Source of the DNA: Deinococcales bacterium | GTDB lineage: Bacteria > Deinococcota > Deinococci > Deinococcales > JAAFIG01 | Direction of reading: 5' to 3' | Assembly: GCA_013298595.1 (NCBI GenBank) | Contig: JAAFIG010000009.1 | Location: 62,001-126,000 of the forward strand | Length of the DNA: 64,000 nucleotides | Part shown: positions 1 to 64,000 of the stretch, one piece after another | Layout: each line of letters opens with the position of its first letter | Position numbering within the stretch: position 1 is the first letter of the stretch | Program-made: the position numbers and the translations under genes | Notes under the pieces: model-generated | Told to the model about the DNA's origin: nothing | Seen by the model: the letters and a program-made list of their open reading frames with translations, nothing else | The model's database searches: none

Positions 1-165
1 TTTGAAAGACTCTACCGAGCCGATGCCTCGAGAAACCGAGCTACTGGAGGGAGTGGCTTAGGGTTAGCCATTGTCAAAACCATTGCCGAACTACACCAAG
101 GTACAGTCAAAGCCAAAAATCTTAGCCCGCATGGGGCGGCACTTTGTATTACGTTGCCGTTATAA
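1..165 (+). CDS. Sensor histidine kinase, C-terminal end (partial)
   Basis: Only the last 54 codons are in the window; the gene begins upstream. The fragment reads FERLYRAD, then GGSGLGLAIVKTIAELHQG, then a final TLPL. These are the F-box, the G2 box and the closing strand of the HATPase_c domain of sensor histidine kinases, which binds ATP and phosphorylates the conserved histidine of a two-component system. The sensor region and response-regulator partner lie outside, so the signal is unknown. It ends with TAA at 163-165. Confidence 0.9.
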   Translation, partial: FERLYRADASRNRATGGSGLGLAIVKTIAELHQGTVKAKNLSPHGAALCITLPL

Positions 166-221
166 AATATAAAGCTTTGCGCTTAATACGTTTAACAAGT
201 AAAACTCAAGGGTTTTTGCAA

Positions 222-249
222 GTTGGGCGAGGCACGCTTCGCACCCTAC
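222..249. repeat. Dispersed palindromic repeat, copy A
   Basis: The core GGGCGAGGCACGCTTCGC is followed by ACCCTACTGG. It shares core and tail with the copies at 31947 and 59858; the consensus is GGGYGAGGCAYGCYTCRC followed by a CTAC-GGTT tail. It sits 57 bases downstream of the kinase stop codon and could form a small hairpin in RNA. Confidence 0.75.
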
Positions 250-288
250 TGGTTATTGGCATGCCCCACAGTGTTCTGCCTTAGCCCT

Positions 289-317
289 TTGCCCTCCTCA
301 CCTAGAAGCGTTACACT
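289..317 (+). promoter_or_regulatory. Leaderless promoter of the ATP-cone kinase gene
   Basis: The -35 box TTGCCC (289-294), a 17-base spacer and the -10 box TACACT (312-317) lie only 6 bases before the ATG at 324. Transcription should therefore start at or next to the start codon. This is the clearest example of the pattern in the window. Confidence 0.8.
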
Positions 318-323
318 ACTGCC

Positions 324-1790
324 ATGCGCGAGATTCATGTTTCCAGTGGTGGTCATGACTTTCCTTTTTCCAAAGGATTAGTTGTTGAATCATTGTTGAA
401 TGCAGATATTCCTCGAGAATCTGCCATGGTGATTGCTCGTCGGGTTGAGCAGCGCCTTGTCGATGAAAAACTCAAGATGATTGATCCACACACATTAAAA
501 CGCATTATTCTCGAGGAAACCCAAGATGTTTTAGGGATTGCAGCGGCTCAGAAACTCGAGCGGCAAACCACAGCTTTTGAGGATGTGATTGTCCGTGATG
601 GTGAGCGGAGTATTCCGTTCAGTAAAGGGTTGTTGTCGCGATCTTTAGAATTAGCAGGTATTCCAATTAAAGATGCTTTTGGTTTTGCTAAAGATTTAGA
701 AAAACAATTGCGGGTACAGGGTATCTCGGAGATTTCTCGAGCCAGTTTAGAAAATATTACCCTCGAAGAACTCGAGCGAGTCTATGGTGAGGAACGCAAA
801 GATGCCTATCTCGAGCGGTATCAACGGGCAACTCAAGTGATGGTGCTTGAAGATGATGAAGGTGTCAGTTTTCCATTTTCAAAAGGTATTTTGGCACAGA
901 GTTTAATGGCAACGGGTCTAAACCCTGCTAATGCTCATCAGATTGCTCGTGAGATTGAAATTCATTTGCTCGAGGAGAACGAATTGGTGGTTTCGCGGGA
1001 TCGGCTTCGCCAAATTGTGATTACCGCTTTAACAGTAGAAGCAGGAGAAGAAGTCTCGAGGCGTTATACGTTGCTGCGTTCAATTCGTCGTCCTGAAAAA
1101 CCAATTCTTATTCTTATTGGTGGGGTCACAGGCACGGGTAAAAGTGTGTTAGCCGCAGAAATTGGCTATCGTTTAGGGATTACTCGAGTTGAGTCCAGCG
1201 ATTCCATTCGTCAGGTGATGCGAGCCATGATTAGTAAAGAATTGCTACCAGCTTTGCACTCGAGTACTTTCGATGCTTGGACTGCAACCCTCGAGCCAAT
1301 CGAAGAAGCTCAGTTTAAACGCGGTGGTGGGCGTAAATTTGTCAAACCAACCAGAGATCAGTTATTGGATGGTTTCCGCGACCAAGTCAAACAAGTTTCG
1401 GTCGGAATCCGTGCCATTGTTGAACGAGCCAGCAACGAACATACCAGCATGATTATTGAAGGTGTGCATATTGTGCCAGGGTACTTACCCGTAGATTTAT
1501 TCGAGAACGCCATTGTGGTGCCTATGGTGGTTGCTGTTCGTACCGAAGATGCTCATCGGCAAAGATTTTACAGCCGTGATGCCGAAACCAACAAGCACCG
1601 CCCAATGCAGCGTTACCTCGAGCATTTTGAAGATATCCGCAATTTACAAGAATACGTTGAACGCTTAGCTCGAGCCGTTGGTGTGCCCGTGATAGATGCC
1701 GAGAGTTTAGATGCGGCTGTTGAAGGTGCTATCGAAGTGATTGCCCAACGTGTGATGACCTTACAAAAACGCAAAGTGGTGGCTGTTTGA
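324..1790 (+). CDS. 2-phosphoglycerate kinase-like protein with three ATP-cone domains
   Basis: The 488-residue protein has three consecutive ATP-cone modules, at about residues 3-88, 91-170 and 178-250. Each starts around a PFSKG motif and ends in a short helix pair. A P-loop kinase domain follows with Walker A GGVTGTGKS at 266-274. The kinase part matches the family named after archaeal 2-phosphoglycerate kinase, which starts cyclic 2,3-bisphosphoglycerate synthesis; whether that reaction occurs here cannot be read from the sequence. ATP-cones usually sense ATP/dATP, so activity is probably set by nucleotide level. The start is the ATG 6 bases after a -10 box. The FmdE gene follows at once and is probably co-transcribed. 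Confidence 0.85.
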   Translation: MREIHVSSGGHDFPFSKGLVVESLLNADIPRESAMVIARRVEQRLVDEKLKMIDPHTLKRIILEETQDVLGIAAAQKLERQTTAFEDVIVRDGERSIPFSKGLLSRSLELAGIPIKDAFGFAKDLEKQLRVQGISEISRASLENITLEELERVYGEERKDAYLERYQRATQVMVLEDDEGVSFPFSKGILAQSLMATGLNPANAHQIAREIEIHLLEENELVVSRDRLRQIVITALTVEAGEEVSRRYTLLRSIRRPEKPILILIGGVTGTGKSVLAAEIGYRLGITRVESSDSIRQVMRAMISKELLPALHSSTFDAWTATLEPIEEAQFKRGGGRKFVKPTRDQLLDGFRDQVKQVSVGIRAIVERASNEHTSMIIEGVHIVPGYLPVDLFENAIVVPMVVAVRTEDAHRQRFYSRDAETNKHRPMQRYLEHFEDIRNLQEYVERLARAVGVPVIDAESLDAAVEGAIEVIAQRVMTLQKRKVVAV

Positions 1791-1797
1791 GGTGCCT

Positions 1798-2376
1798 ATG
1801 AATCTCGAGCAAATACTGGCAATTTCCCAAAATTTGCATCGCCATATTTGCCCTCGGCAAGTGCTCGGTGCACGCATGGGTTTACTGGCAGGCGAACTTC
1901 TCGAGCTTACATTGCCCAGAGAAGATAAACGCCTTGTGGTGCTGGTCGAAACCGATGGCTGTTTTGCCGATGGTGTTTCGGCTGCCACTGGTTGTTGGTT
2001 AGGGCGGCGCACCATGCGTTTAATGGATTATGGCAAAGTGGCGGCTACCTTTATTGATACCAAAACACAACAAGCCATTCGGATTGCACCGCACATCAAT
2101 GCTCGAGCCAATGCCAAAGCCTTACAAACAGCATTAAACAAATGGCAAGCGTATCTCGAGGGGTACAAGATATTACCCGATAACGATTTACTCACATTTC
2201 AGGCAGTACAACTCAATTTTTCACTCGAACAATTGTTATCCCATGCTGGTGCTCGAGTGACTTGCGAACAGTGCTGCGAGGAAATTCTTAATCAACGCGA
2301 AGTGATACAAAATGGCAAAATTTATTGCCAATCTTGTGTAGCAAATTCCTACTGGACAGGTAATAAACCCGTATAA
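1798..2376 (+). CDS. FmdE family protein with C-terminal zinc-ribbon-like motif
   Basis: This protein of about 192 residues has the FmdE core: the N-terminal HICPRQVLGARMG corresponds to the family's H-x-CPG-x-x-x-G motif, followed by ETDGCFADGVSAATGC. The C-terminus carries a four-cysteine cluster, CEQCCEEI then YCQSC, typical of FmdE proteins with an added zinc finger. FmdE proteins are often found near molybdenum or tungsten formylmethanofuran dehydrogenases, but their function is not settled. A GTG at 1792 is possible, but ATG 1798 has a GAGG ribosome site at 1789-1792 overlapping the upstream stop, so 1798 is preferred. The 3' end overlaps the convergent Uma2 gene by 28 bases. Confidence 0.8.
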   Translation: MNLEQILAISQNLHRHICPRQVLGARMGLLAGELLELTLPREDKRLVVLVETDGCFADGVSAATGCWLGRRTMRLMDYGKVAATFIDTKTQQAIRIAPHINARANAKALQTALNKWQAYLEGYKILPDNDLLTFQAVQLNFSLEQLLSHAGARVTCEQCCEEILNQREVIQNGKIYCQSCVANSYWTGNKPV

Positions 2377-2903
2377 ATCTGCTCGAGGGTTAAATTTATT
2401 TCGAGGCAAGGAATATCAATCTCACCTGTGTTATTTAACGTTTCAACTTCCCATTTTGTACCGACTCGCTTATACAAAATAGCAAAAGCCGAATTTTGTG
2501 CCAAAATCAAATATCGGTTCAAACTCGAAATGCTTTTATATTCATCAAGTTTCAAACCAAAATCGGTGCGTTCAGTACTATCTGACAAAACTTCCATCAC
2601 AAAACAAGGATTCTCGAGAAAATACTCATCATCACCAGGAGCACAAGAAATCACAATGTCTGGATAACGTACTCTTGAACCACGAGTACGGATTTTAATA
2701 CCCTCAATAGCAATTTCGCATTGCTTTGCCTCGGCAGTGGCTTCTAGTAAACGCAGAACCCGTCGTGCAATTCGGTGATGTTGACGCTTCTCACCTGCCA
2801 TCGCAAAAACTTTGCCATCCACAAACTCGTAACGAACATCAGAAGTTCGTTCAAACTCGAGGTATTCCTCTAGCGTCATGCGCTGCTCTAGCGTAATTGC
2901 CAT
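2349..2903 (-). CDS. Uma2 family endonuclease (DUF820)
   Basis: The 184-residue protein opens with MTLEEYLEFERTSDVRYEF and continues with VDGKVFAMAGE, RYPDIVIS, then FVMEVLSDSTE and DFGLKLDEYKSI. This is the classic Uma2/DUF820 layout, with PD-(D/E)XK-like residues in the YPD and E-V-L-S segments. These proteins are abundant in cyanobacteria and other lineages with highly iterated palindromes or many mobile elements, and their real role is unclear. An in-frame ATG exists at 2921, but TATACT ends 6 bases before the ATG at 2903, so 2903 is the likely leaderless start. It is convergent with the FmdE gene. Confidence 0.88.
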   Translation of the reverse strand: MAITLEQRMTLEEYLEFERTSDVRYEFVDGKVFAMAGEKRQHHRIARRVLRLLEATAEAKQCEIAIEGIKIRTRGSRVRYPDIVISCAPGDDEYFLENPCFVMEVLSDSTERTDFGLKLDEYKSISSLNRYLILAQNSAFAILYKRVGTKWEVETLNNTGEIDIPCLEINLTLEQIYTGLLPVQ

Positions 2904-2909
2904 ATACCG

Positions 2910-2915
2910 AGTATA
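2910..2915 (-). promoter_or_regulatory. -10 box of the Uma2 gene
   Basis: On the minus strand TATACT is followed by 6 bases and the ATG at 2903. It lies inside the longer possible reading frame that starts at 2921, which argues for the shorter start. No clear -35 box is seen. Confidence 0.6.
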
Positions 2916-3144
2916 CGCCATCAGTATGGCTTAATAATTTACATACTTGCTTACGCATATCAGGATTCCTTCAAACTTGCTTGCTTCACGCTATTAGATT
3001 CGATTTGATATTTTTCATCCTTGAGACAAAAGCCCTACGTATTTGCAAGACAAGCTACGATTCTTAGGGGACATTCGAGCAGCCTAAAAAAGCGATTGTA
3101 TTAAAAGCAACTCGAGACTCGAGTTTGCCTTTCTCGAGGTTCTT

Positions 3145-4050
3145 ATGAAAAAACCATTCTTACTCAGCGCAGCCTTGCTGGCTGGCATTGCACTTGCCGC
3201 CCCTATTCAAATTCGTGATGGTCTTGGGCGCAGTGTCACTGTCAATGCACCCGCAAATCGCATCGTGGCATTATCCTTAACAGCTACCGAAATTCTGGTG
3301 GATATTGGCGCTAACCCGATTGGTCGTCCGAGTAGTGCCACACATCCAGCCACCGCTTTACGTATCCCAGATGTTGGTAGTGCCTACCGCCCTGATACCG
3401 AAAAGATTCTTGGTTTACGTCCAGATTTACTGATTGGTTCGGTTGGTACCACTGCTGCCAGCGCCCGTCAACTTGGTGCACTGCCAATACCGCTCATTGT
3501 GACTCCAGACTCGAGCCTGAAAGATGTTTACGATACATACACACTATTTGGCAAATTAACCAACCGTGAAGCCTACGCTAAAGCCCGTTTAGAATTCCTG
3601 CAATCTCGAGTCAAACGCGTCATTGCCAAAGTACCTAGCAATGTGGTTAAACCAAAAGTGTTGGCTTTGCTGGCGGCGGGTGGGCAATCGTTTAGCACCA
3701 CCGACGAAACCTACATTGGTGATCTGCTCGAGAAAGCAGGTGCTAACAACGTTGCCAAAGGCACACCAAGCGCCGACCCACGCCAACCCGGTTTTGTTGT
3801 GCTCAGTTTAGAGCAAATTGTCGCAGCCAACCCCGATGTGATGATTGGTTTCCGCGCCGTAACTGCCACTGGTGCACCAGCGCCTAGTCCGTTTGAACGC
3901 CTCGAGCAAAGCAGCGCTTGGAAGAACTTAAATGCTGTAAAAAATAATCGGGTACATATTCTCAGTAGCGACCCATTTGTCACAGCTCCAGGACCACGGG
4001 CTGTCGAAACCCTCGAAACATTAATTCCTTTGTTCTACCCAAAGCAGTAA
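3145..4050 (+). CDS. ABC transporter substrate-binding protein, BtuF/FecB type
   Basis: The 301-residue protein starts with a signal peptide, cleaved near ALA-APIQ at residues 18-22. It then has the helical-backbone binding-protein fold of cluster A-II: GLGRSVTVNAPANRIVAL, LSLTATEILVDIGA, LRPDLLIG and a late NPDVMIGF. Such proteins capture vitamin B12, haem or ferric siderophores in the periplasm and deliver them to a BtuC/FecC permease. It is followed by such a permease and ATPase, so this is a full importer. The substrate cannot be decided from sequence and no B12 riboswitch is evident upstream. The ribosome site GAGG at 3136-3139 is part of a CTCGAG palindrome. Confidence 0.88.
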   Translation: MKKPFLLSAALLAGIALAAPIQIRDGLGRSVTVNAPANRIVALSLTATEILVDIGANPIGRPSSATHPATALRIPDVGSAYRPDTEKILGLRPDLLIGSVGTTAASARQLGALPIPLIVTPDSSLKDVYDTYTLFGKLTNREAYAKARLEFLQSRVKRVIAKVPSNVVKPKVLALLAAGGQSFSTTDETYIGDLLEKAGANNVAKGTPSADPRQPGFVVLSLEQIVAANPDVMIGFRAVTATGAPAPSPFERLEQSSAWKNLNAVKNNRVHILSSDPFVTAPGPRAVETLETLIPLFYPKQ

Positions 4051-4074
4051 ACGCTAACTAAAAGGTTAAAGTAA

Positions 4075-4096
4075 GGGCGATTCAATTGAATCGCCC
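4075..4096 (+). promoter_or_regulatory. Perfect intercistronic palindrome in the importer operon
   Basis: The arms GGGCGATTCAA and TTGAATCGCCC form a perfect 22-base palindrome between the binding-protein stop and the permease start. No T-run follows, so it is not a normal terminator. In binding-protein operons such stem-loops often protect the upstream mRNA and give more binding protein than permease; that role is inferred here. Confidence 0.6.
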
Positions 4097-4103
4097 ATCA
4101 ATT

Positions 4104-5117
4104 ATGAAATCAGATGCTAAACAAACCATGCAATTGGCTCGAGATGTCACAAAAAGCTCGAGCTTGCCTTGGTTTTTTGGCTTAATAGCCCTGCTGTTAC
4201 TGGTTTTAGGAATCGCGCTGGCTAATGGCTCTTATCCGATTTCGTTGCAAACATTACTGGCTTGGGTGGTAGGACAAGCCGATGCCACTTCCGCGCAGAT
4301 TCTCTGGGAAGTTCGCGCACCACGAGTTATACTGGCATTATTAGTCGGCTCGAGTTTAGGTTTAACTGGACCATTATTACAAGCGGGGTTTCGTACCAGC
4401 CTAGCCGATTCCTACTTGCTTGGCTTAGCAGGCTTTGCCGCTCTAGGCGCGGTTTTGCTACAACAAATTGGTATGGCAGGCTTTGGCACGCCAGTCCTTG
4501 CCAGTATGGGCGCAGGCTTTGCGGTTTGGTTACTGACACAACTTTCTAACGAACGCTCGAGTGAACGCCGCGCCTTAATTGGGGTTGCTTTAGCTGCTAT
4601 GAGTTTATCTGGGCTGTCATTATTACTGGCACTGTCACAAAGCCCTACCAGTTCCAATGTCCTTGGTTGGGTGGTTGGAGGCTTCTATGGAGCGGGTACC
4701 AATCAACTTTGGCAAATGCTGCCATTTGCTGCTATCGGCACAGCCATTGCCCTGATGCTAGGACGCATTGCCAACCTTTTACAACTTGGTGATGATGTCG
4801 CCGAGAACCTAGGCTTAAATGCTCGAGCCTCAAGAAACTTAGTATTGATGCTGGCTGCTTTATTAACAGGAGTGGCTGTTGGTACCAGTGGTTTAATGGG
4901 TTTTGTTGGCTTACTTTCGGTCAGTGTAGCTCGAGGAATTTTTGGCACAGATTATAAGAAATTACTGCCCGCCAGTGCGCTGATTGGTGGCATTGCAGTT
5001 AGTTTATCCGATGTGATTGGACGCACACTGATCGCACCGAACGAAATTCCCGCAGGAGCATTCACCACCGTCCTAGGCGGAATTTACTTAATGATCCTCT
5101 CGAGACGAGCCTCATGA
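4104..5117 (+). CDS. ABC transporter permease, FecCD/BtuC family
   Basis: This 337-residue polytopic membrane protein has about nine or ten hydrophobic segments. Family motifs are VRAPRVILALLVGSSLGLTG near residue 65, the Gly-rich GFAALGAVLL region, TGVAVGTSGLMGFVGLL and a final EIPAGAFTTVLGGIYLMI. It forms the homodimeric channel of a B12/siderophore-type importer. An in-frame TTG lies at 4086 inside the palindrome, but ATG 4104 gives the usual N-terminus. No ribosome site is obvious. The last bases overlap the ATPase start as ATGA, indicating coupled translation. Confidence 0.88.
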   Translation: MKSDAKQTMQLARDVTKSSSLPWFFGLIALLLLVLGIALANGSYPISLQTLLAWVVGQADATSAQILWEVRAPRVILALLVGSSLGLTGPLLQAGFRTSLADSYLLGLAGFAALGAVLLQQIGMAGFGTPVLASMGAGFAVWLLTQLSNERSSERRALIGVALAAMSLSGLSLLLALSQSPTSSNVLGWVVGGFYGAGTNQLWQMLPFAAIGTAIALMLGRIANLLQLGDDVAENLGLNARASRNLVLMLAALLTGVAVGTSGLMGFVGLLSVSVARGIFGTDYKKLLPASALIGGIAVSLSDVIGRTLIAPNEIPAGAFTTVLGGIYLMILSRRAS

Positions 5118-5863
5118 CCTCTCCTCTACTTGCCCAAAATATCACTGTCAGACGCGGAACTCGAGCCATTATGCGCGAAGTCAATCTCGAGTTCAAAGCT
5201 GGCGAAGTGACCGCGATTATCGGGGCGAACGGTGCAGGTAAAAGTACCTTATTGGCTGCCTTGGCAGGTTTGCGTTCTTTGCAACACAATGAAGGTTCTG
5301 TTTTACTCGAGGGTAAGGATATGCAAACCTTATCAAAAGCTGTGATTGCCACAAAACTTGCTTTCTTGCCAGCCCACTCGAGTGTACCTTTTCCATTGAC
5401 GGTTCGAGAACTGATTGCCTTGGCTGAACCATCACAAACTGCTTATCTTGAGGCATTAGCGGCTATGGAACTCGAGCCACTCGAAGAAAAAGCCATTACG
5501 CAATTATCTACTGGTGAAGCCAAACGCGCTTGGCTTGCCATGACCCTCTCGAGAAATACGCCAATACTTTTATTGGATGAACCACTGGCTGGTTTAGACC
5601 CACGTTACCAAATGCGTTTACTCGAGACATTACAAACTCGAGCCAGTAATGGCGCATGTATTGTTTTTATTGCCCATGACATCCCTTATGCGGCTCGAGC
5701 TAACCGCGTGATTGCCCTTGGCGAAAATAAGGTCATGGCAGATGGAACACCTCTCGAGGTATTGAACTCGAGTTTGTTGCGTGAATTGTACGGTGTGGAA
5801 GTGTGGCTTGGCACTGAGCCAAGTACAGGCGCACTTGTGCCATTACCAACTCGAGCAGTCTAG
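5114..5863 (+). CDS. ABC transporter ATPase, BtuD/FecE type
   Basis: The 249-residue nucleotide-binding subunit has Walker A GANGAGKST at about residue 36, signature LSTGEAKRAWLAM (LSTGE in place of the usual LSGGQ), Walker B ILLLDEPLAGLD and the switch histidine in VFIAHDI. It powers import through the permease encoded just upstream, with which it overlaps by 4 bases. It completes a three-gene operon of binding protein, permease and ATPase. The next gene, trpB, has its own promoter. Confidence 0.9.
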   Translation: MTSPLLAQNITVRRGTRAIMREVNLEFKAGEVTAIIGANGAGKSTLLAALAGLRSLQHNEGSVLLEGKDMQTLSKAVIATKLAFLPAHSSVPFPLTVRELIALAEPSQTAYLEALAAMELEPLEEKAITQLSTGEAKRAWLAMTLSRNTPILLLDEPLAGLDPRYQMRLLETLQTRASNGACIVFIAHDIPYAARANRVIALGENKVMADGTPLEVLNSSLLRELYGVEVWLGTEPSTGALVPLPTRAV

Positions 5864-5909
5864 TCTAGCGGTCTAGGCTTTTACCTCGAGCTTTAGGGCA
5901 GCGGCGGCG

Positions 5910-5915
5910 TACTGT
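5910..5915 (+). promoter_or_regulatory. -10 box of trpB
   Basis: TACTGT is followed by 6 bases and the trpB ATG at 5922, giving a leaderless mRNA. No trp leader peptide or attenuator fits into such a short region. The -35 region is weak. Confidence 0.55.
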
Positions 5916-5921
5916 TAGACC

Positions 5922-7142
5922 ATGCAAAATTTTCCATTGCCAGATGCTCGAGGGCGATTTGGTCGTTTCGGTGGTCGGTACGTTCCAGAAACACTGATTC
6001 CTGCGCTCGAGGAGTTAAGTGCAGCCTACCAAGATGCCAAAAACGATCCTGCTTTCATGGCAGAATTTGAACAAACACTGCGCGAATTTGTGGGTCGTCC
6101 GAGTTTATTGTACTACGCTAAAAATTTAACAGAACGCTTAGGTGGCGCAAAAATTTATTTAAAACGCGAAGACCTAAACCACACTGGTGCCCATAAAATC
6201 AACAACACCATTGGGCAAGTTATGCTGGCAAAACGCATGGGCAAAAAACGTATCATTGCTGAAACAGGTGCAGGTCAACATGGCGTTGCCACAGCTACAG
6301 CATGTGCTTTATTCGGACTCGAGTGTATTGTCTACCAAGGGGAAGAAGATGTGCGTCGTCAGGCATTGAATGTATTTCGTATGAAATTACTGGGTGCAGA
6401 AGTTCGACCTGTCTCGAGTGGAACCCGCACCCTCAAAGATGCGACCAACGAAGCGATCAGAGATTGGGTGACCAATGTTCGCAGTACATTTTACGTGCTT
6501 GGTAGCGTGGTTGGTCCACATCCATACCCTGCGATGGTACGCGATTTCCAAAGTGTGATTGGTGAAGAAACCAAAACGCAATTACTAGAACTCGAGGGGC
6601 GCATCAACCCAGATGCCATTGTTGCTTGCGTTGGTGGTGGCAGCAACGCCATTGGTATTTTTGCACCATACGCTTACCTCGAGAATCGTCCGCGTTTAAT
6701 TGGTGTTGAAGCTGCTGGGCATGGCGTTGAGTCTGGGCTTCATGCTGCCAGTGTAGCAGGGGGCAAAGTTGGTGTCTTACATGGCAGTTTGATGTATTTG
6801 CTGTACGACGAAAATGGTCAGATCGTGCCTGCCCACAGTGTTTCAGCAGGACTCGATTACCCAGGAATTGGACCAGAGCACAGTTATTACGCCGCCAATG
6901 GCGTTGCCGAATACGTACCCATTACTGACCGAGAAGCCCTCGATGGTTTCAAACTTTTATCCGAATGTGAAGGAATTATTCCTGCCCTCGAGACAGCCCA
7001 TGCCATCGCTTATTTGAAAACACTGGCTCCTGAACTGGGTAAAGATAAAATTATTGTGGTTAACTTATCAGGCAGAGGCGACAAGGATGTTCAAGAAGCC
7101 ATGCGAGTCATGACCGACATGGAAAACGCTGCCAAAGCCTAA
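5922..7142 (+). CDS. trpB: Tryptophan synthase beta subunit
   Basis: The 406-residue enzyme condenses indole and L-serine to tryptophan using PLP. The PLP lysine is K92 in [13 protein letters not shown]. The phosphate-binding GGGSNAIG loop, the [15 protein letters not shown] segment and the closing NLSGRGDKD are all intact. Length and motifs match the standard TrpB1 type, which works with the alpha subunit. trpA follows, but 343 bases away instead of being directly coupled. Start: ATG 6 bases after TACTGT. Confidence 0.97.
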
Positions 7143-7485
7143 AAATCGTAGGGGCGAGGCATGCCTCGCTCAATAAAACCAAAACCGATGGGCATACTCA
7201 CCCAACCGCCCAAAATTAGGGCAACCACAAGGGTCGCCCCTACAAAAACAAAAAAACCACCGTAGCAGCGAGGCATGCCTCGCCTAATTCGCAAAAGACT
7301 AAAGCATTATGCCAATCAAGGCGAATTTTGTATTCACCTCTACGAAAATCCAACTGTAGTAAAACATGCCTCGCAAGAATCTAAAGCATTGTGTTATTCA
7401 GAGGAAATACAAGATTTACTCTTTACGAAAATCAAAATTATGGTCAGGTCATCTCTTTTAAATCCTTTTACTTTTGGAGCTTTTT
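7143..7485. repeat. Repeat-rich insert between trpB and trpA
   Basis: This 343-base gap carries no credible gene and no CTCGAG. It holds GGGGCGAGGCATGCCTCGC (7150-7168); an inverted pair GTAGGGGCGA (7148-7157) and TCGCCCCTAC (7234-7243); a second palindrome at 7268-7283; and an imperfect internal duplication, in which CATGCCTCGC, CTAAAGCATT and TACGAAAATC recur in the same order around 7273-7355 and 7366-7435. The sequence GTAGGGGCGACCCTTGTGG, read on the minus strand, belongs to a palindromic intergenic motif that I recall from many bacterial phyla. The insert separates two genes normally coupled. Confidence 0.75.
7148..7243. repeat. Element bounded by inverted GTAGGGGCGA / TCGCCCCTAC
   Basis: Ten-base perfect inverted repeats flank about 76 bases, and the left end also contains the GAGGCATGCCTC palindrome. 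It begins 5 bases after the trpB stop codon. This could be a small non-autonomous mobile element or a REP-like structure. Confidence 0.6.
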
Positions 7486-8259
7486 ATGAATCGAATTGAA
7501 ACTGCTTTTGCCACGGCTGCTGCTCAGTCTCGAGCGGCGTTTATTGGGTATTTACCTGCGGGTTTTCCTTCGCTCGAGGGATTTACTCGGGATGCGTTAA
7601 CGATTCTCGAGTTTGCGGATGCACTCGAGATTGGTTTGCCGTATTCTGATCCGTTGGGTGATGGTCCGACGATTCAAAAAGCGGGTGAGAAAGCACTCGA
7701 GAATGGGATGACGGTGCTGGGCACGTTTGCAGCAGCCAAGGCGTTGCGGGCAAAGTCTGATAAGGCATTGTTTGTTATGACGTATTACAATCCGATTTTG
7801 GCTACGGGCGAAGCCGAATTCGTGGCTGGGGCGGTGGCAGCAGGTGTAGATGGTTTGATTCTGCCTGATTTGCCACCAGATGAAGCGGATACTTTGATTC
7901 CAATTGCGACGGCGGCTGGTTTGAAATTAACCTTTTTGCTTGCGCCTACCAGCACCCAAGATCGGATTGATTTGGTAACTGCCTCGAGTACAGGTTTTGT
8001 CTATGCGGTGTCGGTAACAGGTGTGACGGGTGCTCGAGTGGGGATTCCTGAAGAAGTACCTTTGATGGTGCAGAACATCAAAGCAAGTACGTCGAAACCT
8101 GTGGCAGTTGGTTTTGGTGTTTCTAATTTTGAGACAGCGCAGGCGGTGGCTCGAGTGGCGGATGGTGTGGTGGTTGGTAGTGCTTTGGTCACAGCAGCAC
8201 AGCGTGGTGAGGGTTTGCGTGAGTTGTGTACTGAGATTCTGGCGGGTTGTGCCAAGTGA
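7486..8259 (+). CDS. trpA: Tryptophan synthase alpha subunit
   Basis: The 257-residue TIM-barrel enzyme cleaves indole-3-glycerol phosphate to indole and channels it to TrpB. The catalytic glutamate is in ALEIGLPYSDPLGDGP (E48, with D59 nearby). The loop GVTGAR and the phosphate site VGFGVSN are present. A TTG at 7474 is in frame, but ATG 7486 has the ribosome site GGAG at 7476-7479 with 6-base spacing, so 7486 is chosen. Expression relies on read-through across the repeat insert or on a promoter inside it. The TGA overlaps the GTG of the next gene. Confidence 0.96.
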   Translation: MNRIETAFATAAAQSRAAFIGYLPAGFPSLEGFTRDALTILEFADALEIGLPYSDPLGDGPTIQKAGEKALENGMTVLGTFAAAKALRAKSDKALFVMTYYNPILATGEAEFVAGAVAAGVDGLILPDLPPDEADTLIPIATAAGLKLTFLLAPTSTQDRIDLVTASSTGFVYAVSVTGVTGARVGIPEEVPLMVQNIKASTSKPVAVGFGVSNFETAQAVARVADGVVVGSALVTAAQRGEGLRELCTEILAGCAK

Positions 8260-8606
8260 TTTTCTTTGCGCTGCTTTTTAGCGCGGCTGGAATAACGCAT
8301 TTTGTTGCACCAAGTTTTTTTGTGGCGATTATGCCGCCGCCACTAGCGCCGTGGGCACTCGAGTTAACGTTTGTCAGTGGTTTTTTTGAGTTGCTGGGCG
8401 GGGTGGGTTTGTTATTCTCGAGAACACGGCGTTTGGCAGCGTTTGGTTTAATGGCGTTGCTGGTGGCAGTGTATCCTGCTAATATTTTTATGGTGCTCGA
8501 ACCGAGTCGTTTTGCTGTGCCTGTTTGGGTTTTGTGGCTGCGTTTGCCGTTGCAATTTTTGATGTTGTGGGGTTTGTGGCGGATTGCCAGCGTGAAGAAA
8601 GTATAA
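8256..8606 (+). CDS. DoxX-like small membrane protein
   Basis: About 116 residues with four hydrophobic segments: FFALLFSAAGITHFV, then ELTFVSGFFELLGGVGLLF, FGLMALLVAVYPANIFMV and LPLQFLMLWGLW. The pattern, including a G-I-T-H-F in the first helix and the GFFELLGG turn, resembles DoxX/YphA-type proteins. Function is unknown. The GTG start at 8256 overlaps the trpA stop as GTGA, so translation is coupled to trpA, though no metabolic link to tryptophan is apparent. Confidence 0.7.
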   Translation: MIFFALLFSAAGITHFVAPSFFVAIMPPPLAPWALELTFVSGFFELLGGVGLLFSRTRRLAAFGLMALLVAVYPANIFMVLEPSRFAVPVWVLWLRLPLQFLMLWGLWRIASVKKV

Positions 8607-8612
8607 CGATTC

Positions 8613-8642
8613 TTGGTTTTATCGCTGAAAATCCGTTATGCT
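8613..8642 (+). promoter_or_regulatory. Promoter of the acyl-CoA carboxylase gene
   Basis: TTGGTT (8613-8618), an 18-base spacer and TATGCT (8637-8642) are followed by 7 bases and the ATG at 8650. The spacing makes 8650, not the in-frame ATG at 8638 that lies within the -10 box, the likely start. Confidence 0.65.
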
Positions 8643-8649
8643 TTATTCC

Positions 8650-10263
8650 ATGACACAAATCAGTGATTCAGCTTGGGCAACATTGCTCGAGACAATCGAA
8701 AAAAGTGGCAATCAAATCAAACTTGGTGGTGGCGTAAAAGCCATTGATCGCCAGCATGCCAAAGGGCGATTAACCGCTCGAGAACGAATTCAGCGTCTGA
8801 TTGATGTTGGTTCGAGATTTGATGAAATTATGCTTTTCGCTGGTTTTGAAATGTACACAGACATTGGTGGTTGCCCGAGTGGTGGCACGATTACAGGTAT
8901 CGGTAAAATCGCTGGGCGCGATTGGATGATTGTGGCAAATGATGCCACGGTCAAAGCTGGTGCGTTCTTTCCAATTACCGCGAAAAAAGTGATTCGAGCG
9001 CAAACCATTGCTTTTGAAAATAAATTGCCTGTGGTCTATTTGGTAGATAGCGCTGGTGTGTATTTACCAATGCAAGACGAGATTTTTCCTGACCAAGATG
9101 ATTTTGGTCGGGTATTTTATTTGAATGCCCGCATGAGTGCAGCAGGGATTCCACAAATTGCGGCAATCATGGGTAATTGCGTGGCTGGTGGTGCGTATCT
9201 GCCCGTGATGTGTGACACCTTGATTATGACCGAGGGTTCGGGCTTGTATTTAGCCGGTCCTGCACTGGTTAAAGCCGCCATTGGGCAAGTGGTGGATTCC
9301 GAAGAACTTGGTGGCGCTGGTATGCACTCGAGTATTGCTGGTACGGTAGATTACCGTGAACCAGACGATGAACATGCAATTAAACGCATTCGTTCCTTGG
9401 CGGGTTTATACGCCATGCCAGACTTAGCACCGTGGGCAAAACGTCGGCTCGAGGTGGTTGCTCCTCAGCAAAATTCGTTACTCGAGACCATCAGTACCGA
9501 TGGCAGCAAACCATACGACACCCGCGAGGTGATCTCGAGTATTTTTGATGCCAGTACCTTTCAAGAATTCAAAGCTGAGTATGGCGAAACCATCCTGACT
9601 GGTTTTGCTCGAGTGGCTGGGTATCCTGTGGCAATTGTGGCGAATCAGCGTAAAATCATTAAAAAAACAGGCAAACTCGAGGTGGGTGGTGTGATTTATG
9701 CTGAGGCAGCGGATAAAGCAGCTCGGTTTATTTTGGATGCCAACCAGATGGGCATTCCGTTGGTGTTTTTATCGGATGTGACTGGTTTTATGGTTGGGCG
9801 CGACTCGGAGCACATGGGCATTATTCGTCGTGGAGCAAAAATGGTCAATGCTGTATCCAATAGTGTGGTACCAAAAATAACCATTATTACAGGTGGTAGT
9901 TTTGGTGCTGGCAATTATGCAATGAGTGGTAAAGCCTATGCTCCACGCTTTATTTTCGCTTGGGCAAGCGCTAAGTACGCAGTCATGAGTGGCAATGCAG
10001 CCGCTAAAACATTGCTCGATATCCAATTAGCGCAACTCGAACGTAACGGATATAAACCCGACCAAGACGAACTCAAAGAACTGTTTGATACCATCAAAAG
10101 TAAGTACGACACCGAACTTGACCCGCGTTATGCTGCCGCAAGATTGTGGGTAGATGAAATTATTCATCCGCTCGAGACTCGAGAACGGATTATTCGCAGC
10201 CTTGATGTATGTGCGCTCGAGGGGGCATTACAACCATTTAGAACGGGGGTTTTTCAAGTTTAA
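8650..10263 (+). CDS. Acyl-CoA carboxylase, carboxyltransferase (beta) subunit
   Basis: The 537-residue protein has two crotonase-like halves. The N-terminal half contains GGAYLPVM and LAGPALVKAAIGQVVDSEELGG; the C-terminal half contains DVTGFMVGRDSEHMGIIRRG and ITGGSFGAGNYAMSG. These motifs are closest to 3-methylcrotonyl-CoA carboxylase beta subunits, with propionyl- or acetyl-CoA carboxylase as alternatives. It transfers a carboxyl group from biotin to the acyl-CoA. The partner biotin carboxylase/carrier subunit is not in the window. The stop overlaps the convergent outer-membrane gene by 4 bases. Confidence 0.88.
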   Translation: MTQISDSAWATLLETIEKSGNQIKLGGGVKAIDRQHAKGRLTARERIQRLIDVGSRFDEIMLFAGFEMYTDIGGCPSGGTITGIGKIAGRDWMIVANDATVKAGAFFPITAKKVIRAQTIAFENKLPVVYLVDSAGVYLPMQDEIFPDQDDFGRVFYLNARMSAAGIPQIAAIMGNCVAGGAYLPVMCDTLIMTEGSGLYLAGPALVKAAIGQVVDSEELGGAGMHSSIAGTVDYREPDDEHAIKRIRSLAGLYAMPDLAPWAKRRLEVVAPQQNSLLETISTDGSKPYDTREVISSIFDASTFQEFKAEYGETILTGFARVAGYPVAIVANQRKIIKKTGKLEVGGVIYAEAADKAARFILDANQMGIPLVFLSDVTGFMVGRDSEHMGIIRRGAKMVNAVSNSVVPKITIITGGSFGAGNYAMSGKAYAPRFIFAWASAKYAVMSGNAAAKTLLDIQLAQLERNGYKPDQDELKELFDTIKSKYDTELDPRYAAARLWVDEIIHPLETRERIIRSLDVCALEGALQPFRTGVFQV

Positions 10264-12095
10264 CGCAAGCGAATTCCAAAATTAAATTTAAATTCACCTT
10301 TCGGAATCGTGATGTCAAAACCAAGGACATACGCAAATGATAAACCGTAAATGGTGATATTCGCGCCGACATTACCTGCTTTTGGTATTAAATCGTAATA
10401 GGCTCGAGGTGAAACAGTTACTAAAGGTGTTTGGAATTGTTGCCCAAGATGATTGGTTGGTACATTGCCATCGTAGAACGCAACATCAAAACCAATATCG
10501 GCTCGTTGACTTATCCAAGCAGCGGTTCGTAAGTTATAACCTAAGCCAATACTAAACACAGGTTTCTCGAGTCTGACACCTATTTCCCCAAATGGGGCAA
10601 CACCCAAATTTGGCGCAACCCGTAGTGTACCTGTCAGGGTTGTGGCAGGTGCGAGTGCATGGGTTGTGAATGGTGTAGTAGAAGGTTGTTCGGTATTGGC
10701 AAACGTTGCGCTGAGTGTTGCCACATCGAAAATATTAACGCTTGAGGTAAGGCTGCCTGTGTAATCGGCAATAAATCCGCCACTCGAGTAATAAGTTAAA
10801 CGCCCATTCCAAGTGCCTGTGACACTGAAAATGTCTAAACTCCAAGCAAAATTGATACTAAAAATTCCTCGAGCAAACGCTTGGACTTCTCTGGTTGTGG
10901 TGGGAATACTTTCAGTAATTGCGCCTAATTCAAATTTTGGTCTGAAAGTAAAAGGGCTAACAATCAGATTCTGGGCAATGCCACCTCGAATCTCGAGGGT
11001 ACGTTGGCTACTTGATGCTTCGGTAGCCGTTTCGAGTTTAATACCACTGTCAAGATTGAGTCCAGCTGTAAATCCCGTTAATGGCTCGAGCGCAAGATTT
11101 GTGCGGAGTGTACCGCCTAAACTCTGACCTGCGAATAAACTGGTGCTGCCATCGAGTAAGGAGATCGAGAATGCCACCGCTGTTTTAGCAGTTGGGTTTG
11201 GACTAAATAAATTATAAACCACAAATGTACCTCTGGCTTTACCATCACAAGAAAGTAAAACATTGTTTAAACCAAAGGTTAAACCATTACCAAAGTTCAA
11301 CTCGAGCGGAAATTCAAATGGGCAGCTTGGGTCGTAATCTAAACGCCCAACCCGAATGGGCAAACCAAAAATAAACAATGTTGTATCCTCGAGTCGGTAC
11401 AAACCATTCTCGAGCCGAATAGCACTCGCAGAACTAAAAGTTAATTCCGAACCTGCACTGTTACGCCCCACCAAACCATTGACCCCACTGAGTTGCACAC
11501 CCGCAGCACTACTCGAACCAAGTTGAGCATACAAACCAAATTGACTAGTACCAAAAGCCAATTGATTCAGTACGGCTTTACTCCCCTCGAGCACTGCTGT
11601 GGCAGCCTGGTAACGGTCTAAAACTGCACCAGTCGCATCTAAACGATCAAAAATAGCGGTTTGTAACGTTAATTTTTCACCAATCAAAGTGCCTCGTTCG
11701 GCAACCACATTATAATTGGCATTCGCAAACCCTTCGATTTTATAACTTGGCTCGAGTTTTAATCTGAGTTTCTCGAGCGAAACAGTATCGCCCCGAGATT
11801 CCAAACGCGCCACTGTACCTTTTGCACCCGTGCTTTCGATATTGGCATTATCGGCGGTCACAATCACACCTGCATCTGTTTCACGGACAATCAGTAATGG
11901 TGCACGTAAAACCCATACACCACGTTCAAAGCAGGCATCATAAAACCGTGTTTCGGTTGCATCCGAAGCATCACTGCTCGAGTAAACCGAACCAATACCT
12001 TCAACTGTGGTGATACCAACATCTTCACGATTACATTGCGGCGCAGCATATGCGATTGGCGCAAGCAAGAAAAGCAATAAGCAAAAAATTCGCAC
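10260..12095 (-). CDS. LptD/OstA-like outer-membrane beta-barrel protein
   Basis: The 611-residue protein has a clear signal peptide (MRIFCLLLFLLAPIAYA). An N-terminal region of about 200 residues is rich in short strands on putative modified-product themes (VITADNANIESTGAKG, YNVVAERGTLIGEKLTL), like OstA/LptA-type repeats. A long run of alternating hydrophobic strands follows, ending FKFNFGIRLR, as expected for a beta-barrel. LptD-like proteins insert lipopolysaccharide or related lipids in the outer membrane; similarity here is by pattern, not by strong motif. The start is GTG 12095, because GGAGG lies 5 bases upstream; a TTG at 12107 would destroy the signal peptide start. A 14-base palindrome lies directly before the ribosome site. 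Confidence 0.6.
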   Translation of the reverse strand: MRIFCLLLFLLAPIAYAAPQCNREDVGITTVEGIGSVYSSSDASDATETRFYDACFERGVWVLRAPLLIVRETDAGVIVTADNANIESTGAKGTVARLESRGDTVSLEKLRLKLEPSYKIEGFANANYNVVAERGTLIGEKLTLQTAIFDRLDATGAVLDRYQAATAVLEGSKAVLNQLAFGTSQFGLYAQLGSSSAAGVQLSGVNGLVGRNSAGSELTFSSASAIRLENGLYRLEDTTLFIFGLPIRVGRLDYDPSCPFEFPLELNFGNGLTFGLNNVLLSCDGKARGTFVVYNLFSPNPTAKTAVAFSISLLDGSTSLFAGQSLGGTLRTNLALEPLTGFTAGLNLDSGIKLETATEASSSQRTLEIRGGIAQNLIVSPFTFRPKFELGAITESIPTTTREVQAFARGIFSINFAWSLDIFSVTGTWNGRLTYYSSGGFIADYTGSLTSSVNIFDVATLSATFANTEQPSTTPFTTHALAPATTLTGTLRVAPNLGVAPFGEIGVRLEKPVFSIGLGYNLRTAAWISQRADIGFDVAFYDGNVPTNHLGQQFQTPLVTVSPRAYYDLIPKAGNVGANITIYGLSFAYVLGFDITIPKGEFKFNFGIRLR

Positions 12096-12105
12096 ATGAA
12101 CCTCC

Positions 12106-12119
12106 AAACCTCGAGGTTT
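12106..12119 (-). promoter_or_regulatory. Palindrome AAACCTCGAGGTTT next to the ribosome site
   Basis: A perfect 14-base palindrome centred on CTCGAG abuts the GGAGG ribosome site of the LptD-like gene. It could be an operator or simply an extended copy of the iterated palindrome. A possible promoter lies upstream, with GATAAT near 12131-12136 on the minus strand. Confidence 0.4.
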
Positions 12120-12193
12120 CGAGGCATGGCATTATCCCATGCAAGAAAAGTTTTTCATGAGCTAAGCACGAGAAAGCTGTTATGGGTTGTTTC

Positions 12194-12486
12194 ATACGGA
12201 ATTAACTTAATCACTCTTCAACTGACCATCTTGACCCTGAAAGCAGCACCTTACAGGCTTCTTGCTCGTAAAATAGCACCTCACGGGCTACTCGCGCTTG
12301 AGTCGCAAAAAGCGGTCAAACTGTCGTTCTTGCTCACAAGACAGCACCGTCGCGCCCATGGCTGGACTGGTGGCACACAGGAGCGAAGCGGGCTGTTCGC
12401 GCTTCAAACGTTAATTCCGTGTCGTTGTTACTCCTGTTAGTCGGTTAATCAGTCAAAATACACGACTGATTAACACAATTCCGTAT
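12194..12486. mobile_element. Possible MITE with imperfect terminal inverted repeats
   Basis: The left end reads ATACGGAATT, then four bases, then TAATCA (12194-12213). The right end, read on the other strand, reads ATACGGAATT, GTGT, TAATCA (12486-12467). So 16 of 20 terminal bases match in inverted orientation around about 293 bases. Flanking TA dinucleotides sit at both tips. The interior is unlike its surroundings: no CTCGAG from 12117 to 12608, no convincing gene, and an imperfect tandem pair starting AGCACCT at about 12246 and 12275. The right end supplies the stop codon of the PIN-TRAM gene. No transposase is present. Confidence 0.45.
12444..12474 (-). terminator. 11-bp hairpin downstream of the PIN-TRAM gene
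   Basis: GTTAATCAGTC and GACTGATTAAC form a perfect 11-base-pair stem around a 9-base loop, 12 bases after the stop codon of the minus-strand gene. No T-run follows, so it may be an mRNA 3' stabiliser or a sub-terminal repeat of the putative MITE rather than a true terminator. Confidence 0.45.
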
Positions 12487-13550
12487 CAGCCACTGACTTT
12501 AGCAAAAACCATTCGTCCAAGCGATGTTTGTGTGACTGTTTGCACCGTAATTTGTGCCATTCGACCTTTAAAAGCTAAACCATCTTCAATCACAACCATT
12601 GTGCCATCCTCGAGATAGCCAATACCTTGTCCAACTTGATTACCTTCTCTGACAACTTGGATACTGATTTCATCACCAGCCCCCAGTTTAGGTTTCAGAG
12701 CATCGGCAAGGGCATTTAAGGAAAGGGTTTTGACATCTTGCAGCCCAGCCACTCGAGCTAAACCAGTGTCGTTGGTGACAATACTGGCATTAATCTCGAG
12801 GGCAGCCCGGATTAAACGCTCATCCACACCGCCACCCGTATCGGCAAATTCACGCACCACCACTTCAAGGTTACGTTGCGCTCGAAGTTTCTCGAGTAAA
12901 TCTAAGCCACGCCGACCTTTACTCCGACGGTCGTTATCGGTGGAATCGGCAAAATATTGCAATTCACGCAGCACAAACCCAGGCACAATCAGTGTTCCTT
13001 CGAGAAAACCCGCTCGAGCCACATCGAGTACCCGTCCATCAATGATGATGTTGGTATCTATGAGTTTAAGTGTGCCTATCGAACCTTTAATCACATTGGT
13101 ATTAACAGCTGTTCGATCCGAAAATGGCGAAAACCAATCACGGTTCATCACCGCAATACTCAGTAAGAACACCTCGAGAATAACCGTGATGATAATTTGC
13201 CAAACCCAAGAGTAATTTGGGATATTTGATATGACATTGTTTAAAAGCACACTAATTAAAAGCGCCATGATTGTAGCAACTGTGCCAGCAATAACTGTTT
13301 GCGGTGAAGCGTGCATCCAAGCTTCCGCAACTCGAGCCACCAAGCCACGTAACCAAAAACTGATTCGCCCTGTGAATAAAGACATCAGCAATGCACCCAG
13401 TAAGGTGACATAGGCTTGGTTAACCATATCTGGCACAATACTTGGAGCAAATCGCCAAGCAAAAAACGCCGCTAACAAAACCAATAAGGCACGAATAAGT
13501 ACACGAATTGGATCTTTGATTTTCCACGGGTTTTCGTTCCAAGGTTTCAT
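12486..13550 (-). CDS. Membrane-anchored PIN-TRAM domain protein (YacL-like)
   Basis: The 354-residue protein has four transmembrane segments in the first 135 residues, then a PIN nuclease domain starting at LIDTNIIIDGRV (about residue 163) with further acidic positions in LRELQ, and a C-terminal TRAM domain (GDEISIQVVREG to LGRMVFAKV). This is the YacL/PilT-like family found beside radA or disA in many bacteria. A ribonuclease role is plausible; the metal-binding aspartates look present. The ribosome site GGAG lies 5 bases before ATG 13550. Only 13 bases separate it from radA, so the two form an operon. Confidence 0.88.
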   Translation of the reverse strand: MKPWNENPWKIKDPIRVLIRALLVLLAAFFAWRFAPSIVPDMVNQAYVTLLGALLMSLFTGRISFWLRGLVARVAEAWMHASPQTVIAGTVATIMALLISVLLNNVISNIPNYSWVWQIIITVILEVFLLSIAVMNRDWFSPFSDRTAVNTNVIKGSIGTLKLIDTNIIIDGRVLDVARAGFLEGTLIVPGFVLRELQYFADSTDNDRRSKGRRGLDLLEKLRAQRNLEVVVREFADTGGGVDERLIRAALEINASIVTNDTGLARVAGLQDVKTLSLNALADALKPKLGAGDEISIQVVREGNQVGQGIGYLEDGTMVVIEDGLAFKGRMAQITVQTVTQTSLGRMVFAKVSG

Positions 13551-13563
13551 ACAAACTCCAACA

Positions 13564-14889
13564 TTAAACTTTAGCCTTTACACCCCAAGTCATTTGCACC
13601 GCATCACGCACCATGGTTACACTCGAGCCAGCTTGCACCCCCGGCGGAGCAATAATACGCCCAATACCAATGCGGGTTGCTTCGGCAGCCCGACGATTCG
13701 GTTGCGAAACACTGCGAACCTCACCAGCTAAACCAACCTCACCAAAAACCGCGATGCCTTCAGGAACTGGTTTCATCATCACAGCACTATACACAGCTAA
13801 AGCAATTGCGAGGTCTAAGCCCGGATCGAGTACCTTTAAACCACCTGCCAAATTGACATAAATATCTAAACCGCCAAGCGATAACTCTAAACGCCGCTCA
13901 AGCACCGCCAGTACCACATCCACCCGCCGAGCATCTAACCCAACTGCCACACGTTTAGGCGCTGGATACGGGGTTTTAGCTGCCAAGGCTTGCACCTCGA
14001 GTAAAAGTGGGCGCTGCCCATCCATCGTGGCAGCAATCACACTGCCCGGCGCTCCAATCGGGCGTTCCGCTAAAAACGCACTCGAGGGATTATCCACCGC
14101 CACCAAGCCTTGTTCTTGCATATCGAAGACACCAAGTTCACCAACGTTACCAAAACGATTCTTGGTCGAACGCAACATCCGATAATTGCCAACCGACTCG
14201 AGCATTAAAACAGCATCCACAATGTGTTCCATAACCTTAGGACCTGCCACCGAACCATCCTTGGTCACATGCCCAACCAGCACCATACTGCAACCTGTTT
14301 CTTTGGCAGCTCGAGTTAAACGCGCAGCTGCTTCACGTACTTGAGCTAAACCACCCGGCGAGCCAGTTTCACCAGCTTGAATGGTTTGAATCGAATCAAC
14401 AATACACAATTTCGGACGTTCAGCCTCGAGCAAAGCCGAAATACCATCAGCGGTAATATCTCGAGTCATCAGAATATCGCCTGATACCGACAACCGATCT
14501 GCCCGCAAACGCACTTGCTCGAGCGATTCCTCGCCAGCCACGTACAAAACCGATTCGCCCGACTGTGCTAAATGATCGGCAACTTGCAGCAGCAACGTGC
14601 TTTTACCTATGCCTGGTTCGCCACCCAACAGCACCACACCACCTGCTACCCAACCACCACCAAGTACCCGATCTAGCTCGGTAATCCCACTCGAGACACG
14701 CGGTTCGGTCTGACTAGCCACACTCGATAAACGCACCAAAGCTGCACTTGGCAAATAACTGCGTTTAGCCGCAACATTACTGATTTCTTCAAAACTATTC
14801 CAAGCACTACATGTCGGGCAACGCCCAAGACTTTTGGCTGCGGTATACCCACAAGAACTGCATTTGAATTGTGTGGTCACTCGAGCCAT
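13564..14889 (-). CDS. radA: DNA repair protein RadA
   Basis: The 441-residue RecA-like ATPase helps branch migration of recombination intermediates. It has the N-terminal zinc finger C10-x2-C13 ... C24-x2-C27, Walker [10 protein letters not shown] at 90-98, the RadA-specific KNRFG motif at 243-247 and a Lon-protease-like C-terminal domain ([14 protein letters not shown] onward). All key motifs are intact. The start ATG at 14889 lies 7 bases after TACACT, so the mRNA should be leaderless. A large inverted repeat made of two TTTCTCGAGAAA palindromes lies 49-87 bases upstream and may control it. Confidence 0.97.
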
Positions 14890-14896
14890 TCAGTCC

Positions 14897-14902
14897 AGTG
14901 TA
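14897..14902 (-). promoter_or_regulatory. -10 box of radA
   Basis: TACACT on the minus strand, 7 bases before the radA ATG. The -35 region is a T-run (about 14919-14925) without a good TTGACA match, which would fit a promoter needing an activator. Confidence 0.6.
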
Positions 14903-14937
14903 CACAAGAGAAATGAGGAAAAAACGACAAAACTGTG

Positions 14938-14976
14938 TTTCTCGAGAAAATGATGTGCAGACATTTTCTCGAGAAA
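14938..14976. promoter_or_regulatory. Large inverted repeat upstream of radA
   Basis: TTTCTCGAGAAAATG (14938-14952) and CATTTTCTCGAGAAA (14962-14976) are perfect 15-base inverted arms around a 9-base spacer, and each arm contains the 12-base palindrome TTTCTCGAGAAA. It lies between the preceding minus-strand gene and radA. It may be a double operator, with a layout reminiscent of CIRCE (9-base spacer), or an A/T-rich hairpin ending the upstream transcript, because T-rich sequence follows on the minus strand. Confidence 0.65.
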
Positions 14977-15032
14977 CCAAATTCATTTTGTTTTGTAGGG
15001 ACAGACCCCATATTTGTCGTGCCTTTTTGACA

Positions 15033-15305
15033 TTACGGCTCAAGTTTCAGCGTTTGCCCAATCAAATCTGAACGCTGAATACCAACCACATCGGAATCGG
15101 AAATCAAAACACCGATTTTTGACAGTGGTTCACCTGCTCGAGGTGGAGGATTTAAGTTAAGAACCACAAAACGAAATAGTTGTTGGTTAATATCTGCAAC
15201 CAACACCGAGCCGTTTTTAATTGGTGAGTACATCGTTTGTGCTTGCAGCATCAAGACTGTGCCACGTTTTTTGATAACGAACATATCCTCAACAATGAAA
15301 TCCAT
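15033..15305 (-). CDS. Small protein, possibly beta-barrel (EF-Tu domain 2-like)
   Basis: About 90 residues that I do not recognise as a named family. The sequence FVIKKRGTVLML, then PIKNGSVLVAD, LFRFVVLNLN and SDVVGIQRSDLIGQTLKLEP looks like a small all-beta domain of the kind seen as domain 2 in translation GTPases, and no catalytic motif is visible. The start ATG 15305 follows TAAAAT by 5 bases, giving a leaderless mRNA; a longer frame reaches 15335 but lacks such support. It lies divergent from the HD-domain gene and upstream of radA on the same strand. Confidence 0.6.
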   Translation of the reverse strand: MDFIVEDMFVIKKRGTVLMLQAQTMYSPIKNGSVLVADINQQLFRFVVLNLNPPPRAGEPLSKIGVLISDSDVVGIQRSDLIGQTLKLEP

Positions 15306-15310
15306 AAAGC

Positions 15311-15316
15311 ATTTTA
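15311..15316 (-). promoter_or_regulatory. -10 box of the small-protein gene
   Basis: TAAAAT on the minus strand, 5 bases before the ATG at 15305. Confidence 0.5.
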
Positions 15317-15377
15317 GCAAAACTCGAGGTAGCAAAAACCAAAAAGACGTTTACCTGCATATAGCTTGCTCGAATGC

Positions 15378-15383
15378 TAAACT
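15378..15383 (+). promoter_or_regulatory. -10 box of the HD-domain gene
   Basis: TAAACT followed by 5 bases and the ATG at 15389. It overlaps the region just after an alternative ATG at 15374, and so favours the later start. Confidence 0.5.
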
Positions 15384-15388
15384 TTTCT

Positions 15389-16009
15389 ATGCAAATCCCA
15401 ACACTCGAGCAAGCCGAAGCCTTCATGCTAGAAGCCGAAAAACGCAATCCAACCCCTTGGGCAAATCATGCTCGATTTGTTGCCAAAGCTGCTCGAGCCA
15501 TAGCCAATGTTCATCCTAGGCTTGACCCTGACACCGCTTATATTTTGGGTTTAGCGCACGATATTGGCAGACAAGAAGGCTGGTCGGACATCAAACATAT
15601 TCTTGATGGGTACAAGTTTTTCATGGCTCGAGGGTTTGATGATGCAGCCAGAATTTGTTTAACGCATTCGTTTGCAAACGGTTATCCCGATGCCTACTCT
15701 GGAACTTGGGATATCCAACCCGAAGAAAAACTATTCATTCGCCAGTTCATCCAAACTGTGCCATTTGATGATTATGACCGCTTGATTCAACTCTGCGATG
15801 GTTTGGCATTACCCAGTGGTTTTTGTTTACTCGAGGTTCGAGTTGTTGATGTGATGCTACGGCATGGTGCAGGAGAACATATCACTGCCCAAATCAAAGC
15901 TACCTTAAAAATCAAACAAGATTTTGAAAAAGAAATTGGTGTTTCAATTTATTCTTTGCTCGAGGGCGTTGTTGAGAATACATTCACTTTTCAACATGTT
16001 TTAGATTAA
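15389..16009 (+). CDS. HD-domain hydrolase
   Basis: The protein of about 206 residues has the metal-binding HD signature: H in PWANHARFVAKAARAIA, the HD pair in ILGLAHDIGR, and a later H in CLTHSF. This matches small HD-superfamily phosphohydrolases, whose substrates (often nucleotides or phosphate esters) vary widely; none can be assigned here. The 3' end overlaps the convergent PIG-L gene by 4 bases. An earlier ATG at 15374 adds five residues. Confidence 0.8.
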   Translation: MQIPTLEQAEAFMLEAEKRNPTPWANHARFVAKAARAIANVHPRLDPDTAYILGLAHDIGRQEGWSDIKHILDGYKFFMARGFDDAARICLTHSFANGYPDAYSGTWDIQPEEKLFIRQFIQTVPFDDYDRLIQLCDGLALPSGFCLLEVRVVDVMLRHGAGEHITAQIKATLKIKQDFEKEIGVSIYSLLEGVVENTFTFQHVLD

Positions 16010-17094
16010 TCAATCTCGAGTCCTAGCCCATCAAAAAAGCCTTTGAGTGGGTAGTTTTGAATTACACCTCGAGTACCACCAAGTGCAAATGTTTCAGTTT
16101 TGATTCGCTCGAGCATAGCGGCTTTTTGCTCTGGTGGGAGTTGCCCCATTCTCGAGTTTTTTCCTGTTTGGCTGCCGTGGGCTGCCAATGCTGCCAGTTT
16201 TTGTTCGGTGTAGGCACTGCCGTCAAATTGCACGGCGATGGTGTCGGTACTAACGCCAAAGACTTCTGGGGTCATGCCTGGGGTCATTGCACCACCTGGT
16301 TGGGCAATCCATGCCCGCATCGTCTCGAGTGGAAAAGCGGTATAAAAAAGTCGTTTTGGTGCATCTGGTAGGTATCCACTCGAGAAGAAAGCCGCACTGG
16401 CTGCCCGATAAACACTTAAGTGATCTGGGTGGTTGTAGCCGCCGTGAGGGTCGAAGGTGAGGATCACTTGGGGTTTGGTTTCTTTGATGGTGGCAATAAT
16501 TTTTGCTTCCATCTCGAGGTAATCGATGTTGATGGTAGCCAATGGATCGTCGGTGCGTAATCGCTCGAGCCGACCTGAATCGTGGTAATCCATGAAACGT
16601 GGTTCGGATATACCCATGGCTTGGCAAGCCAGTTTCAACTCGAGTTCGCGGTGTTTGCCAAGGTCGGTGATACTTAAATTTGGGTCGGTAATTTTCCCAG
16701 CTTCACCACGTGTGGCACAAAGTAATTCAACCCTGACTCCAAGGCTGGCATAATGCGTTAAAATCCCACCACTCGAAAAAGCTTCATCGTCTGGATGGGC
16801 AAACACGGCAAGCAAACTGGGTTTCATGGTCTCGAGAATACTGCTTGGAAGGTTCATTTCATCGAAATGTGCGATACCAAATTGATCGAGGATGGTGTCG
16901 GCTTTCTCGAGCGCAAATGTTCCCTCAACCTCGCGTTGGACTTTTATCAGCGCTAAACCGTATAAACGATACGAAATTGCCCATTGCAACGAATCTCGAG
17001 GGAATGCTTCGGCGCTGCGTCTAAAATGTGAAATGGCGGTCAGGTCGTCGGTGTTTTGCCAAGCCTCGAGTCCAAGTTGACGTTCGCTAGGCAT
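16006..17094 (-). CDS. PIG-L/LmbE family deacetylase
   Basis: The 362-residue protein has a helical N-terminal region of about 90 residues that looks TPR-like (ISHFRRSAEAFPRDSLQWA), then the PIG-L domain: zinc site FAHPDDEAF with H100 and D103, and the second site HGGYNHPDHLSV near residue 217. PIG-L enzymes remove acetyl groups from N-acetylglucosamine conjugates, for example in mycothiol or bacillithiol synthesis. The GH20 enzyme on the other side of the promoter supports an amino-sugar theme. The start follows TATACT by 7 bases. Confidence 0.85.
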   Translation of the reverse strand: MPSERQLGLEAWQNTDDLTAISHFRRSAEAFPRDSLQWAISYRLYGLALIKVQREVEGTFALEKADTILDQFGIAHFDEMNLPSSILETMKPSLLAVFAHPDDEAFSSGGILTHYASLGVRVELLCATRGEAGKITDPNLSITDLGKHRELELKLACQAMGISEPRFMDYHDSGRLERLRTDDPLATINIDYLEMEAKIIATIKETKPQVILTFDPHGGYNHPDHLSVYRAASAAFFSSGYLPDAPKRLFYTAFPLETMRAWIAQPGGAMTPGMTPEVFGVSTDTIAVQFDGSAYTEQKLAALAAHGSQTGKNSRMGQLPPEQKAAMLERIKTETFALGGTRGVIQNYPLKGFFDGLGLEID

Positions 17095-17101
17095 GTTTTT
17101 C

Positions 17102-17111
17102 AGTATAAACT
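17102..17111. promoter_or_regulatory. Overlapping divergent -10 boxes (PIG-L / GH20)
   Basis: TATACT on the minus strand (17102-17107) serves the PIG-L gene starting at 17094. TAAACT on the plus strand (17106-17111) is 9 bases before the GH20 ATG at 17121. The two boxes overlap by two bases, so the polymerase can probably bind in only one direction at a time. Confidence 0.55.
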
Positions 17112-17120
17112 AATGGCATC

Positions 17121-18596
17121 ATGATTCCTATTGCCAACAGCGTTGCTATCTTGCAGGGCAGTTTTGATTGCTCGAGTCACTTAACCATCACTTGTAGCCA
17201 AGAAGCATTTTGGGAAGCAAAGAAATTAGCTGTTGCTCTTGAGCAAAAACTGGGTTTGCCATTCGCTGTGAAAATTGCCGAAGTACTAACTGGTGGGATT
17301 CATCTTGAAGTTCAGCAACTCGAGCATCCAGAAGGGTACGAACTCGAGATTCGTGCCAGTGGTGTGAGCTTAATTGGTAGTTTAGCGGGTTTATTTTATG
17401 CTGGTCAAACATTGTTACAGCGATTAAACGGCTCGAGACTTGAAGCTGTCAAAATTGTAGATAGCCCACGATTTACTTGGCGTGGTTCGCATTTGGATGT
17501 CTCGAGGCATTTTATGCCTTTTGCGTTTTTGAAAAAATTTGTGGATTTACTGGCAAAACACAAAATGAATATCCTGCATTTGCACCTGACCGACGATCAA
17601 GGCTGGCGGCTCGAGATTAAAAAATATCCGCGTTTAACCGAAATTGGTGCGTGGCGCAAAAAAACATTAGTTGGTCATGGGTTGAGCGAACCAAAACAAT
17701 TTAACAACACACCACATGGTGGTTTTTACACCCGAACCGAAATGCTCGAGCTTGTTGCTTATGCAGCCGAACGCCATATCGCAATTGTGCCTGAAATCGA
17801 AATGCCTGGTCATGCCACGGCAGCACTGGCTGCTTACCCAGAATTTGGCAACACTGGTATTGCACCCGAAGTTTGCCCATATTGGGGTGTGATCGAAACA
17901 GTCTTTAGCCCAGAAGAAAAAACATTCACTTTTCTCGAGGATGTTCTTGGAGAAGTGCTCGAGATTTTCCCCAGCCAGTACATTCACATTGGTGGTGATG
18001 AATGCCCGAAAAAAGAATGGCAAGAAAGTGCTGTAGCACAAGCCATTATGCAAGAAAATCACCTTGAGGATGAAGAAGCCTTACAAAGTTATTTTGTGGG
18101 TCGTATCAACACCTTTTTACAAAGCAAGGGGCGCAAAATGATCGGTTGGGACGAAATTCTCGAAGGTGGTTTAACCAAAGGTGCGACTGTCATGTCATGG
18201 CGCGGCGAAGCAGGTGGCATTATTGCCGCAAAAGCTGGTCATGATGTGGTCATGACCCCAGGCACCCATGTTTACTTTGACCACTACCAAACCAAACAGC
18301 CAGAACTCGAGCCACTTGCTATTGGTGGTTGTACAACACTCGAGAAAGTGTATGGATACGAACCCATCCCTGCTGAATTAAACGCACTCGAGGCAAAACA
18401 TGTACTCGGCAGTCAAAGTCAACTCTGGTCAGAATACATTCCAACCCCAGAAGATGTTGAACGGATGGCATTCCCACGCTTATGCGCCTTGTCCGAAGTG
18501 CTTTGGAGTGACCCAACAACAAGGGATTACAAGAATTTCCTCGAGCGCTTAGAACCTCATCTCAAGGCACTTGATGTGCAGTATCACGGAAAATAA
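17121..18596 (+). CDS. Beta-N-acetylhexosaminidase, GH20
   Basis: The 491-residue glycosidase has an N-terminal GH20b-type domain of about 115 residues, then the TIM barrel: RGSHLDVSRHFMPF, LHLHLTDDQGWRLEIK, GFYTRTEMLELVAYA, VPEIEMPGHATAALAA. The catalytic Asp-Glu pair is HIGGDECPKKEW, D293-E294. It releases terminal N-acetylglucosamine or N-acetylgalactosamine. No signal peptide is seen, so it should act in the cytoplasm on imported chitobiose or cell-wall fragments, in line with NagA encoded at 29.8 kb. It is divergent from PIG-L. Confidence 0.93.
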   Translation: MIPIANSVAILQGSFDCSSHLTITCSQEAFWEAKKLAVALEQKLGLPFAVKIAEVLTGGIHLEVQQLEHPEGYELEIRASGVSLIGSLAGLFYAGQTLLQRLNGSRLEAVKIVDSPRFTWRGSHLDVSRHFMPFAFLKKFVDLLAKHKMNILHLHLTDDQGWRLEIKKYPRLTEIGAWRKKTLVGHGLSEPKQFNNTPHGGFYTRTEMLELVAYAAERHIAIVPEIEMPGHATAALAAYPEFGNTGIAPEVCPYWGVIETVFSPEEKTFTFLEDVLGEVLEIFPSQYIHIGGDECPKKEWQESAVAQAIMQENHLEDEEALQSYFVGRINTFLQSKGRKMIGWDEILEGGLTKGATVMSWRGEAGGIIAAKAGHDVVMTPGTHVYFDHYQTKQPELEPLAIGGCTTLEKVYGYEPIPAELNALEAKHVLGSQSQLWSEYIPTPEDVERMAFPRLCALSEVLWSDPTTRDYKNFLERLEPHLKALDVQYHGK

Positions 18597-18597
18597 A

Positions 18598-18633
18598 TTT
18601 GTCACCCGAATCTTGTAAAACTCGGGTGACAAA
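18598..18633. terminator. 12-bp hairpin between convergent genes
   Basis: TTTGTCACCCGA and TCGGGTGACAAA form a perfect 12-base-pair stem around a 12-base loop, directly after the GH20 stop. It sits between convergent genes and is likely to act on both strands, though a long T-run is missing. Confidence 0.65.
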
Positions 18634-18657
18634 TGAGCTATTAACACTCATAGCTCA
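18634..18657. terminator. Second hairpin at the same convergent junction
   Basis: TGAGCTAT and ATAGCTCA form an 8-base-pair stem with an 8-base loop, immediately beside the first hairpin and 6 bases from the end of the beta-helix gene. Confidence 0.5.
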
Positions 18658-18662
18658 ACCAG

Positions 18663-20633
18663 TTAGTACGCCCCTGCATTCCAACTGGTTCTTGGTTGTA
18701 AAGCAAAATTTACCGCTGCAAATCCTTGTGCTATTCCTGCACCAAGAACAGGTGAACCTACTTTTGGTTGCGCTGCAGTTGGCACAAAAAACTTTGTATT
18801 ACTTTGCTGAAAAGCACTGATATTCTCGAGCAATGGGTCTTTAAATTGGCTATTACTTTCCGAATTGACATTGGTTTTCCAAGCCGCAAGATCGTATGTC
18901 AGTAAATCCTTACCATTCCAACTGGTAAACGGTTTTGTAGCTGCACTGTAGTACACGTTATTAGAAAGTGTAATTCCTTGTAGTGCACCTGTTCTATCAC
19001 TGTACATCAAAGCATCTTGGTTAAAGCCATAAATCACGTTATTAGCAATAATATTACCCACATTTCGATTACCATTATCTTGGAGTTTAATACCCGCTGC
19101 ACTCGAGTTTGGGAATTCTGCGGCTGCCATAATAATAGTGTTATTAGCAATAATAGTATTTTTTAAAGCATGATATTGATTGGTTAATGCCCCTTCGGAA
19201 TAATCATAAATACTCAACCGATGTCCAATAATAATGTTGTTATAAACTTGTGAATTCGCCAGATTTGCTGCATTATTTGCTGCTGCTTCACTCGAGTTTT
19301 GTTCATCACCAAGTCCGATGCCAACACTAAATTTCCAAATATTATTATACGGGTATGATTCGTTCAAACCACTAAAAATAAAATCATTGGTATCTGGGTT
19401 TAAATCTATCGGGTGATTATAAATTAAGTTGTTACGCGCAATGTTATTGGGTTGATTATCAAAGTACATATTGACACTCCAATTATCAAACACCACATTT
19501 TGTTCAAAGATCGCCGAGCCATTCAGTTTCCCTGCGGTAGAACCATAGGAAGCAATTCCCTCGCCACCATTCATATGGACAATGTTCCCTCGAGCAATCG
19601 GGCGGTAATTGCCGCTCCAAGAAACTGCTCCAGGCCAGCTACCACCTGCTTCAACATAGCCGTTATTCCCTCGAGGGAAATTGATCAATACATTCTGGTA
19701 GATATTACTGTTAAGTACAGAATTATCTGTACTTTCCACACCCAGTGCGCTATTAGGAATAAATGCCACCGCTGCTTTACCATTAAATTTGATATTGCAA
19801 TGTTCTATTGTAATATGGCTACCATAACCCCAAATGCCATTTGAACCCGAACCGCGAATGGTCAAGCCCTTAAATACCAAATACTCTTTTTCGTAAAAAA
19901 ATACATGACTCTGATCCGCTGATAATTTTGGCACAACAATATCAGCCGTATTTGGGTCTACACCACCCATATCAGCCACAATATCGGTACCGTTAAACCA
20001 TTTACCATTACCGCTTTTCACACCAGTCAGACCTTCTTGTGGTGCGGTTGAACCATTTTGCCCTTGCCGTACTTGTTTGAGCACAATATCGTTTACTACA
20101 ACCGCAATTGGTTCGATATTCTGCCCTGCTTGCCAATCCGATTTTTTGGTTTTCCAAATTGAACCACTGACTTTTGTCCAAATACCTGTTTTATTCGAGC
20201 CATCTAGAATCACTTCGCCATCACCATACGAACCAAAGGTAATCGGTTTATCTTTTGTTCCAGACACGGGACTGATTAGACTTTCGCGGTATAAACCTTT
20301 ACGAATTAAAACAGTATCACCCGCTGCAATCATGGTTAGCGCTTTAGCAATAGTCTTAAAAGCCGTATTCGCTGATGTGCCATTGTTGGTATTGATACCA
20401 TTGGCACCATCTACATAATAGGTTACACCCGTACTCGAGGGTGGCACCGTGGGGATATCGGCTGTCCACACAGTCCATGGATATGCACCAACAGGCGGCG
20501 TAACAATTGGTGGTTGCACGGGCAATACAACTGGCGGTGCAACCACATTTGGTTGTTGACACGCACTTAAAAACACACTGACTATTAGAACGGTAGTGGT
20601 GCTTATTATTTTATAAAAAGATGATTGCAACAT
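18663..20633 (-). CDS. Right-handed parallel beta-helix lipoprotein
   Basis: The 656-residue protein has a lipoprotein signal peptide ending in the lipobox LSAC, followed by a Pro/Val-rich linker (VVAPPVVLPVQPP). It then begins a DUF1565-like region (YYVDGANGINTNNGTSANTA, DTVLIRKGLYRESL) and continues as a parallel beta-helix rich in Asn and Gly ladders (NNAIIN- and NNVIYG-type turns). Such proteins bind or cleave polysaccharides; no catalytic set can be named. The ribosome site GGAG lies 5 bases before ATG 20633. CTCGAG is sparse (6 in about 2 kb). Confidence 0.82.
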   Translation of the reverse strand: MLQSSFYKIISTTTVLIVSVFLSACQQPNVVAPPVVLPVQPPIVTPPVGAYPWTVWTADIPTVPPSSTGVTYYVDGANGINTNNGTSANTAFKTIAKALTMIAAGDTVLIRKGLYRESLISPVSGTKDKPITFGSYGDGEVILDGSNKTGIWTKVSGSIWKTKKSDWQAGQNIEPIAVVVNDIVLKQVRQGQNGSTAPQEGLTGVKSGNGKWFNGTDIVADMGGVDPNTADIVVPKLSADQSHVFFYEKEYLVFKGLTIRGSGSNGIWGYGSHITIEHCNIKFNGKAAVAFIPNSALGVESTDNSVLNSNIYQNVLINFPRGNNGYVEAGGSWPGAVSWSGNYRPIARGNIVHMNGGEGIASYGSTAGKLNGSAIFEQNVVFDNWSVNMYFDNQPNNIARNNLIYNHPIDLNPDTNDFIFSGLNESYPYNNIWKFSVGIGLGDEQNSSEAAANNAANLANSQVYNNIIIGHRLSIYDYSEGALTNQYHALKNTIIANNTIIMAAAEFPNSSAAGIKLQDNGNRNVGNIIANNVIYGFNQDALMYSDRTGALQGITLSNNVYYSAATKPFTSWNGKDLLTYDLAAWKTNVNSESNSQFKDPLLENISAFQQSNTKFFVPTAAQPKVGSPVLGAGIAQGFAAVNFALQPRTSWNAGAY

Positions 20634-20667
20634 ATATTCTCCAATTTCCAAGGTATTACTGCTTTAC

Positions 20668-20695
20668 ACTATACTTAACACCTTCTCGAGAACAA
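20668..20695 (-). promoter_or_regulatory. Promoter of the beta-helix lipoprotein gene
   Basis: TTGTTC (20690-20695), a 16-base spacer and TATAGT (20668-20673) on the minus strand. It leaves a leader of about 28 bases with a ribosome site, unlike the leaderless genes. Confidence 0.55.
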
Positions 20696-20710
20696 TTAAA
20701 AATCTAACGA

Positions 20711-20739
20711 TTCCACACCTACGTTCAACGCGTTAGAAT
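20711..20739 (+). promoter_or_regulatory. Leaderless promoter of ribF
   Basis: TTCCAC (20711-20716), a 17-base spacer and TAGAAT (20734-20739), then 6 bases to the ATG at 20746. Confidence 0.65.
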
Positions 20740-20745
20740 CTGCTC

Positions 20746-21642
20746 ATGCGCGTTTACCAATCTTCGTTTGATCGCCCTAAAACCAACAGTGTTGTTGCCA
20801 TTGGTAGCTTTGATGGTTTACATCTTGGACATTTAGCTTTGCTCGAGAAATTAAAACAATTAGCAACCGAAAATCATGTACCAAGCGTAGTTTTTACTTT
20901 TGACCAACCAACTAGGGTTTTGTTGCAAGGTAGTAAATTCTTGTATTCCTTAGCCGAAAAACTTGAGATTCTACAAAGTCTTGGGATTGCCGAAGTGATT
21001 GCTGTACCGTTTACCAAGGAATTCTCGAGCCGAGCACCCAGTGCTTTTTTAGAAGATGTGAAAACCCTCAATCCTAAAAGTATTGTGGTCGGTTACGATT
21101 TTCGTTTTGGACAAAACCGAACTGGCGGTATTGCCGACCTTGAAACCGTTGCACCTGTGTACAGCCTCGAGATGCAAACCTTAAACGGACAAGCCGTTCA
21201 TGCCTCGAGTATTCGTACTGCGCTCGAAAATGCCGATATTACCAGTGCCAATGCGATGCTCGGACGTGCCTATCATGCCAGTGGCGTGGTGGTACTCGGA
21301 CAGCAATTGGGGCGAACAATTGGTACACCCACAGCCAATATCGCTGTACCAGAGGGGAAATTACTCCCCAAAGGTGTGTATGCTGTACAACTCGAGACAC
21401 CCGAAGGTACTTGGCACAATGCCATTGCTAACATTGGCACACGTCCAACCATTGGTGGTATGACCGAGAGTTTTGAAGTCCATATTTTTGATTTTGCATC
21501 CGATATTTACGGACTCGAAGTCAGTGTGCAATTCAAGCATTTTATACGAGCAGAACAAAAATTTGCTGGGTTGCCTGCTTTAATGGCGCAACTCGAGACG
21601 GATAAGATGCAGGCTCGAGCTTTGTTAGCAAAAATAGGTTGA
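20746..21642 (+). CDS. ribF: Bifunctional riboflavin kinase / FAD synthetase
   Basis: The 298-residue enzyme converts riboflavin to FMN and FAD. The N-terminal FAD-synthetase half has the nucleotidyltransferase motif GSFDGLHLGHLAL (residues 20-32) and VGYDFRFGQNRTGG. The C-terminal riboflavin-kinase half has GRTIGTPTANIAVPEGKLLPKGVYAV and NIGTRPTIGG, followed by EVHIFDF. Length and motifs are standard. The gene stands alone and is probably leaderless. Confidence 0.96.
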   Translation: MRVYQSSFDRPKTNSVVAIGSFDGLHLGHLALLEKLKQLATENHVPSVVFTFDQPTRVLLQGSKFLYSLAEKLEILQSLGIAEVIAVPFTKEFSSRAPSAFLEDVKTLNPKSIVVGYDFRFGQNRTGGIADLETVAPVYSLEMQTLNGQAVHASSIRTALENADITSANAMLGRAYHASGVVVLGQQLGRTIGTPTANIAVPEGKLLPKGVYAVQLETPEGTWHNAIANIGTRPTIGGMTESFEVHIFDFASDIYGLEVSVQFKHFIRAEQKFAGLPALMAQLETDKMQARALLAKIG

Positions 21643-21717
21643 TTTGTCAGGGCGAGGCGTGACTGTTTTGATTCTAAGACTCACCTTTCGGGCAGAATCG
21701 CTCGCTGCTGCAGTTTA

Positions 21718-22956
21718 TTATTGTGATCGCCAAGTTTTCATGTCTAGCACCGTACCACTGTGCCTTGATTGCTCGAGGGCAAAAGCCAGTATGTGACTCT
21801 CGAGGTATTCTTGTGGTTCGGCTCGAGTGTTGTTTTTGACAGCTTCGATAAAGGCTTGGGTTAAACCTGCATCGCCACCACCATGTCCGTTTTGGGTAGC
21901 GAACTTAATCACCTCTCCTCCACCGTGGAAACTGGTTTGGTAATCGTGTGGCTCGAGGCGAATTTCTTGTTGACTGGCTTTGAATACGCCTCGCAAGGTG
22001 GCTTTTGTGCCATCAAAGCGCAAACTCCTGCCTTCTTCGCTGCTGTGTCCGTGCATAGCAAATGTACCAGTTGCTCCGTTCTCGAGTAAAAAACTTGCTA
22101 CTTGATGATCTACAACCGTATTATCCATGCGGTAGACGCAACGCCCATAATCAGTTGTCTCAAGGGCAACTTTTCGCCCTGCAATGCTCGAGTCAGTGCT
22201 GATAACTGTAGCTGGGAATGCCAGTGGTTCTTGTAAATAAATTTTTGCCGCATGAAAAGCACAGGTTTCTTCGACGGGGCAACCATCTAAGCAGCATTTT
22301 GGTGCGTCTGTGGGTGCATTCTCGAGGGTGAAGTGCTGCAAACTACCAAAGCTCGAGAGCGTGGCAATTTGCGAACCTGTAATCCATGAAATTAAATCCA
22401 AATCGTGTGAGCATTTTGCGAGAATCATTGGGCTGCTGGTGTCTTCGCGTCGCCAATTGCCGCGTACATAACTATGGGCATAATGTGAACTCGAGACATT
22501 TTCACGCCAATCAAAATTGATAATTTGCCCTAAAGCACCACTTTGCACAATCTGACGAACTTTTTGAAAAAAAGCTGTGAAACGTAATACATACCCCAGC
22601 ATCACCACGCCACTCGAGGCTTGAGCTGCGGCTAAAACGCGTTTTGTTCCTGCTAGTGTACTTGCCACGGGTTTCTCGAGCATCACATGTTTATTGGCAG
22701 CTAGGACAGTTAAAGCAGCTTCTTCGTGCAGCACATCTGGCAAACAAATAAACACTACTTCAGCTTTTGCAACAGCGTCTTGCCAACTCGAGAATTGATA
22801 CGCTGGCGCAATACCGTGTGCCACAGCAAAACGTTCGCGTTTCGCAACATCTATATCTGCTACAGCCACAAATTGCAATTGATCTGAATGCTCGAGAGCG
22901 TAACGCCCGTAAACATCAAAACCTCGGTTGCCTGCCCCTAGCATCACAGCTTTCAT
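21718..22956 (-). CDS. Gfo/Idh/MocA family oxidoreductase
   Basis: The 412-residue protein has a Rossmann NAD(P) site LGAGNRGFDVYGR at the N-terminus, the family motif LEKPVAS with the catalytic lysine, and a later GHGGGDAGLTQAFIEAV segment. An unusual cysteine cluster (CCLDGCPVEETC, near residue 215) suggests a metal site. Sugar or inositol dehydrogenation is typical of the family; the substrate is unknown. It shares a two-way promoter with the cupin gene. Confidence 0.87.
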   Translation of the reverse strand: MKAVMLGAGNRGFDVYGRYALEHSDQLQFVAVADIDVAKRERFAVAHGIAPAYQFSSWQDAVAKAEVVFICLPDVLHEEAALTVLAANKHVMLEKPVASTLAGTKRVLAAAQASSGVVMLGYVLRFTAFFQKVRQIVQSGALGQIINFDWRENVSSSHYAHSYVRGNWRREDTSSPMILAKCSHDLDLISWITGSQIATLSSFGSLQHFTLENAPTDAPKCCLDGCPVEETCAFHAAKIYLQEPLAFPATVISTDSSIAGRKVALETTDYGRCVYRMDNTVVDHQVASFLLENGATGTFAMHGHSSEEGRSLRFDGTKATLRGVFKASQQEIRLEPHDYQTSFHGGGEVIKFATQNGHGGGDAGLTQAFIEAVKNNTRAEPQEYLESHILAFALEQSRHSGTVLDMKTWRSQ

Positions 22957-22963
22957 AATTTCG

Positions 22964-22970
22964 GTATTAT
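22964..22970. promoter_or_regulatory. Shared divergent leaderless promoter
   Basis: TAATAC on the minus strand (22964-22969) is 7 bases before ATG 22956. TATTAT on the plus strand (22965-22970) is 6 bases before ATG 22977. The two -10 elements share five base pairs, so a single A/T box serves both directions, with start sites about 21 bases apart. Confidence 0.7.
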
Positions 22971-22976
22971 CGCACG

Positions 22977-23471
22977 ATGACTGCCGAAAAAATCATTGAA
23001 ATTCTGGGATTACAACCACATCCTCGAGAAGGCGGGTATTTCCTCGAGTCTTACCGCTCAAAACGCGTTTTGCCACCGCTCGAGACGCATCCCAATCCGC
23101 GTCTTGAAAGCACCGCAATTTATTATTTACTAACCCCAGAGACTTTCTCGAGATTACATAAACTTTGTGGTGATGAAGTTTTTCATCATTATGCAGGCGA
23201 TGCTGTGGAAATGCTGCAATTATTCCCTGATGGCAGCAGTCAAAAATTGATAATTGGTAAGGATTTAGAGCGTGGTCAGCGCCCACAAGTTGTTGCACCA
23301 GCCCATGTCTGGCAAGGCTCGAGATTAATGGATGGTGGGCAATGGGCTTTATTGGGTTGCACAGTCGCACCGGGTTTTGAATACGAGGATTACATTGACG
23401 AAACGAGCGCTTTTTTTCTCGAGCGTTACCCTCACGAAATTGAGTTAATTACAGCACTAACCCCAGATTAA
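22977..23471 (+). CDS. Cupin-fold protein, DUF985 family
   Basis: The 164-residue protein shows the DUF985 pattern: ILGLQPHPREGGYFLESYRS, then STAIYYLLTPETFSRLHKL, EVFHHYAGDAVEMLQLFPDG and a final CTVAPGFEYEDY. The fold is a cupin barrel. Some relatives bind sugar-nucleotide-like ligands, but no reaction is established for the family. It is divergent from the Gfo/Idh oxidoreductase and shares its promoter, hinting at common use. Confidence 0.88.
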   Translation: MTAEKIIEILGLQPHPREGGYFLESYRSKRVLPPLETHPNPRLESTAIYYLLTPETFSRLHKLCGDEVFHHYAGDAVEMLQLFPDGSSQKLIIGKDLERGQRPQVVAPAHVWQGSRLMDGGQWALLGCTVAPGFEYEDYIDETSAFFLERYPHEIELITALTPD

Positions 23472-23486
23472 ATGCAAACTCGAGTA

Positions 23487-23930
23487 TCAAAATTTGATTT
23501 CGTAAAATGGATGGGCTGAGTCTGAATCGGTCGTACCTGAATACCCTAAACGATTGTAAAATGCAATCGCGCTTTGACTTGCGTACCATTCAAACCAAGT
23601 CCCACCAATGCTTTTTGCCCAATCTCGAGTGGTTTCAAATAATGCTTTGCCAATTCCTAAGCGTTGATACTCTGGATGAACATATAAACTCGAGAAACGA
23701 ATTTGCTTACGTCCACTCATGATGTACTCCTGCCACACATGTGCCATCGCAATACCAACAATGCGCCCCTCAAGTTCTGCGACAAGAATACCTTGGGAAT
23801 CGGATTCAAGTTGTTGTTTAAACCGAGTAAAAGCTGCCTCGAGTGAATCTACTGGGCGGTCGTACTCGAGGAACGGATAGAACATGTCCCAATCGGTTTC
23901 TAAGGCACGACGAACATGATAGTTAAGCAT
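23487..23930 (-). CDS. GNAT family N-acetyltransferase
   Basis: The 147-residue protein has the acetyl-CoA-binding core SSLYVHPEYQRLGIGKALFETT (motif Q/R-x-x-G-x-G/A as QRLGIG) followed by WFEWYASQSAIAFYNRLGY, typical of small GNAT enzymes. The substrate is unknown. ATG 23930 follows TAAACT by 6 bases. It is convergent with the cupin gene. Confidence 0.88.
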   Translation of the reverse strand: MLNYHVRRALETDWDMFYPFLEYDRPVDSLEAAFTRFKQQLESDSQGILVAELEGRIVGIAMAHVWQEYIMSGRKQIRFSSLYVHPEYQRLGIGKALFETTRDWAKSIGGTWFEWYASQSAIAFYNRLGYSGTTDSDSAHPFYEIKF

Positions 23931-23936
23931 GGTTTG

Positions 23937-23942
23937 AGTTTA
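23937..23942 (-). promoter_or_regulatory. -10 box of the GNAT gene
   Basis: TAAACT on the minus strand, 6 bases before the ATG at 23930. Confidence 0.55.
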
Positions 23943-23977
23943 CAAAATCTTCGGTACCAGAACATCATTCAAATGAC

Positions 23978-24919
23978 TTACAACCAAGTTTGCATTTGCT
24001 GCTGGGTTAAATTCCCGCCACAAATAATTGTAGCCACTCGAGCATCTGCAAATTGCTTTGGATGCTCGAGTAATGCTGCAATACCCACCGCCCCAGATGG
24101 TTCAACTACCAAGCCAAGGTGTTGATGTAATAATTTCATTGCCTCGAGAATAGCAGCATCCGAGACTAGCAAGCCATCATCCACAATGCCATTCATATCT
24201 TCTAACGCTTCAAGAATCGGTTCACGCACACCAATTCCATCGGCTATTGTGTTGACACTATCATGCCGAATAATTTTTCCTGCTCGCCAAGACTCGAGCA
24301 TACTTGGTGCACCAGCCGCACAAATTGCAAAAACTTTAGCCCTCGAGTTAGCTTTGATATATCGTGCCACACCATTAAGAAGTGCACCATTACCTAGTGG
24401 AATCAGTACTGCATCAAAGTCTTGACCTTGCAATAACTCGAGTCCAATTGTACCAGCCCCTTCCGAGATTAGTGGCTCGAGTCCATCTTCGACCATGTAC
24501 GCATTATTCTGCACTGCCCATTTTTTCGCTTCGAGTTTCGCCGCATCAAAATCCTCGCCTTGTAAAATGACTTTTGCACCCAATGCTCGCATTCGCTCAA
24601 GTTTTAATGGGTTGGCATGAACACTGGCAAAGACAGTTAAATCAATGTTTTTAGCCCGACAAGCATATGCCATAGCTTGACCGAAATTACCAGCACTACC
24701 GCAAACAAGTTTAGCTGTTTGATCTAAGCTCGAGACAAAATGCGCTGCCCCACGACCTTTGAAACTACGAATAGGGTTAAGGGTTTCGATTTTCACAGTC
24801 ACTCGAGTATTCAGTACTGCCGATAATACTTCCGATTCGTATTGTGGACTGTTGAGAAATTCAGATGGAATGGTTTGCATGGCGTTTTGAATAGATTCGA
24901 GACGAAGGCGATGATTCAT
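23978..24919 (-). CDS. Threonine/serine dehydratase-like PLP enzyme
   Basis: The 313-residue fold-type II PLP enzyme has the Schiff-base lysine K54 in SFKGRGA, the CGSAGNFGQAMAYACR substrate loop and the phosphate cup PLGNGALLNG. Length and motifs fit threonine/serine dehydratases or diaminopropionate-lyase-like relatives without a regulatory domain. It is third in an operon with an M20 peptidase and a nitrilase-type amidase; the ATG overlaps the upstream stop, with AAGGAG as ribosome site. A joint pathway, for instance freeing and deaminating an N-acylated or amidated amino acid, is inference. Confidence 0.85.
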   Translation of the reverse strand: MNHRLRLESIQNAMQTIPSEFLNSPQYESEVLSAVLNTRVTVKIETLNPIRSFKGRGAAHFVSSLDQTAKLVCGSAGNFGQAMAYACRAKNIDLTVFASVHANPLKLERMRALGAKVILQGEDFDAAKLEAKKWAVQNNAYMVEDGLEPLISEGAGTIGLELLQGQDFDAVLIPLGNGALLNGVARYIKANSRAKVFAICAAGAPSMLESWRAGKIIRHDSVNTIADGIGVREPILEALEDMNGIVDDGLLVSDAAILEAMKLLHQHLGLVVEPSGAVGIAALLEHPKQFADARVATIICGGNLTQQQMQTWL

Positions 24920-25650
24920 AGGTTCTCCTTAAAAATGCTTGCCGAAGCAACGCCAATTTCAAATTCTGAAACTGCGTTCATCAATTCACCTGTGGGACTG
25001 TAGATTTGCGTACAACCATAACTTAGGCTCGAGTGATGATTACCAGTCACATCGGCTGAGACAATATAACAACCTGTTTCAATAGCACGAAGTCTTAGAT
25101 TTTCAGGGCTTTTTTCGCGCCAATTGGCTGCAATTTCCTTAGGCAAAGCATTGTTTAATGGCATGACAATAATCTTTGCTCCTGCCACAGCGACTCGAGC
25201 CGCAGCTTCTGGAAAATTCGCATCAGAGCAAATGTTAATACCAAAATTAGTGTTTGAAACTGTAAAAACTGGGTATTTATCTCCAGCTAAAAAGCACTTT
25301 TCATTAGGATGTGTTTTGCGGTACTTACCAAGTAATTTTCCATTGGAAATGACAACAGCCGTATTGAAAAGATTTGCACCAACAGATTCGATTAACCCAA
25401 GTACAATGGTACTTTTGAATGGCTTGAGTTGATATAAAATATCTTGAAACTTTGCGCTTTCCAAGTCCAGCGCAACGACGCTTGCTTCAGCAACATTCGT
25501 AAAATAACCAGTTAAGAAACACTCAGGAAAAACAACCAAATCTACTTTTTGAATCTCTGATAACTGCAATCTTGTAAGTATCAACTCGAGATTTTGCTTT
25601 CGGCGAGAAGTTGCAAAAGGCATTTGGAAAGCAGCAATCGTCAAGCTCAC
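24916..25650 (-). CDS. Carbon-nitrogen hydrolase (nitrilase superfamily)
   Basis: The 244-residue amidase has the catalytic triad Glu-Lys-Cys as E43 (VVFPECFLTGYF), K112 (YRKTHPNEKC) and C141 (GINICSDANFPE). It cleaves an amide or carbamoyl bond on a small molecule in the cytoplasm. The GTG start at 25650 overlaps the M20 stop as GTGA, with AAGGAG 8 bases upstream; its own stop overlaps the PLP enzyme start. Typical length for the superfamily is 250-300 residues. Confidence 0.88.
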   Translation of the reverse strand: MSLTIAAFQMPFATSRRKQNLELILTRLQLSEIQKVDLVVFPECFLTGYFTNVAEASVVALDLESAKFQDILYQLKPFKSTIVLGLIESVGANLFNTAVVISNGKLLGKYRKTHPNEKCFLAGDKYPVFTVSNTNFGINICSDANFPEAAARVAVAGAKIIVMPLNNALPKEIAANWREKSPENLRLRAIETGCYIVSADVTGNHHSSLSYGCTQIYSPTGELMNAVSEFEIGVASASIFKENL

Positions 25651-26765
25651 GCGCAGAACTCCTTGATGGTTTCAAACAAATTATTAGTCAGTATCTCGAG
25701 ACTGGCTAAATCCACAAATTCGGTTTTTGCATGAGCACCATCACCAATTACGCCGTACATCACCGTATCAATTCCAGCAGCTTGCATTAGCGCTGCATCT
25801 GCCCAGTAACTTGCACCAGAAAGTTTGGCACTTGTTTGCCGTTGCAAAATCTCGAGAATAGCAGCGTTTTCTGGAGTCTCGAGTGGGTGGCGCTCGAGTC
25901 CAAGGCTATAACTGGCTTTGAAAGTTGGGTCGGCTGCTTGGCATGTCTCGAGGATGGTTTCGATTTCGGCTTTGAGTGTGGCAGCATTTTGACCTGGAAT
26001 GGTGCGCCGTTCAATCTCGAGAACACATTGAGCGGGGTAACTCGAGCGTTCCTCTCCTCCGCCGATAATACTGGCATGAATGCTTCCCGTGCCTAAAATC
26101 GGATGCGGGGAACTCGAGCGCAGTCCAACATCCAACTTCTCGAGTTCGAGTAAAACCCGTCCCATTTTGGCAATCGCATCCACGCCTAAATGTGGTCTCG
26201 AACCATGCGCCGCAATACCATGTGTGGTGATGGTCGCCCAGACGAAGCCCTTATGGGCAACTTGAATCTCGAGTTCTGTAGGTTCGGTGACAATGCCAGC
26301 ATCGGCAGTAAAGTGGCGCAGGACTTCTTCAGTACCAATACTCGAGTCTTCTTCATCAGCAACACAAGCCACGATAATATCGCCACGTAAACCAAGTTTT
26401 TTAGCTCGATAAGCCGCTACCAGCATGGCAGCAACACCGCTTTTCATGTCGTAACTGCCTCGCCCGTACAGTTTACCGTTCTCAACTCGAGGCTCGAGTG
26501 CATGACCTTCGTAACCTGCAATGGTGACGGTATCTAAATGCCCGTTCAGCATCAGGCTGCGTCCGCTGCCAGTGCCTTTGGCAATGCCAACTACGCTTGG
26601 GCGACCAGCCGTTGCCTCGAGCCAATGGGTTTGGAAACCATTTTCCTCGAGCCAGTTTTTAACAAATTGTGCAATGTTGGTTTCGCCAGCGCCACCCGCC
26701 ACTAAACTTGGGTTGACACTATCAATGGTAATCAGTTGCTCGAGTAAATTTTGGGCTTCGGTCAT
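25647..26765 (-). CDS. M20 family metallopeptidase (ArgE/DapE type)
   Basis: The 372-residue enzyme has the di-zinc site of M20 peptidases: NGHLDTV (H76, D78), GRGSYDMKSG (D106), ADEEDSSIG (E138, E139) and a late histidine near GAHAKTEFVD. It hydrolyses an N-acyl or peptide bond; ArgE, DapE, carboxypeptidase G2 and related activities cannot be told apart here. It is first in a three-gene operon with the amidase and the PLP enzyme. A small inverted repeat overlaps its promoter. Confidence 0.88.
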   Translation of the reverse strand: MTEAQNLLEQLITIDSVNPSLVAGGAGETNIAQFVKNWLEENGFQTHWLEATAGRPSVVGIAKGTGSGRSLMLNGHLDTVTIAGYEGHALEPRVENGKLYGRGSYDMKSGVAAMLVAAYRAKKLGLRGDIIVACVADEEDSSIGTEEVLRHFTADAGIVTEPTELEIQVAHKGFVWATITTHGIAAHGSRPHLGVDAIAKMGRVLLELEKLDVGLRSSSPHPILGTGSIHASIIGGGEERSSYPAQCVLEIERRTIPGQNAATLKAEIETILETCQAADPTFKASYSLGLERHPLETPENAAILEILQRQTSAKLSGASYWADAALMQAAGIDTVMYGVIGDGAHAKTEFVDLASLEILTNNLFETIKEFCA

Positions 26766-26767
26766 AT

Positions 26768-26784
26768 TAGTATGTAATATACTA
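26768..26784. promoter_or_regulatory. Candidate operator of the M20 operon
   Basis: TAGTAT and ATACTA form a perfect 6-base inverted repeat with a 5-base spacer, 2 bases from the M20 start codon and covering a TATATT -10-like box. The shape resembles GntR-family operators. No such regulator is encoded nearby. Confidence 0.4.
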
Positions 26785-26826
26785 CTTTGAAAGACAAAAT
26801 TCTATAGAGGTATTTTGCATAGGACT

Positions 26827-28389
26827 TTACAGGTTAAGCAAACCCTCGAGCAGTTCTTTGGGTAATAGTGGTTGTAGTGTTTTCATGATCTCGTCTGCTT
26901 CGGGGATTCCCATTTCGTCTGCGGCTTTAAATGCTGCACGCAACAATTGAAGCACTTCTGAGAAATCTTCTACCTTACGCCGAGCGATAAGCATTTGTGC
27001 GAAATTGTATTGAGACATAAGTATTGCCCGCTTATCACCTAGCCGCAAAAATACAGGCAAAACATCATGGCGATAAATTTCAATGCTTTTATTTTGATGT
27101 CCTATATGCCACAGAATATTGGCAATTTTACTTCGAGTCAATGTGGCTTCTCGAACATCACCTAAAGACTCATAAATAGGCAATTCATGTTTTTCATGAA
27201 TCTCAAGTGCTTCATCTAACTTCCCTCGAGAAAACAGAATATCCGCAATTTTACCTCGAGCCACTGCGACTGAAAGAATATCACCTAACGCTTCAAAAAC
27301 TGGTAAAGCTTGCTTTTCATGAATCTCAAGTGCTTCATCTAACTTCCCTCGAGAAAACAGAATATCCGCAATTTTACCTCGAGCCACTGCGACCGAACGA
27401 ATATCACCTAACGCTTCAAAAACTGGTAAAATTTGCTTTTCAAAAATCTCAAGCGCTTCGTCAAATTTTCCTTGAATAAACAGAACATTTGCAAGCCGAT
27501 CATTAGATTCTGCAATTAATGCACTATTTTGCAGCTGGGAAGCAATTTCTTTGGCTTTTTGAAAATTGGTATTTGCTGTTTCCAACTGACCTTGGAGGTT
27601 GTAAAAATCCCCGATCTGTAAAAACAAATGTATTTCATCCGTTTTTTGGTCAAGACTACGATACAATTCGGCAGCTTTCTCGAGCCGACCCAAACCTGTA
27701 TGTGATTCACCTAACAAAATTTCTATTTGACCAATTCGCGCTAAAGCATCTGCATGGGAACTTATTTCCACATTTGTTTCGATGGTATTTTTAAGTAGCA
27801 TAACCTCGCGTTTTAGTTTTGGAATATCTTGCGCTAAAGATATATTTTGCCAATTTTGCGCGTCAAGATAATGTTGAATCATGCGTGGTGGTTCTTGGTC
27901 ATCAAATTGATAAAAAGAATAAATCACGTCATAAAAATCAGTTGTATTAGTAGCTAAAGCATTACAAGCTGCTTCGGACAGCCACAATACCACTCGAGCA
28001 GGAACTGCTTTTGGAATTTGGTCTCGAGCTAAATTTAACCCTTGAATACTTGGTGAAATCCGAGGATTTCCCATTGCATCCACTATCGCTAAGTCAAGCC
28101 GTTTAATGGACAAGGCTTTTACTTGAGTATTTTCTTGAACCAATCCCTTTTGCATTTCCTCGAGTAAATTGGCATTATGGTCTAGTTCTCCAAAATCCAA
28201 AGTTTTAATCAACACCCCAAGTTGCTTGGCATCAAATTCGAGTTTATTCATTATTTTGTCTCGGATATTCGGGTCGCGGTACTGCACAAGACACAAAGCA
28301 AAGTCCGCCCCTTCTCGAGTTACAAACCGTACTAAACGTTCATAATCGTTGGGATTAGAAATTATGGAATTTGATTCAAGGTTTGCCAT
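26827..28389 (-). CDS. TPR protein with conserved N-terminal domain, partner of an AAA ATPase
   Basis: The 520-residue protein has an N-terminal domain of about 165 residues (YERLVRFVTREGADFALCLV, GLNLARDQIPKAVPARVVLW at 117-136, LSEAACNALATNTTDFYD). I recognise this pattern from bacterial NLR-like and TPR sensor proteins, where it precedes repeats. From about residue 215 to 490 it is built of 40-41-residue TPR/kinesin-light-chain-type repeats (KIADILFSRGKLDEALEIHE), two of them nearly identical at DNA level. The start lies 28 bases inside the end of the ATPase gene, so the two are coupled. Function is unknown; a sensor or scaffold is likely. Confidence 0.75.
   Translation of the reverse strand: MANLESNSIISNPNDYERLVRFVTREGADFALCLVQYRDPNIRDKIMNKLEFDAKQLGVLIKTLDFGELDHNANLLEEMQKGLVQENTQVKALSIKRLDLAIVDAMGNPRISPSIQGLNLARDQIPKAVPARVVLWLSEAACNALATNTTDFYDVIYSFYQFDDQEPPRMIQHYLDAQNWQNISLAQDIPKLKREVMLLKNTIETNVEISSHADALARIGQIEILLGESHTGLGRLEKAAELYRSLDQKTDEIHLFLQIGDFYNLQGQLETANTNFQKAKEIASQLQNSALIAESNDRLANVLFIQGKFDEALEIFEKQILPVFEALGDIRSVAVARGKIADILFSRGKLDEALEIHEKQALPVFEALGDILSVAVARGKIADILFSRGKLDEALEIHEKHELPIYESLGDVREATLTRSKIANILWHIGHQNKSIEIYRHDVLPVFLRLGDKRAILMSQYNFAQMLIARRKVEDFSEVLQLLRAAFKAADEMGIPEADEIMKTLQPLLPKELLEGLLNL
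27191..27436 (-). repeat. Recent 123-bp tandem duplication in the TPR gene
   Basis: Two adjacent copies of a 123-base unit (about 27191-27313 and 27314-27436) differ at only a handful of positions, and each encodes one 41-residue repeat (FSRGKLDEALEIHEK core). The near identity contrasts with the diverged outer repeats and points to a recent duplication. Confidence 0.85.
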
Positions 28390-29708
28390 GCGGTTTGGAA
28401 GCGTTTATCTAACGTTACTAACGGGTGAACATCGAACCACATTTCACCATTGTAATTCAGCACCAAGGAATGCAAGAGTAAATGTGCATCATCTTCAGAG
28501 TTAGCTATTTGTTTATCTCGGTGAATCTCGGCTAGGCGTTGCCACTGTTGAGGTTTTACTTTTGGCATTCGGATACTACTGAGTTTACGAGCTGCATATT
28601 GAACATTTTCGAGTTTAACTTTAGCTTCAAAAGTAGAATCACAGGCTTCTTGGGCGAGATGAAAAATATCGCGCAAACGACCACCACACATTTTTGCAAT
28701 CTCGAGAATACAGGCATCAGGATTTTCAAAGACCTGATTTGAAGATAAGCGCTTCTCGAGAAGTTCTTTAATCGCTTCTAGTACAATTGGTTCAACATGA
28801 TCTATCGAGTCACTACGATGCCGAATGTGTAACATGGGTACGAATACTGTTTCAAAAGCATTGCTGGCTTCAATACCAACTGGTGCGTACTGGTCGGCAG
28901 GGTCAAGAAAAAATATAATGTGACAACGCAATCTCCTAAATTCCTCAGCGCGTCGCAGAACTGCTTTATCTACCAATTGCCGATCTTCTATTTTCTCGAG
29001 ATTATCAAGAATGACTGATATTGTCATTGGTTTATTACGGGCTTTACTAAAGGCTTTAGTGGCTGCATCAAGTAACTGATTAGCGCGTCGTATTAAATCG
29101 GCTGGGTCTCGTTCTGCACGACGACGAATCTCTTTGCGATACTCGTTATCCGTTTTGAAAGTAGCTGTAACTTTTGCCATTAAATTGGCAATAAACGGGA
29201 TTTCAAATTTAGCATTGGCTTCGGTTTCCACAGTAGCCAATAATTCTTTTTTATGTGTTTCACTGATCAGCACTTCACTAAACCATTGATTAACCAATTC
29301 AAGTTCATTTTTTGGAATTTGAATATTTTCTTTTTGCAGTGTTTCAGTGACTGTTTGAACTATCGTTAAAACCATATCTGCAAAAGTTAAATCTGTTTGG
29401 TCAAGTGTACTCAGTACATCCACAAAAGCTGGTTCAATACCGAGCGGCTTCAAGTCCTCGAGCATAATTCGTCTAACCTGAGTGGTCTTTCCTGTTCCTT
29501 TATTACCAACAATGGCAATATGTTTGAATTTTATCAAATCAAAATTTGGTGGTGGGTCAAATAGTCTTTTTAAACGCCGTGCCATTGGATAGTGCTTTGG
29601 ATTAAGTTTTTTCTCAAAATGATAATACCAAGGGTCTGAAGGATTTAAGACCGCAAATGGATCAAGCGTAAAATAAGCTTCTTCTGGTTTTGTTGCAAGA
29701 ACTTGCAT
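28362..29708 (-). CDS. AAA family P-loop ATPase, STAND/ORC-like
   Basis: The 448-residue protein has Walker A GNKGTGKTT (68-76), a Walker B-like strand ISVILDNLEKI and a sensor-2-like GRLRDIFHLAQEA. The order resembles ORC/Cdc6 and STAND-type ATPases. A conserved preamble (DPFAVLNPSDPWYYHFEKKL) and a 65-residue C-terminal region, rich in aromatic and polar residues, flank the ATPase core. It is followed by, and overlaps, the TPR protein gene. A two-part signalling switch, possibly anti-phage, is a hypothesis; no nuclease or other effector domain is recognisable. ATG 29708 is 6 bases after TAGACT. Confidence 0.78.
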   Translation of the reverse strand: MQVLATKPEEAYFTLDPFAVLNPSDPWYYHFEKKLNPKHYPMARRLKRLFDPPPNFDLIKFKHIAIVGNKGTGKTTQVRRIMLEDLKPLGIEPAFVDVLSTLDQTDLTFADMVLTIVQTVTETLQKENIQIPKNELELVNQWFSEVLISETHKKELLATVETEANAKFEIPFIANLMAKVTATFKTDNEYRKEIRRRAERDPADLIRRANQLLDAATKAFSKARNKPMTISVILDNLEKIEDRQLVDKAVLRRAEEFRRLRCHIIFFLDPADQYAPVGIEASNAFETVFVPMLHIRHRSDSIDHVEPIVLEAIKELLEKRLSSNQVFENPDACILEIAKMCGGRLRDIFHLAQEACDSTFEAKVKLENVQYAARKLSSIRMPKVKPQQWQRLAEIHRDKQIANSEDDAHLLLHSLVLNYNGEMWFDVHPLVTLDKRFQTAWQTLNQIP

Positions 29709-29714
29709 GTTTAG

Positions 29715-29743
29715 AGTCTACCACCTCCTGTAGGTTTGGCTAA
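29715..29743 (-). promoter_or_regulatory. Promoter of the AAA-TPR operon
   Basis: TTAGCC (29738-29743), a 17-base spacer and TAGACT (29715-29720) on the minus strand, then 6 bases to ATG 29708. A GGAGGTGG sequence lies upstream of the -10 box and so should not be in the mRNA. Confidence 0.6.
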
Positions 29744-29820
29744 AATGCAACCCAAATACTCGAGCTAACCAAAACAGCATATACTCTGCGAAATACGGAA
29801 TTTGTGGACCTTTGTTGTGC

Positions 29821-30933
29821 CTATTGCACCAATTGCCCACCAATGTACACAGCCTCGAGGCTTAAATCTTCGCGTAGCACCACCAAATCGGCTCGAGCAT
29901 TCTTGCTAATTTTGCCAACATCGGTTAGACCAAGGTACTGGGCTGGGTGACTCGAGGCTAGTTTTAAAGCAACCTCGAGGGCTAAACCTGCTTTGACAGC
30001 ATTTTGTACAGCGCCTAGCATCGTCAAAACACTACCTGCCAATGTGCCGTCGGGTAATTTGGCTGTGCCATTCTCGAGGGTGGCTATTTGCCCGCCTAGG
30101 TCGTACTGACCATCTGGCATTCCAGCGGCTCGCATGGCATCGGTTATTAACATCAGCTTCTCGGGTTTGGCAAAAAAAGCAGCTCGGAAACTGGTTGGGT
30201 GAATATGCTCGAAGTCAAGAATAATTTCGCCATACGCGTTCGGATTTGCCAGTAATGCACCAAGCACACCGGGTTTGCGTCCCTCGAGTCCACCCATGGC
30301 ATTGTACAAATGTGTTCCACTGATTTGTGAAGCGCGTTTTAAGCGACTAGCAAGTTCAAAAACCGCGTTGGCATCTTCGGCAGTAGCAATCGTGTGTCCA
30401 AGGCTAACGCGCACTCCAGCCTCGAGAAAAGCCTCGGCAGCCGCTAAACCACCCACTAACTCTGGGGCAAGTGTAACCACTTTAATCACGGCGAATGCCA
30501 GCACTTCTTGCACTCGAGCAGCTGTTGGTTCGACTGTAAAAGGCGGTTGTGCCCCTAGTTTATGTGGCGAAACAAACGGACCTTCTAAATGCGCGCCAAG
30601 AATTCTCGAGCCTACCCAGTTTTTAGCATTCATGGCTTGTTGAATGTTTTTTAAAGCTTTTAAAACATTTTCCCACGGGTTGGTAATGGTGGTTGCCAGC
30701 AGCGAAGTTGTACCATGAGCTGCATGGAAACTCGAGAGGGTTTTAATCCCCTCGAGTCCATCCATCGTATCGCCACCACCACCACCATGCACGTGAACAT
30801 CGATAAAACCTGGGGCAATAAAACGGTTTGGCGCGGATAATCTGGATTTAATCCCAATAATACCTGTATCAAACTCGAGTTCGCCTGCGTGCCAACCGCG
30901 TGGTGTTAAAATTTGCCCAGCTAGTTTGGTCAT
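29821..30933 (-). CDS. nagA: N-acetylglucosamine-6-phosphate deacetylase
   Basis: The amidohydrolase of about 370 residues has the metal motif GFIDVHVHGGGG, then GAHLEGPFVSPHKLGA, VSLGHTIATAEDA, GTHLYNAMGGLEGRKPGVLG and the catalytic aspartate in LITDAMRAAGMPDG. It converts GlcNAc-6-phosphate to GlcN-6-phosphate in amino-sugar use and cell-wall recycling. A longer reading frame runs to 31071, but its extra N-terminus lies inside the aldo-keto reductase gene and looks unnatural; ATG 30933 overlaps that gene's stop as ATGA. Confidence 0.93.
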   Translation of the reverse strand: MTKLAGQILTPRGWHAGELEFDTGIIGIKSRLSAPNRFIAPGFIDVHVHGGGGGDTMDGLEGIKTLSSFHAAHGTTSLLATTITNPWENVLKALKNIQQAMNAKNWVGSRILGAHLEGPFVSPHKLGAQPPFTVEPTAARVQEVLAFAVIKVVTLAPELVGGLAAAEAFLEAGVRVSLGHTIATAEDANAVFELASRLKRASQISGTHLYNAMGGLEGRKPGVLGALLANPNAYGEIILDFEHIHPTSFRAAFFAKPEKLMLITDAMRAAGMPDGQYDLGGQIATLENGTAKLPDGTLAGSVLTMLGAVQNAVKAGLALEVALKLASSHPAQYLGLTDVGKISKNARADLVVLREDLSLEAVYIGGQLVQ

Positions 30934-31871
30934 GGGGTAAAAATCGCATCCATTTGTGCAATCACACTGGCTTCTAACACCAAATCCTGAGCTTTTAGGC
31001 TCTCCTCGAGTTGTTCTGGTTTGGTTGCGCCAACAATCGCACTCGAGACAGCGTTGGTGCGTAATGCCCAACCGAGTACAAGGGCGGTGCGGGTAATACC
31101 AAGGTCATCGGCAATGGGTTTGAGTTGTCGGACTTTTTCGACAATTTCTGGGGTGATTAAATCCCGACCAATTGTTGTGTCAGTTAATCTCGAGCCTGGA
31201 ACTTCGCCAGCGTCAAATTTACCTGTTAAAACACCCATTCCTAGTGGTGACCAAATGACTAAGCCAACGCCGTGTTTGGTGGTGGTTGGCATAATTTCTT
31301 TTTCGACTCGGTGCCGAAATGCAAGGCTGTAATGTGGTTGTTCGACTACAGGGGCAACCAAACCATTGGCTTTTGCTAGCACAATTGCATCTTCGATTTG
31401 CTGACCAGTCCATTCGGAGGTACCCCAGTACAAAATTTTGCCCGAACGAACCAAATCGGTCATGGCAGAAACAGTTTCCTCGAGTGGTGTTTCGGTATCA
31501 AAACGATGACAGAAATAAATATCCAAGTAATCTGTACCAAGGCGCTTTAAGCTGCCATCAATACTTTGCATAATGTGTTTACGCGACAAACCACGATCAT
31601 TTGGGTCTTCGGTCATGGGCCAGTAACATTTGCTCGAGATAACAAGGTTATTACGATTCTGCTCTTTTAAAATTTTACCCATTAACAACTCGGATTGTCC
31701 TTTGGCGTAAATATCAGCTTGGTCAAAGAAATTCACACCACCTGCAATGGCTTGGTCAATAATGCCCCTTGCTATTGCTTCATCGGTGACACTCCCACCA
31801 AAGGTTGTCCAGCCACCCAAAGCAATTCTCGAGATTTTTAAGCCGCTATTCCCTAATCGTCTGTATTCCAT
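30930..31871 (-). CDS. Aldo/keto reductase
   Basis: The 313-residue NADPH-dependent oxidoreductase has a TIM-barrel with the catalytic Asp-Tyr pair in NFFDQADIYAKGQSE, the lysine in LVISSKCYWPM and the histidine in YLDIYFCHRFD. Similar to the AKR11/AKR14 or voltage-gated-channel-beta-like branch (YRRLGNSGLKISRIALGG at the N-terminus). The substrate is unknown. It is translationally coupled to nagA. Confidence 0.9.
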   Translation of the reverse strand: MEYRRLGNSGLKISRIALGGWTTFGGSVTDEAIARGIIDQAIAGGVNFFDQADIYAKGQSELLMGKILKEQNRNNLVISSKCYWPMTEDPNDRGLSRKHIMQSIDGSLKRLGTDYLDIYFCHRFDTETPLEETVSAMTDLVRSGKILYWGTSEWTGQQIEDAIVLAKANGLVAPVVEQPHYSLAFRHRVEKEIMPTTTKHGVGLVIWSPLGMGVLTGKFDAGEVPGSRLTDTTIGRDLITPEIVEKVRQLKPIADDLGITRTALVLGWALRTNAVSSAIVGATKPEQLEESLKAQDLVLEASVIAQMDAIFTP

Positions 31872-31946
31872 GTGAACATTAGATTACGCTAAAACAAATT
31901 AAAATCCATGCTATTTGGATGACACGAGAAATTACCTTTCTTCCAA

Positions 31947-31981
31947 TTGGGCGAGGCATGCCTCGCACCCTACGGGTTTTT
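31947..31981. repeat. Dispersed palindromic repeat, copy C
   Basis: The core GGGCGAGGCATGCCTCGC is followed by ACCCTACGGGTTTTT, in the intergenic region between the aldo-keto reductase gene and moaA. The centre GCGAGGCATGCCTCGC is a perfect 16-base palindrome. Confidence 0.8.
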
Positions 31982-32024
31982 ACCTTTTGCTCTTTAAAAC
32001 ACACGCATCGCTCGAGTTTCGGCT

Positions 32025-32030
32025 TAGAAT
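32025..32030 (+). promoter_or_regulatory. -10 box of moaA
   Basis: TAGAAT, 6 bases before the ATG at 32037. No convincing -35 box. No molybdenum-cofactor riboswitch fits in such a leaderless arrangement. Confidence 0.55.
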
Positions 32031-32036
32031 ACAACC

Positions 32037-33029
32037 ATGCCCGAACGCCCCACAGAATTAATTGACCGTTTTGGACGGGTGATTCGTGATTTACGAATTT
32101 CAGTCACACCACGTTGCAATTATCATTGCACTTACTGCGACCCACTGACCGATTCACACCCCGAACCTCGAGGGACTTTAAGCGTTCAGGACGTGGATAA
32201 CTTTGTTAAAGCATCAGCACTTTTGGGTTTAGATGCAGCCCGTTTTACAGGCGGCGAACCGTTATTGCGTAAAGAATTACCGCAAATGATGGAGAACGCT
32301 AAGAATACCCCTGGAGTTAAAGACATTGCCTTAACCACCAATGGCACAATGTTTCGGCGCAGACACAAGGAATTACTCGAGGCTGGGTTAAATCGGATTA
32401 ACATTTCAATAGATGCACTCAACCCCAGTATTTTCCGTCAAGCCACTGGTGGTGGCGATGTGACCCAAGTACTCGATGCCATTGATTTAGCCCTCGAGTT
32501 AAATCTGCACCCTGTGAAGTTAAATGCCGTGGCAATTCGTGGCATTAACGATACCGAACTGGTACATTTAGCCAAATTAAGCCTCGAGCGACCACTGCAT
32601 GTACGGTTTATCGAGTATATGCACCTGAACAACAGCGATTTAGAGAGTTACAACAATGCTTTTTTATCAGGTAAAGCCATTCGAGCCATGATTGAACAAG
32701 AACTTGGGGTGCTCGAGGAAGTGCCAACCGATCCTTCCAGCCCAGCTCGGGTTTTCAAAGTTCCCAATAGCCTTGGTAGTCTTGGTTTTATTAACCCAAT
32801 TTCCGAACCATTTTGTGGAGCTTGCTCGAGAATGCGTTTAACGGCTGATCGCAAAGTGCGTCCGTGTTTACTGACAGACCGTGAACTCGATGCCAATGCA
32901 GCTTTTGATAGTGCGAACCCTATCGAGGCTTTGATTGATGTTTTACTCGAGGCAGCGCATCGTAAAGATCGTATGGGTGATTTGTTACCAAAAATTCGCG
33001 AGCGCACCATGGTCGCCATTGGGGGCTAA
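32037..33029 (+). CDS. moaA: GTP 3',8-cyclase MoaA
   Basis: The 330-residue radical SAM enzyme starts molybdopterin synthesis from GTP. The first 4Fe-4S cluster is bound by C27-x3-C31-x2-C34 (CNYHCTYC). The second uses FCGACSRMRL and the later PCLL cysteine. The functional C-terminal Gly-Gly is present (VAIGG). No other cofactor gene is nearby. Just after the stop codon, a near copy of the last 26 bases is repeated out of use. Confidence 0.96.
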   Translation: MPERPTELIDRFGRVIRDLRISVTPRCNYHCTYCDPLTDSHPEPRGTLSVQDVDNFVKASALLGLDAARFTGGEPLLRKELPQMMENAKNTPGVKDIALTTNGTMFRRRHKELLEAGLNRINISIDALNPSIFRQATGGGDVTQVLDAIDLALELNLHPVKLNAVAIRGINDTELVHLAKLSLERPLHVRFIEYMHLNNSDLESYNNAFLSGKAIRAMIEQELGVLEEVPTDPSSPARVFKVPNSLGSLGFINPISEPFCGACSRMRLTADRKVRPCLLTDRELDANAAFDSANPIEALIDVLLEAAHRKDRMGDLLPKIRERTMVAIGG

Positions 33030-33056
33030 GGCACTATGGTCACCATTGGTGGTTAG
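33003..33056 (+). repeat. Tandem duplication of the moaA 3' end
   Basis: 33003-33030 (GCACCATGGTCGCCATTGG and onward) is followed at 33031-33056 by a similar unit (GCACTATGGTCACCATTGG). Both would encode M-V-(A/T)-I-G-G-stop. The second lies after the real stop codon. Confidence 0.75.
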
Positions 33057-33076
33057 TTTCACTCATAAGTTTTTGT

Positions 33077-33082
33077 TATTGT
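33077..33082 (+). promoter_or_regulatory. -10 box of the solute-binding protein gene
   Basis: TATTGT, 6 bases before the GTG start at 33089. Confidence 0.5.
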
Positions 33083-33088
33083 CCTACA

Positions 33089-34036
33089 GTGCGTAAATTT
33101 CTTGTCATAAGTTCGGTTATTCTTGGGTCTTTGGCATTGTCTCAGACGGCGAATCCTCGTCCGATTGGGCAACCGACATCACCTAAACCCATTACGCCAA
33201 CACCCACCAAACCGACAACACCAGCACCCACTAAACCGCCAGCGCCAGCTCAGCCAACCACACCCGTAAAACCAACCACCCCAGACCCAGCCAAACCAAC
33301 CACACCACCTGTGGTACTACCACCACTTGCGCCTTCAGCGGCAATAGCCAAAATTAAAACTCGAGGCAGACTGATTGTGGCAGTCGACCCGCAATTTGCC
33401 CCATTTGCCCTGCGAGACATCAAAGGTAAAACTGTTGGGTTTGATGTTGACTTAGCTCGAGCGATTGCCGAAAAAATGGGTGTGCCACTCGAGGCGCAAA
33501 ATATTACGTTTTCGGGTTTAGTGGATGCTGTTAAAAATAAACGCGCTGACTTAGCCGCCAGTGGTATTCAACCTGTCACTCGGGCTGGGATTAGTTACTC
33601 GGATGTGTATTTTGATAATGCCCAAGTCTTCGCGGTTCGCAGTGGTAATCCAACCAAGTTTGTTTTTGATACCAAGCAAATTGTGGGAAAAATTGTTGGC
33701 GTGCGAGCCAATACCATTGGGTTTTTAGCGGCTTTTCAAAAACTTGTGCCATTAGGTGTGAAAATTAAAGTCTTTGATACCAATCAAAAAGCCCTCGAGG
33801 AATTACAAGCCAAAAAAGTCGAAGCTTTGATTATGGATTTACCAAGTCTCGAGGCATTACAGGCTAAAAAAGCTGCTGTTGAACGCAGCGATAAAGCTGT
33901 TCTAACCGAAGAACGGTATGCTTTTGCAGTTCCAAGCAATTCGGATATGTTACCTTTTTTAAATCGGGCTATTGCTGAGTGGAAAGAAAAAGGTGGGTAC
34001 AGCAAAGCCCTCGAGAAGTGGTTATTAGACCGGTAA
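33089..34036 (+). CDS. Amino-acid-type ABC transporter substrate-binding protein with Pro/Thr linker
   Basis: The 315-residue protein has a signal peptide (FLVISSVILGSLALSQ), then a linker of about 65 residues of repeated Thr-Pro-Lys motifs (IGQPTSPKPITPTPTKP), then a SBP_bac_3 domain: RGRLIVAVDPQFAPF, DLARAIAEKMG, DLAASGIQPVTRAG, LEKWLLDR at the end. It should bind a polar amino acid or similar in the periplasm. No permease or ATPase gene is adjacent, so it is an orphan. GTG 33089 lies 6 bases after TATTGT. The linker resembles that of the giant barrel protein at 43.7 kb. Confidence 0.88.
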   Translation: MRKFLVISSVILGSLALSQTANPRPIGQPTSPKPITPTPTKPTTPAPTKPPAPAQPTTPVKPTTPDPAKPTTPPVVLPPLAPSAAIAKIKTRGRLIVAVDPQFAPFALRDIKGKTVGFDVDLARAIAEKMGVPLEAQNITFSGLVDAVKNKRADLAASGIQPVTRAGISYSDVYFDNAQVFAVRSGNPTKFVFDTKQIVGKIVGVRANTIGFLAAFQKLVPLGVKIKVFDTNQKALEELQAKKVEALIMDLPSLEALQAKKAAVERSDKAVLTEERYAFAVPSNSDMLPFLNRAIAEWKEKGGYSKALEKWLLDR

Positions 34037-35305
34037 TTGCCCTGTTGCACCCCATTGCTCGAGCGCTTTAATTGGTAAGTGCTCGGCGGCATTTGCACCG
34101 TACAAAGCAGCTTCGATGCGTAAATCTGTGCCAATTAAAAAATCAGCAGGCATTCGGGTCGCTTCACCATCGGTACTGCCATGCGGGATACCAAGTTTTA
34201 TACCCTCGAGATAGGCTGGGAAAGCCCGAAAATCCAATAAGCCCAATAAACTGTGTGATGTACCGTATAAAGCATGAATGGCATCGTCTGGATCGGCTAC
34301 CAATGGAAATGGTGGCTTTTGCTTACCAACCCGTTCACGTAAACCTTGGACACTCGAGCCAAAAACACCCACGACCCGAATACCCAGTCTCTCGAGCCGA
34401 GGATAAGCTTCTATTAACTGATGCACTCGCAAATTGCAAAAAGGGCAACCTGCATGACGAAAAAAAGCCAATAATGTCCGCTGACCACGCAGACTTCCTA
34501 GGGAAACACTAGAGCCATCCAAAGCAGGTAAGGTAAAAGCGGGTGCGAAATCACCACGTTTTAATCTGGCGTAACGCCGATGCACACCACGCTGAGCAAT
34601 TTTAGGTTCGATCAAACCACTTTGCTCGAGATGCACAACACGAGGCACGAATTCATCCCAAAGTTGCAAAGCATTACTTGCTACCATCGCTAAGCTCGAG
34701 TTACCATCCAAGGCATTCAGTAATGCCCAATCGGCAGGCATGAGGCTACGCAGCACACTCGAGAAATCACCAACTCGTTCAGCAATATTAAAAATCGCTT
34801 CTGGTTGAATCGCTGGTAATACCCATTTTTGTACTTCATCGGTACGCCGCGCCACTTCAAGCATCACCGCTTCAACCGATAAACCCAGTTCCAGTAACGC
34901 TGGAGAGTCACCATTTTCAAATTCAAAACCACCTTCGGCACACGACCAAAGCATCAGTAACGCTGATTCTAAACGCCAACGCAACGCCTCGAGCAACTTC
35001 TCACGTCCGAGGGTTGCCAGCACCTGAGTACTTTTGTGCTGCGATAATTCCGCGCCCAAAGAACCAACCACATGCGGTGCAACCCCTAATTTTAGTAAAA
35101 CATCTGCCAATTTAGGAACACAACGCCCCGAAACCCCAACCACTCGACCATCCCGAAAAGCAATTTTGCATTGCAAATCTGGGTTTGGCACAGCAAAACG
35201 CAGCACCCCTGTTTTTCCACTACTCGAGATCAGTTGCAGCACCTCAGGAACGGTGAGTAAATCAAAAGTGCCACTTAATTGTTTAGAGCTAATTACAGCA
35301 GTCAT
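34025..35305 (-). CDS. DUF4388 (PATAN-like) domain fused to a peroxiredoxin-like domain
   Basis: The protein of about 426 residues has an N-terminal DUF4388 region (LSGTFDLLTVPEVLQLISSS, GKTGVLRF), a helical middle, and a C-terminal AhpC/TSA thioredoxin fold beginning DFAPAFTLPALDGSSVSLGS and containing the active-site RHAGCPFCNLR, a CxxC. DUF4388 occurs in bacterial signalling proteins. The fusion suggests a redox-sensing or redox-controlled role. A TTG start at 35320 would add five residues. The 3' end overlaps the convergent gene by 12 bases. Confidence 0.83.
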   Translation of the reverse strand: MTAVISSKQLSGTFDLLTVPEVLQLISSSGKTGVLRFAVPNPDLQCKIAFRDGRVVGVSGRCVPKLADVLLKLGVAPHVVGSLGAELSQHKSTQVLATLGREKLLEALRWRLESALLMLWSCAEGGFEFENGDSPALLELGLSVEAVMLEVARRTDEVQKWVLPAIQPEAIFNIAERVGDFSSVLRSLMPADWALLNALDGNSSLAMVASNALQLWDEFVPRVVHLEQSGLIEPKIAQRGVHRRYARLKRGDFAPAFTLPALDGSSVSLGSLRGQRTLLAFFRHAGCPFCNLRVHQLIEAYPRLERLGIRVVGVFGSSVQGLRERVGKQKPPFPLVADPDDAIHALYGTSHSLLGLLDFRAFPAYLEGIKLGIPHGSTDGEATRMPADFLIGTDLRIEAALYGANAAEHLPIKALEQWGATGQLPV

Positions 35306-35605
35306 ACTAGGTATACGCAAACAAACAACTTTTTAGATGAAACCCACTTGACCTCGAGTGAACTCGAGGTTGTAAGGTCATTGGCATACGCGTCAGTCAT
35401 CAAATGCAATTTCAGCACGGGAGGGAAAAGCCCTACCCCTAGGAAAAACATCGTTGTTGTAGTGGTCGCCTGCTCCGAAAACGGGAGGTCTACTCAAGAA
35501 AAAATTGTTTTGTGTGTTAAGTTGTTTGATGGTCTGCTCGATTTTCAAAGCTACGGTAGTATTCACTTTTGGTGCGTATCATGGTTATCACCAGAATTTT
35601 GATAG
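35306..35605. other. Intergenic region with a CTCGAG hairpin, no gene seen
   Basis: Roughly 300 bases without a convincing frame. It holds ACCTCGAGT and ACTCGAGGT (35351-35370), a 9-base inverted pair with 2 bases between, and around 35460-35500 a stretch (CTCC ... GGGAG within GTAG ... CTAC) that could fold. A small RNA or a regulatory leader is possible but not shown. Confidence 0.4.
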
Positions 35606-35638
35606 TAACAATCCCCTCAAGACTCGAGGGGATTGTTA
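35606..35638. terminator. Terminator of the giant surface-protein operon
   Basis: TAACAATCCCCTC and GAGGGGATTGTTA form a perfect 13-base-pair stem around a 7-base loop, 16 bases after the stop of the barrel gene. It is symmetric, with A/T-rich flanks, and can act in both directions. Confidence 0.8.
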
Positions 35639-35653
35639 TTGCTTTACTAGAGA

Positions 35654-38600
35654 TTAGCGCCAGCCGAAGGTGCGTTCATCTATTTTCCAGTCTATGCGGA
35701 AGTAGATACCTGGTCGGAAGGCTCCGCCGAGTGCTCCGTTAAATCCGAGAACGTTGTAACCCACGGTAAACAGTAAGCGGTCTACAACTTTCAGGCTGGC
35801 TTCTACACCAAAGCCAATTGCCGAGAAGTTTGTGGCTGGTTGGAAGTAGTAACCAGCTTGTGCTCCTACGCCAATAACATCGGTGATGAAGTAGGTAAAG
35901 CCACCACTGACTAAGCCTGTGAAAACGCTGCTGTCTAAGCCGTAACGGTATTGGAAACCAAGGCGTGGGAAGAAGCGTTCGTTAGCAACGTAGCCAAATT
36001 GGATTTCGCCTTCGATGAAGTCGTCGGTTAAGGAATAGAAACCTGTTTTAGCACGATGATTGGTCAGGATGCTGAGGTCATCACCTCGGTAGGCAGCAGC
36101 AACACTGAAATCAATACCGCTTTGTTCGCCTGCTTTGCTTGGGTCTGTGGCATATTCGACTTTTGGTGAGAGCACAAATTCGTCGCTGAGTTGCGCGATA
36201 AAACCAACGGTGTAAACTTGACGAATACCACTTGGTTGGAAGCCCAGTTGTGCTCGAGCTAAGCCTTTGAAGCCTGCGTCGGTAAATAATAAACCTAGGC
36301 TGGCGCTGCCCGTGGTGCTGCCTGTTGGGTCAAATACAGCTTCGCCGCCGAGTTGAGCGGCAAAGTTTGTACCGAGTGGAATGGTGGTGTCTACGCCTAA
36401 TCTGGCACGTCCAGCATTGCCATCGGTGGTGGTTAAATCATAGGTTGCAGAGACATTGGTGCTACCAAAGGCATCTGGCACAATGGCGCTGTTACCTGCT
36501 ATAGCTCGGATCAATTCGCTGTTACTGAATGAACCTTTAACACCAAAGGCAAGTTGTTGGTTAATGCCATTCCAAGCGTAAGTTAATTTGTCTTTGAGTA
36601 AGACACTAAATCCTGCACCCAGTGGTACCTCGAGGCTGGCTTCGGTTGTGCCGTAAGACAGTGGAATACCCAGCAGTGGTACGCGTTGGAGTAAACCAAG
36701 TTTAATAAAGCCTAGATTTGCCTCGAGTCCGACTGTGCCAAATAATTCGTTGAGGTTGCTGGGGAAGCTGTACAAGTATTGCAAGCCAAGTCCGACACTC
36801 CAACCGTTACCTAAGCCAAGTCTGCCTTCACCACTGACGTTGGTACTGCCGCTGTTGGTCAGGTAGCTTTGGTTATGGTCGAGGTTGGCGTTGAAGCGCA
36901 AACCATTCGGATCGCCTAGGGTTAAACCTGCGGTTAGGCTACGACCTGCGCCGACTGGTGTGTTGGTTTCTGGGTTGACGTAACCCAGTTGTAAGTCTTG
37001 GTAACGGGCACGCAATTGGAAGCTACTACCAACAGTCCAGTTGAGTTGTGCGCCAACACCTAATCCGCTGTTGGCTGGATCTTGGAAGATACCGCTGTAA
37101 CCAAGTTCTGCGCCAAGTTGGAAGCCACCACTGGCGATATTAAAGCCACCTGCCAGTAAGAAGCTCGAGTTAGCACCAAGGGTACCGTTGCGGAATTGCA
37201 CGGCTGTGGCGGTGACATTGAATTCTGGTGAACCAAGGGCGGCTTGGGCACCAAAACGGAAGTCGCGTCCAACGCTGGCTGTACCGTAACTGGCTTCAAT
37301 AAATTGTGGGTTGAGGTTGGCATCAAAGCTGGTAACAGCTTTGGTTAAACGAACAATGCCTGTTTCATAATCAATGCTGTAATCGGTATTGCGTTGCAAG
37401 AGTTGTCTCGAGACCCGCACACTGAGGTTATTTTTGCTGTAGACGCTGACATAAATGCTTTCGGAGTTGCGATTGATGCTGTTATCTGGCAAGAAGTAGA
37501 GGTCTGTGCCATTGGCAACTAAGCGCACACTCTTATTGCTGTTTGGCGCATCTGTGGCAAAGGCATTAAGGCTGAACCCATCGCCGCGAATTGCACCTTG
37601 GAAACCGTTGTACGTACTGCTGTAATTGCTGAGCACACCTCTGAATTGTGGATTGAACTGCCCGAACATGATGAAACTGTTGGCTGTCTCGAGGCGAGCA
37701 TAAATACCTTCGCTGCTGCGGACATCTGCGCCAAGGATGCTCGAGTCGCCAAGTAATGGCAGGTATTCGTATGGGTTGGCTGGTGGTAATAATTCGCCCG
37801 ATAAACGCAATGGGTCTACGGCTCGGCTTGGGTCGTAATCGGCTTGCCAGTTAATACCAATGGTAAAGGTAGAACCTGGGAAAACCGCGCCACGCAAGAA
37901 GAAACGTAAACCACCATCGGCAGTGAAATTACCTGTACCAAAATCGTAGCGAATTTGGGCGCTGGCTAAACCAACTGCCACCACTGGGCGTTCAGTTGCT
38001 GCCACTGGCACATTATTGCCTTGGATTGGGCTGGCTGCATCCACCGAGAAATCATTGGTTTTAAATCGGTTACTCGAGGAAATCACGCCATTGGCATTAA
38101 CCACTCGAGCTTCGACTTGAATATCTTGTAATGGCAATGTGCCTAAGGCGTTGCTGGTCAGGCTTTGTAATCGCAAGTAAGCAACACCATTCTCGAGTTT
38201 GACTTGGAATCCAGGGATGCTTGGTGCAGCGTCAGCATCGGCTGGGTCGGCGTTGGTTTTGATTGTCACGTATTCGTCTGAGGCTGGTAAACCATTTTGG
38301 TCAAAAGCTTCGACTTTGATGGTTGGTTGGTCTGCACCATCGGTGGTTGGGCGTAAAGCTGTTAAGCGCAAACTAGTGGCAGCAGCACCCACTGGGCGTG
38401 CTGTCGTGGCAGCAGTTGTGCCAGCAAATGGAATGGCTCTCGCCAGTAATCCAAGGATGCTTGGGTCGCCTTGGAGAACACGCAACTCGCCTTGTCCCAG
38501 CAATTTACCAAGTGGCGAATTAGGATCAATTCGCACGTCGCCAGTGCGTGGTGTACCTGCACTGCGGCTACTTGGGATTGCCAGCACAGCAGCCACACGG

Positions 38601-41600
38601 TCTTGAGGCATATTCAGTGCACCTGTATGTGCCAAGCGGTAAGTAATGCCATAAACACTGGTGTTTGTCACAGGCACAACCCAGAACAAACGATCTCCTG
38701 CTGTGAACGGATCGGCAATTGCCCGACCAGGAGCCGTGGTTGGTGTATTGGTTGCAAAGCTTGGATTTTCGACTTGGCTACTCGAGCCTGCAATATAACT
38801 CGAGCCTGCTGGAATCCGATCCGAGAGAATTAAGTTGCTGCCAGCAAATGGAATTTCGGCTAAACGAGCCAGCAAGACCACTTGGGTTTCACGGCGTTGA
38901 TCTGGTAATGGTGCAGCTCGAACCTCGAGTGGGGTTGTATCGGTAACATTACAATTTGGTTCGAGGGTGGCACTGATGTTGCTGTTGGTTGGACGCAATG
39001 CCCGAACCGAAACATTATAGGTAAATGCTTGTCCAGCGGCGATGGTGCCATTGCTCGAGACAATGCCATTGGGGGTTAATTCGTTTGGAATACGAATTTG
39101 AATGCTGACTGGCACACTGTATGGGAAGTCTGTACTGGCAACTGCTCGGATATTACCGCTTTGTCCAGCGGTCAGGATTAAGGGTTTAGGACTTAACTCG
39201 AGACGAGTAATCACATTGTAAGCAATATCGGCTGTGGTGGCTTGCGTACCAACCACCACTGGCAAGGCTGAGCTACTCGAGCCTGGCAGTGCTTCTGGTT
39301 GGATGATGTAATTACCCACAGGCAATTCGACACGGGCTGGGGTAATGTAACGGGTGCCATTAATGGTGAAAGCAGTACCGTTTAATGGGCTGCGAACACT
39401 ACAGGCTAAACTCGAGGCTGTGACATTCAAAATACCTGTTGGCACAAGCACTTGTAATTCAGCAGTGGCACTGTTGTTATCCACTCGAGTTTCGGTTTCT
39501 AAACCTGTGGTGGTAGCAGTGTTACGGAATGTTCCAGCGCGGGTAGTGTTGGCACGAACAATAATGGTAGCGCTGTTACCAACTGGTAATGTGCCGATGC
39601 TGGCACTGACAATGCCGTTAGCAAAGCTAACATTGCCTTGGGTGCTGGTAGCACTGACATATTCAATCCCTGCTGGCATTGGGTCGGACATAGTTACTTG
39701 GGTTGCGGTTTGAGGTCCGTTATTGCGAACAACAATGGTGTAAAGCACTGCGTTACCAACATTAGTACGGGTTGGTGCAACCGTTTTTGTGATCTCGAGG
39801 TCGGTACGAATAATAGGCTCGAGCACAACCACTTGGGCACTGGCAACATTGTTATCAGTACGAGTTTCGGCTTCGGCAGCTTTGACAGTGGCAGTGTTGC
39901 GGAATGTGCCTGCACGGGTAGTTGTGCCTTGAACTTTGACAGTCACACTCGAGCCGACTGCCAGACTGCCAACATTGGCAGTGAGGATGCCATTGGCAAA
40001 ACTGACGGAGCCTTTGCTGCTGCTGGCACCAACGTAGTTAATACCTTCTGGCATTGGGTCTGTGAGCACAACTTCGTTGGCATCGGCAGGTCCGTCGTTG
40101 CGAATCACCAAGGTGTACTCGACTGGTTTGTTAACATCGGTTTGGGTTGGGGTAACCGATTTGGTTAAGTTCAAATCAATCAGTGCTGTGACAACCACTG
40201 TGGCAGCCGCACGGTTATTCTCGAGGGTGGTTTCGGTTTGGTCACCACTAACATTGGCAATATTGGTAAATGAACCCACTTGGGTAGCTGTGGCGCGAAC
40301 TTGAATGGTGACGCTACGTCCTTTGCCAAGGTCGCCAATACTGGCAGTAATTACACCATTAGCGTATGTGGCTTCGCCTTGGCTGCTGGTCACACTTTCG
40401 TACTCGAGTCCGTCTGGTAATGGGTCGCTAACAACCACACCAGTGGCATCAGTTGGTCCGTTATTGGTGACAGTAATAATAAATGTGGTGCGTTCACCAA
40501 TGCGTAAACTGGTTGGCACAGCGCGTTTGGTAATGACTAAATCAAGTGGTACGGCTTGTGGTGTGACCACTGGTGGTTCGACCCGTACCTGAGCAGAAGC
40601 TTCAAGTGGTGCACCACTCCAGTCAACTCGAGCTGTGTTGGTAATTGTGCCACTGGCATCAGCAGCCACCGTGGTTGGCACGCGGATGGTGCGGCTTTGA
40701 CCTGCGGCAAGGTTAAAGGTTTGGTCTATGTTAGCACCTGTTAAACCAGCAGGAATGACATCGGTTAAGCGCAGGTTATTGACTGTGGTTGTGCCAGTGT
40801 TGGTCACCACAAGAGTAAAGTTTGCACGATCACCTGGTTTAACCAAATCTTTGTCTACGGTTTTGGTTAAGGTCAGTTGGGCTGGTGCAACTTCGACTCG
40901 CACTTGTGCCGATGCCTCGAGTGGGTCGCCTGCCCATGTCACTTGGGCTGTGTTGACAATGGTACCAGCAAGGTCTCGAGTGACTGTGGTTGGCACGCGA
41001 ACTGTACGGCTTTGACCTGCTTGTAAGGTAAAGGTTTGGTCTATGTTAGCACCCGTTAAACCAGCTGGGATCAGGTCAATCAGGCGAATATCTCGAGCCA
41101 CCACTTTGCTGGTGTTGGTCACCACAATCGTGAATGTTGCACGGTCGCCTGGTTTAACCAAATCTTTGTCCACAGTTTTGGTCAGGGTCAGGGTTGGTTG
41201 GTCTGGTGTTGCCACTCGTACCTGCGCTGAAGCCTCGAGTGGTTCGCCGCTCCAAGTGACTCTGGCAGTATTAACAATTGTGCTTGTGGCATCACTGGTG
41301 ACTGTGGTTGATACGGTCACAGTGCGGCTTTGCCCTGCAGCAAGGTTAAAGGTTTGTCCGATATTGGTGCCAACCAAACCATCTGGGATGATATCGGTTA
41401 AGCGGACATTTTCGGCAGTGCTCCCACCTGTGTTGGTCACTACAATGGTGAAATTAACTTTTTCGTTGGGTTGTACCAAGTCTTTATCCACGGTTTTGGT
41501 TAAAGTCAGTTGTGGTGGGCTTTGTACCCGCACTCGAGCGGTAGCTTCGAGTGGTTCGCCGCTCCAAGTGACTCTGGCTGTATTAACAATTTCGCCGTTG

Positions 41601-43741
41601 GCTTCTGGGGCAACAATGGTTGGAATTTGTACTGTACGGCTTTCGTTGGGTGCTAAGTCAAAGGTCTGATTGAGGTCCTCGCCATTTAAGCCAAGTGGCA
41701 ATAAATCGGTCAGATTGACATCTCGAGCCACACTTGCACCTGTGTTTTTGACAACCACAGTGAAGTTGACTTTCTCGCCTGGTTGTACCAAATCTTTGTC
41801 TACGGTTTTGGTTAAGGTTAGTTGTGGTGGCGGAGCAACCACACGTACATTACTAACCGCAGCCACACCACAGTTTGGCTCGAGGGTAGCGCGAATGGTT
41901 GCAGCCTCTATTGGTTTGCTGGCTTTAACCCGTACATTCAGCACCAATGGGGTACTGGCACTGCTAACACCATTCAAAGTGGTCGCACCAATTGCCTCGA
42001 GTCCATCTGGCAACTGCATATTGATACTGGTTGGGATTGGTGTAACAAATTGGGTACTAGCCGTGGCGGTCAGTGTGGCTGTTTCACCAAGCGCTAAATC
42101 TAAGCTAGCAGGACTTAGGGTTAATGTTTGGGCAACACTGTACTCGAGGGTAACATTAACTGTTTTGCCACGTTCGGCATTGATGGTCACAGCTTGGGTG
42201 GTTGCCCCAGCAAGGTTTGCACCTGTGATAGTGGTCGCACCAGGATTGACCACAACTGTGGCTGGTGTTTTACCTTGCACATTTTGTCCTGCAACACTGA
42301 AATTCGTACCTGTAATTGGTGTGCGTTGACCACAAACCAGTGCTACAGCATTGACTTGTACGTTGGCTTTTGGACAATCTGCCACAAAGCGAATATATCC
42401 ACTGTTACTGGTAATGGTCACTCGAGTGCTGCTGTTGACCGTACCAGTGCCCTCAAGAATACGCGCTGTCACAGGAGTCCAGCAGGTTGGTAAAACAGGT
42501 TGGGCAACGCGGTTTCCTGCTACACCTGTCACTGTGTAACTCGAGCCTGGAATTGGCTTACCTTGGGTATCTACAACATCTACTTTCAGTGGCACAATAG
42601 CTGGGCGGGTGCTTTGGAAACCTGGTAAGAAGGCATAGAGTGGTTTATCTTCGATGCGGACTCGGAAAGCAAAGGAATTACTGAATTGACGGGTGGTTGG
42701 TAACAACCGTGCCAAGATTTTCCAGTTACCAAGTAAGCTCGAGTCTACTTTGAATTTGTTACTTGCCCACTTGGTATCTTCGGAGGCTGTTAATGGGAAA
42801 CGGCGACCATCTGGCGAAACCAGCGTTAAAACAATTTCTTGGTTACCATCAGCATCGTAGTTAGCTAATTCGATACTTTTACCGATATAACTTTTATCCA
42901 CTTGCACAAATGCCACAAGTTGATCTTTGTTAAATTGTCCTCGAGCATTGACCGTAAATTGGCTGGCTTCGATGCGTAAACCACTGGTGGCACGCAAGGC
43001 AAAACTGTTTTTACCATTGCCATCGGAAGCCACTCGGAATGGGTAAATACCGGCTGGTAATGAACCTTGAAAAAACGATTCATAACTGTGTTGTGTACCA
43101 AGGCTGTAACTACGATTAAAAACAATTTGATCTGTCGCATTGGTTAATTTAAAGCCCGTGGTTAAAGTGGCAGTTTTACCGTATAACTCGTCGCCGTAGT
43201 AGGTTACACGGTCTCGAGCGTTAGCGTAATCGTTGCGATTAATTTCTGGACTAAATACTTCGATACTGGTTTCGCGTCCACCAGCTGCTGCTGGCACATT
43301 AATTCGGTAATCATCGGCAGGGATTTTCCAACCTACAGCTTTACCTATCGAAACCAATGGTAACGCAATACTTTGCCCATCACCTTTAGCCGCATTCAGG
43401 GTTGTGCCATCTTGCACTACTGGATTGGTTCTCGAGGTTGGAACTGGCACACCACCTGTTGGTTTAGGGGCAGCGGGTTGAGTACCACTCGAGGCTGGCT
43501 TAGTTGGTGTTGTGGTTGGTTTGGTAGGCGTAGTGGCTGCTGGCTTAGCTGGTGTCGTGGTTGGTTTAGCAGGTTGTGTTGCTGCTGGTTTAGGCGCAGG
43601 TTGACCAATCTGTTTTGCTGCTGGCTTAGTTTGCGCCAGTGCCAACGGCAATGCCGCTGACACCAACACTGAAAGAAGGAAGGCTTTAGTAATCGTTTTT
43701 GCACGTGATGTTGCCGCTTGGCGGCGAGTAAAGAAATTCAT
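35654..43741 (-). CDS. Giant DUF11-repeat protein with C-terminal outer-membrane beta-barrel
   Basis: 2695 residues. Order: signal peptide ending ALPLALAQ (about residue 36); Pro/Thr/Lys linker to about 105 (KPTTTPAKPAATTPTKP); a globular region to about 370; further beta domains with CG and PEGA-like parts; four DUF11 repeats of about 104 residues (640-1060, each starting LTLTKTVDKDLV); three more DUF11 repeats (1060-1434, DPLPDGLEYESV type); more beta domains; and from about 1900 to the end alternating strands typical of an outer-membrane barrel, ending DWKIDERTFGWR. It starts with ATGA overlapping the 4179-residue gene, with GAGG 7 bases upstream. Likely it anchors or exports the partner. 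The reading frame is intact. Confidence 0.8.
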   Translation of the reverse strand: MNFFTRRQAATSRAKTITKAFLLSVLVSAALPLALAQTKPAAKQIGQPAPKPAATQPAKPTTTPAKPAATTPTKPTTTPTKPASSGTQPAAPKPTGGVPVPTSRTNPVVQDGTTLNAAKGDGQSIALPLVSIGKAVGWKIPADDYRINVPAAAGGRETSIEVFSPEINRNDYANARDRVTYYGDELYGKTATLTTGFKLTNATDQIVFNRSYSLGTQHSYESFFQGSLPAGIYPFRVASDGNGKNSFALRATSGLRIEASQFTVNARGQFNKDQLVAFVQVDKSYIGKSIELANYDADGNQEIVLTLVSPDGRRFPLTASEDTKWASNKFKVDSSLLGNWKILARLLPTTRQFSNSFAFRVRIEDKPLYAFLPGFQSTRPAIVPLKVDVVDTQGKPIPGSSYTVTGVAGNRVAQPVLPTCWTPVTARILEGTGTVNSSTRVTITSNSGYIRFVADCPKANVQVNAVALVCGQRTPITGTNFSVAGQNVQGKTPATVVVNPGATTITGANLAGATTQAVTINAERGKTVNVTLEYSVAQTLTLSPASLDLALGETATLTATASTQFVTPIPTSINMQLPDGLEAIGATTLNGVSSASTPLVLNVRVKASKPIEAATIRATLEPNCGVAAVSNVRVVAPPPQLTLTKTVDKDLVQPGEKVNFTVVVKNTGASVARDVNLTDLLPLGLNGEDLNQTFDLAPNESRTVQIPTIVAPEANGEIVNTARVTWSGEPLEATARVRVQSPPQLTLTKTVDKDLVQPNEKVNFTIVVTNTGGSTAENVRLTDIIPDGLVGTNIGQTFNLAAGQSRTVTVSTTVTSDATSTIVNTARVTWSGEPLEASAQVRVATPDQPTLTLTKTVDKDLVKPGDRATFTIVVTNTSKVVARDIRLIDLIPAGLTGANIDQTFTLQAGQSRTVRVPTTVTRDLAGTIVNTAQVTWAGDPLEASAQVRVEVAPAQLTLTKTVDKDLVKPGDRANFTLVVTNTGTTTVNNLRLTDVIPAGLTGANIDQTFNLAAGQSRTIRVPTTVAADASGTITNTARVDWSGAPLEASAQVRVEPPVVTPQAVPLDLVITKRAVPTSLRIGERTTFIITVTNNGPTDATGVVVSDPLPDGLEYESVTSSQGEATYANGVITASIGDLGKGRSVTIQVRATATQVGSFTNIANVSGDQTETTLENNRAAATVVVTALIDLNLTKSVTPTQTDVNKPVEYTLVIRNDGPADANEVVLTDPMPEGINYVGASSSKGSVSFANGILTANVGSLAVGSSVTVKVQGTTTRAGTFRNTATVKAAEAETRTDNNVASAQVVVLEPIIRTDLEITKTVAPTRTNVGNAVLYTIVVRNNGPQTATQVTMSDPMPAGIEYVSATSTQGNVSFANGIVSASIGTLPVGNSATIIVRANTTRAGTFRNTATTTGLETETRVDNNSATAELQVLVPTGILNVTASSLACSVRSPLNGTAFTINGTRYITPARVELPVGNYIIQPEALPGSSSSALPVVVGTQATTADIAYNVITRLELSPKPLILTAGQSGNIRAVASTDFPYSVPVSIQIRIPNELTPNGIVSSNGTIAAGQAFTYNVSVRALRPTNSNISATLEPNCNVTDTTPLEVRAAPLPDQRRETQVVLLARLAEIPFAGSNLILSDRIPAGSSYIAGSSSQVENPSFATNTPTTAPGRAIADPFTAGDRLFWVVPVTNTSVYGITYRLAHTGALNMPQDRVAAVLAIPSSRSAGTPRTGDVRIDPNSPLGKLLGQGELRVLQGDPSILGLLARAIPFAGTTAATTARPVGAAATSLRLTALRPTTDGADQPTIKVEAFDQNGLPASDEYVTIKTNADPADADAAPSIPGFQVKLENGVAYLRLQSLTSNALGTLPLQDIQVEARVVNANGVISSSNRFKTNDFSVDAASPIQGNNVPVAATERPVVAVGLASAQIRYDFGTGNFTADGGLRFFLRGAVFPGSTFTIGINWQADYDPSRAVDPLRLSGELLPPANPYEYLPLLGDSSILGADVRSSEGIYARLETANSFIMFGQFNPQFRGVLSNYSSTYNGFQGAIRGDGFSLNAFATDAPNSNKSVRLVANGTDLYFLPDNSINRNSESIYVSVYSKNNLSVRVSRQLLQRNTDYSIDYETGIVRLTKAVTSFDANLNPQFIEASYGTASVGRDFRFGAQAALGSPEFNVTATAVQFRNGTLGANSSFLLAGGFNIASGGFQLGAELGYSGIFQDPANSGLGVGAQLNWTVGSSFQLRARYQDLQLGYVNPETNTPVGAGRSLTAGLTLGDPNGLRFNANLDHNQSYLTNSGSTNVSGEGRLGLGNGWSVGLGLQYLYSFPSNLNELFGTVGLEANLGFIKLGLLQRVPLLGIPLSYGTTEASLEVPLGAGFSVLLKDKLTYAWNGINQQLAFGVKGSFSNSELIRAIAGNSAIVPDAFGSTNVSATYDLTTTDGNAGRARLGVDTTIPLGTNFAAQLGGEAVFDPTGSTTGSASLGLLFTDAGFKGLARAQLGFQPSGIRQVYTVGFIAQLSDEFVLSPKVEYATDPSKAGEQSGIDFSVAAAYRGDDLSILTNHRAKTGFYSLTDDFIEGEIQFGYVANERFFPRLGFQYRYGLDSSVFTGLVSGGFTYFITDVIGVGAQAGYYFQPATNFSAIGFGVEASLKVVDRLLFTVGYNVLGFNGALGGAFRPGIYFRIDWKIDERTFGWR
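40570..41830 (-). repeat. Four tandem DUF11 repeats, DNA-level similarity
   Basis: Repeats spaced about 310-320 bases encode LTLTKTVDKDLV-(K/Q)-P-(G/N) units. The stretch for TKTVDKDL is almost unchanged in all four copies (near 40850, 41160, 41480 and 41790), so homologous exchange between copies is possible. Confidence 0.8.
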
Positions 43742-46700
43742 CGAATCACCTCGTCGCTGTTTGGTACTGGCAGTTGAATCAGCGTAAAAATTTCTTCATA
43801 AGAAATATCTGGGTCTGTCAGCACCAAATCGGGCGGTAGCGGCGTAAATAACGGATACGTAATGGTGTACGTGCCAGCAGGGACAACGCCAGTCAAACGC
43901 AGTGTTGTGCCATCAAAAGTAAATGGTTGCTTATTACTGATTTGCGGCACACCACGTTCAACCGTGCCAGTTGGCAATGGGTCGGTAATCACAAGATTTT
44001 GCACTGCTTTCTCGAGCGTAATCGTGATGGTGACTGCATAACCAGCCCCACCTTGAGCAATGGCTTTGGTTAAAGTAACAGGTCCGCGTTGGACTAAAGT
44101 GCTGCGGCTCTTGACAGCGGCACCTGTTGGTGGATTCAGTAAGAAGTCTTCGATGGTGATACCACCTGTTTCTGGCGCAACCACAAAGCGGGTGCAAGGC
44201 GCATCATCTGGGACGTACTTACAAGTGAATGGCGCTGTGAACGGATCTAAACGCACAGCATGACGACCTGGTTCAACATCTGGGATGCTGTAACGACCAA
44301 GGGTGTCGGTCACAGCCCAACGTCCATCCGAGAGGTAGACTCGAGCACCTTGGACGGCTTCATCGGTGTCGCGTTCAAAGCTATCGTTGTTGTTGTTATC
44401 GAAGTAGACACGTCCAACGATGGTGGTGCGTGGATTAAAGACACCTAAGGAAACTTTGACCGCTGCAATCGAAGCGTTGGATTGCACACCGACTGTGGTT
44501 GTGCCATTAGCCGCTGTTGCAGTGGCACTAGCAACATTGAGCAAATTACCGTTATTGGCTGCGGGTGTGACAATGGTTTTGAAGCGAATCGAACGACTGG
44601 CATTGGCTGCAATACTACCTGGCAACGTCCAAACCAGCACTTGCTTACCTTCGGCATTGGTCGAAAGTGTTGGATCTGCAATAACTGCTCCAGCAGCGGT
44701 ACTCGAGCCAGCTTGGTATTGTAAACCAATCGGCAGTGTATCGGTAATAACAACATTGCTCACAACCACAACACCGTTATTGATCACACTGAGTTGATAC
44801 GCCAGTGTGCCACCAACCAGTACAGTGGGTTGTTGATCTCGAGGAATCACTTGATCGCCAACGACCACATTTTTCTCGAGTCGGATACTTGGGCGGACAT
44901 AACCAACATTTGGTACACGTCCGATAGCTCCTGCTGGTACTTGCACAACTTGTGGGTTGTTGTTGGTGGTTAGCACATGACCTGTTGGGTCTATGACTTT
45001 CACTGTGGCTGAACCAAAGGCAAGATCGCGGTCGCCTGTGGCGTAATCGCCGTTTGCATCGGTGGTGACCACTTTCAGATTGCCTTTAGCATCGGTAATT
45101 TCGACGCGTACTCCTGCAATACCTGGTTCGCCTGGGTCTTGAACACCGTTGTTGTTGGTGTCGTAGAAGACTCGACCTGTTAAGCCACCAAATAATGGTT
45201 GGTAGCCAACATCGGCTGCTTTGGCATTACCTGCTGGTGGAACATTGACGGTTTGTGTGCTGTTCGCCGTGGTTAAACGGTGGTTATCTGGGGTGGTGTA
45301 CACCACATTCACAGGACCCGCTGCAACATCGGCAGTGTAATTACCATTGGCATCGGTACGAACTTGCACTGGTGTACCACCAAGATCGGTGATGGTAACA
45401 AGTACATTTGGGAAGTTAGGTTCGGTTGGTTGTTGAATACCATCGTTGTTATCGTCGCGCCAGACATGACCCGTTAAAGTACCACGTTGTTGATAACCAT
45501 CTTTACCTGCATCGTTGGCAATATTTGGTAAGACATTGACCACATTTGGATCTGAACCAGTGGTGGTTAAGACCACACCAACAGGCAAGGTGCTATCAAT
45601 TACTTTGACAGTAGCATTGCCACTGAGTACACCCAGTACACTCCAATCGCCACTGGCATTGGTGGTGGTGGTGACAACTTTACCCGCCGAATCGGTGATT
45701 TGGACTGTCACATTGTTAATACCTGGTTCGCCAAGGTCTTGGATTTTATTGCCGTTAGGATCAAGGAAAACCCGTCCAAAGACACTTCCTTGTGGGCGGT
45801 AACCATCAAAACCAGCATCGTTGGTGGTGTTTGCCACAACATTGACAGGACTCGAGTCAAGACCAGCGGTTTGCGTTAAGTTTGGTGGCAACGTTGCATC
45901 GACAACATTGACTATCGCTGTTCCCTCGAGCACACCAGGAGCGGTGTATTTACCATCTGAACCTGTTGTGACTGTAGTGACTTTGCCACCAGCATCGGTG
46001 ATTTGCACATCCACATTTGGAATACCTGGTTCGCCTGGGTTTTGAATGCCATCGCCGTTAGTATCTGTAAAGACCACACCAGTAACCGTACCTTGGCGGC
46101 GGTAGCCATCTATGCCTGCATCGTTTGGATTGGCATTTGCCACGGTTTTACCAACTTGTACAACCACTGGGCTTGGGTCTGTACCAGCGGTTTGGCTAAC
46201 ACCAGCTGGTAATGTTGATTCAACAACATCCACTGTGGCTGGGGTTGCACTGGCTGGAACACTAAGGGCAGTGTACTCACCTGAAGCGTTGGTTGTGACA
46301 GTACGAATACCACCAAAAGCATCGGTAATTTTGACATCCACACCGCCTAAACGTGGTTCGCCAGAATCGAGTGCTCCGTTGCCGTTGGTATCGTAGAAGA
46401 TAATGCCAACAACATCACCTCGAGGTTGGTAACCATCAAAGCCTGCGTTGTTATTTTGTCCGAAAACCACAGTTACTGGGCTTGGGTCGGTACCAGCGGT
46501 TTGCACATGGTTGGCTGGGAAATCTGGGTCGGTGGTATCCACATCTACAGTGCTGATACCTGCTGGTACACCAGTGAAGCTATACGTACCGTTGGCTCCT
46601 GTTGTTGTGGTCTTGGTGCCACCAAATGGGTCTGTCAGGGTAACAGTGATATTTGGAATGCCCACCTCGCCTGGGTCTTGGCTGCCGTTGCCGTTAGTGT

Positions 46701-49700
46701 CAATAAAGACCACGCCATTGACATCACCTCGAGGTTGATACCCATCAAAGCCAGCATCGGCTGGGTTAGCGCCAGCTACAGTGCCACCAGAAACCACATT
46801 GACTGGGCTTGGATCAGTACCAGCGGTTTGCACATGTTGGGCTGGGAAATCTGGGTCGGTGGTAATCACATCTACTGTAGCAGCCCCAGCAGGGATATTT
46901 AGGAAGGTGTAATTACCTGTTGCATTTGTCTGCACAGTACGGGTAACGCCGTTCACATCGGTCAAAACAACATCGATGTTTGGAATACCTAATTCGCCTG
47001 GATCTTGACTGCCGTTACCATTGGTATCCACAAAGACCACGCCAATTACATCGCCTGGAGCAATTGGTGTTGTATCCGTGGCATCGTTATTGCTTGGAGT
47101 TGGGTCTACAACACCAGCTGGCACTGCCACAGTGGCTGTGTTACTGATCGTGCCATTGATTGGGTTGAGCAAAGTACCACGAACTTCAAAAGTCAGGCTC
47201 GAGTTGGCTGCAAGGTCTGCATTGGTTGCCAGATCGCCTGTTTGGAAACCAGTTGTTCCTGCTGGGCAGGTCGCGCCACCTGCAGCAGCGGCTTGCACAC
47301 AACGCCATTGACGACCAGTTGCTGCATAGAAAGCATTTGGTAGTGTATCGGTCACACCTGCGCCGATCACATTGCTTGGACCTGCGTTTGTCACTACGAT
47401 GGTATAGGTGTTAACCGCACCAGCGTTGATGGTGGCTGGGGCTGTAATACCGTCTGTTTTGGTAATTTGTAAATCTGCCACTGGGATTGGTGTGGTGACC
47501 ACCGAGCTTGTGTCGTCTTGACCATTGGTGGTGCCGTTATTGGGTTGGCTATCTGGGTCGAGAACATCCGAAGCTGTGATTTGTGCGGCATTAGTGTACT
47601 CAGCAACGGTTTTGTTTGCTTCGACTTGAGCAACAATATCCACACTCGAGGCAGCACCAGCATTGAGCGCTCCGACATTCCAAGTGATGGTTCCAGCTGC
47701 ATTGGTGGCACTGGCGTTACTACTGGAAACAAAGCTGTAACCAGCAGGGAGCACATCTTGAACCACAATACCTGTGGCTCGAGTTTCGCCACTGTTTTGC
47801 ACCGCTAAGCGGAAGGTCACATTGCTACCAACCAGTGGTTGAATTGGTGGCAATGGATTAATGATTGTTTTGCTTAAACTTAGGTCGGCACGAAGTTCAC
47901 CGAAGTTAATTTCGGTGCGGTTAATACTGACGGTGTCTATCAGTTGAATATTGGTGACTTGACCACCAACACTGGTGCCTGGCGGTACTGTCAATAAAGC
48001 GGGATTACCTGTACTCGAGGCTGTACCAGCACTGTCGCCAACGGTGGTACTGCGGTTAGTGGTGGCTGGTTGTAATTGGGTCACGGTGTAACCCGTGCTG
48101 GTTGGCGAACCAACTGTGCCTGGGGTATCGAGCAAGTTGGTAAAGACATACTCGCCTGTGCCGCTGGTAAATGCCGATTGTTGCGTAACTGCGCCATTGA
48201 TGTCTGTACCTGTCAGGATAACCTGTACACCTGAAAGTGGTAAGTCTGTACCAGCATCAAAAACACCGCTATCGTTGACATCAAGGTAACTACGACCAGC
48301 TAAGGTATTTAAGCCTGAGATGGTTGGGCTACTTTCAGAATCATCGTCGGCAGCAGTATCTATGTTAGTGGTGTTATCACCTGGAGTGCTATCTGGGTCA
48401 AGCATATTTGAAGCTTGGATTTGCACAAAGTTACGGGTGGTGGCTGGTGTGACATTGGCAGAATTAGCATCCACATTGACCGTCACAATAATCAGGTTCG
48501 ATTGATTATTATTTAAGGTACCAACATTCCACTCGAGCTGTGTACCACCAGCAACAGCTGTGATGGTTGGTGTAGCCGCACCGCCACCGATGGTGCTCGA
48601 GACATAGCTGTAGCCACTGGGTAAGAAGTCGCGGACAACGACCCCTGTGGCTTGGGTGGGTCCATTATTGACAGTGATAATTTGGAATTGCACGCCCAGT
48701 TGACCAGCTTGAATGGTTGTGCCACCAACTTGGGCTTTGGCAATGGTTAAGTCGGCGAGGAGTTCACCAAAGTTAAAGTTGATACCGTTTTCGTTGCCTT
48801 GCAAGTCAATTCGGGTGATGGTATTGGTTGCGCTGTTAGCTGTACCGTTAACTGTTGCACCTGTACCAACATTGGTGCTGCCATTGCTGTAATTGGTTGG
48901 TTGGTCTTGGGTTAGTGTGTACGTTGTACCCGTAGCTGGTGGCAATAAATCTGTGATACTCCAAGCACCTGTGCTCGAGTCAGGTGTGGCAGTACGATTG
49001 ACTGGGTTTCCGTTAATATCTGTACCTGTGAGGGTAATGGTTGGTACTGGGGTTGGAGCAGGGTTCGTATTTGGATTACCCAAACCATTTTCACCAATAC
49101 CTCGAGTGGTGTTGTTATTAACATCTAAGTAAACAAACCCAGAAATACTCGGAGCAGCTTTAATCTGCGTTGGTACTGCATTGGCATCATCGTCAGCGGC
49201 TGTATTTGTATTGGTGGTGTTATCACCTGGGGTGCTGTCTGGATCGGCAACAGCCGCATTTTGCACTTGTACAAAGTTATTGGTATTTGCCAAAGTTGCT
49301 GTGGCATTGACTGTCGCACGAACCAATAATGTGGCTGTGCTACTTGCTCCACTAGCCGTCAAATTACCAACAGTCCAATCGAGTTGGTCACCACCTGTTA
49401 CAGCGGTTCGCGTTACACCACTACCAACAGCTGGGGTGCTCGAGATAAAAGTGTACCCACTTGGTAAGAAATCACGGACACTGATACCTGTATTGTTGGA
49501 AAAACCATTATTGGTGACAGTAATCGTGAAGACCACATTCTGACCAATGGTTGGTGTGGCAACATCTAAGGATTTAGTGATACTTAAATCCGATTGCAAT
49601 TCGCCAAAATCGTAATTAACAAGGTTATCACCAAAATTAGCAATCACGCTCGAGGTCGCATCATTGGCTGGTGTGCCATTGGTTGGATTACCTGCTCGAG

Positions 49701-52700
49701 TATTCGTAACAGTGCTCGAGTGCAAAGTTGGTTGAGTCGTTTCGGTAACGGTATACCCCGCTAAGCTACTCTTGGGTAATTGCCCAAAGAAGTAACCACC
49801 AACTGGTACACCACCTGCTGGAACGGTAATGGTTACTGGTACGGCTGGTGCACCATTAATTGAAACATTATTGGTGACTGTGCCACCACCTGCGACAGCA
49901 GCACTGGCAGTTGTTGTTGTAATAACAATATCGCGGTTGAGATCGTCTCTACCAGCTAAGGTGATGGTTTGACCACCCAAGCCAACATCGCCAGCATCGA
50001 AGGTGTTGTCATCTACAACTGTACGGAAAACTCGTCCTGCCAGTGTGGCTGGTGGTAATTCAGCGAAATTATTGGCAATACTGTTTTGATTGCTACCAAG
50101 TACCACAGCACTAATCACATTGTTGGCAGCCGTACCAGTTGGCGTACCACCAATGGTACCAACAGCGGTGTTGGTGACTGTACTAATGAAATTAGCTGGT
50201 TGTGTTTCTGTGATGGTGTACGTTGCTGGACGCAAAGCCCCAAAGTAATAGCCACCAACTGGTAAACCAGCAGGTACAGTTACACTGACTGGTGTAGCAG
50301 CTCCACCATTGATGGAAACATTATTGGTAACTGTGCCACCTGCTGCTACAACCGCACTGGCTGTGGTGGTGGTAATTGTGACAACTTGCCCAAGATCGTT
50401 AGTACCCGTCAATGTGACAGTCACACCTGCAATACCAGGTTCACCAGCTTGTTGAATATTATCGTTGTTACTGGTTTGGAAAACCACACCCGCGATACTT
50501 GAGAGCACAACTTCGGCAAAGTTATTGCCACTCGAGGTTTGACCTGCACCAAGTACCAAGTTGTTAATGATATCTGGAGTCGTACCCAAAGGTGTAGTAG
50601 TTCCTGCTGTTCCGCCTGTTGTGGCAGCACCTGATGTAGTAATACCATCGGCTGTACCTGTTGGTTGGATGCGTTCCTCAACACTGTATGAACCGCGTTT
50701 CAAACCAGCAAAAGCGGTGATGGCTGTACCTGTGCAATCCACGCTCGGGAATACATTGGTTGCACCTGAGGCAAAGCTGTAATTACCGTTCACATCTGTG
50801 CGAGTCGAGAAGGTAACGGCTGTATCAGCATTTAAGCCTGTGCCACCAGCAACACCATCTAAACCAAAGTCTGTGCCAGTTAAAGTAATGCACTGATTTG
50901 CCAATGGTGTATCTGTTCCTACAAGGAAAACACCGTTGCTAAGCCCGTTATCTTGGAAAACCTGACCACTAATTGCACCTGTGCGCTCACCAAAGTCTTG
51001 CAATGTTTGATTGGTGGTGACATTGGTTAAATTAATAACATTGCTTGGATTCTGTGCTGCATTGCCATAAGCACCCGGTTGGGTCTCGGTGATTTGTACA
51101 CTCGAGCCACTTGGAATAATCGCGCTGTAATCACCATTGGTATCGGTGATTAAGTTACGTGTAAATGGTGCTCCTGTTGGTGGTGTGACCAAAATTGTAA
51201 TTGCTACACCTTGAATACCAGGATTAGTTCCACGCACACCACTCGAGGCAACATCGTTATAGACCCGACCACTAACAGTCACTGGAACAATCACAGATAC
51301 TTGGGTTGGGTCTAATCCACCTGTGGTATTTGGTTGATTAATAGCGGCTGTTGGTGGGGTGACACCTGTTGGTGCTGGTCCTGTGATGCTGTTATCTGTT
51401 TTGACACCAGCTATTGGTAAGTTACCTGCTGTTAATGTGGCTTGATTATCTAAAGTCACTGGTGGTGTTGCCGTGACAAGGGTTGGCACGGTCACACGAA
51501 TCACTTCGCCAGGAGCAATCGAAGCAATGGCTGTGGTTGGTAAATTCGTATTGGTAGCAGCAGGGAAAGCAGTTGGCGGTATGGCTCGAGTAATTTGGGC
51601 TTGTCCCACTGTTAACCCAGCTGGGAATGTATCGGCGATTACCACATTGGTTAAAGCCACTGTACCCGTATTTTTGTAAAAAATTGTCCAGAGAATCGTA
51701 TCGTTCTGAGTCACGCTTTGGCTGAGGTCGGCATCATTGGAAATCTCGACAAATTTCCAACCAGCCGCTGTTGGTGTCGCCACCACAGGTGCCAGTGTTA
51801 GATTTTGTCCAGCCAACGCTGTTTGAGGAATGGTTGTACCTGTTGGTAAACCAACACCAATATTGGCTGGCACAGTGGTTGTGGTGTCAGCATTATCGGT
51901 CAGCGTTGTTAAGCTCGAGTACGCAGCAACTGTGGCTGTTGCTTGGTTTGTTAAGTTTGTGCCAACCCCACCAGTTATGGTTACTGGAATAACAATCCGA
52001 ATCACTTCATTGGGCACAACTGTGGCTAATGGACTCGAGAGCACCGAACCAGTACCTGCAAAGCCTGCATTCATACCTGTGGTGGTAGCAGTTGTAAAGG
52101 TTGTGGCAGGTGGTACTAATCTCGAGATGGTTGGTGTACCAGCCACGGTCATGTTACTGCTAAGCGTATCGGTGATGTCCACACCAGTGATATTGGCTGT
52201 ACCTTCGTGCTTGTAGTAAATCACCCAGTTGAGGGTATCGCCAACTGTGGTGGTTTGGCTGTTATCAGCATCAACTGTGCGAACCACATACTTATAACCC
52301 ACCAATGGCGGTGTGATATTGAGGGTAGCGTTGGCTGGAGCTGGGTTTGAGCCACGGTCTGTTTTAAGAGCATCAGCTGGAATGGTGTTTGGGAAACTAC
52401 CCACAGTCGTTGTTGTTGCACCTCTGACATTTAAAACAATGGTACAAGTTCCAGGGGTTGCACCAACAGCCGCAGGAATTGTACCTCCTGTCGCATAAGT
52501 AAATGAGGTGGCTGTGGTGCTAAGCGATGCCGCATTGCAACCAACGCTCGAGGCAACGCCTGTAATTTGTAAACTCGAGCTGACCGAATCGGTGAATGGT
52601 GCGCTAAGTGTGGCAATACCAGCCGTGGCATAATTGCTAAGCGTAATGGTCAGTTGACTGGTTGCATTGGGTTCAATACGGGTTGGGTTGTAACTCTTAG

Positions 52701-55700
52701 CAACAGTCGGTGGAATAAAATTGGTATTAAGCGTTGCTTGTGTCCCATTGCGCGGGTTAATGACTGTTCCACCCGAATCGGCTTCGGCATTGGTGCGTGG
52801 AATTTGGTTAAGGAAAGTTGGCGCAGTACTTGTACCAACTCGGTTTGCGACAACATCCACTTCGATGGTACAAAATCCACCAGAAGCTAAATTGCCGCCT
52901 GATAAACTCCAACTGGTTGCATTAGCAAAAGCAGCTATTGAACCACCGCAGGTATTGGTTGGTGTGGTTGGTACTGGCGCAATTTTCATACCTGTCGGCG
53001 TTCCAGTAGCTGTACCGTCGGATGTGAAATTATCGGTGATATTTAAAGCCGTCAAAGCACTCGGGTAGGCGTTACGCAATACCAACCGCAATCTCGAGAC
53101 TCCTGTACCTGCAACCACTGTGGTTGGTGTGAAGCTTTTTTCCATGCGAAAAGTTGTGAAAATAACCACTGAACTTTGCGTGGAAATACCAGCAGCCCCG
53201 ACAGTATTGGTAGCGCGTTGGTCGGTGGTTACAACATTGATTGGGATTTTATTGACATTAGCACCAGCAATGTAACCTGTTACATCCACTTCGACTACAC
53301 AAGTACTATTGGCGGCAATAGCTCCACCTGTTAAACCAAATTGGCGATTGGCATTGGTGGCTAAACCCTGAGATACACCAACCGCATTTACGACAGGCGT
53401 AGCAGCTGTGTTTGTTACAGTACCATCTGCATTAAAGGTTGGCACATTGGCACTGCAAGTTGTTGTCGCATTGGGCGGGTTAGCAATTTCAACACGCAAT
53501 GGGCATTCAGGCGCACTCGAGCTACCCAGAGTTGTACAAGCACCAAATGGCACACCATCTCGAGTGAAGAAATCGGTAAAGGACACACCGCTTAAAACAT
53601 ACGCATTGTTATTGGTCAGTGTTACGCGTAAACGTGTGGTTTGCCCAGGGTCAATATCAGAAGTCAGGAAAATCTTATCAATACCAATCGCTGCTGGAGA
53701 AACAGTTAGTGTGGCTGCGGCAGGGGTATTATTTGTCACACCTTGTGTTGTTGTGACATTGCTGGTTGGAATCGTATTGGTTTGGTCAACTTGTCCGTTG
53801 GCTACTGGTGATTCAACACTTAACGAAACAGAACATGTAAATGGCGCTGGTGTTGAACCCGCACCAGCCGCTGGCAAACGAATACCACTGATACTAACAA
53901 TATTGCCTGTTGTATCAATATTCTGCCCTGCGCCAATTGTAGGCACAGCAGAAGTGGCTGTCCGACAAGTTGTACTGACTTGTGCAGGACTCGAGACAAC
54001 CAAATTACCTGGGGCAACAAAAGCTGCCAGATCATCGGTTAAACCTGTGATGTCTATGGCTCGAGTGGGGTCATTGTTGGTAAGATCAATGCTTAAACGG
54101 GTTCGTCCGCCAGGTCCAACTTGGCTTGGTGCGAAACTCTTAGCAATTTGAATACCATCACGCACTGTTAATGTTGCACCATCCCCAATTAAATTAGCTG
54201 TACCTGAACTCGAGCGTACTTGGTAAGAAGCAATAGTATTTGGGTAAACGCCAGCAGTACTTGAACGTGCTCTGAAGGTGATAACACAATCTGTTCCTGC
54301 GTTTAATGTTGCGCCACTCAATTGTAATGCAGCATTGCCGCTACCTGCTGCATTGACCAAATTAGTTGTGGCAGCACCGCAACCCGTATTGGTTAATTGA
54401 TCGTAAATAACACCGTCTGGTAAATCATCATCTGGTGTGAAAGAAACACCTGTTTCGGTTGGCGCACCTGCTGGTAAACTCAGTGTAATGCGGAAAAAAC
54501 CCGAACGGGTTGGCACTAAATTCTGAGCGATATCACGTAGAATAGCGGCATTGCTTGGGTCAAATACTGGCGCAGCAGCTAAATTGCCAGTAGCATCGGC
54601 GCTGCTCGAGACTCGCTTATCGAGATTGATAATTGTGCCTGTCACACCTGTTGGTACAACAAAAACACTAGCACTTTGGTCTTGGAAAACAGCTTGGTTT
54701 CCACCAGCAGTAATGTTAGCACCCAGTAATGTGTTGGTTTTTGTACCCGTAGTAATACCTGTAGCACCACGCACTGGAACCAGAATGGTACAACTGGCAG
54801 AAGCTGCTAGTGTCAAACCTGTCACTTGGATACCACGTTGTCCAGCTGCCACAGCCGCAAAAGCAGGAGCAGCATTGGGAATATTTGTTGCACCTTGGCT
54901 TGTGCCACCACATGAAGGCGGCGTAACTGTTACTGCTGCGCCTGTTAGCTCGAGATCAAGTGGTGTTCCCGTGGGTGCTCCACCAACTGTGAAGTAATCG
55001 GTAACATTGACACTTGATACTGGGGTGGTCAAACGATTTGTCACTGTTAAACGCATGACTGTTGCAATGGTTTGTGAGTTGCTGGTCGAAACACGGGTTA
55101 ATGTGGTTGGCGCATCAAACGACTTAGCTGAATCAAGCGATTGATAGGTTAATGATCTCGAGACTCCCGAAGCATTTGTCACACCTTCACGGGTGGTAAC
55201 AGCATTTGCAGGGATGGTGTTGGTAAACACACCCGAGCTAGTACCAACAACTGTGAAACTCACATCACAAAATGAATTGGGTGCAATCCGTGGCACTGTG
55301 ATTTGCACATTATTTGGTGTACCAACTGGTGTGAAAACAGTATCAGGTGTTGCTGCACCAACCGCTAAACACCCACTCGAGAAAGTACGAGTGGTGTTGG
55401 CAAATATCAGTGGTGTTGGCAATTGATCTGAAATCACAACATTATTGATGTTTTGGGCAGTGTCGTTATTGCGAACGCGTACAGTTAAGGCAACATTGGT
55501 GCTGGTGTTTTCGGTTAAGTTATTGCCCACTGCTGCACTACCAGAACCAACTGTACCAAAGCCTTTATTGATACTCGGAGCATCCACTGTTGGAATGACC
55601 ACATTTTCTTGAATATTCTCGTTTTGGTAACGTCCGCCGCCTGGCTTTGGTAAATCCAGCACAGGTTGTGGATCAGTTGCCACAGGCGGACTCGAGCGAC

Positions 55701-56277
55701 CAGGTAAGATATTTGGATTGCTGCCCAGTATCGCACTACGCACTTCGACTTCGACGAAACAAGTACCACGGTCGCCATTACTGGCTGGTATTGTTAGATT
55801 TTGCAATGTCACAGATGTTCCAGCAGCATTGGTAGAAACAACACTGGCATTGGTAATAAATGTAGACCCAACGGCTGGAGCAATGGCACCACAATTAGAA
55901 ACACCCGTTGCTCCTGGTGTCGGATTGGCAATCACCCGAAAACGAGGCGGATTGGTGGTGGTGACTAAACCCGTGTTTACCCTTGGACCACCTGCAAAAC
56001 CAGTATCTGTAAATTGATCGGTAATCGGAAATCCTAGTGCTACACTACCAGGAGCAACGGGAACAATGACTGCTGCTGGTGTATCATTAAATAACTGAAA
56101 CCGCAAAATAAATGGTTCATTCGGATTTGGTGTTGGATTGATACTTCCCGCCAGATCAAAAAATTTTTTATTGATCTGAACCGAAACCGTATCTATTTGT
56201 GCATTCGCACTCGAGAGCAGCCCCACTGCTCCTGCCAAAATAATTGCGCCTAAACGCGTTGCCCATAATCGTCTCAT
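43738..56277 (-). CDS. Giant secreted surface protein of DUF7933/DUF11 and SdrD_B-like repeats
   Basis: 4179 residues. A signal peptide ends near SSANA-Q at residue 26. Residues 30-1320 hold repeated DUF7933-like modules (IDKIFLTSDIDPGQTTRLRV pattern with TDFFT or TDNFT). At about 1326 and 1509 are two modules with (D/N)AD-(N/L)SQ-type strands. Then SdrD_B-like and DUF11 modules alternate (about 1669-3060), followed by seven SdrD_B-like repeats (3076-3790) with Ca-binding-like DTNGNGSQDPGE, one DUF11 domain, one more SdrD_B-like domain near 3960 and a C-terminal beta domain. No LPXTG, SLH or barrel is seen. The ribosome site is AAGGGG, 6 bases before ATG 56277. Its stop overlaps the barrel gene. 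Confidence 0.82.
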   Translation of the reverse strand: MRRLWATRLGAIILAGAVGLLSSANAQIDTVSVQINKKFFDLAGSINPTPNPNEPFILRFQLFNDTPAAVIVPVAPGSVALGFPITDQFTDTGFAGGPRVNTGLVTTTNPPRFRVIANPTPGATGVSNCGAIAPAVGSTFITNASVVSTNAAGTSVTLQNLTIPASNGDRGTCFVEVEVRSAILGSNPNILPGRSSPPVATDPQPVLDLPKPGGGRYQNENIQENVVIPTVDAPSINKGFGTVGSGSAAVGNNLTENTSTNVALTVRVRNNDTAQNINNVVISDQLPTPLIFANTTRTFSSGCLAVGAATPDTVFTPVGTPNNVQITVPRIAPNSFCDVSFTVVGTSSGVFTNTIPANAVTTREGVTNASGVSRSLTYQSLDSAKSFDAPTTLTRVSTSNSQTIATVMRLTVTNRLTTPVSSVNVTDYFTVGGAPTGTPLDLELTGAAVTVTPPSCGGTSQGATNIPNAAPAFAAVAAGQRGIQVTGLTLAASASCTILVPVRGATGITTGTKTNTLLGANITAGGNQAVFQDQSASVFVVPTGVTGTIINLDKRVSSSADATGNLAAAPVFDPSNAAILRDIAQNLVPTRSGFFRITLSLPAGAPTETGVSFTPDDDLPDGVIYDQLTNTGCGAATTNLVNAAGSGNAALQLSGATLNAGTDCVITFRARSSTAGVYPNTIASYQVRSSSGTANLIGDGATLTVRDGIQIAKSFAPSQVGPGGRTRLSIDLTNNDPTRAIDITGLTDDLAAFVAPGNLVVSSPAQVSTTCRTATSAVPTIGAGQNIDTTGNIVSISGIRLPAAGAGSTPAPFTCSVSLSVESPVANGQVDQTNTIPTSNVTTTQGVTNNTPAAATLTVSPAAIGIDKIFLTSDIDPGQTTRLRVTLTNNNAYVLSGVSFTDFFTRDGVPFGACTTLGSSSAPECPLRVEIANPPNATTTCSANVPTFNADGTVTNTAATPVVNAVGVSQGLATNANRQFGLTGGAIAANSTCVVEVDVTGYIAGANVNKIPINVVTTDQRATNTVGAAGISTQSSVVIFTTFRMEKSFTPTTVVAGTGVSRLRLVLRNAYPSALTALNITDNFTSDGTATGTPTGMKIAPVPTTPTNTCGGSIAAFANATSWSLSGGNLASGGFCTIEVDVVANRVGTSTAPTFLNQIPRTNAEADSGGTVINPRNGTQATLNTNFIPPTVAKSYNPTRIEPNATSQLTITLSNYATAGIATLSAPFTDSVSSSLQITGVASSVGCNAASLSTTATSFTYATGGTIPAAVGATPGTCTIVLNVRGATTTTVGSFPNTIPADALKTDRGSNPAPANATLNITPPLVGYKYVVRTVDADNSQTTTVGDTLNWVIYYKHEGTANITGVDITDTLSSNMTVAGTPTISRLVPPATTFTTATTTGMNAGFAGTGSVLSSPLATVVPNEVIRIVIPVTITGGVGTNLTNQATATVAAYSSLTTLTDNADTTTTVPANIGVGLPTGTTIPQTALAGQNLTLAPVVATPTAAGWKFVEISNDADLSQSVTQNDTILWTIFYKNTGTVALTNVVIADTFPAGLTVGQAQITRAIPPTAFPAATNTNLPTTAIASIAPGEVIRVTVPTLVTATPPVTLDNQATLTAGNLPIAGVKTDNSITGPAPTGVTPPTAAINQPNTTGGLDPTQVSVIVPVTVSGRVYNDVASSGVRGTNPGIQGVAITILVTPPTGAPFTRNLITDTNGDYSAIIPSGSSVQITETQPGAYGNAAQNPSNVINLTNVTTNQTLQDFGERTGAISGQVFQDNGLSNGVFLVGTDTPLANQCITLTGTDFGLDGVAGGTGLNADTAVTFSTRTDVNGNYSFASGATNVFPSVDCTGTAITAFAGLKRGSYSVEERIQPTGTADGITTSGAATTGGTAGTTTPLGTTPDIINNLVLGAGQTSSGNNFAEVVLSSIAGVVFQTSNNDNIQQAGEPGIAGVTVTLTGTNDLGQVVTITTTTASAVVAAGGTVTNNVSINGGAATPVSVTVPAGLPVGGYYFGALRPATYTITETQPANFISTVTNTAVGTIGGTPTGTAANNVISAVVLGSNQNSIANNFAELPPATLAGRVFRTVVDDNTFDAGDVGLGGQTITLAGRDDLNRDIVITTTTASAAVAGGGTVTNNVSINGAPAVPVTITVPAGGVPVGGYFFGQLPKSSLAGYTVTETTQPTLHSSTVTNTRAGNPTNGTPANDATSSVIANFGDNLVNYDFGELQSDLSITKSLDVATPTIGQNVVFTITVTNNGFSNNTGISVRDFLPSGYTFISSTPAVGSGVTRTAVTGGDQLDWTVGNLTASGASSTATLLVRATVNATATLANTNNFVQVQNAAVADPDSTPGDNTTNTNTAADDDANAVPTQIKAAPSISGFVYLDVNNNTTRGIGENGLGNPNTNPAPTPVPTITLTGTDINGNPVNRTATPDSSTGAWSITDLLPPATGTTYTLTQDQPTNYSNGSTNVGTGATVNGTANSATNTITRIDLQGNENGINFNFGELLADLTIAKAQVGGTTIQAGQLGVQFQIITVNNGPTQATGVVVRDFLPSGYSYVSSTIGGGAATPTITAVAGGTQLEWNVGTLNNNQSNLIIVTVNVDANSANVTPATTRNFVQIQASNMLDPDSTPGDNTTNIDTAADDDSESSPTISGLNTLAGRSYLDVNDSGVFDAGTDLPLSGVQVILTGTDINGAVTQQSAFTSGTGEYVFTNLLDTPGTVGSPTSTGYTVTQLQPATTNRSTTVGDSAGTASSTGNPALLTVPPGTSVGGQVTNIQLIDTVSINRTEINFGELRADLSLSKTIINPLPPIQPLVGSNVTFRLAVQNSGETRATGIVVQDVLPAGYSFVSSSNASATNAAGTITWNVGALNAGAASSVDIVAQVEANKTVAEYTNAAQITASDVLDPDSQPNNGTTNGQDDTSSVVTTPIPVADLQITKTDGITAPATINAGAVNTYTIVVTNAGPSNVIGAGVTDTLPNAFYAATGRQWRCVQAAAAGGATCPAGTTGFQTGDLATNADLAANSSLTFEVRGTLLNPINGTISNTATVAVPAGVVDPTPSNNDATDTTPIAPGDVIGVVFVDTNGNGSQDPGELGIPNIDVVLTDVNGVTRTVQTNATGNYTFLNIPAGAATVDVITTDPDFPAQHVQTAGTDPSPVNVVSGGTVAGANPADAGFDGYQPRGDVNGVVFIDTNGNGSQDPGEVGIPNITVTLTDPFGGTKTTTTGANGTYSFTGVPAGISTVDVDTTDPDFPANHVQTAGTDPSPVTVVFGQNNNAGFDGYQPRGDVVGIIFYDTNGNGALDSGEPRLGGVDVKITDAFGGIRTVTTNASGEYTALSVPASATPATVDVVESTLPAGVSQTAGTDPSPVVVQVGKTVANANPNDAGIDGYRRQGTVTGVVFTDTNGDGIQNPGEPGIPNVDVQITDAGGKVTTVTTGSDGKYTAPGVLEGTAIVNVVDATLPPNLTQTAGLDSSPVNVVANTTNDAGFDGYRPQGSVFGRVFLDPNGNKIQDLGEPGINNVTVQITDSAGKVVTTTTNASGDWSVLGVLSGNATVKVIDSTLPVGVVLTTTGSDPNVVNVLPNIANDAGKDGYQQRGTLTGHVWRDDNNDGIQQPTEPNFPNVLVTITDLGGTPVQVRTDANGNYTADVAAGPVNVVYTTPDNHRLTTANSTQTVNVPPAGNAKAADVGYQPLFGGLTGRVFYDTNNNGVQDPGEPGIAGVRVEITDAKGNLKVVTTDANGDYATGDRDLAFGSATVKVIDPTGHVLTTNNNPQVVQVPAGAIGRVPNVGYVRPSIRLEKNVVVGDQVIPRDQQPTVLVGGTLAYQLSVINNGVVVVSNVVITDTLPIGLQYQAGSSTAAGAVIADPTLSTNAEGKQVLVWTLPGSIAANASRSIRFKTIVTPAANNGNLLNVASATATAANGTTTVGVQSNASIAAVKVSLGVFNPRTTIVGRVYFDNNNNDSFERDTDEAVQGARVYLSDGRWAVTDTLGRYSIPDVEPGRHAVRLDPFTAPFTCKYVPDDAPCTRFVVAPETGGITIEDFLLNPPTGAAVKSRSTLVQRGPVTLTKAIAQGGAGYAVTITITLEKAVQNLVITDPLPTGTVERGVPQISNKQPFTFDGTTLRLTGVVPAGTYTITYPLFTPLPPDLVLTDPDISYEEIFTLIQLPVPNSDEVIR
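45060..47100 (-). repeat. Seven SdrD_B-like tandem repeats
   Basis: Units of about 97-110 residues, each opening G-x-V-x-G-x-x-F-x-D-x-N-G-N and D/N-P-G-E and closing around AGFDGY. Calcium-like loops lie near 47010, 46690, 46385, 46050, 45745, 45440 and 45150. In Staphylococcus SdrD, such B repeats bind calcium and stiffen the stalk. Confidence 0.85.
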
Positions 56278-56515
56278 ACCGTTCCCCTTCCAATGCGGAA
56301 TTGCCGACCCGTTTCATTCATATTTTCAACTCTCCCAGAGTTATACTTCTTAGTTTAGCCAATTGCTAAGCCGTCCAAATGCAATCTATCCCTCAATAGA
56401 ACGTGCAAAAACACCTTATTTGACGCATCGGTTCTCATCTTGACGAAATGTGGAAAATTCAAGAGTACAGAATAAACCCTTTCAAATTCCTTACAACCAT
56501 TTTTCAGTCTATTTT
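56278..56515. promoter_or_regulatory. Upstream region of the giant operon
   Basis: 238 bases with no gene and no CTCGAG. On the minus strand a weak promoter is possible: TTAGCA (56364-56369), an 18-base spacer and TATAAC (56340-56345), leaving a leader of about 60 bases. A TAAACT box lies nearby at 56353-56358. A small inverted pair TTAGC/GCTAA surrounds 56356-56369. Confidence 0.35.
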
Positions 56516-57292
56516 TTATAGCAACTCGAGACGATAAAAAGTTTGTTCACCTGTGTCATGTAAATCTGTAACAACATAACCACACTGAAAATAATGAGCA
56601 AACACCACCCGATGCGCTTCCCGCCACGTCCGAGCCGCCTCGAGATTCTGTGCTTTTAGCACATTGATATCTCGAGGGCTTTGAATTAACAAAACCCCTT
56701 CTGCTTGTAAATTTGGCATGGTTGCACAAGCTTTGGAGTCTGCCTCGAGCACCAAAGTTCCCGAAGGTGCAGTTTTTGCTTTCTCGAGCATTATTTTGGT
56801 TAAATCCCATTCAACAAAAAACCGATCTGCGGGCAAACCAGCGTAAATTCCACCACGCAACGCATACCAATCTGGGTGATACGAAACCGCTCTGGCATTT
56901 AATTTACCCAAATTCAAACGCGCATTTTTGGTTAAAAGCGGATCAAACGTCCAAGTCATTAAGCTGTACCCCATCGCCACAGCTCGAGATCGTTGATGCA
57001 ATTTTAAGCGAGTGGCTAAACCACTGGCTTGATGCTCTGGGCGAATTGCCAGCATATGCGAATGCTGCACCAAAACACCTTTGTACATGGCAGGGAAACT
57101 ATACGCAAAACCCACAGGCACACTCGAGCCAACCACAAACGCCGCACAAACCACTCCACCCATATGGGCATGAACCGTGAACAAACTAGCAGGGGTTAAA
57201 TCCCGATCTGGATACCCCCACGCACTTTGTTGAACATCCTCGAGTCCTTCCATGTCAAAAGCATTCTCGAGGTCTTTAATGATGTACTCCAT
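56516..57292 (-). CDS. GNAT-superfamily acetyltransferase (COG3375-like)
   Basis: The 258-residue protein has the pattern of predicted GNAT enzymes of COG3375: GVVCAAFVVGSSVPVGFAYSFPA, HSHMLAIRPEHQASGLATRLK and MTWTFDPLLTKNARLNLGKL. The acetyl-CoA loop is RPEHQASGLATRLK. The C-terminal part carries further strands with no known motif. The substrate is unknown. ATG 57292 lies 6 bases after TACACT. It is upstream of the giant operon on the same strand. Confidence 0.85.
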   Translation of the reverse strand: MEYIIKDLENAFDMEGLEDVQQSAWGYPDRDLTPASLFTVHAHMGGVVCAAFVVGSSVPVGFAYSFPAMYKGVLVQHSHMLAIRPEHQASGLATRLKLHQRSRAVAMGYSLMTWTFDPLLTKNARLNLGKLNARAVSYHPDWYALRGGIYAGLPADRFFVEWDLTKIMLEKAKTAPSGTLVLEADSKACATMPNLQAEGVLLIQSPRDINVLKAQNLEAARTWREAHRVVFAHYFQCGYVVTDLHDTGEQTFYRLELL

Positions 57293-57298
57293 ATGCTT

Positions 57299-57304
57299 AG
57301 TGTA
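57299..57304 (-). promoter_or_regulatory. -10 box of the COG3375 gene
   Basis: TACACT on the minus strand, 6 bases before ATG 57292, within the short gap after the MFS gene. Confidence 0.55.
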
Positions 57305-57311
57305 TCAGTGT

Positions 57312-58472
57312 CTATCCATCCGAGGTTGGTGCAGGTTGCAACAACGCAATCAATGCACCTAAAAACAACACAACTGCCGACCATGCCAAACCAATTTGTA
57401 AACCACCCGCAGTATCGCTCAGCCAGCCAGAAATCAGTGGACCGACACTTTGCCCAGCCGCAAAAACAATGGTGAATAAGGTAATCCCAGCACTCCATGC
57501 ACTCGAGGGTAAGTACCGCCGAGCTAACGCCGTAGTAGCGCTAACCACCGATAGAAACGAACCAAAACACAGCGCCGATAACAACATCACCATAAACTGG
57601 CTCGAGAAAAGTGGTAAAACTGCACCAACTGCCACCACTGCTAATGCCGCCGCTAAACCTCGAGCACCATGCCAAACAACTATTGGTGTGCTCCAAACTC
57701 GAGCCACAAACATGGTGCTGAGACCAAGCATAGCCCAGAACAAAGCAATCTCGAGGGTTGTTGCCCCACGGCTTTTCATAAATGCCACCGAGAATGTCAT
57801 ATACGCAATGTATCCAAGGGCAAAGCAGGCATATGCTAGTAACGAAAATTTGAGCTGCCATGCCGACCACTTGTGGCTACTCAAGGTTGTGGTTTTGAAA
57901 TCAGGTAAATGCCACGCAGCCAAACTCGAGAAAATCGCAAAAATCAGCGCAACAAAACCAAGAGCAACCCATAAAACACGCCAATTAAATTGCAACTCGA
58001 GCGCAAATGGTAAAGAAATTCCTGAGAGTAAAATCCCAAAACCAGCCCCTGCATAATACGTGCTCAGCATGGTAGCAGCTTGTTTTGGGTAACTCGAGGC
58101 AGCATGGGCGATCAGTACACCGCCTGCGATAAATACCACCGCACCACTGATCCCAGCGAGGCAACGCAACACCAATAACCACAGATAATTATCGGAGAAG
58201 CCACTGCCAATTAATGCCAAACTAGTCAGTACTAAACCACCCATAAAAGCCTGACGTGTACCAAGTGCTGGCATGAAAATACTTGCCAATAATGCACCGA
58301 ATAAATACCCTAGCGCATTCGCTGTGTTCATACCACCCGCTAAAGCATATGTCCAACTCAATTCTGCTTGCATCGGCGGTAATAACAACGCATAGGCAAA
58401 CCGTGCCAAACCAAGTGCCACCGTTGCACCTAATGCCAAACCAATGGCTGTTTGTATGGCTCGAGAGAGCAC
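57312..58472 (-). CDS. MFS transporter, YbfB/YjiJ-type
   Basis: About 386 residues with twelve hydrophobic segments. The N-terminal ALGLARFAYALLLPPMQAEL matches the YbfB/YjiJ group (G-x-x-R-F-x-Y-x-x-x-L-P-x-M), probably an exporter of a small molecule. A longer frame reaches 58559, but GTG 58472 has GGAGG 7 bases upstream and starts right after the flavin-reductase stop, so 58472 is chosen. It belongs to the operon of the flavin reductase, divergent from an ArsR-type regulator. Confidence 0.87.
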   Translation of the reverse strand: MLSRAIQTAIGLALGATVALGLARFAYALLLPPMQAELSWTYALAGGMNTANALGYLFGALLASIFMPALGTRQAFMGGLVLTSLALIGSGFSDNYLWLLVLRCLAGISGAVVFIAGGVLIAHAASSYPKQAATMLSTYYAGAGFGILLSGISLPFALELQFNWRVLWVALGFVALIFAIFSSLAAWHLPDFKTTTLSSHKWSAWQLKFSLLAYACFALGYIAYMTFSVAFMKSRGATTLEIALFWAMLGLSTMFVARVWSTPIVVWHGARGLAAALAVVAVGAVLPLFSSQFMVMLLSALCFGSFLSVVSATTALARRYLPSSAWSAGITLFTIVFAAGQSVGPLISGWLSDTAGGLQIGLAWSAVVLFLGALIALLQPAPTSDG

Positions 58473-58474
58473 GG

Positions 58475-59092
58475 TTATACCTCCGCTCGGAAATTCGAGC
58501 CAAGTTTTTGGGCATGTCCAAAATAATGCCGAAACACGTACAGCAATGGCGACCAACAACTGGTGTCAATATGGTTTGTGTTTGACAAAACCATATTTTC
58601 ATGAGCATGCACTTTTAACACCTGCATTTCCACAATACGGCACTCATCGGCAAGTCCAGCCGCATCTGTTGTACAGGCATGAATAGCCAAAACTTTTGCC
58701 TCGAGTTGCAACGGACACTCGAGAATCCGACTTGGTTGCACCAGCTCACTTGGGCTTTGAGACCAACTTGCCATTGCAAATTTATTCGCCACAAACTGGT
58801 ACCCCATTGTCACTTTAGACGATGGTACTGGGTTGCGCCCCGTTGTGGCAGCAATGCTTTCCACAGCCGCGTGCATATCGCTCGAGGGCAAGTTAATCAC
58901 CGCTTCGCCGCACCGTTCAAGATTATAAAAACCCTGTCCATGAGCACTTAAACCCAGAATCACCCGATCCGCTAAAGCCCAAGCACTACTCATCACTGAA
59001 ATATTACTCGAGCCATCAGGGTTCAAGGTTGTTATCAGGGCAACAGGAGTACCAAAATACAAAATACTGGGCTTTATCGAAATTGTTTTCAC
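58475..59092 (-). CDS. Flavin reductase family protein
   Basis: The 205-residue protein has the FMN-binding flavin-reductase-like fold: FGTPVALITTLNPDGSSNISVMSS, RVILGLSAHGQGFYNLERCGEAVINLPS and LECPLQLEAKVL. It probably binds FMN and reduces flavin or a small oxidant. The GTG start at 59092 is 6 bases after TAGATT. The adjoining MFS gene follows in the same operon, and ArsR lies divergent, so a small regulated detoxification or transport unit is likely. Confidence 0.87.
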   Translation of the reverse strand: MKTISIKPSILYFGTPVALITTLNPDGSSNISVMSSAWALADRVILGLSAHGQGFYNLERCGEAVINLPSSDMHAAVESIAATTGRNPVPSSKVTMGYQFVANKFAMASWSQSPSELVQPSRILECPLQLEAKVLAIHACTTDAAGLADECRIVEMQVLKVHAHENMVLSNTNHIDTSCWSPLLYVFRHYFGHAQKLGSNFRAEV

Positions 59093-59098
59093 CAGTGC

Positions 59099-59104
59099 AA
59101 TCTA
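59099..59104 (-). promoter_or_regulatory. -10 box of the flavin reductase operon
   Basis: TAGATT on the minus strand, 6 bases before the GTG at 59092. Confidence 0.5.
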
Positions 59105-59123
59105 AAGTACAGCAACAAAAAAC

Positions 59124-59143
59124 GTTTCAAGTTTGATCGAAAC
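59124..59143. promoter_or_regulatory. Candidate ArsR operator
   Basis: GTTTC and GAAAC face each other with a 10-base gap that itself contains TCAA-GT-TTGA. The site lies between the two divergent promoters, as expected for self-regulation by the ArsR-like protein. Weak by sequence alone. Confidence 0.3.
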
Positions 59144-59163
59144 AAAATAACTGCGTAAACCCG

Positions 59164-59169
59164 TACACT
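59164..59169 (+). promoter_or_regulatory. -10 box of the arsR-like gene
   Basis: TACACT, 6 bases before ATG 59176; its last two bases begin a CTCGAG palindrome. Confidence 0.6.
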
Positions 59170-59175
59170 CGAGCC

Positions 59176-59853
59176 ATGAAAGTGACCCAACAAGAAATTG
59201 CCCAACACGAACCGGACCTTTCGAGCGCTGCTGCACTGATTGGCGAACCAACTCGAGCTACCATACTGACAGCCCTGATGACAGGCTTGGCATTACCTGC
59301 AGGTGAACTGGCTGAACTGGCAGGAGTCAGCCCACAAACTGCCAGTATGCACCTGCAAAAACTGCTCGAGAACAATATGGTCAGTGTTGAAACACAAGGC
59401 AGACACCGCTACTACCGACTCGAAAACAGCGATGTTGCCGTTGCCCTCGAAGCCCTGATGGTGATTGCACCAACCCAACCCAAAAAACGGCAATTACCTA
59501 ACCAAGACATGTGTTACGCCCGCACTTGTTACGACCACCTCGCGGGCTGGCTCGGTGTACTCCTTTGCCAAACCATGCTCGAGAACAACTGGATAACCCA
59601 ACAACACCTCGAGTTCACTCCCACCGAACTCGGCAAAAATAAACTTGCATCACTGGGCATTCAACCCAGTCAAGCTCGAGCTTGCTTAGATTGGACAGAA
59701 CGAAGACACCACATCGGTGGCGAACTCGGACGCAACATCACCACCTACTTACTCGAGCAAAAATGGGTTGTGCGCCACACCTCGAGCCGAGCCTTGCGGG
59801 TAACCGAAAAAGGCATACTGGGATTACGAGACGTGTTTGGTATGCGATTGTAA
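59176..59853 (+). CDS. ArsR family transcriptional regulator
   Basis: The 225-residue protein has an N-terminal winged helix: AALIGEPTRATILTALMTG, then AGELAELAGVSPQTASMHLQ as recognition helix and GRHRYYRLEN as wing. The C-terminal half has the ARTCYDHLAGWLGV motif common to one ArsR branch, with cysteines in CYARTCY that may bind metal or react with electrophiles. It lies divergent from the flavin reductase and MFS genes, which it probably represses. Confidence 0.9.
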   Translation: MKVTQQEIAQHEPDLSSAAALIGEPTRATILTALMTGLALPAGELAELAGVSPQTASMHLQKLLENNMVSVETQGRHRYYRLENSDVAVALEALMVIAPTQPKKRQLPNQDMCYARTCYDHLAGWLGVLLCQTMLENNWITQQHLEFTPTELGKNKLASLGIQPSQARACLDWTERRHHIGGELGRNITTYLLEQKWVVRHTSSRALRVTEKGILGLRDVFGMRL

Positions 59854-59890
59854 AGCAGGGTGAGGCACGCCTCACCGCTACGGGTTAATT
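59854..59890. repeat. Dispersed palindromic repeat, copy D
   Basis: GGGTGAGGCACGCCTCACCG followed by CTACGGGTTAATT. The arms GTGAGGC and GCCTCAC are separated by 2 bases. It begins right after the arsR-like stop codon and could serve as a terminator-like hairpin. Confidence 0.75.
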
Positions 59891-59960
59891 GTTATTTTAT
59901 TGTCTTTCTGCGCTTTCTGGCTTAGGTCGTTATCCGCATGTGTTACGCTTTGGCTTACCG

Positions 59961-59966
59961 TACAAT
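59961..59966 (+). promoter_or_regulatory. -10 box of the ABC-F gene
   Basis: TACAAT, 6 bases before the GTG at 59973. Confidence 0.55.
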
Positions 59967-59972
59967 GCTTGA

Positions 59973-62420
59973 GTGTTGTTACGTGCTTTGGATTTACGTC
60001 TGGCTTTTGCTGATCGAGTGATTCTCGAGGGGGCTTCGTTGTTGCTTGAGGCTGGTCAGCGGGTGGCGTTAACAGGACGTAATGGGAGCGGTAAGACTTC
60101 GTTATTACGTATTTTGATGGGTGTGCAGGTTGCTGATGCTGGTTCGCTCGAGGTACTTGGGCGTTTGGGTTGGCTGATGCAAGACCCAAGTTTTTTGGGT
60201 TTGACAGTGCGTGATGTAATGCTTGGTGCATTGGCACATTTGCGTGAATTAGAAGCAAAATTACGTTTACTCGAGCAAGAATTTGCAGCAGGTTCGGATG
60301 CGTGGGCGGCAACCCTCGAGGCATTTGAAATGGCGGGCGGTTATACAGCTGAAGCTCGAGCGGCAGCCACCTTAGAAGCCCTTGGTTTGGTGGGGATGCT
60401 GGATCGTGATGCCGATACTTTGTCGGGTGGTGAGCGGACTCGTTTGGCTTTGGCAGTGGTGTTAATTGCACAACCCGAAGTGCTACTGCTGGATGAACCA
60501 ACCAATCATTTGGATATTGCCATGCGTGAATGGTTAGAAAAACGCTTGCTCGAGTACCCTGGGGCGCTTTTGATTGTTTCGCATGATCGCCGTTTATTGG
60601 ATGTGGTTTGTAAAGAAACATTGCATCTCGAGCGTGGGGTTTTAACGTTGTACGCTGGTGGGTACTCTAAATCCAGAGCTGCTCGGCTCGAAGCGCGGCG
60701 AATTCAGGCGAAATCAGCGCGGGTGGGTGGTTTTGAATTGCGACGTTTGCAACGAGCTGCTCAGACAGTCAGTGCTTGGGGGGTGAACAACACAAAATTG
60801 GCGCGTCGGGCTAAAGCACTGGCAACTCGAGCCGAACGCACCAAAGCCAGTTTGGTGGAAATGCCACCGCGTGAACGGGTACTGCGAATGAAACTCGAAA
60901 GTGGTGATGCTCGAGCCAAATTGGTTTTACGGGCAGAACGCATTGCAAAAACGTATGGTCAACGTTTGATTCTCGAGAAAGCCGATTTGCGTTTACGGGT
61001 TGGTGATCGGGTGGCGTTACTGGCAAAAAATGGGGCTGGTAAAACCACGTTACTCAAAATTTTACTAGGTGAAACGCCACCCGATGTGCCTAATCCGCTC
61101 GAGCCTCCCGAAGTGCGCTATGCCGATGGTGTGACAGTGGCGTATTTTGATCAAACGTTTCATGGTTTAGATGCTAAAAAACCTGTGCTCGAGCAATTAG
61201 AAGCCCGAGTTGGTAATCGTAGTGCAGTAGCGTTGCTTGGGCGTTATGGTTTTCCTGCCGAAGCCCAAACCAGAGCACCAAACACACTTTCTGGTGGTGA
61301 ACGTGCTCGGGCTGGGTTAGCACTGATTGCTGCCACTCGAGCTGATGTGCTGATTCTCGATGAACCGACCAATCATTTGGATGTTGAAACGCTTGAAGCT
61401 CTCGAGGAAGCCATTCTTGGCTATCCGGGCAGTGTTTTATTTGTCACCCATGATCGCAGTTTTGCTAAAGCCGTGGCAACTCGAGTGCTGACGATTGAAA
61501 ATGCAAATTTACTCGAGTTCGCTGATGGCTTTGCTGGTTACGAGCGATTTCGTCGCGGTGAGCGCCGCACACTTGACCCTGCTCGTTTGCTTGAGGGTGA
61601 AAACCCGCCACCACCGCCTCGGCAGTACACGCCCGATCAGCAGATGCAGTTACTCGAGGAACGCAATGTTGAACTCGAAGATTTATTTTTGCATCGTGGT
61701 TTGACCGAACGCGAATGGCAACGTTTTCGTATCGAGGCTCGAGCCATTGTGCTGCGTTTAGCTGAGTTATACGCTGATAAATTCTGTGCGCCACTTGAAT
61801 TCGATCATGCCATACATATCCGCAAACTCGAGATTCGAGCCATTTGTGATGAAACCAGTACCACATGGCAATTCTGGATGAGAAACTCGAGTGGTTGCCC
61901 CAGTTTACGTGGAAATCTTGATGGAACAACACTGGTACTTGAATGGTTAGGCGATACCACACACGCTCTGCCGTGGTTCAAAAAAACATTGTTACAAGGC
62001 GCTGTCAGTCTCGCTTTTGAACGAATCGGTTGCCAAGTAATCCAGCTTCCAGAAAATCTCGAGCCATTTGGTCAAAGTATACAGAGCCTCGAGTACGCAC
62101 AAAAAATGGGTTTAACTCGAGCCGTGCAACAACCTAAACGAAAACGTCGTAAAAAACGCAAAACCTCGAGCCAACTTATTTTTGCTACACCACAAAATCA
62201 GAATCCAAAATTGCAGAATCCACCTATGTCCAATACCCCAAATCCCCAAATCATAGCGGCGGGGCTTGCTTCGCCCAACCCTCGAGTCGGACGTTTACAG
62301 GCTTTACAGGCAAAAAAACAAATCGCTGTCCTGACTCAGGATGCGGTAGTCTCCTCTCCCCTACCGCTCCGACGGCGACGTAAACGCCGCAAAGCACCTC
62401 GGCTCGAGAATCCCGTATGA
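59973..62420 (+). CDS. ABC-F family ATPase with long basic C-terminal tail
   Basis: The 815-residue soluble protein has two ABC modules: Walker A GRNGSGKTS, signature LSGGERTRLAL, Walker B LLLDEPTNHLD, then GAGKTT, LSGGERARAG and LILDEPTNHLD. These ABC-F proteins act on ribosomes, as translation factors or antibiotic-resistance factors. The C-terminal 230 residues go beyond the usual family: a middle domain, then KRKRRKKRKTSSQ and RRRRKRRKAPR, a strongly basic tail that could contact rRNA. A copy of the dispersed palindrome lies within the tail coding sequence. GTG 59973 follows TACAAT by 6 bases. No transmembrane part. Confidence 0.92.
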   Translation: MLLRALDLRLAFADRVILEGASLLLEAGQRVALTGRNGSGKTSLLRILMGVQVADAGSLEVLGRLGWLMQDPSFLGLTVRDVMLGALAHLRELEAKLRLLEQEFAAGSDAWAATLEAFEMAGGYTAEARAAATLEALGLVGMLDRDADTLSGGERTRLALAVVLIAQPEVLLLDEPTNHLDIAMREWLEKRLLEYPGALLIVSHDRRLLDVVCKETLHLERGVLTLYAGGYSKSRAARLEARRIQAKSARVGGFELRRLQRAAQTVSAWGVNNTKLARRAKALATRAERTKASLVEMPPRERVLRMKLESGDARAKLVLRAERIAKTYGQRLILEKADLRLRVGDRVALLAKNGAGKTTLLKILLGETPPDVPNPLEPPEVRYADGVTVAYFDQTFHGLDAKKPVLEQLEARVGNRSAVALLGRYGFPAEAQTRAPNTLSGGERARAGLALIAATRADVLILDEPTNHLDVETLEALEEAILGYPGSVLFVTHDRSFAKAVATRVLTIENANLLEFADGFAGYERFRRGERRTLDPARLLEGENPPPPPRQYTPDQQMQLLEERNVELEDLFLHRGLTEREWQRFRIEARAIVLRLAELYADKFCAPLEFDHAIHIRKLEIRAICDETSTTWQFWMRNSSGCPSLRGNLDGTTLVLEWLGDTTHALPWFKKTLLQGAVSLAFERIGCQVIQLPENLEPFGQSIQSLEYAQKMGLTRAVQQPKRKRRKKRKTSSQLIFATPQNQNPKLQNPPMSNTPNPQIIAAGLASPNPRVGRLQALQAKKQIAVLTQDAVVSSPLPLRRRRKRRKAPRLENPV
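62257..62280 (+). repeat. Palindromic repeat inside the ABC-F tail
   Basis: The segment, read on the minus strand, is GTTGGGCGAAGCAAGCCCCGC, close to copies A and C (GTTGGGCGAGGCACGCTTCGC). It codes for about IAAGLASPNP in the tail of the ABC-F protein. A degenerate copy has thus been absorbed into a coding region. Confidence 0.55.
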
Positions 62421-62421
62421 T
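62416..62421 (+). promoter_or_regulatory. -10 box of the DUF2207 gene
   Basis: TATGAT, overlapping the ABC-F stop codon, 6 bases before the GTG at 62428. Confidence 0.55.
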
Positions 62422-62427
62422 GTTTAT

Positions 62428-64000
62428 GTGAAATCAGCTTTGAGGTTCTTGTTTTTGCTTGCGGCATTGTTTTTGAATGTGGCATCAGCGAAGTCATTTT
62501 CGTTTTCGAGTATCGAGCAAGATATCTATTTTCAACCCAATGGTTCGGTGCGGGTGGTTGATACCCGTTCATATGACTTTAATGGGTCGTTTAGTAAAGC
62601 TTTTTTGACGGTTGATACTCGAGGCAGTGTGGTTTTTTCTGGGGTCGAAGCCTTGGATGGGAAAGCTTTTTATGGTTTTTCAGTGGATGACAATACAGTG
62701 CGTTGGTCTTATGATGCTGAGTCTGAAGCACGGACGTTTCGTATTACGTATGTTTTAAATAACGAAGTGGATGTGGCATCAGATGCAGCGAAGTTTGATC
62801 GTCAGGTACTCGAGCCTGTGCATCAGGCAGTTGGGCGGTATGTGGTGCGTTTACATGCACCTGCGGGAAATCCCGATTTGTTTAAGGTTTTTGTTTTTTC
62901 TCGGGATTCACGACTGGGAACTTTGGAGTTTGACACTGCCACTGGGGTGGCAACCATCAATCTCGAGGATGTGGCTGAAGATGAGTGGGTGCGGACATTT
63001 GTGTTGCTTCCTGCAAAACAATTTCTGATTCCAACTTTGACAGGTAAACAGTTGACTGCGTGGCTCGAGGGGTTAAAAGTGGAAACTAAGGCGTTTCGCA
63101 ATGCCTCGAGTGCTGCTTTAGCGCAGGGTGGTTTTGCACCCCCACCCCCACCACCGCCTGCGTGGTTGTTGGCTTTGCCATTACTTGGCGCATTATTTTT
63201 TGGTAGCAATATTTGGAATGCGTATCAAAAATATGGTCGTGAACCAAGTATTCCCGAGGTTGGTAAGTATTATCGTGAACCTGCTCAGCCAATTCCGCCT
63301 GGTGTTGTGCCCTATGTTTTATCGGCAATGAATCCTGGATCTGGTGCACTTGGTATGGCGATCAGTGCTACGCTAATTGATTTTACACGACGAGGTTTTC
63401 TCGAGTTGCAACGTGGCAAAACCAGTGGTTTTCTTGGTTTGGGCGCAAAAGAAGAAGTACAGTTTGCTTTGGTTAAAAACCCTCAAGCTGGTGAATTAAC
63501 CACTTTTGAAGAGGAAATTTGGCGAATTACTAATCGTGCTCGAGGTTTTGATAATGTTGTTACCCAAACTGAATTACAGCATTATTTTACCTCTAATCCG
63601 AGTGCTGTTAATGCACTGGTGACTATTCCCAGAGATTGGTACGAACAAACGCATGGAGCATTAATGGATACTGCTGATAGCGGTAAAACACTGCCTTGGA
63701 CGATTGCGGCTTTTGTGGCGGGTGTAGCAGGTTTTGCTGGCGGTATTTTCTTACTTGCAAACAACGCTGAAGCTATTGGTATTGCTGTCATGGTAGCAGG
63801 TCTGATTACGATTCTGGGCGGTATTCTTGCTGGTATTGCTCTCTCGAGATGGCATGCTGATAAGTTACTTAATGCTAAGCGTTGGTTAGCCTATAAGCAT
63901 TTCTTAACCGATTTTTCGCAAATGGAAACCGCTCCTGCCGAACACTTAAAACTCTGGGATTATCATTTTGTTTTTGCTACAGCACTTGGTGTTTCGCAAA
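62428..64000 (+). CDS. DUF2207 membrane protein (partial, runs off the end)
   Basis: The frame opens at GTG 62428 and stays open to base 64000, giving at least 524 residues. It has a signal peptide (LRFLFLLAALFLNVASA), an extracytoplasmic beta domain (IEQDIYFQPNGSVRVVDTRS), a Pro stretch (FAPPPPPPPA) before a membrane segment WLLALPLLGALFF, then the DUF2207 C-terminal region with two further membrane helices (TIAAFVAGVAGFAGGIFLL, GIAVMVAGLITILGGILAGI). DUF2207 (YciQ-like) proteins are bacterial membrane proteins of unknown function. The end is missing. GTG is preferred because TATGAT is 6 bases upstream. Confidence 0.88.
   Translation, partial: MKSALRFLFLLAALFLNVASAKSFSFSSIEQDIYFQPNGSVRVVDTRSYDFNGSFSKAFLTVDTRGSVVFSGVEALDGKAFYGFSVDDNTVRWSYDAESEARTFRITYVLNNEVDVASDAAKFDRQVLEPVHQAVGRYVVRLHAPAGNPDLFKVFVFSRDSRLGTLEFDTATGVATINLEDVAEDEWVRTFVLLPAKQFLIPTLTGKQLTAWLEGLKVETKAFRNASSAALAQGGFAPPPPPPPAWLLALPLLGALFFGSNIWNAYQKYGREPSIPEVGKYYREPAQPIPPGVVPYVLSAMNPGSGALGMAISATLIDFTRRGFLELQRGKTSGFLGLGAKEEVQFALVKNPQAGELTTFEEEIWRITNRARGFDNVVTQTELQHYFTSNPSAVNALVTIPRDWYEQTHGALMDTADSGKTLPWTIAAFVAGVAGFAGGIFLLANNAEAIGIAVMVAGLITILGGILAGIALSRWHADKLLNAKRWLAYKHFLTDFSQMETAPAEHLKLWDYHFVFATALGVSQ

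Follow-up and report, generated by a model that had tools for sequence, protein, structure and literature searches.

Short words repeated at high density throughout a genome are known from several groups of bacteria. The DNA uptake sequences of Neisseria and Haemophilus are 9–12 bp long, are not palindromic and occur about once per kb, and their one-off variants by transition are enriched. In cyanobacteria, the highly iterated palindrome HIP1 (GCGATCGC) is hugely over-represented in and between genes across the clade, and its role is open. Elhai 2015 (PMC4390886) defined the cyanobacterial HIPs and alternate HIPs (GGCGCC, GGGATCCC, TCGATCGA, RCCGGY and GCSGC) at about 500–2500 per million bases, tied each to a methyltransferase and proposed a biased-repair ratchet for HIP1; CTCGAG is not mentioned there. 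Methylation of CTCGAG has been described in Halorubrum sp. BOL3-1, at 560 sites only (PMC8112702). Here, we describe a lineage of Deinococcota in which CTCGAG is genuinely an iterated palindrome of the HIP type, extreme in its excess and present throughout the lineage. A first-pass annotation of the DNA had drawn the parallel with HIP1 and knew of no described case with CTCGAG. The parallel is a good one, given that the word is a short palindrome found genome-wide, within and between genes and in several related genomes, and the literature searched, with subscription papers mostly outside reach, contained no such case for Deinococcota.

The window, meaning the whole stretch of DNA analysed (64 kb), is C68:62001-126000 of a 4,582,226-bp draft genome (G000). 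CTCGAG occurs in it 414 times compared with 13.6 expected from base composition (30-fold), a mean of 6.5 per kb; the next commonest palindromic hexamer reaches 41 at most, and CGATCG is absent. The features concerned are as follows.

1–64000, no strand: CTCGAG sites (n = 414), starting at 27, 412, 510, 555, 736 and so on to the last at 63843; spacing mean 154 bp, median 122 bp
3061–6060, no strand: dense stretch with 29 CTCGAG
16001–19000, no strand: dense stretch with 27 CTCGAG
324–35320, no strand: ordinary genes left of the giant ORFs, pooled with 56516–62420
35654–56277, minus strand: tandem giant ORFs of 2695 and 4179 aa, the first with DUF11 and related repeats (surface-protein type)

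The counts for the two dense stretches, originally made by eye, proved exact on recount, but the density of 10 per kb given with them for ordinary genes is reached in dense stretches only and lies above the window mean. Ordinary genes of the window (324–35320 and 56516–62420) carry 7.9 CTCGAG per kb and write 147 of 214 Leu-Glu dipeptides as CTCGAG. The giant ORFs carry 4.0 per kb because Leu-Glu is rare there, and 20 of their 25 Leu-Glu (80%) are written CTCGAG. A horizontally acquired NRPS cluster was rejected as the cause of this dip at 36–56 kb, as the first gene encodes a DUF11-repeat protein and Leu-Glu are few. An intergenic interspersed repeat occupies 7143–7330 of the window, with inverted arms around GCGAGGCATGCCTCGC (fold −67.5 kcal/mol); other copies occur in G000 and in the related genome G001, with 13 BLAST matches in 462 kb of G000.

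Enrichment extends far beyond the window. The whole draft genome holds 27,159 CTCGAG (5.9 per kb, about 1 per 170 bases) and 15 copies of the reversed control GAGCTC. With CTCGAG masked in an order-2 Markov model (462 kb of G000: five contigs and the window), the excess is 69-fold, and the per-site odds of CTCGAG are raised roughly 70- to 110-fold in G000. The first-pass annotation had named a genome-wide count close to the Markov expectation, or no enrichment outside the window, as grounds for dropping the idea; the counts show the opposite, a perfect palindrome far above expectation genome-wide. Chance and base composition are ruled out by the 30-fold and 69-fold excess, and a single-window or assembly artefact is ruled out because genomes from several genera, and two named MAG contigs as well, show equal density. 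Figures other than site counts come from sampled stretches of 40–462 kb per genome (for G000 roughly 462 kb, a tenth of its length), with ORFs called mechanically and gene starts uncertain.

The host lineage is an uncultured member of the Deinococcota, class Deinococci, related to Meiothermus and Thermus. A search for 16S rRNA in the draft genome gave no match. One protein-coding gene of the window places it among named MAGs.

13564–14889, minus strand: RadA-like ATPase gene (KaiC, Zn-ribbon and Lon_C domains), 89% and 79% identity to 'Deinococcales bacterium' MAGs

These matches lie on contigs JAAFJQ01 (89%) and JANXTZ01 (79%), both with 6–7 CTCGAG per kb and most likely from the same assemblies as G001 and G003. 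Across family f1 (G000–G003; four genomes, three genera) the density is about 6–6.5 per kb, or 26,600–28,200 sites per genome, and in genus g11 of the sister family f2 (G012/G016) it is 6.2–7.7 per kb, with GAGCTC nearly nil in both. The word is thus common to related genomes, as for a HIP: G000–G003, G012, G016 and the two MAG contigs. Lower densities are seen in G008 (f2, 3.6 per kb), in G004 (f2, 0.3 per kb) and in two genera that we take to be Meiothermus-like (g13, 1.4–3.1 per kb) and Thermus-like (g7, about 0.6–1.1 per kb). Fold enrichment is 29–73 in the rich genomes, 9.9 in G008, 8.6 in G025 and 3.1 in G009; in plasmid samples it is 3.9 for Allomeiothermus silvanus and 2.5 for Thermus thermophilus, with none for Deinococcus radiodurans (0.6) and D. 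deserti (1.0). Density is alike at 45, 48, 51 and 59% G+C, while the fold differs. A piece of viral contig (L220, IMGVR_UViG_3300017987_004407) with 12 CTCGAG in 2.5 kb (4.8 per kb, 42% GC, GAGCTC 0) is possibly from a phage of a CTCGAG-rich host; the scan of viral contigs for CTCGAG clusters otherwise returned mostly GC-rich, chance-like matches.

Coding and non-coding DNA carry the word equally, at 6.04 and 5.99 per kb; its excess is not a codon effect, as in a HIP. All reading frames are used, as had been claimed, with 1361, 603 and 469 sites in frames 0, 1 and 2 (403 kb of ORFs). The related claim that CTC and CGA codons appear mostly within the site holds for CTC, of which 55% overlap a site, but not for CGA (37%); the figures for GAG and TCG are 52% and 34%. 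Along genes the density is flat apart from the first 20 bases, where it dips, and it peaks between convergent genes at 9.2 per kb. The effect on proteins is large: in five rich genomes, 64–73% of Leu-Glu are spelled CTCGAG compared with 2–9% (0.018–0.091) expected from codon usage outside sites, and the Leu-Glu dipeptide itself has an observed/expected (O/E) ratio of 2.2–2.5, compared with 0.9–1.25 for Glu-Leu. In G004, which has no enrichment, Leu-Glu is written CTCGAG in 10% of cases against 15% expected, and the ratios are 1.21 (Leu-Glu) and 1.17 (Glu-Leu). Tripeptides that allow a frame-1 site outnumber their mirror images 1.3- to 1.6-fold. The pressure for CTCGAG overrides codon choice and changes amino-acid sequence.

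Neighbouring sites avoid each other at short range. With distance taken from start to start, pairs of sites closer than 18 bp reach 0.15–0.38 of the 120–317 bp level in G000 and 0.09–0.36 in G003. G001, G002 and G012 follow the same trend, more weakly in G001 (0.4–0.6); in G000 the fall-off in close pairs reaches about 60 bp. No exclusion at 9–18 bp is seen in G008 and G025 pooled, where numbers are small. The window holds one of the few exceptions.

3111–3138, no strand: tight cluster of sites at 3111, 3118 and 3133, at a spacing (<18 bp) otherwise avoided

The 7-bp arrangement CTCGAGNCTCGAG occurs 23 times in the pooled rich genomes, compared with 4–13 times for each spacing from 8 to 14, against the general exclusion below 18 bp. 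Where codons permit two sites, Leu-Glu pairs 6–18 bp apart are both filled in 37 cases compared with 105 expected if independent (Poisson 2e-14), whereas at 21 bp the both-filled ratio is 1.05. Other 6-bp inverted repeats in G000 stand at 1.02–1.20 at 9–17 bp; hairpin avoidance is hence rejected as the cause, inverted repeats of equal length not being depleted there. In G003, other inverted repeats at 9–11 bp are somewhat depleted (0.59). No helical phasing between sites is seen. Such a zone would be expected from steric exclusion by a bound protein but not from a methyl mark by itself or from a mutation bias that acts uniformly; a role in chromosome organisation, raised in the first-pass annotation, fits with it.

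Individual positions turn over. At Leu-Glu dipeptides conserved in orthologue pairs (about 64% DNA identity), CTCGAG is present in the partner in 0.76 of cases if the reference has it and in 0.69 if not; sites therefore turn over while their share stays fixed. The equivalent figures are 47% and 58% in the frame-1 test and 77% and 28% in the frame-2 test, where split serine codon families restrict change. Conservation of site position between orthologues, as suggested at first, thus fails in its simple form, and frame-0 sites fill permitted codon positions regardless of the orthologue. Even methyltransferase genes, which are usually mobile, already have 61% of their Leu-Glu filled with CTCGAG. 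Flanking bases carry little information in G000, and a longer hidden motif was rejected on this weak flank signal, samples elsewhere being small. Among one-off variants in G000, TTCGAG (1.9-fold), CCCGAG (2.6-fold), CTTGAG (1.8-fold) and likewise CTCGAA are enriched and transversions mostly are not; within Leu-Glu, CTCGAA is seen 137 times vs 45 and CTTGAG 96 times vs 21. These transitions look like the decay of abundant CTCGAG sites. A product of very-short-patch repair would have T-containing one-offs depleted, but CTTGAG and TTCGAG are enriched 1.8–1.9-fold; nothing points to a 5-methylcytosine hot spot, as no single C of CTCGAG stands out among the one-offs in G000.

An orphan methyltransferase of XhoI specificity had been proposed to explain the pattern, and the genomes give it no support. 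In G000, searches with five DNA-methyltransferase Pfam families found L001 (C5), L017 (N6/N4), L043 (TaqI-like m6A), L027 (a 1264-aa Eco57I-type ORF) and L300 (a weak D12 match). Within these families no enzyme is common to all rich genomes, with the note that the draft of G000 misses 6% and that a divergent enzyme is possible. L001 has relatives in G001 (74% identity) and G012 (59%) and no orthologue in G002 or G003, and orthologues of L043 are not common to the rich genomes. At L065 2311-4735, a 307-aa ORF with no Pfam match lies directly 5' of L043, and the two are probably a type II restriction pair. The PaeR7I-type m6A methyltransferase has no match in G000, G001 and G003 at E ≤ 1e-10 and strong matches in 8 of 111 genomes; L034 of G025, 64% identical to annotated paeR7IM, is of this type, as is its 50% identical relative, the gene beside a broken XhoI endonuclease gene in G009. 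In the Meiothermus-like genus, density is 2.19–2.44 sites per kb with a PaeR7I-type enzyme and 1.39–3.07 without, and its presence does not predict density. XhoI endonuclease (PF04555) was found in 4 of the 111 genomes of the class, none CTCGAG-rich: G009 and three g10 genomes. The latter have 0.7–1.0 sites per kb compared with 1.7–2.0 in three g10 genomes without it, which is usual restriction avoidance. In G018 (L265), G041 (L266) and G042 (L267) the XhoI-family endonuclease adjoins an N6/N4-type methyltransferase unrelated to the PaeR7I type, and the Thermus-like G007 (L020) has a fused relative (61–65% identical). The XhoI/PaeR7I system is hence rejected as the driver, with no endonuclease in rich genomes, the methyltransferase missing from G000 and density not predicted. 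The remaining hexamer palindromes are avoided in rich genomes (pooled O/E 0.31–0.48, with 13–27 of them below 0.1; 0.955 in G004), and GGCC stands at 0.01–0.02 of expectation in G000, G001 and G003. This avoidance roughly tracks CTCGAG enrichment in the nine genomes sampled, CTCGAG being the single large exception.

A strong, nearly uniform pressure on each site maintains CTCGAG at about 6 per kb. It works alike on coding DNA, intergenic DNA and methyltransferase genes and needs little or nothing beyond the six bases. It guards no particular positions and becomes much weaker where another site already lies within about 20 bp. Codon-pair or amino-acid bias alone, producing Leu-Glu through preferred CTC and GAG codons, has next to no chance of explaining this. 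Frame 0 is the commonest frame and accounts for most of the bias in the Meiothermus-like and f3 genomes, but in the window's lineage this reading is refuted: intergenic density equals coding density, every frame is used and CTCGAG is far in excess of codon usage. The best explanation, which we hold tentatively, is per-site selection for a putative abundant CTCGAG-binding protein with a footprint of about 18–20 bp. Selection would favour occupancy of CTCGAG by this protein, and two sites closer than the footprint could not both be used; a nucleoid-associated or self-recognition protein would be the likeliest class. The search for readers of CTCGAG, covering methyltransferases and XhoI endonuclease, found no candidate. 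The exclusion could also be the work of a repair patch or of some other feature of closely spaced repeats, its reach to about 60 bp in G000 exceeds one footprint, and the unphased sites, the reduced inverted repeats in G003 and the weaker effect in G001 also count against a bound protein. In the fuller form, a hitherto undescribed abundant protein recognises CTCGAG at about 27,000 places in each genome and covers about 20 bp; selection for its binding, with no DNA methylation, would then have rewritten codons and amino acids across the lineage. This form is rather doubtful.

The main rival is a mutational ratchet, in which mark- or mismatch-directed repair favours CTCGAG and fixes sites without benefit. 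It would act equally on all DNA and override protein sequence, drive-like, and has a precedent in the Elhai 2015 model for alternate HIPs. We consider it unlikely, as repair of the very-short-patch type should deplete the one-offs that are enriched here, the exclusion zone is not predicted and no shared methyltransferase was found; a repair bias creating CTCGAG, as the first-pass annotation had it, is possible. Distinctly less credible is that CTCGAG marks DNA as self, either in uptake or for a defence system that tolerates or destroys DNA depending on how much CTCGAG it contains. The strong avoidance of other palindromes suggests heavy restriction pressure and the enriched transitions recall uptake sequences, but those are longer, non-palindromic and sparser, and redundancy on an uptake fragment would span kilobases, not 18 bp. 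It is very unlikely that CTCGAG is methylated by differing, non-orthologous enzymes in each genome, with methylation being what is selected. Each cyanobacterial alternate HIP had a candidate enzyme, not always orthologous; G000 has the C5 enzyme L001 and the TaqI-like L043, TCGA being the central four bases of CTCGAG; and a Meiothermus-like genome has a PaeR7I-type enzyme and no XhoI endonuclease. However, L043 looks like a member of a restriction pair and is not shared, the L001 orthologue is missing from two rich genomes, density does not follow the PaeR7I type, and neighbouring sites can both carry methyl marks, which leaves the exclusion unexplained.

HIP1 is still unexplained, and its leading model is methyltransferase-linked. 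CTCGAG provides an independent example from a different phylum, at several times the density and with no shared methyltransferase found, and two of its traits, the Leu-Glu excess in proteins and the 20-bp exclusion zone, constrain the mechanism. The exclusion zone predicts a binding footprint and is the first concrete handle known to us. As weaker enrichment occurs in culturable Meiothermus-like genomes, the question can be tested at the bench.

Among known systems, the uptake sequences of Neisseria and Haemophilus are likewise short genome-wide words at high density. The XhoI/PaeR7I restriction–modification system has the same recognition sequence, but its endonuclease is absent from rich genomes and its methyltransferase from G000. 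HIP1 is closest, likewise a short perfect palindrome, hugely over-represented in and between genes and clade-wide, although CTCGAG differs in sequence and phylum and is not HIP1 proper. In the alternate HIPs, as here, another palindrome replaces HIP1; the three unrelated to HIP1 are each confined to a single genome with a candidate methyltransferase, whereas CTCGAG extends over whole genera and at least one family. At 5.9 per kb, CTCGAG exceeds the approximately 0.5–2.5 per kb of most HIPs (Elhai 2015, PMC4390886). It differs from HIP1 further in the lack of a shared associated methyltransferase, the doubled Leu-Glu and the exclusion of about 20 bp, the last two of which are known here for CTCGAG alone.

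Follow-up and report, generated by a model that had tools for sequence, protein, structure and literature searches.

A two-gene locus of Deinococcota and beyond: a giant chain of Ig-like modules paired with a predicted outer-membrane barrel protein, as a probable surface fibre and its anchor

The window analysed here is a 64,000-nucleotide stretch of a Deinococcales contig, in which two very long genes, termed P1 and P2, lie end to end on the reverse strand. The preliminary description of this DNA had reported two exported giants of 4179 and 2695 residues joined by an ATGA overlap, and its coordinates, lengths and strand all proved exact. The features of the locus, from the start of P1 onwards, are as follows.

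43738-56277, minus strand: P1, a 4179-aa exported chain of Ig-like modules (DUF7933, DUF11, SdrD_B) with the conserved module P1C at its end
56197-56277, minus strand: P1 signal peptide, residues 1-27, ending SSANA before Q, read from the translation
44878-47043, minus strand: tandem SdrD_B modules of P1, residues ~3079-3800
43741-44430, minus strand: P1C, the conserved last 230 aa of P1, proposed as a docking base
43738-43741, minus strand: 4-nt ATGA overlap of the P1 stop and the P2 start
35654-43741, minus strand: P2, 2695 aa, a predicted outer-membrane barrel protein and partner of P1
43634-43741, minus strand: P2 signal peptide, residues 1-36, read from the translation
43412-43633, minus strand: Pro/Thr/Lys-rich linker of P2, residues ~37-110
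42467-43369, minus strand: P2N, residues ~125-425 of P2, conserved across Deinococcota and without a Pfam family
39302-41824, minus strand: DUF11 block of P2, residues ~640-1480
35657-37906, minus strand: predicted C-terminal barrel region of P2, last 750 aa, with an estimated 30-36 strands
37337-37426, minus strand: SprA-like DYxIDYxTG segment, residues 2106-2135 of P2 (TIGR04189, E 0.03)
35606-35638, minus strand: hairpin 3' of the P2 stop, 15-bp stem without a U-tract

The hairpin is a strong one (region MFE -28.1 kcal/mol, z -5.3), and to that extent the strong terminator originally placed after P2 is confirmed; the label is only partly right, because the U-tract is absent and a terminator scan 3' of P2 found nothing. 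Rfam gave no RNA match over 35000-57500. By reading, the upstream neighbour of the pair is acetyltransferase-like and the downstream one DUF4388/peroxiredoxin-like; both look unrelated, so that the locus in the window is taken to consist of two genes. A 15-codon leader frame (MNETGRQFRIGRGTV; 56274-56321, minus strand) overlaps the P1 start by ATGA and is possibly coupled to P1 translation. Elsewhere in the window, three 123-bp tandem repeats (27111-27485) lie within a gene for a 520-aa protein (26827-28389, minus strand), resemble TPR units and are adjoined by an ATPase-like gene, and a further gene (10260-12107, minus strand) encodes a 615-aa exported protein that by eye resembles an LptD-like outer-membrane protein.

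P1 opens with what reads by eye as a Sec-type signal peptide (MRRLWATRLGAIILAGAVGLLSSANA, then Q). Within the chain Pfam recognises nine stretches of SdrD_B, six of DUF11 and five of DUF7933, together with a weak Chlam_OMP6 match; SdrD_B-like modules start at residues 3079, 3188, 3291, 3400, 3501, 3603 and 3701, i.e. every ~100 aa, and the tandem SdrD_B modules matched the structures of SdrD and UafA. The 24 cysteines fall, on one reading, into 12 closely spaced pairs, a pattern familiar from exported modules with disulfide bonds. As first described, P1 carries no anchor of its own, but it does end in a conserved C-terminal module, P1C, which consists of an SdrD_B-like half and a DUF11-like tail finishing near TDPxIxW (alignment A3). 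AlphaFold2 modelling of P1C alone gave a pLDDT of 46 overall, rising to 55-76 in the stretch ~121-200 of its 230 residues. P1C is constant whilst the length of P1 ranges from ~675 aa (L049) to an open frame of 6346 aa in the genome of origin (C4), and in most Deinococcota the end of P1 lies 0-4 aa from that of P1C.

P2 likewise begins, by eye, with a Sec-type signal peptide (ending SVLVSAALPLALA, then Q). The DUF11 repeats and Pro/Thr linker attributed to P2 at the outset both exist, the former matched by Pfam as seven DUF11 and seven DUF7507 stretches that overlap each other; the linker, however, is N-terminal, directly after the signal peptide, rather than in the stretch that separates the DUF11 repeats from the barrel. 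It is limited to the close family; Thermus and Meiothermus lack it. The Eleftheria P2 has an OmpA peptidoglycan-binding domain close to its N-terminus, which places this end of the protein in the periplasm. Since DUF11 modules also occur inside P2, the N-terminal part of which is apparently periplasmic, such modules alone are no proof of surface exposure.

The C-terminal region of P2 is likely, judged from its sequence, to be an outer-membrane barrel. On a crude count, an alignment of the last 750 aa of 22 members (A1) holds 36 strand-like amphipathic segments, where shuffling of its columns leaves 7.3 +/- 2.4, and segments of alternating hydropathy were less dense in Ig-like and N-domain controls than in the barrel region, which contains no Cys, 12.8% Gly and 12.7% Phe/Tyr/Trp. 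No curated family in Pfam or NCBIfam claims the region in P2; amongst its relatives, three of 22 match OMP_b-brl (best E 7e-6) and three of 22 match Porin_4 weakly (best E 4e-5), and the SprA-like segment is matched in four of 22 members, with a best E of 0.003 that is far under the model's cut-off. A profile search of the PDB with the barrel returned only a designed barrel, at E 0.22, and an AlphaFold2 model built from two sequences only had a pLDDT of 32, too low to inform on the fold.

Across 111 Deinococcota genomes, the barrel is present in 60 and full-length P1C in 56, all 56 of them amongst the 60; no full P1C was found outside the barrel genomes in this set, and in the remaining four P1C is split (G046), partial (G099) or weak (G030, G076). 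Forty-six P1/P2 junctions were inspected, of which two have a broken P2 frame and cannot be judged. A 4-nt overlap of the P1 stop with the P2 start is seen in 36 of the 46, four alphaproteobacterial junctions included; the others show a 1-nt overlap (4/46), abut at 0-1 nt (3/46) or are separated by 12 nt (1/46). Distances between P1C sequences correlate with those between barrels (r 0.94, 43 pairs; permutation maximum 0.25), a correlation partly owed to the common descent of linked genes. The pair thus stays linked in relatives, and the possibility raised at the outset that the two genes might prove unlinked there does not hold. Thermus thermophilus HB8 and Deinococcus radiodurans both carry the locus. 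In Thermus and Meiothermus-like members it takes a five-gene form, with an extra small exported gene, a DUF11 gene before P1 and another after P2; the full five-gene locus of HB8, in which P1 is TTH_RS11750 and P2 is TTH_RS10920, lies on pTT27 (L059) near type I-E CRISPR genes, and only a truncated P1 and P2 are left at the locus on pTT27 of HB27 (L060).

The pair recurs on plasmids, the hosts of which are alpha-, beta- and gammaproteobacteria and two cyanobacteria. P2 was found in 23 plasmid records and P1C in 23, with 22 common to both and one unpaired on each side, and in 22/22 shared records P1C lies upstream of P2 on the same strand and no more than 1.35 kb away. Proteobacterial P2 proteins match the A1 profile at E 5e-26 to 5e-37, and the proteobacterial P1 has a tail of ~100 aa beyond P1C. 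Bipolaricaulota encode proteins of 1130-1340 aa (L007, L008, L009) that show weak similarity to the barrel profile (E 1e-10 to 9e-12), P1C being unmatched on the same contig, and a scan of viral contigs for relatives of the pair found none. The arrangement of P1 and P2 cannot be put down to chance, because it recurs across a phylum and beyond.

The genome of origin itself holds three further barrel loci (C4, C23 and C19). At C4 (G000; L039, L040) three more DUF11-type frames with near-identical C-termini precede the P1-type open frame, which is 6346 aa long and reaches 6354 aa in a sister genome (G001 C323); a candidate frameshift in the C4 P2 was rejected, the interruption being a run of 10 Ns. 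Single chains with a P1C-like module directly before the barrel occur at C19 (L042), in L046 and in Acinetobacter (L094). A third type of protein joins P2N (E 2e-79 to 5e-87) to the P1C tail and has no barrel (genome of origin C1, L125, L126, L128); these exported proteins span 660-850 aa across L124, L125, L126 and L128, the one at C1 being encoded at L124 3485-5467. One genome (G012) has a protein of the third type and no detected barrel. What the preliminary description suggested could be the undescribed system of this window is hence not confined to it, but is a family spread over Deinococcota, proteobacteria and cyanobacteria, with the three paralogous sites in the genome of origin besides.

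These patterns support P1 and P2 as a functional pair, and the strict linkage together with the recurrence in both Deinococcota and proteobacteria suggests that the pair probably builds and holds a surface fibre. On balance we favour a model in which P1 is such a fibre, docked by its C-terminus to P2 as outer-membrane anchor and perhaps exporter, the two being obligate partners. P1 would be exported by Sec and fold into a long string of Ig-like beads, by estimate roughly 40 modules of ~3.7 nm each, or about 150 nm if extended, with P1C as the base that docks to P2. P2 would set its large C-terminal beta-barrel in the outer membrane and reach with its N-terminal part into the periplasm. With P1C docked to an outer-membrane P2, the fibre would stand out from the cell, its constant C-terminus gripped by P2 and its variable N-terminus at the far tip, and the 4-nt overlap may couple translation and so keep the partners together. 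Probably P2 would also be the exit route, its barrel dedicated to one client. A constant C-terminal base, variable length, a universal barrel partner and overlap coupling speak for a fibre that P2 holds and perhaps also exports. That P2 folds as a barrel, that P1C docks to it, that P1 leaves through it and is exposed at the surface, and that the pair serves in adhesion or cell contact is what we infer. Going further, P2 could be the prototype of a new class of secretion and anchoring barrel, exporting a single giant Ig-bead fibre recognised by its conserved C-terminal module and occurring, as two genes or as one chain, across Deinococcota, proteobacteria and cyanobacteria, a reading we put forward tentatively and with more doubt than confidence.

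It is rather unlikely, in our judgement, that P2 only holds the fibre and that P1 crosses the outer membrane by some other route. P2 has no known translocation domain in Pfam, and the OmpA domain of one P2 suggests anchoring, both of which would suit such a division of labour; the stand-alone two-gene loci of the window and of the proteobacterial plasmids nevertheless suggest self-sufficiency, and the single-chain versions resemble autotransporters with a C-terminal barrel. The same OmpA domain, with the Pro-rich linker after the P2 signal peptide, would also fit an arrangement in which both proteins stay inside the envelope, reach from the wall to the outer membrane as a long tether or spacer and form no surface fibre. 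DUF11 modules are known in envelope-internal proteins too, chlamydial OmcB being one, and the weak Chlam_OMP6 match in P1 is in keeping with this. The longest P1 forms, if extended, would however exceed a periplasm, and giants with SdrD_B and DUF11 modules are known surface structures, so that we regard an internal tether as improbable. We give scarcely any credence to P2 as a TonB-dependent nutrient receptor with P1 as its substrate-binding surface partner: in its favour, the copies in Nitratireductor, Pelagibacterium and Phyllobacterium are automatically annotated as such receptors and ExbB/ExbD/TonB genes adjoin the Phyllobacterium pair, but Pfam finds no plug or receptor barrel in the P2 of the window or of Nitratireductor (the latter matching no Pfam family at all), amongst the 22 Deinococcota barrels a TonB-barrel model matches a single one, weakly (E 0.009), and no TonB genes lie beside the other pairs inspected.

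No description of the P1/P2 pair was found in searchable papers, and databases annotate the family as 'hypothetical', 'DUF11 domain-containing' or 'TonB-dependent receptor'. Two D. radiodurans proteins that may be part of that species' copy of the locus have been recorded, DR_B0037 in the supernatant of an envelope mutant (PMC5382914) and DR_B0038 as heat-repressed (PMC6888292). A barrel family without a curated model, together with its co-conserved fibre, is widespread in well-studied bacteria (HB8, Deinococcus radiodurans), and HB27 is a natural partial deletion of the locus. Were the favoured model true, it would add one more fibre-display system to the outer-membrane routes and account for the way in which Gram-negative envelopes retain giant DUF11/SdrD_B proteins.

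Amongst known systems, the pair recalls two-partner secretion (type Vb, TpsA/TpsB, FHA/FhaC) in that a large exported fibrous protein is encoded beside an outer-membrane barrel partner (layout in PMC5422565). The preliminary description had proposed a layout of this kind built from different domains, and this is borne out: the genes are adjacent and co-conserved, and have none of the domains of that system. Neither P1 nor P2 is matched by a Pfam model for TPS, POTRA, ShlB, ushers or autotransporters, and P1 has no TPS/Haemagg_act match. A ShlB search of the genome of origin, which gave nothing, is uninformative, since the control genomes were equally empty. Because its defining domains were tested for and are absent, we do not file the pair under two-partner secretion. 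P1 moreover consists of Ig-like beads, whereas the secreted partner there is a beta-helix; the constant module is C-terminal in P1 and N-terminal there; and the P2 barrel region, at ~750 aa, far exceeds the 16-strand barrel of TpsB in size.

SprA/Sov of the type IX secretion system is a 36-strand barrel with a lateral opening, and shares with P2 a very large barrel (predicted in P2), a client with a C-terminal module and a short DYxIDYxxG segment. SprA clients, too, are bound by a C-terminal domain (PMC10994853). TIGR04189 nonetheless reaches scores of 11.4 and 15 bits where its cut-off is 200, the PDB sequence search with the barrel did not match SprA, and NCBIfam models of the type IX C-terminal domain did not match P1; we treat the parallel as a lead and make no claim of homology. 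The single chains L042, L046 and L094, with fibre modules first and barrel last, are laid out like type Va autotransporters, but neither P1 nor P2 has a PF03797 barrel, the barrel is far larger and here there are two genes. With SdrD-type MSCRAMMs P1 shares its tandem SdrD_B modules, set here in a Gram-negative envelope with a barrel partner and with no sortase-type anchoring seen. As a giant exported chain of DUF11 type, P1 finally resembles the giant DUF11 surface filaments GhlA of Litorilinea, the hooks of which are bundles of chains at the surface (PMC13319060), and GhpA of Aureispira, as cited in that paper. It differs from these grappling-hook filaments in mixing DUF11, DUF7933 and SdrD_B modules and in having a barrel partner and a signal peptide, which GhlA is reported to lack (PMC13319060); that giant DUF11 proteins of this kind form hooks nevertheless makes a surface filament plausible for P1.
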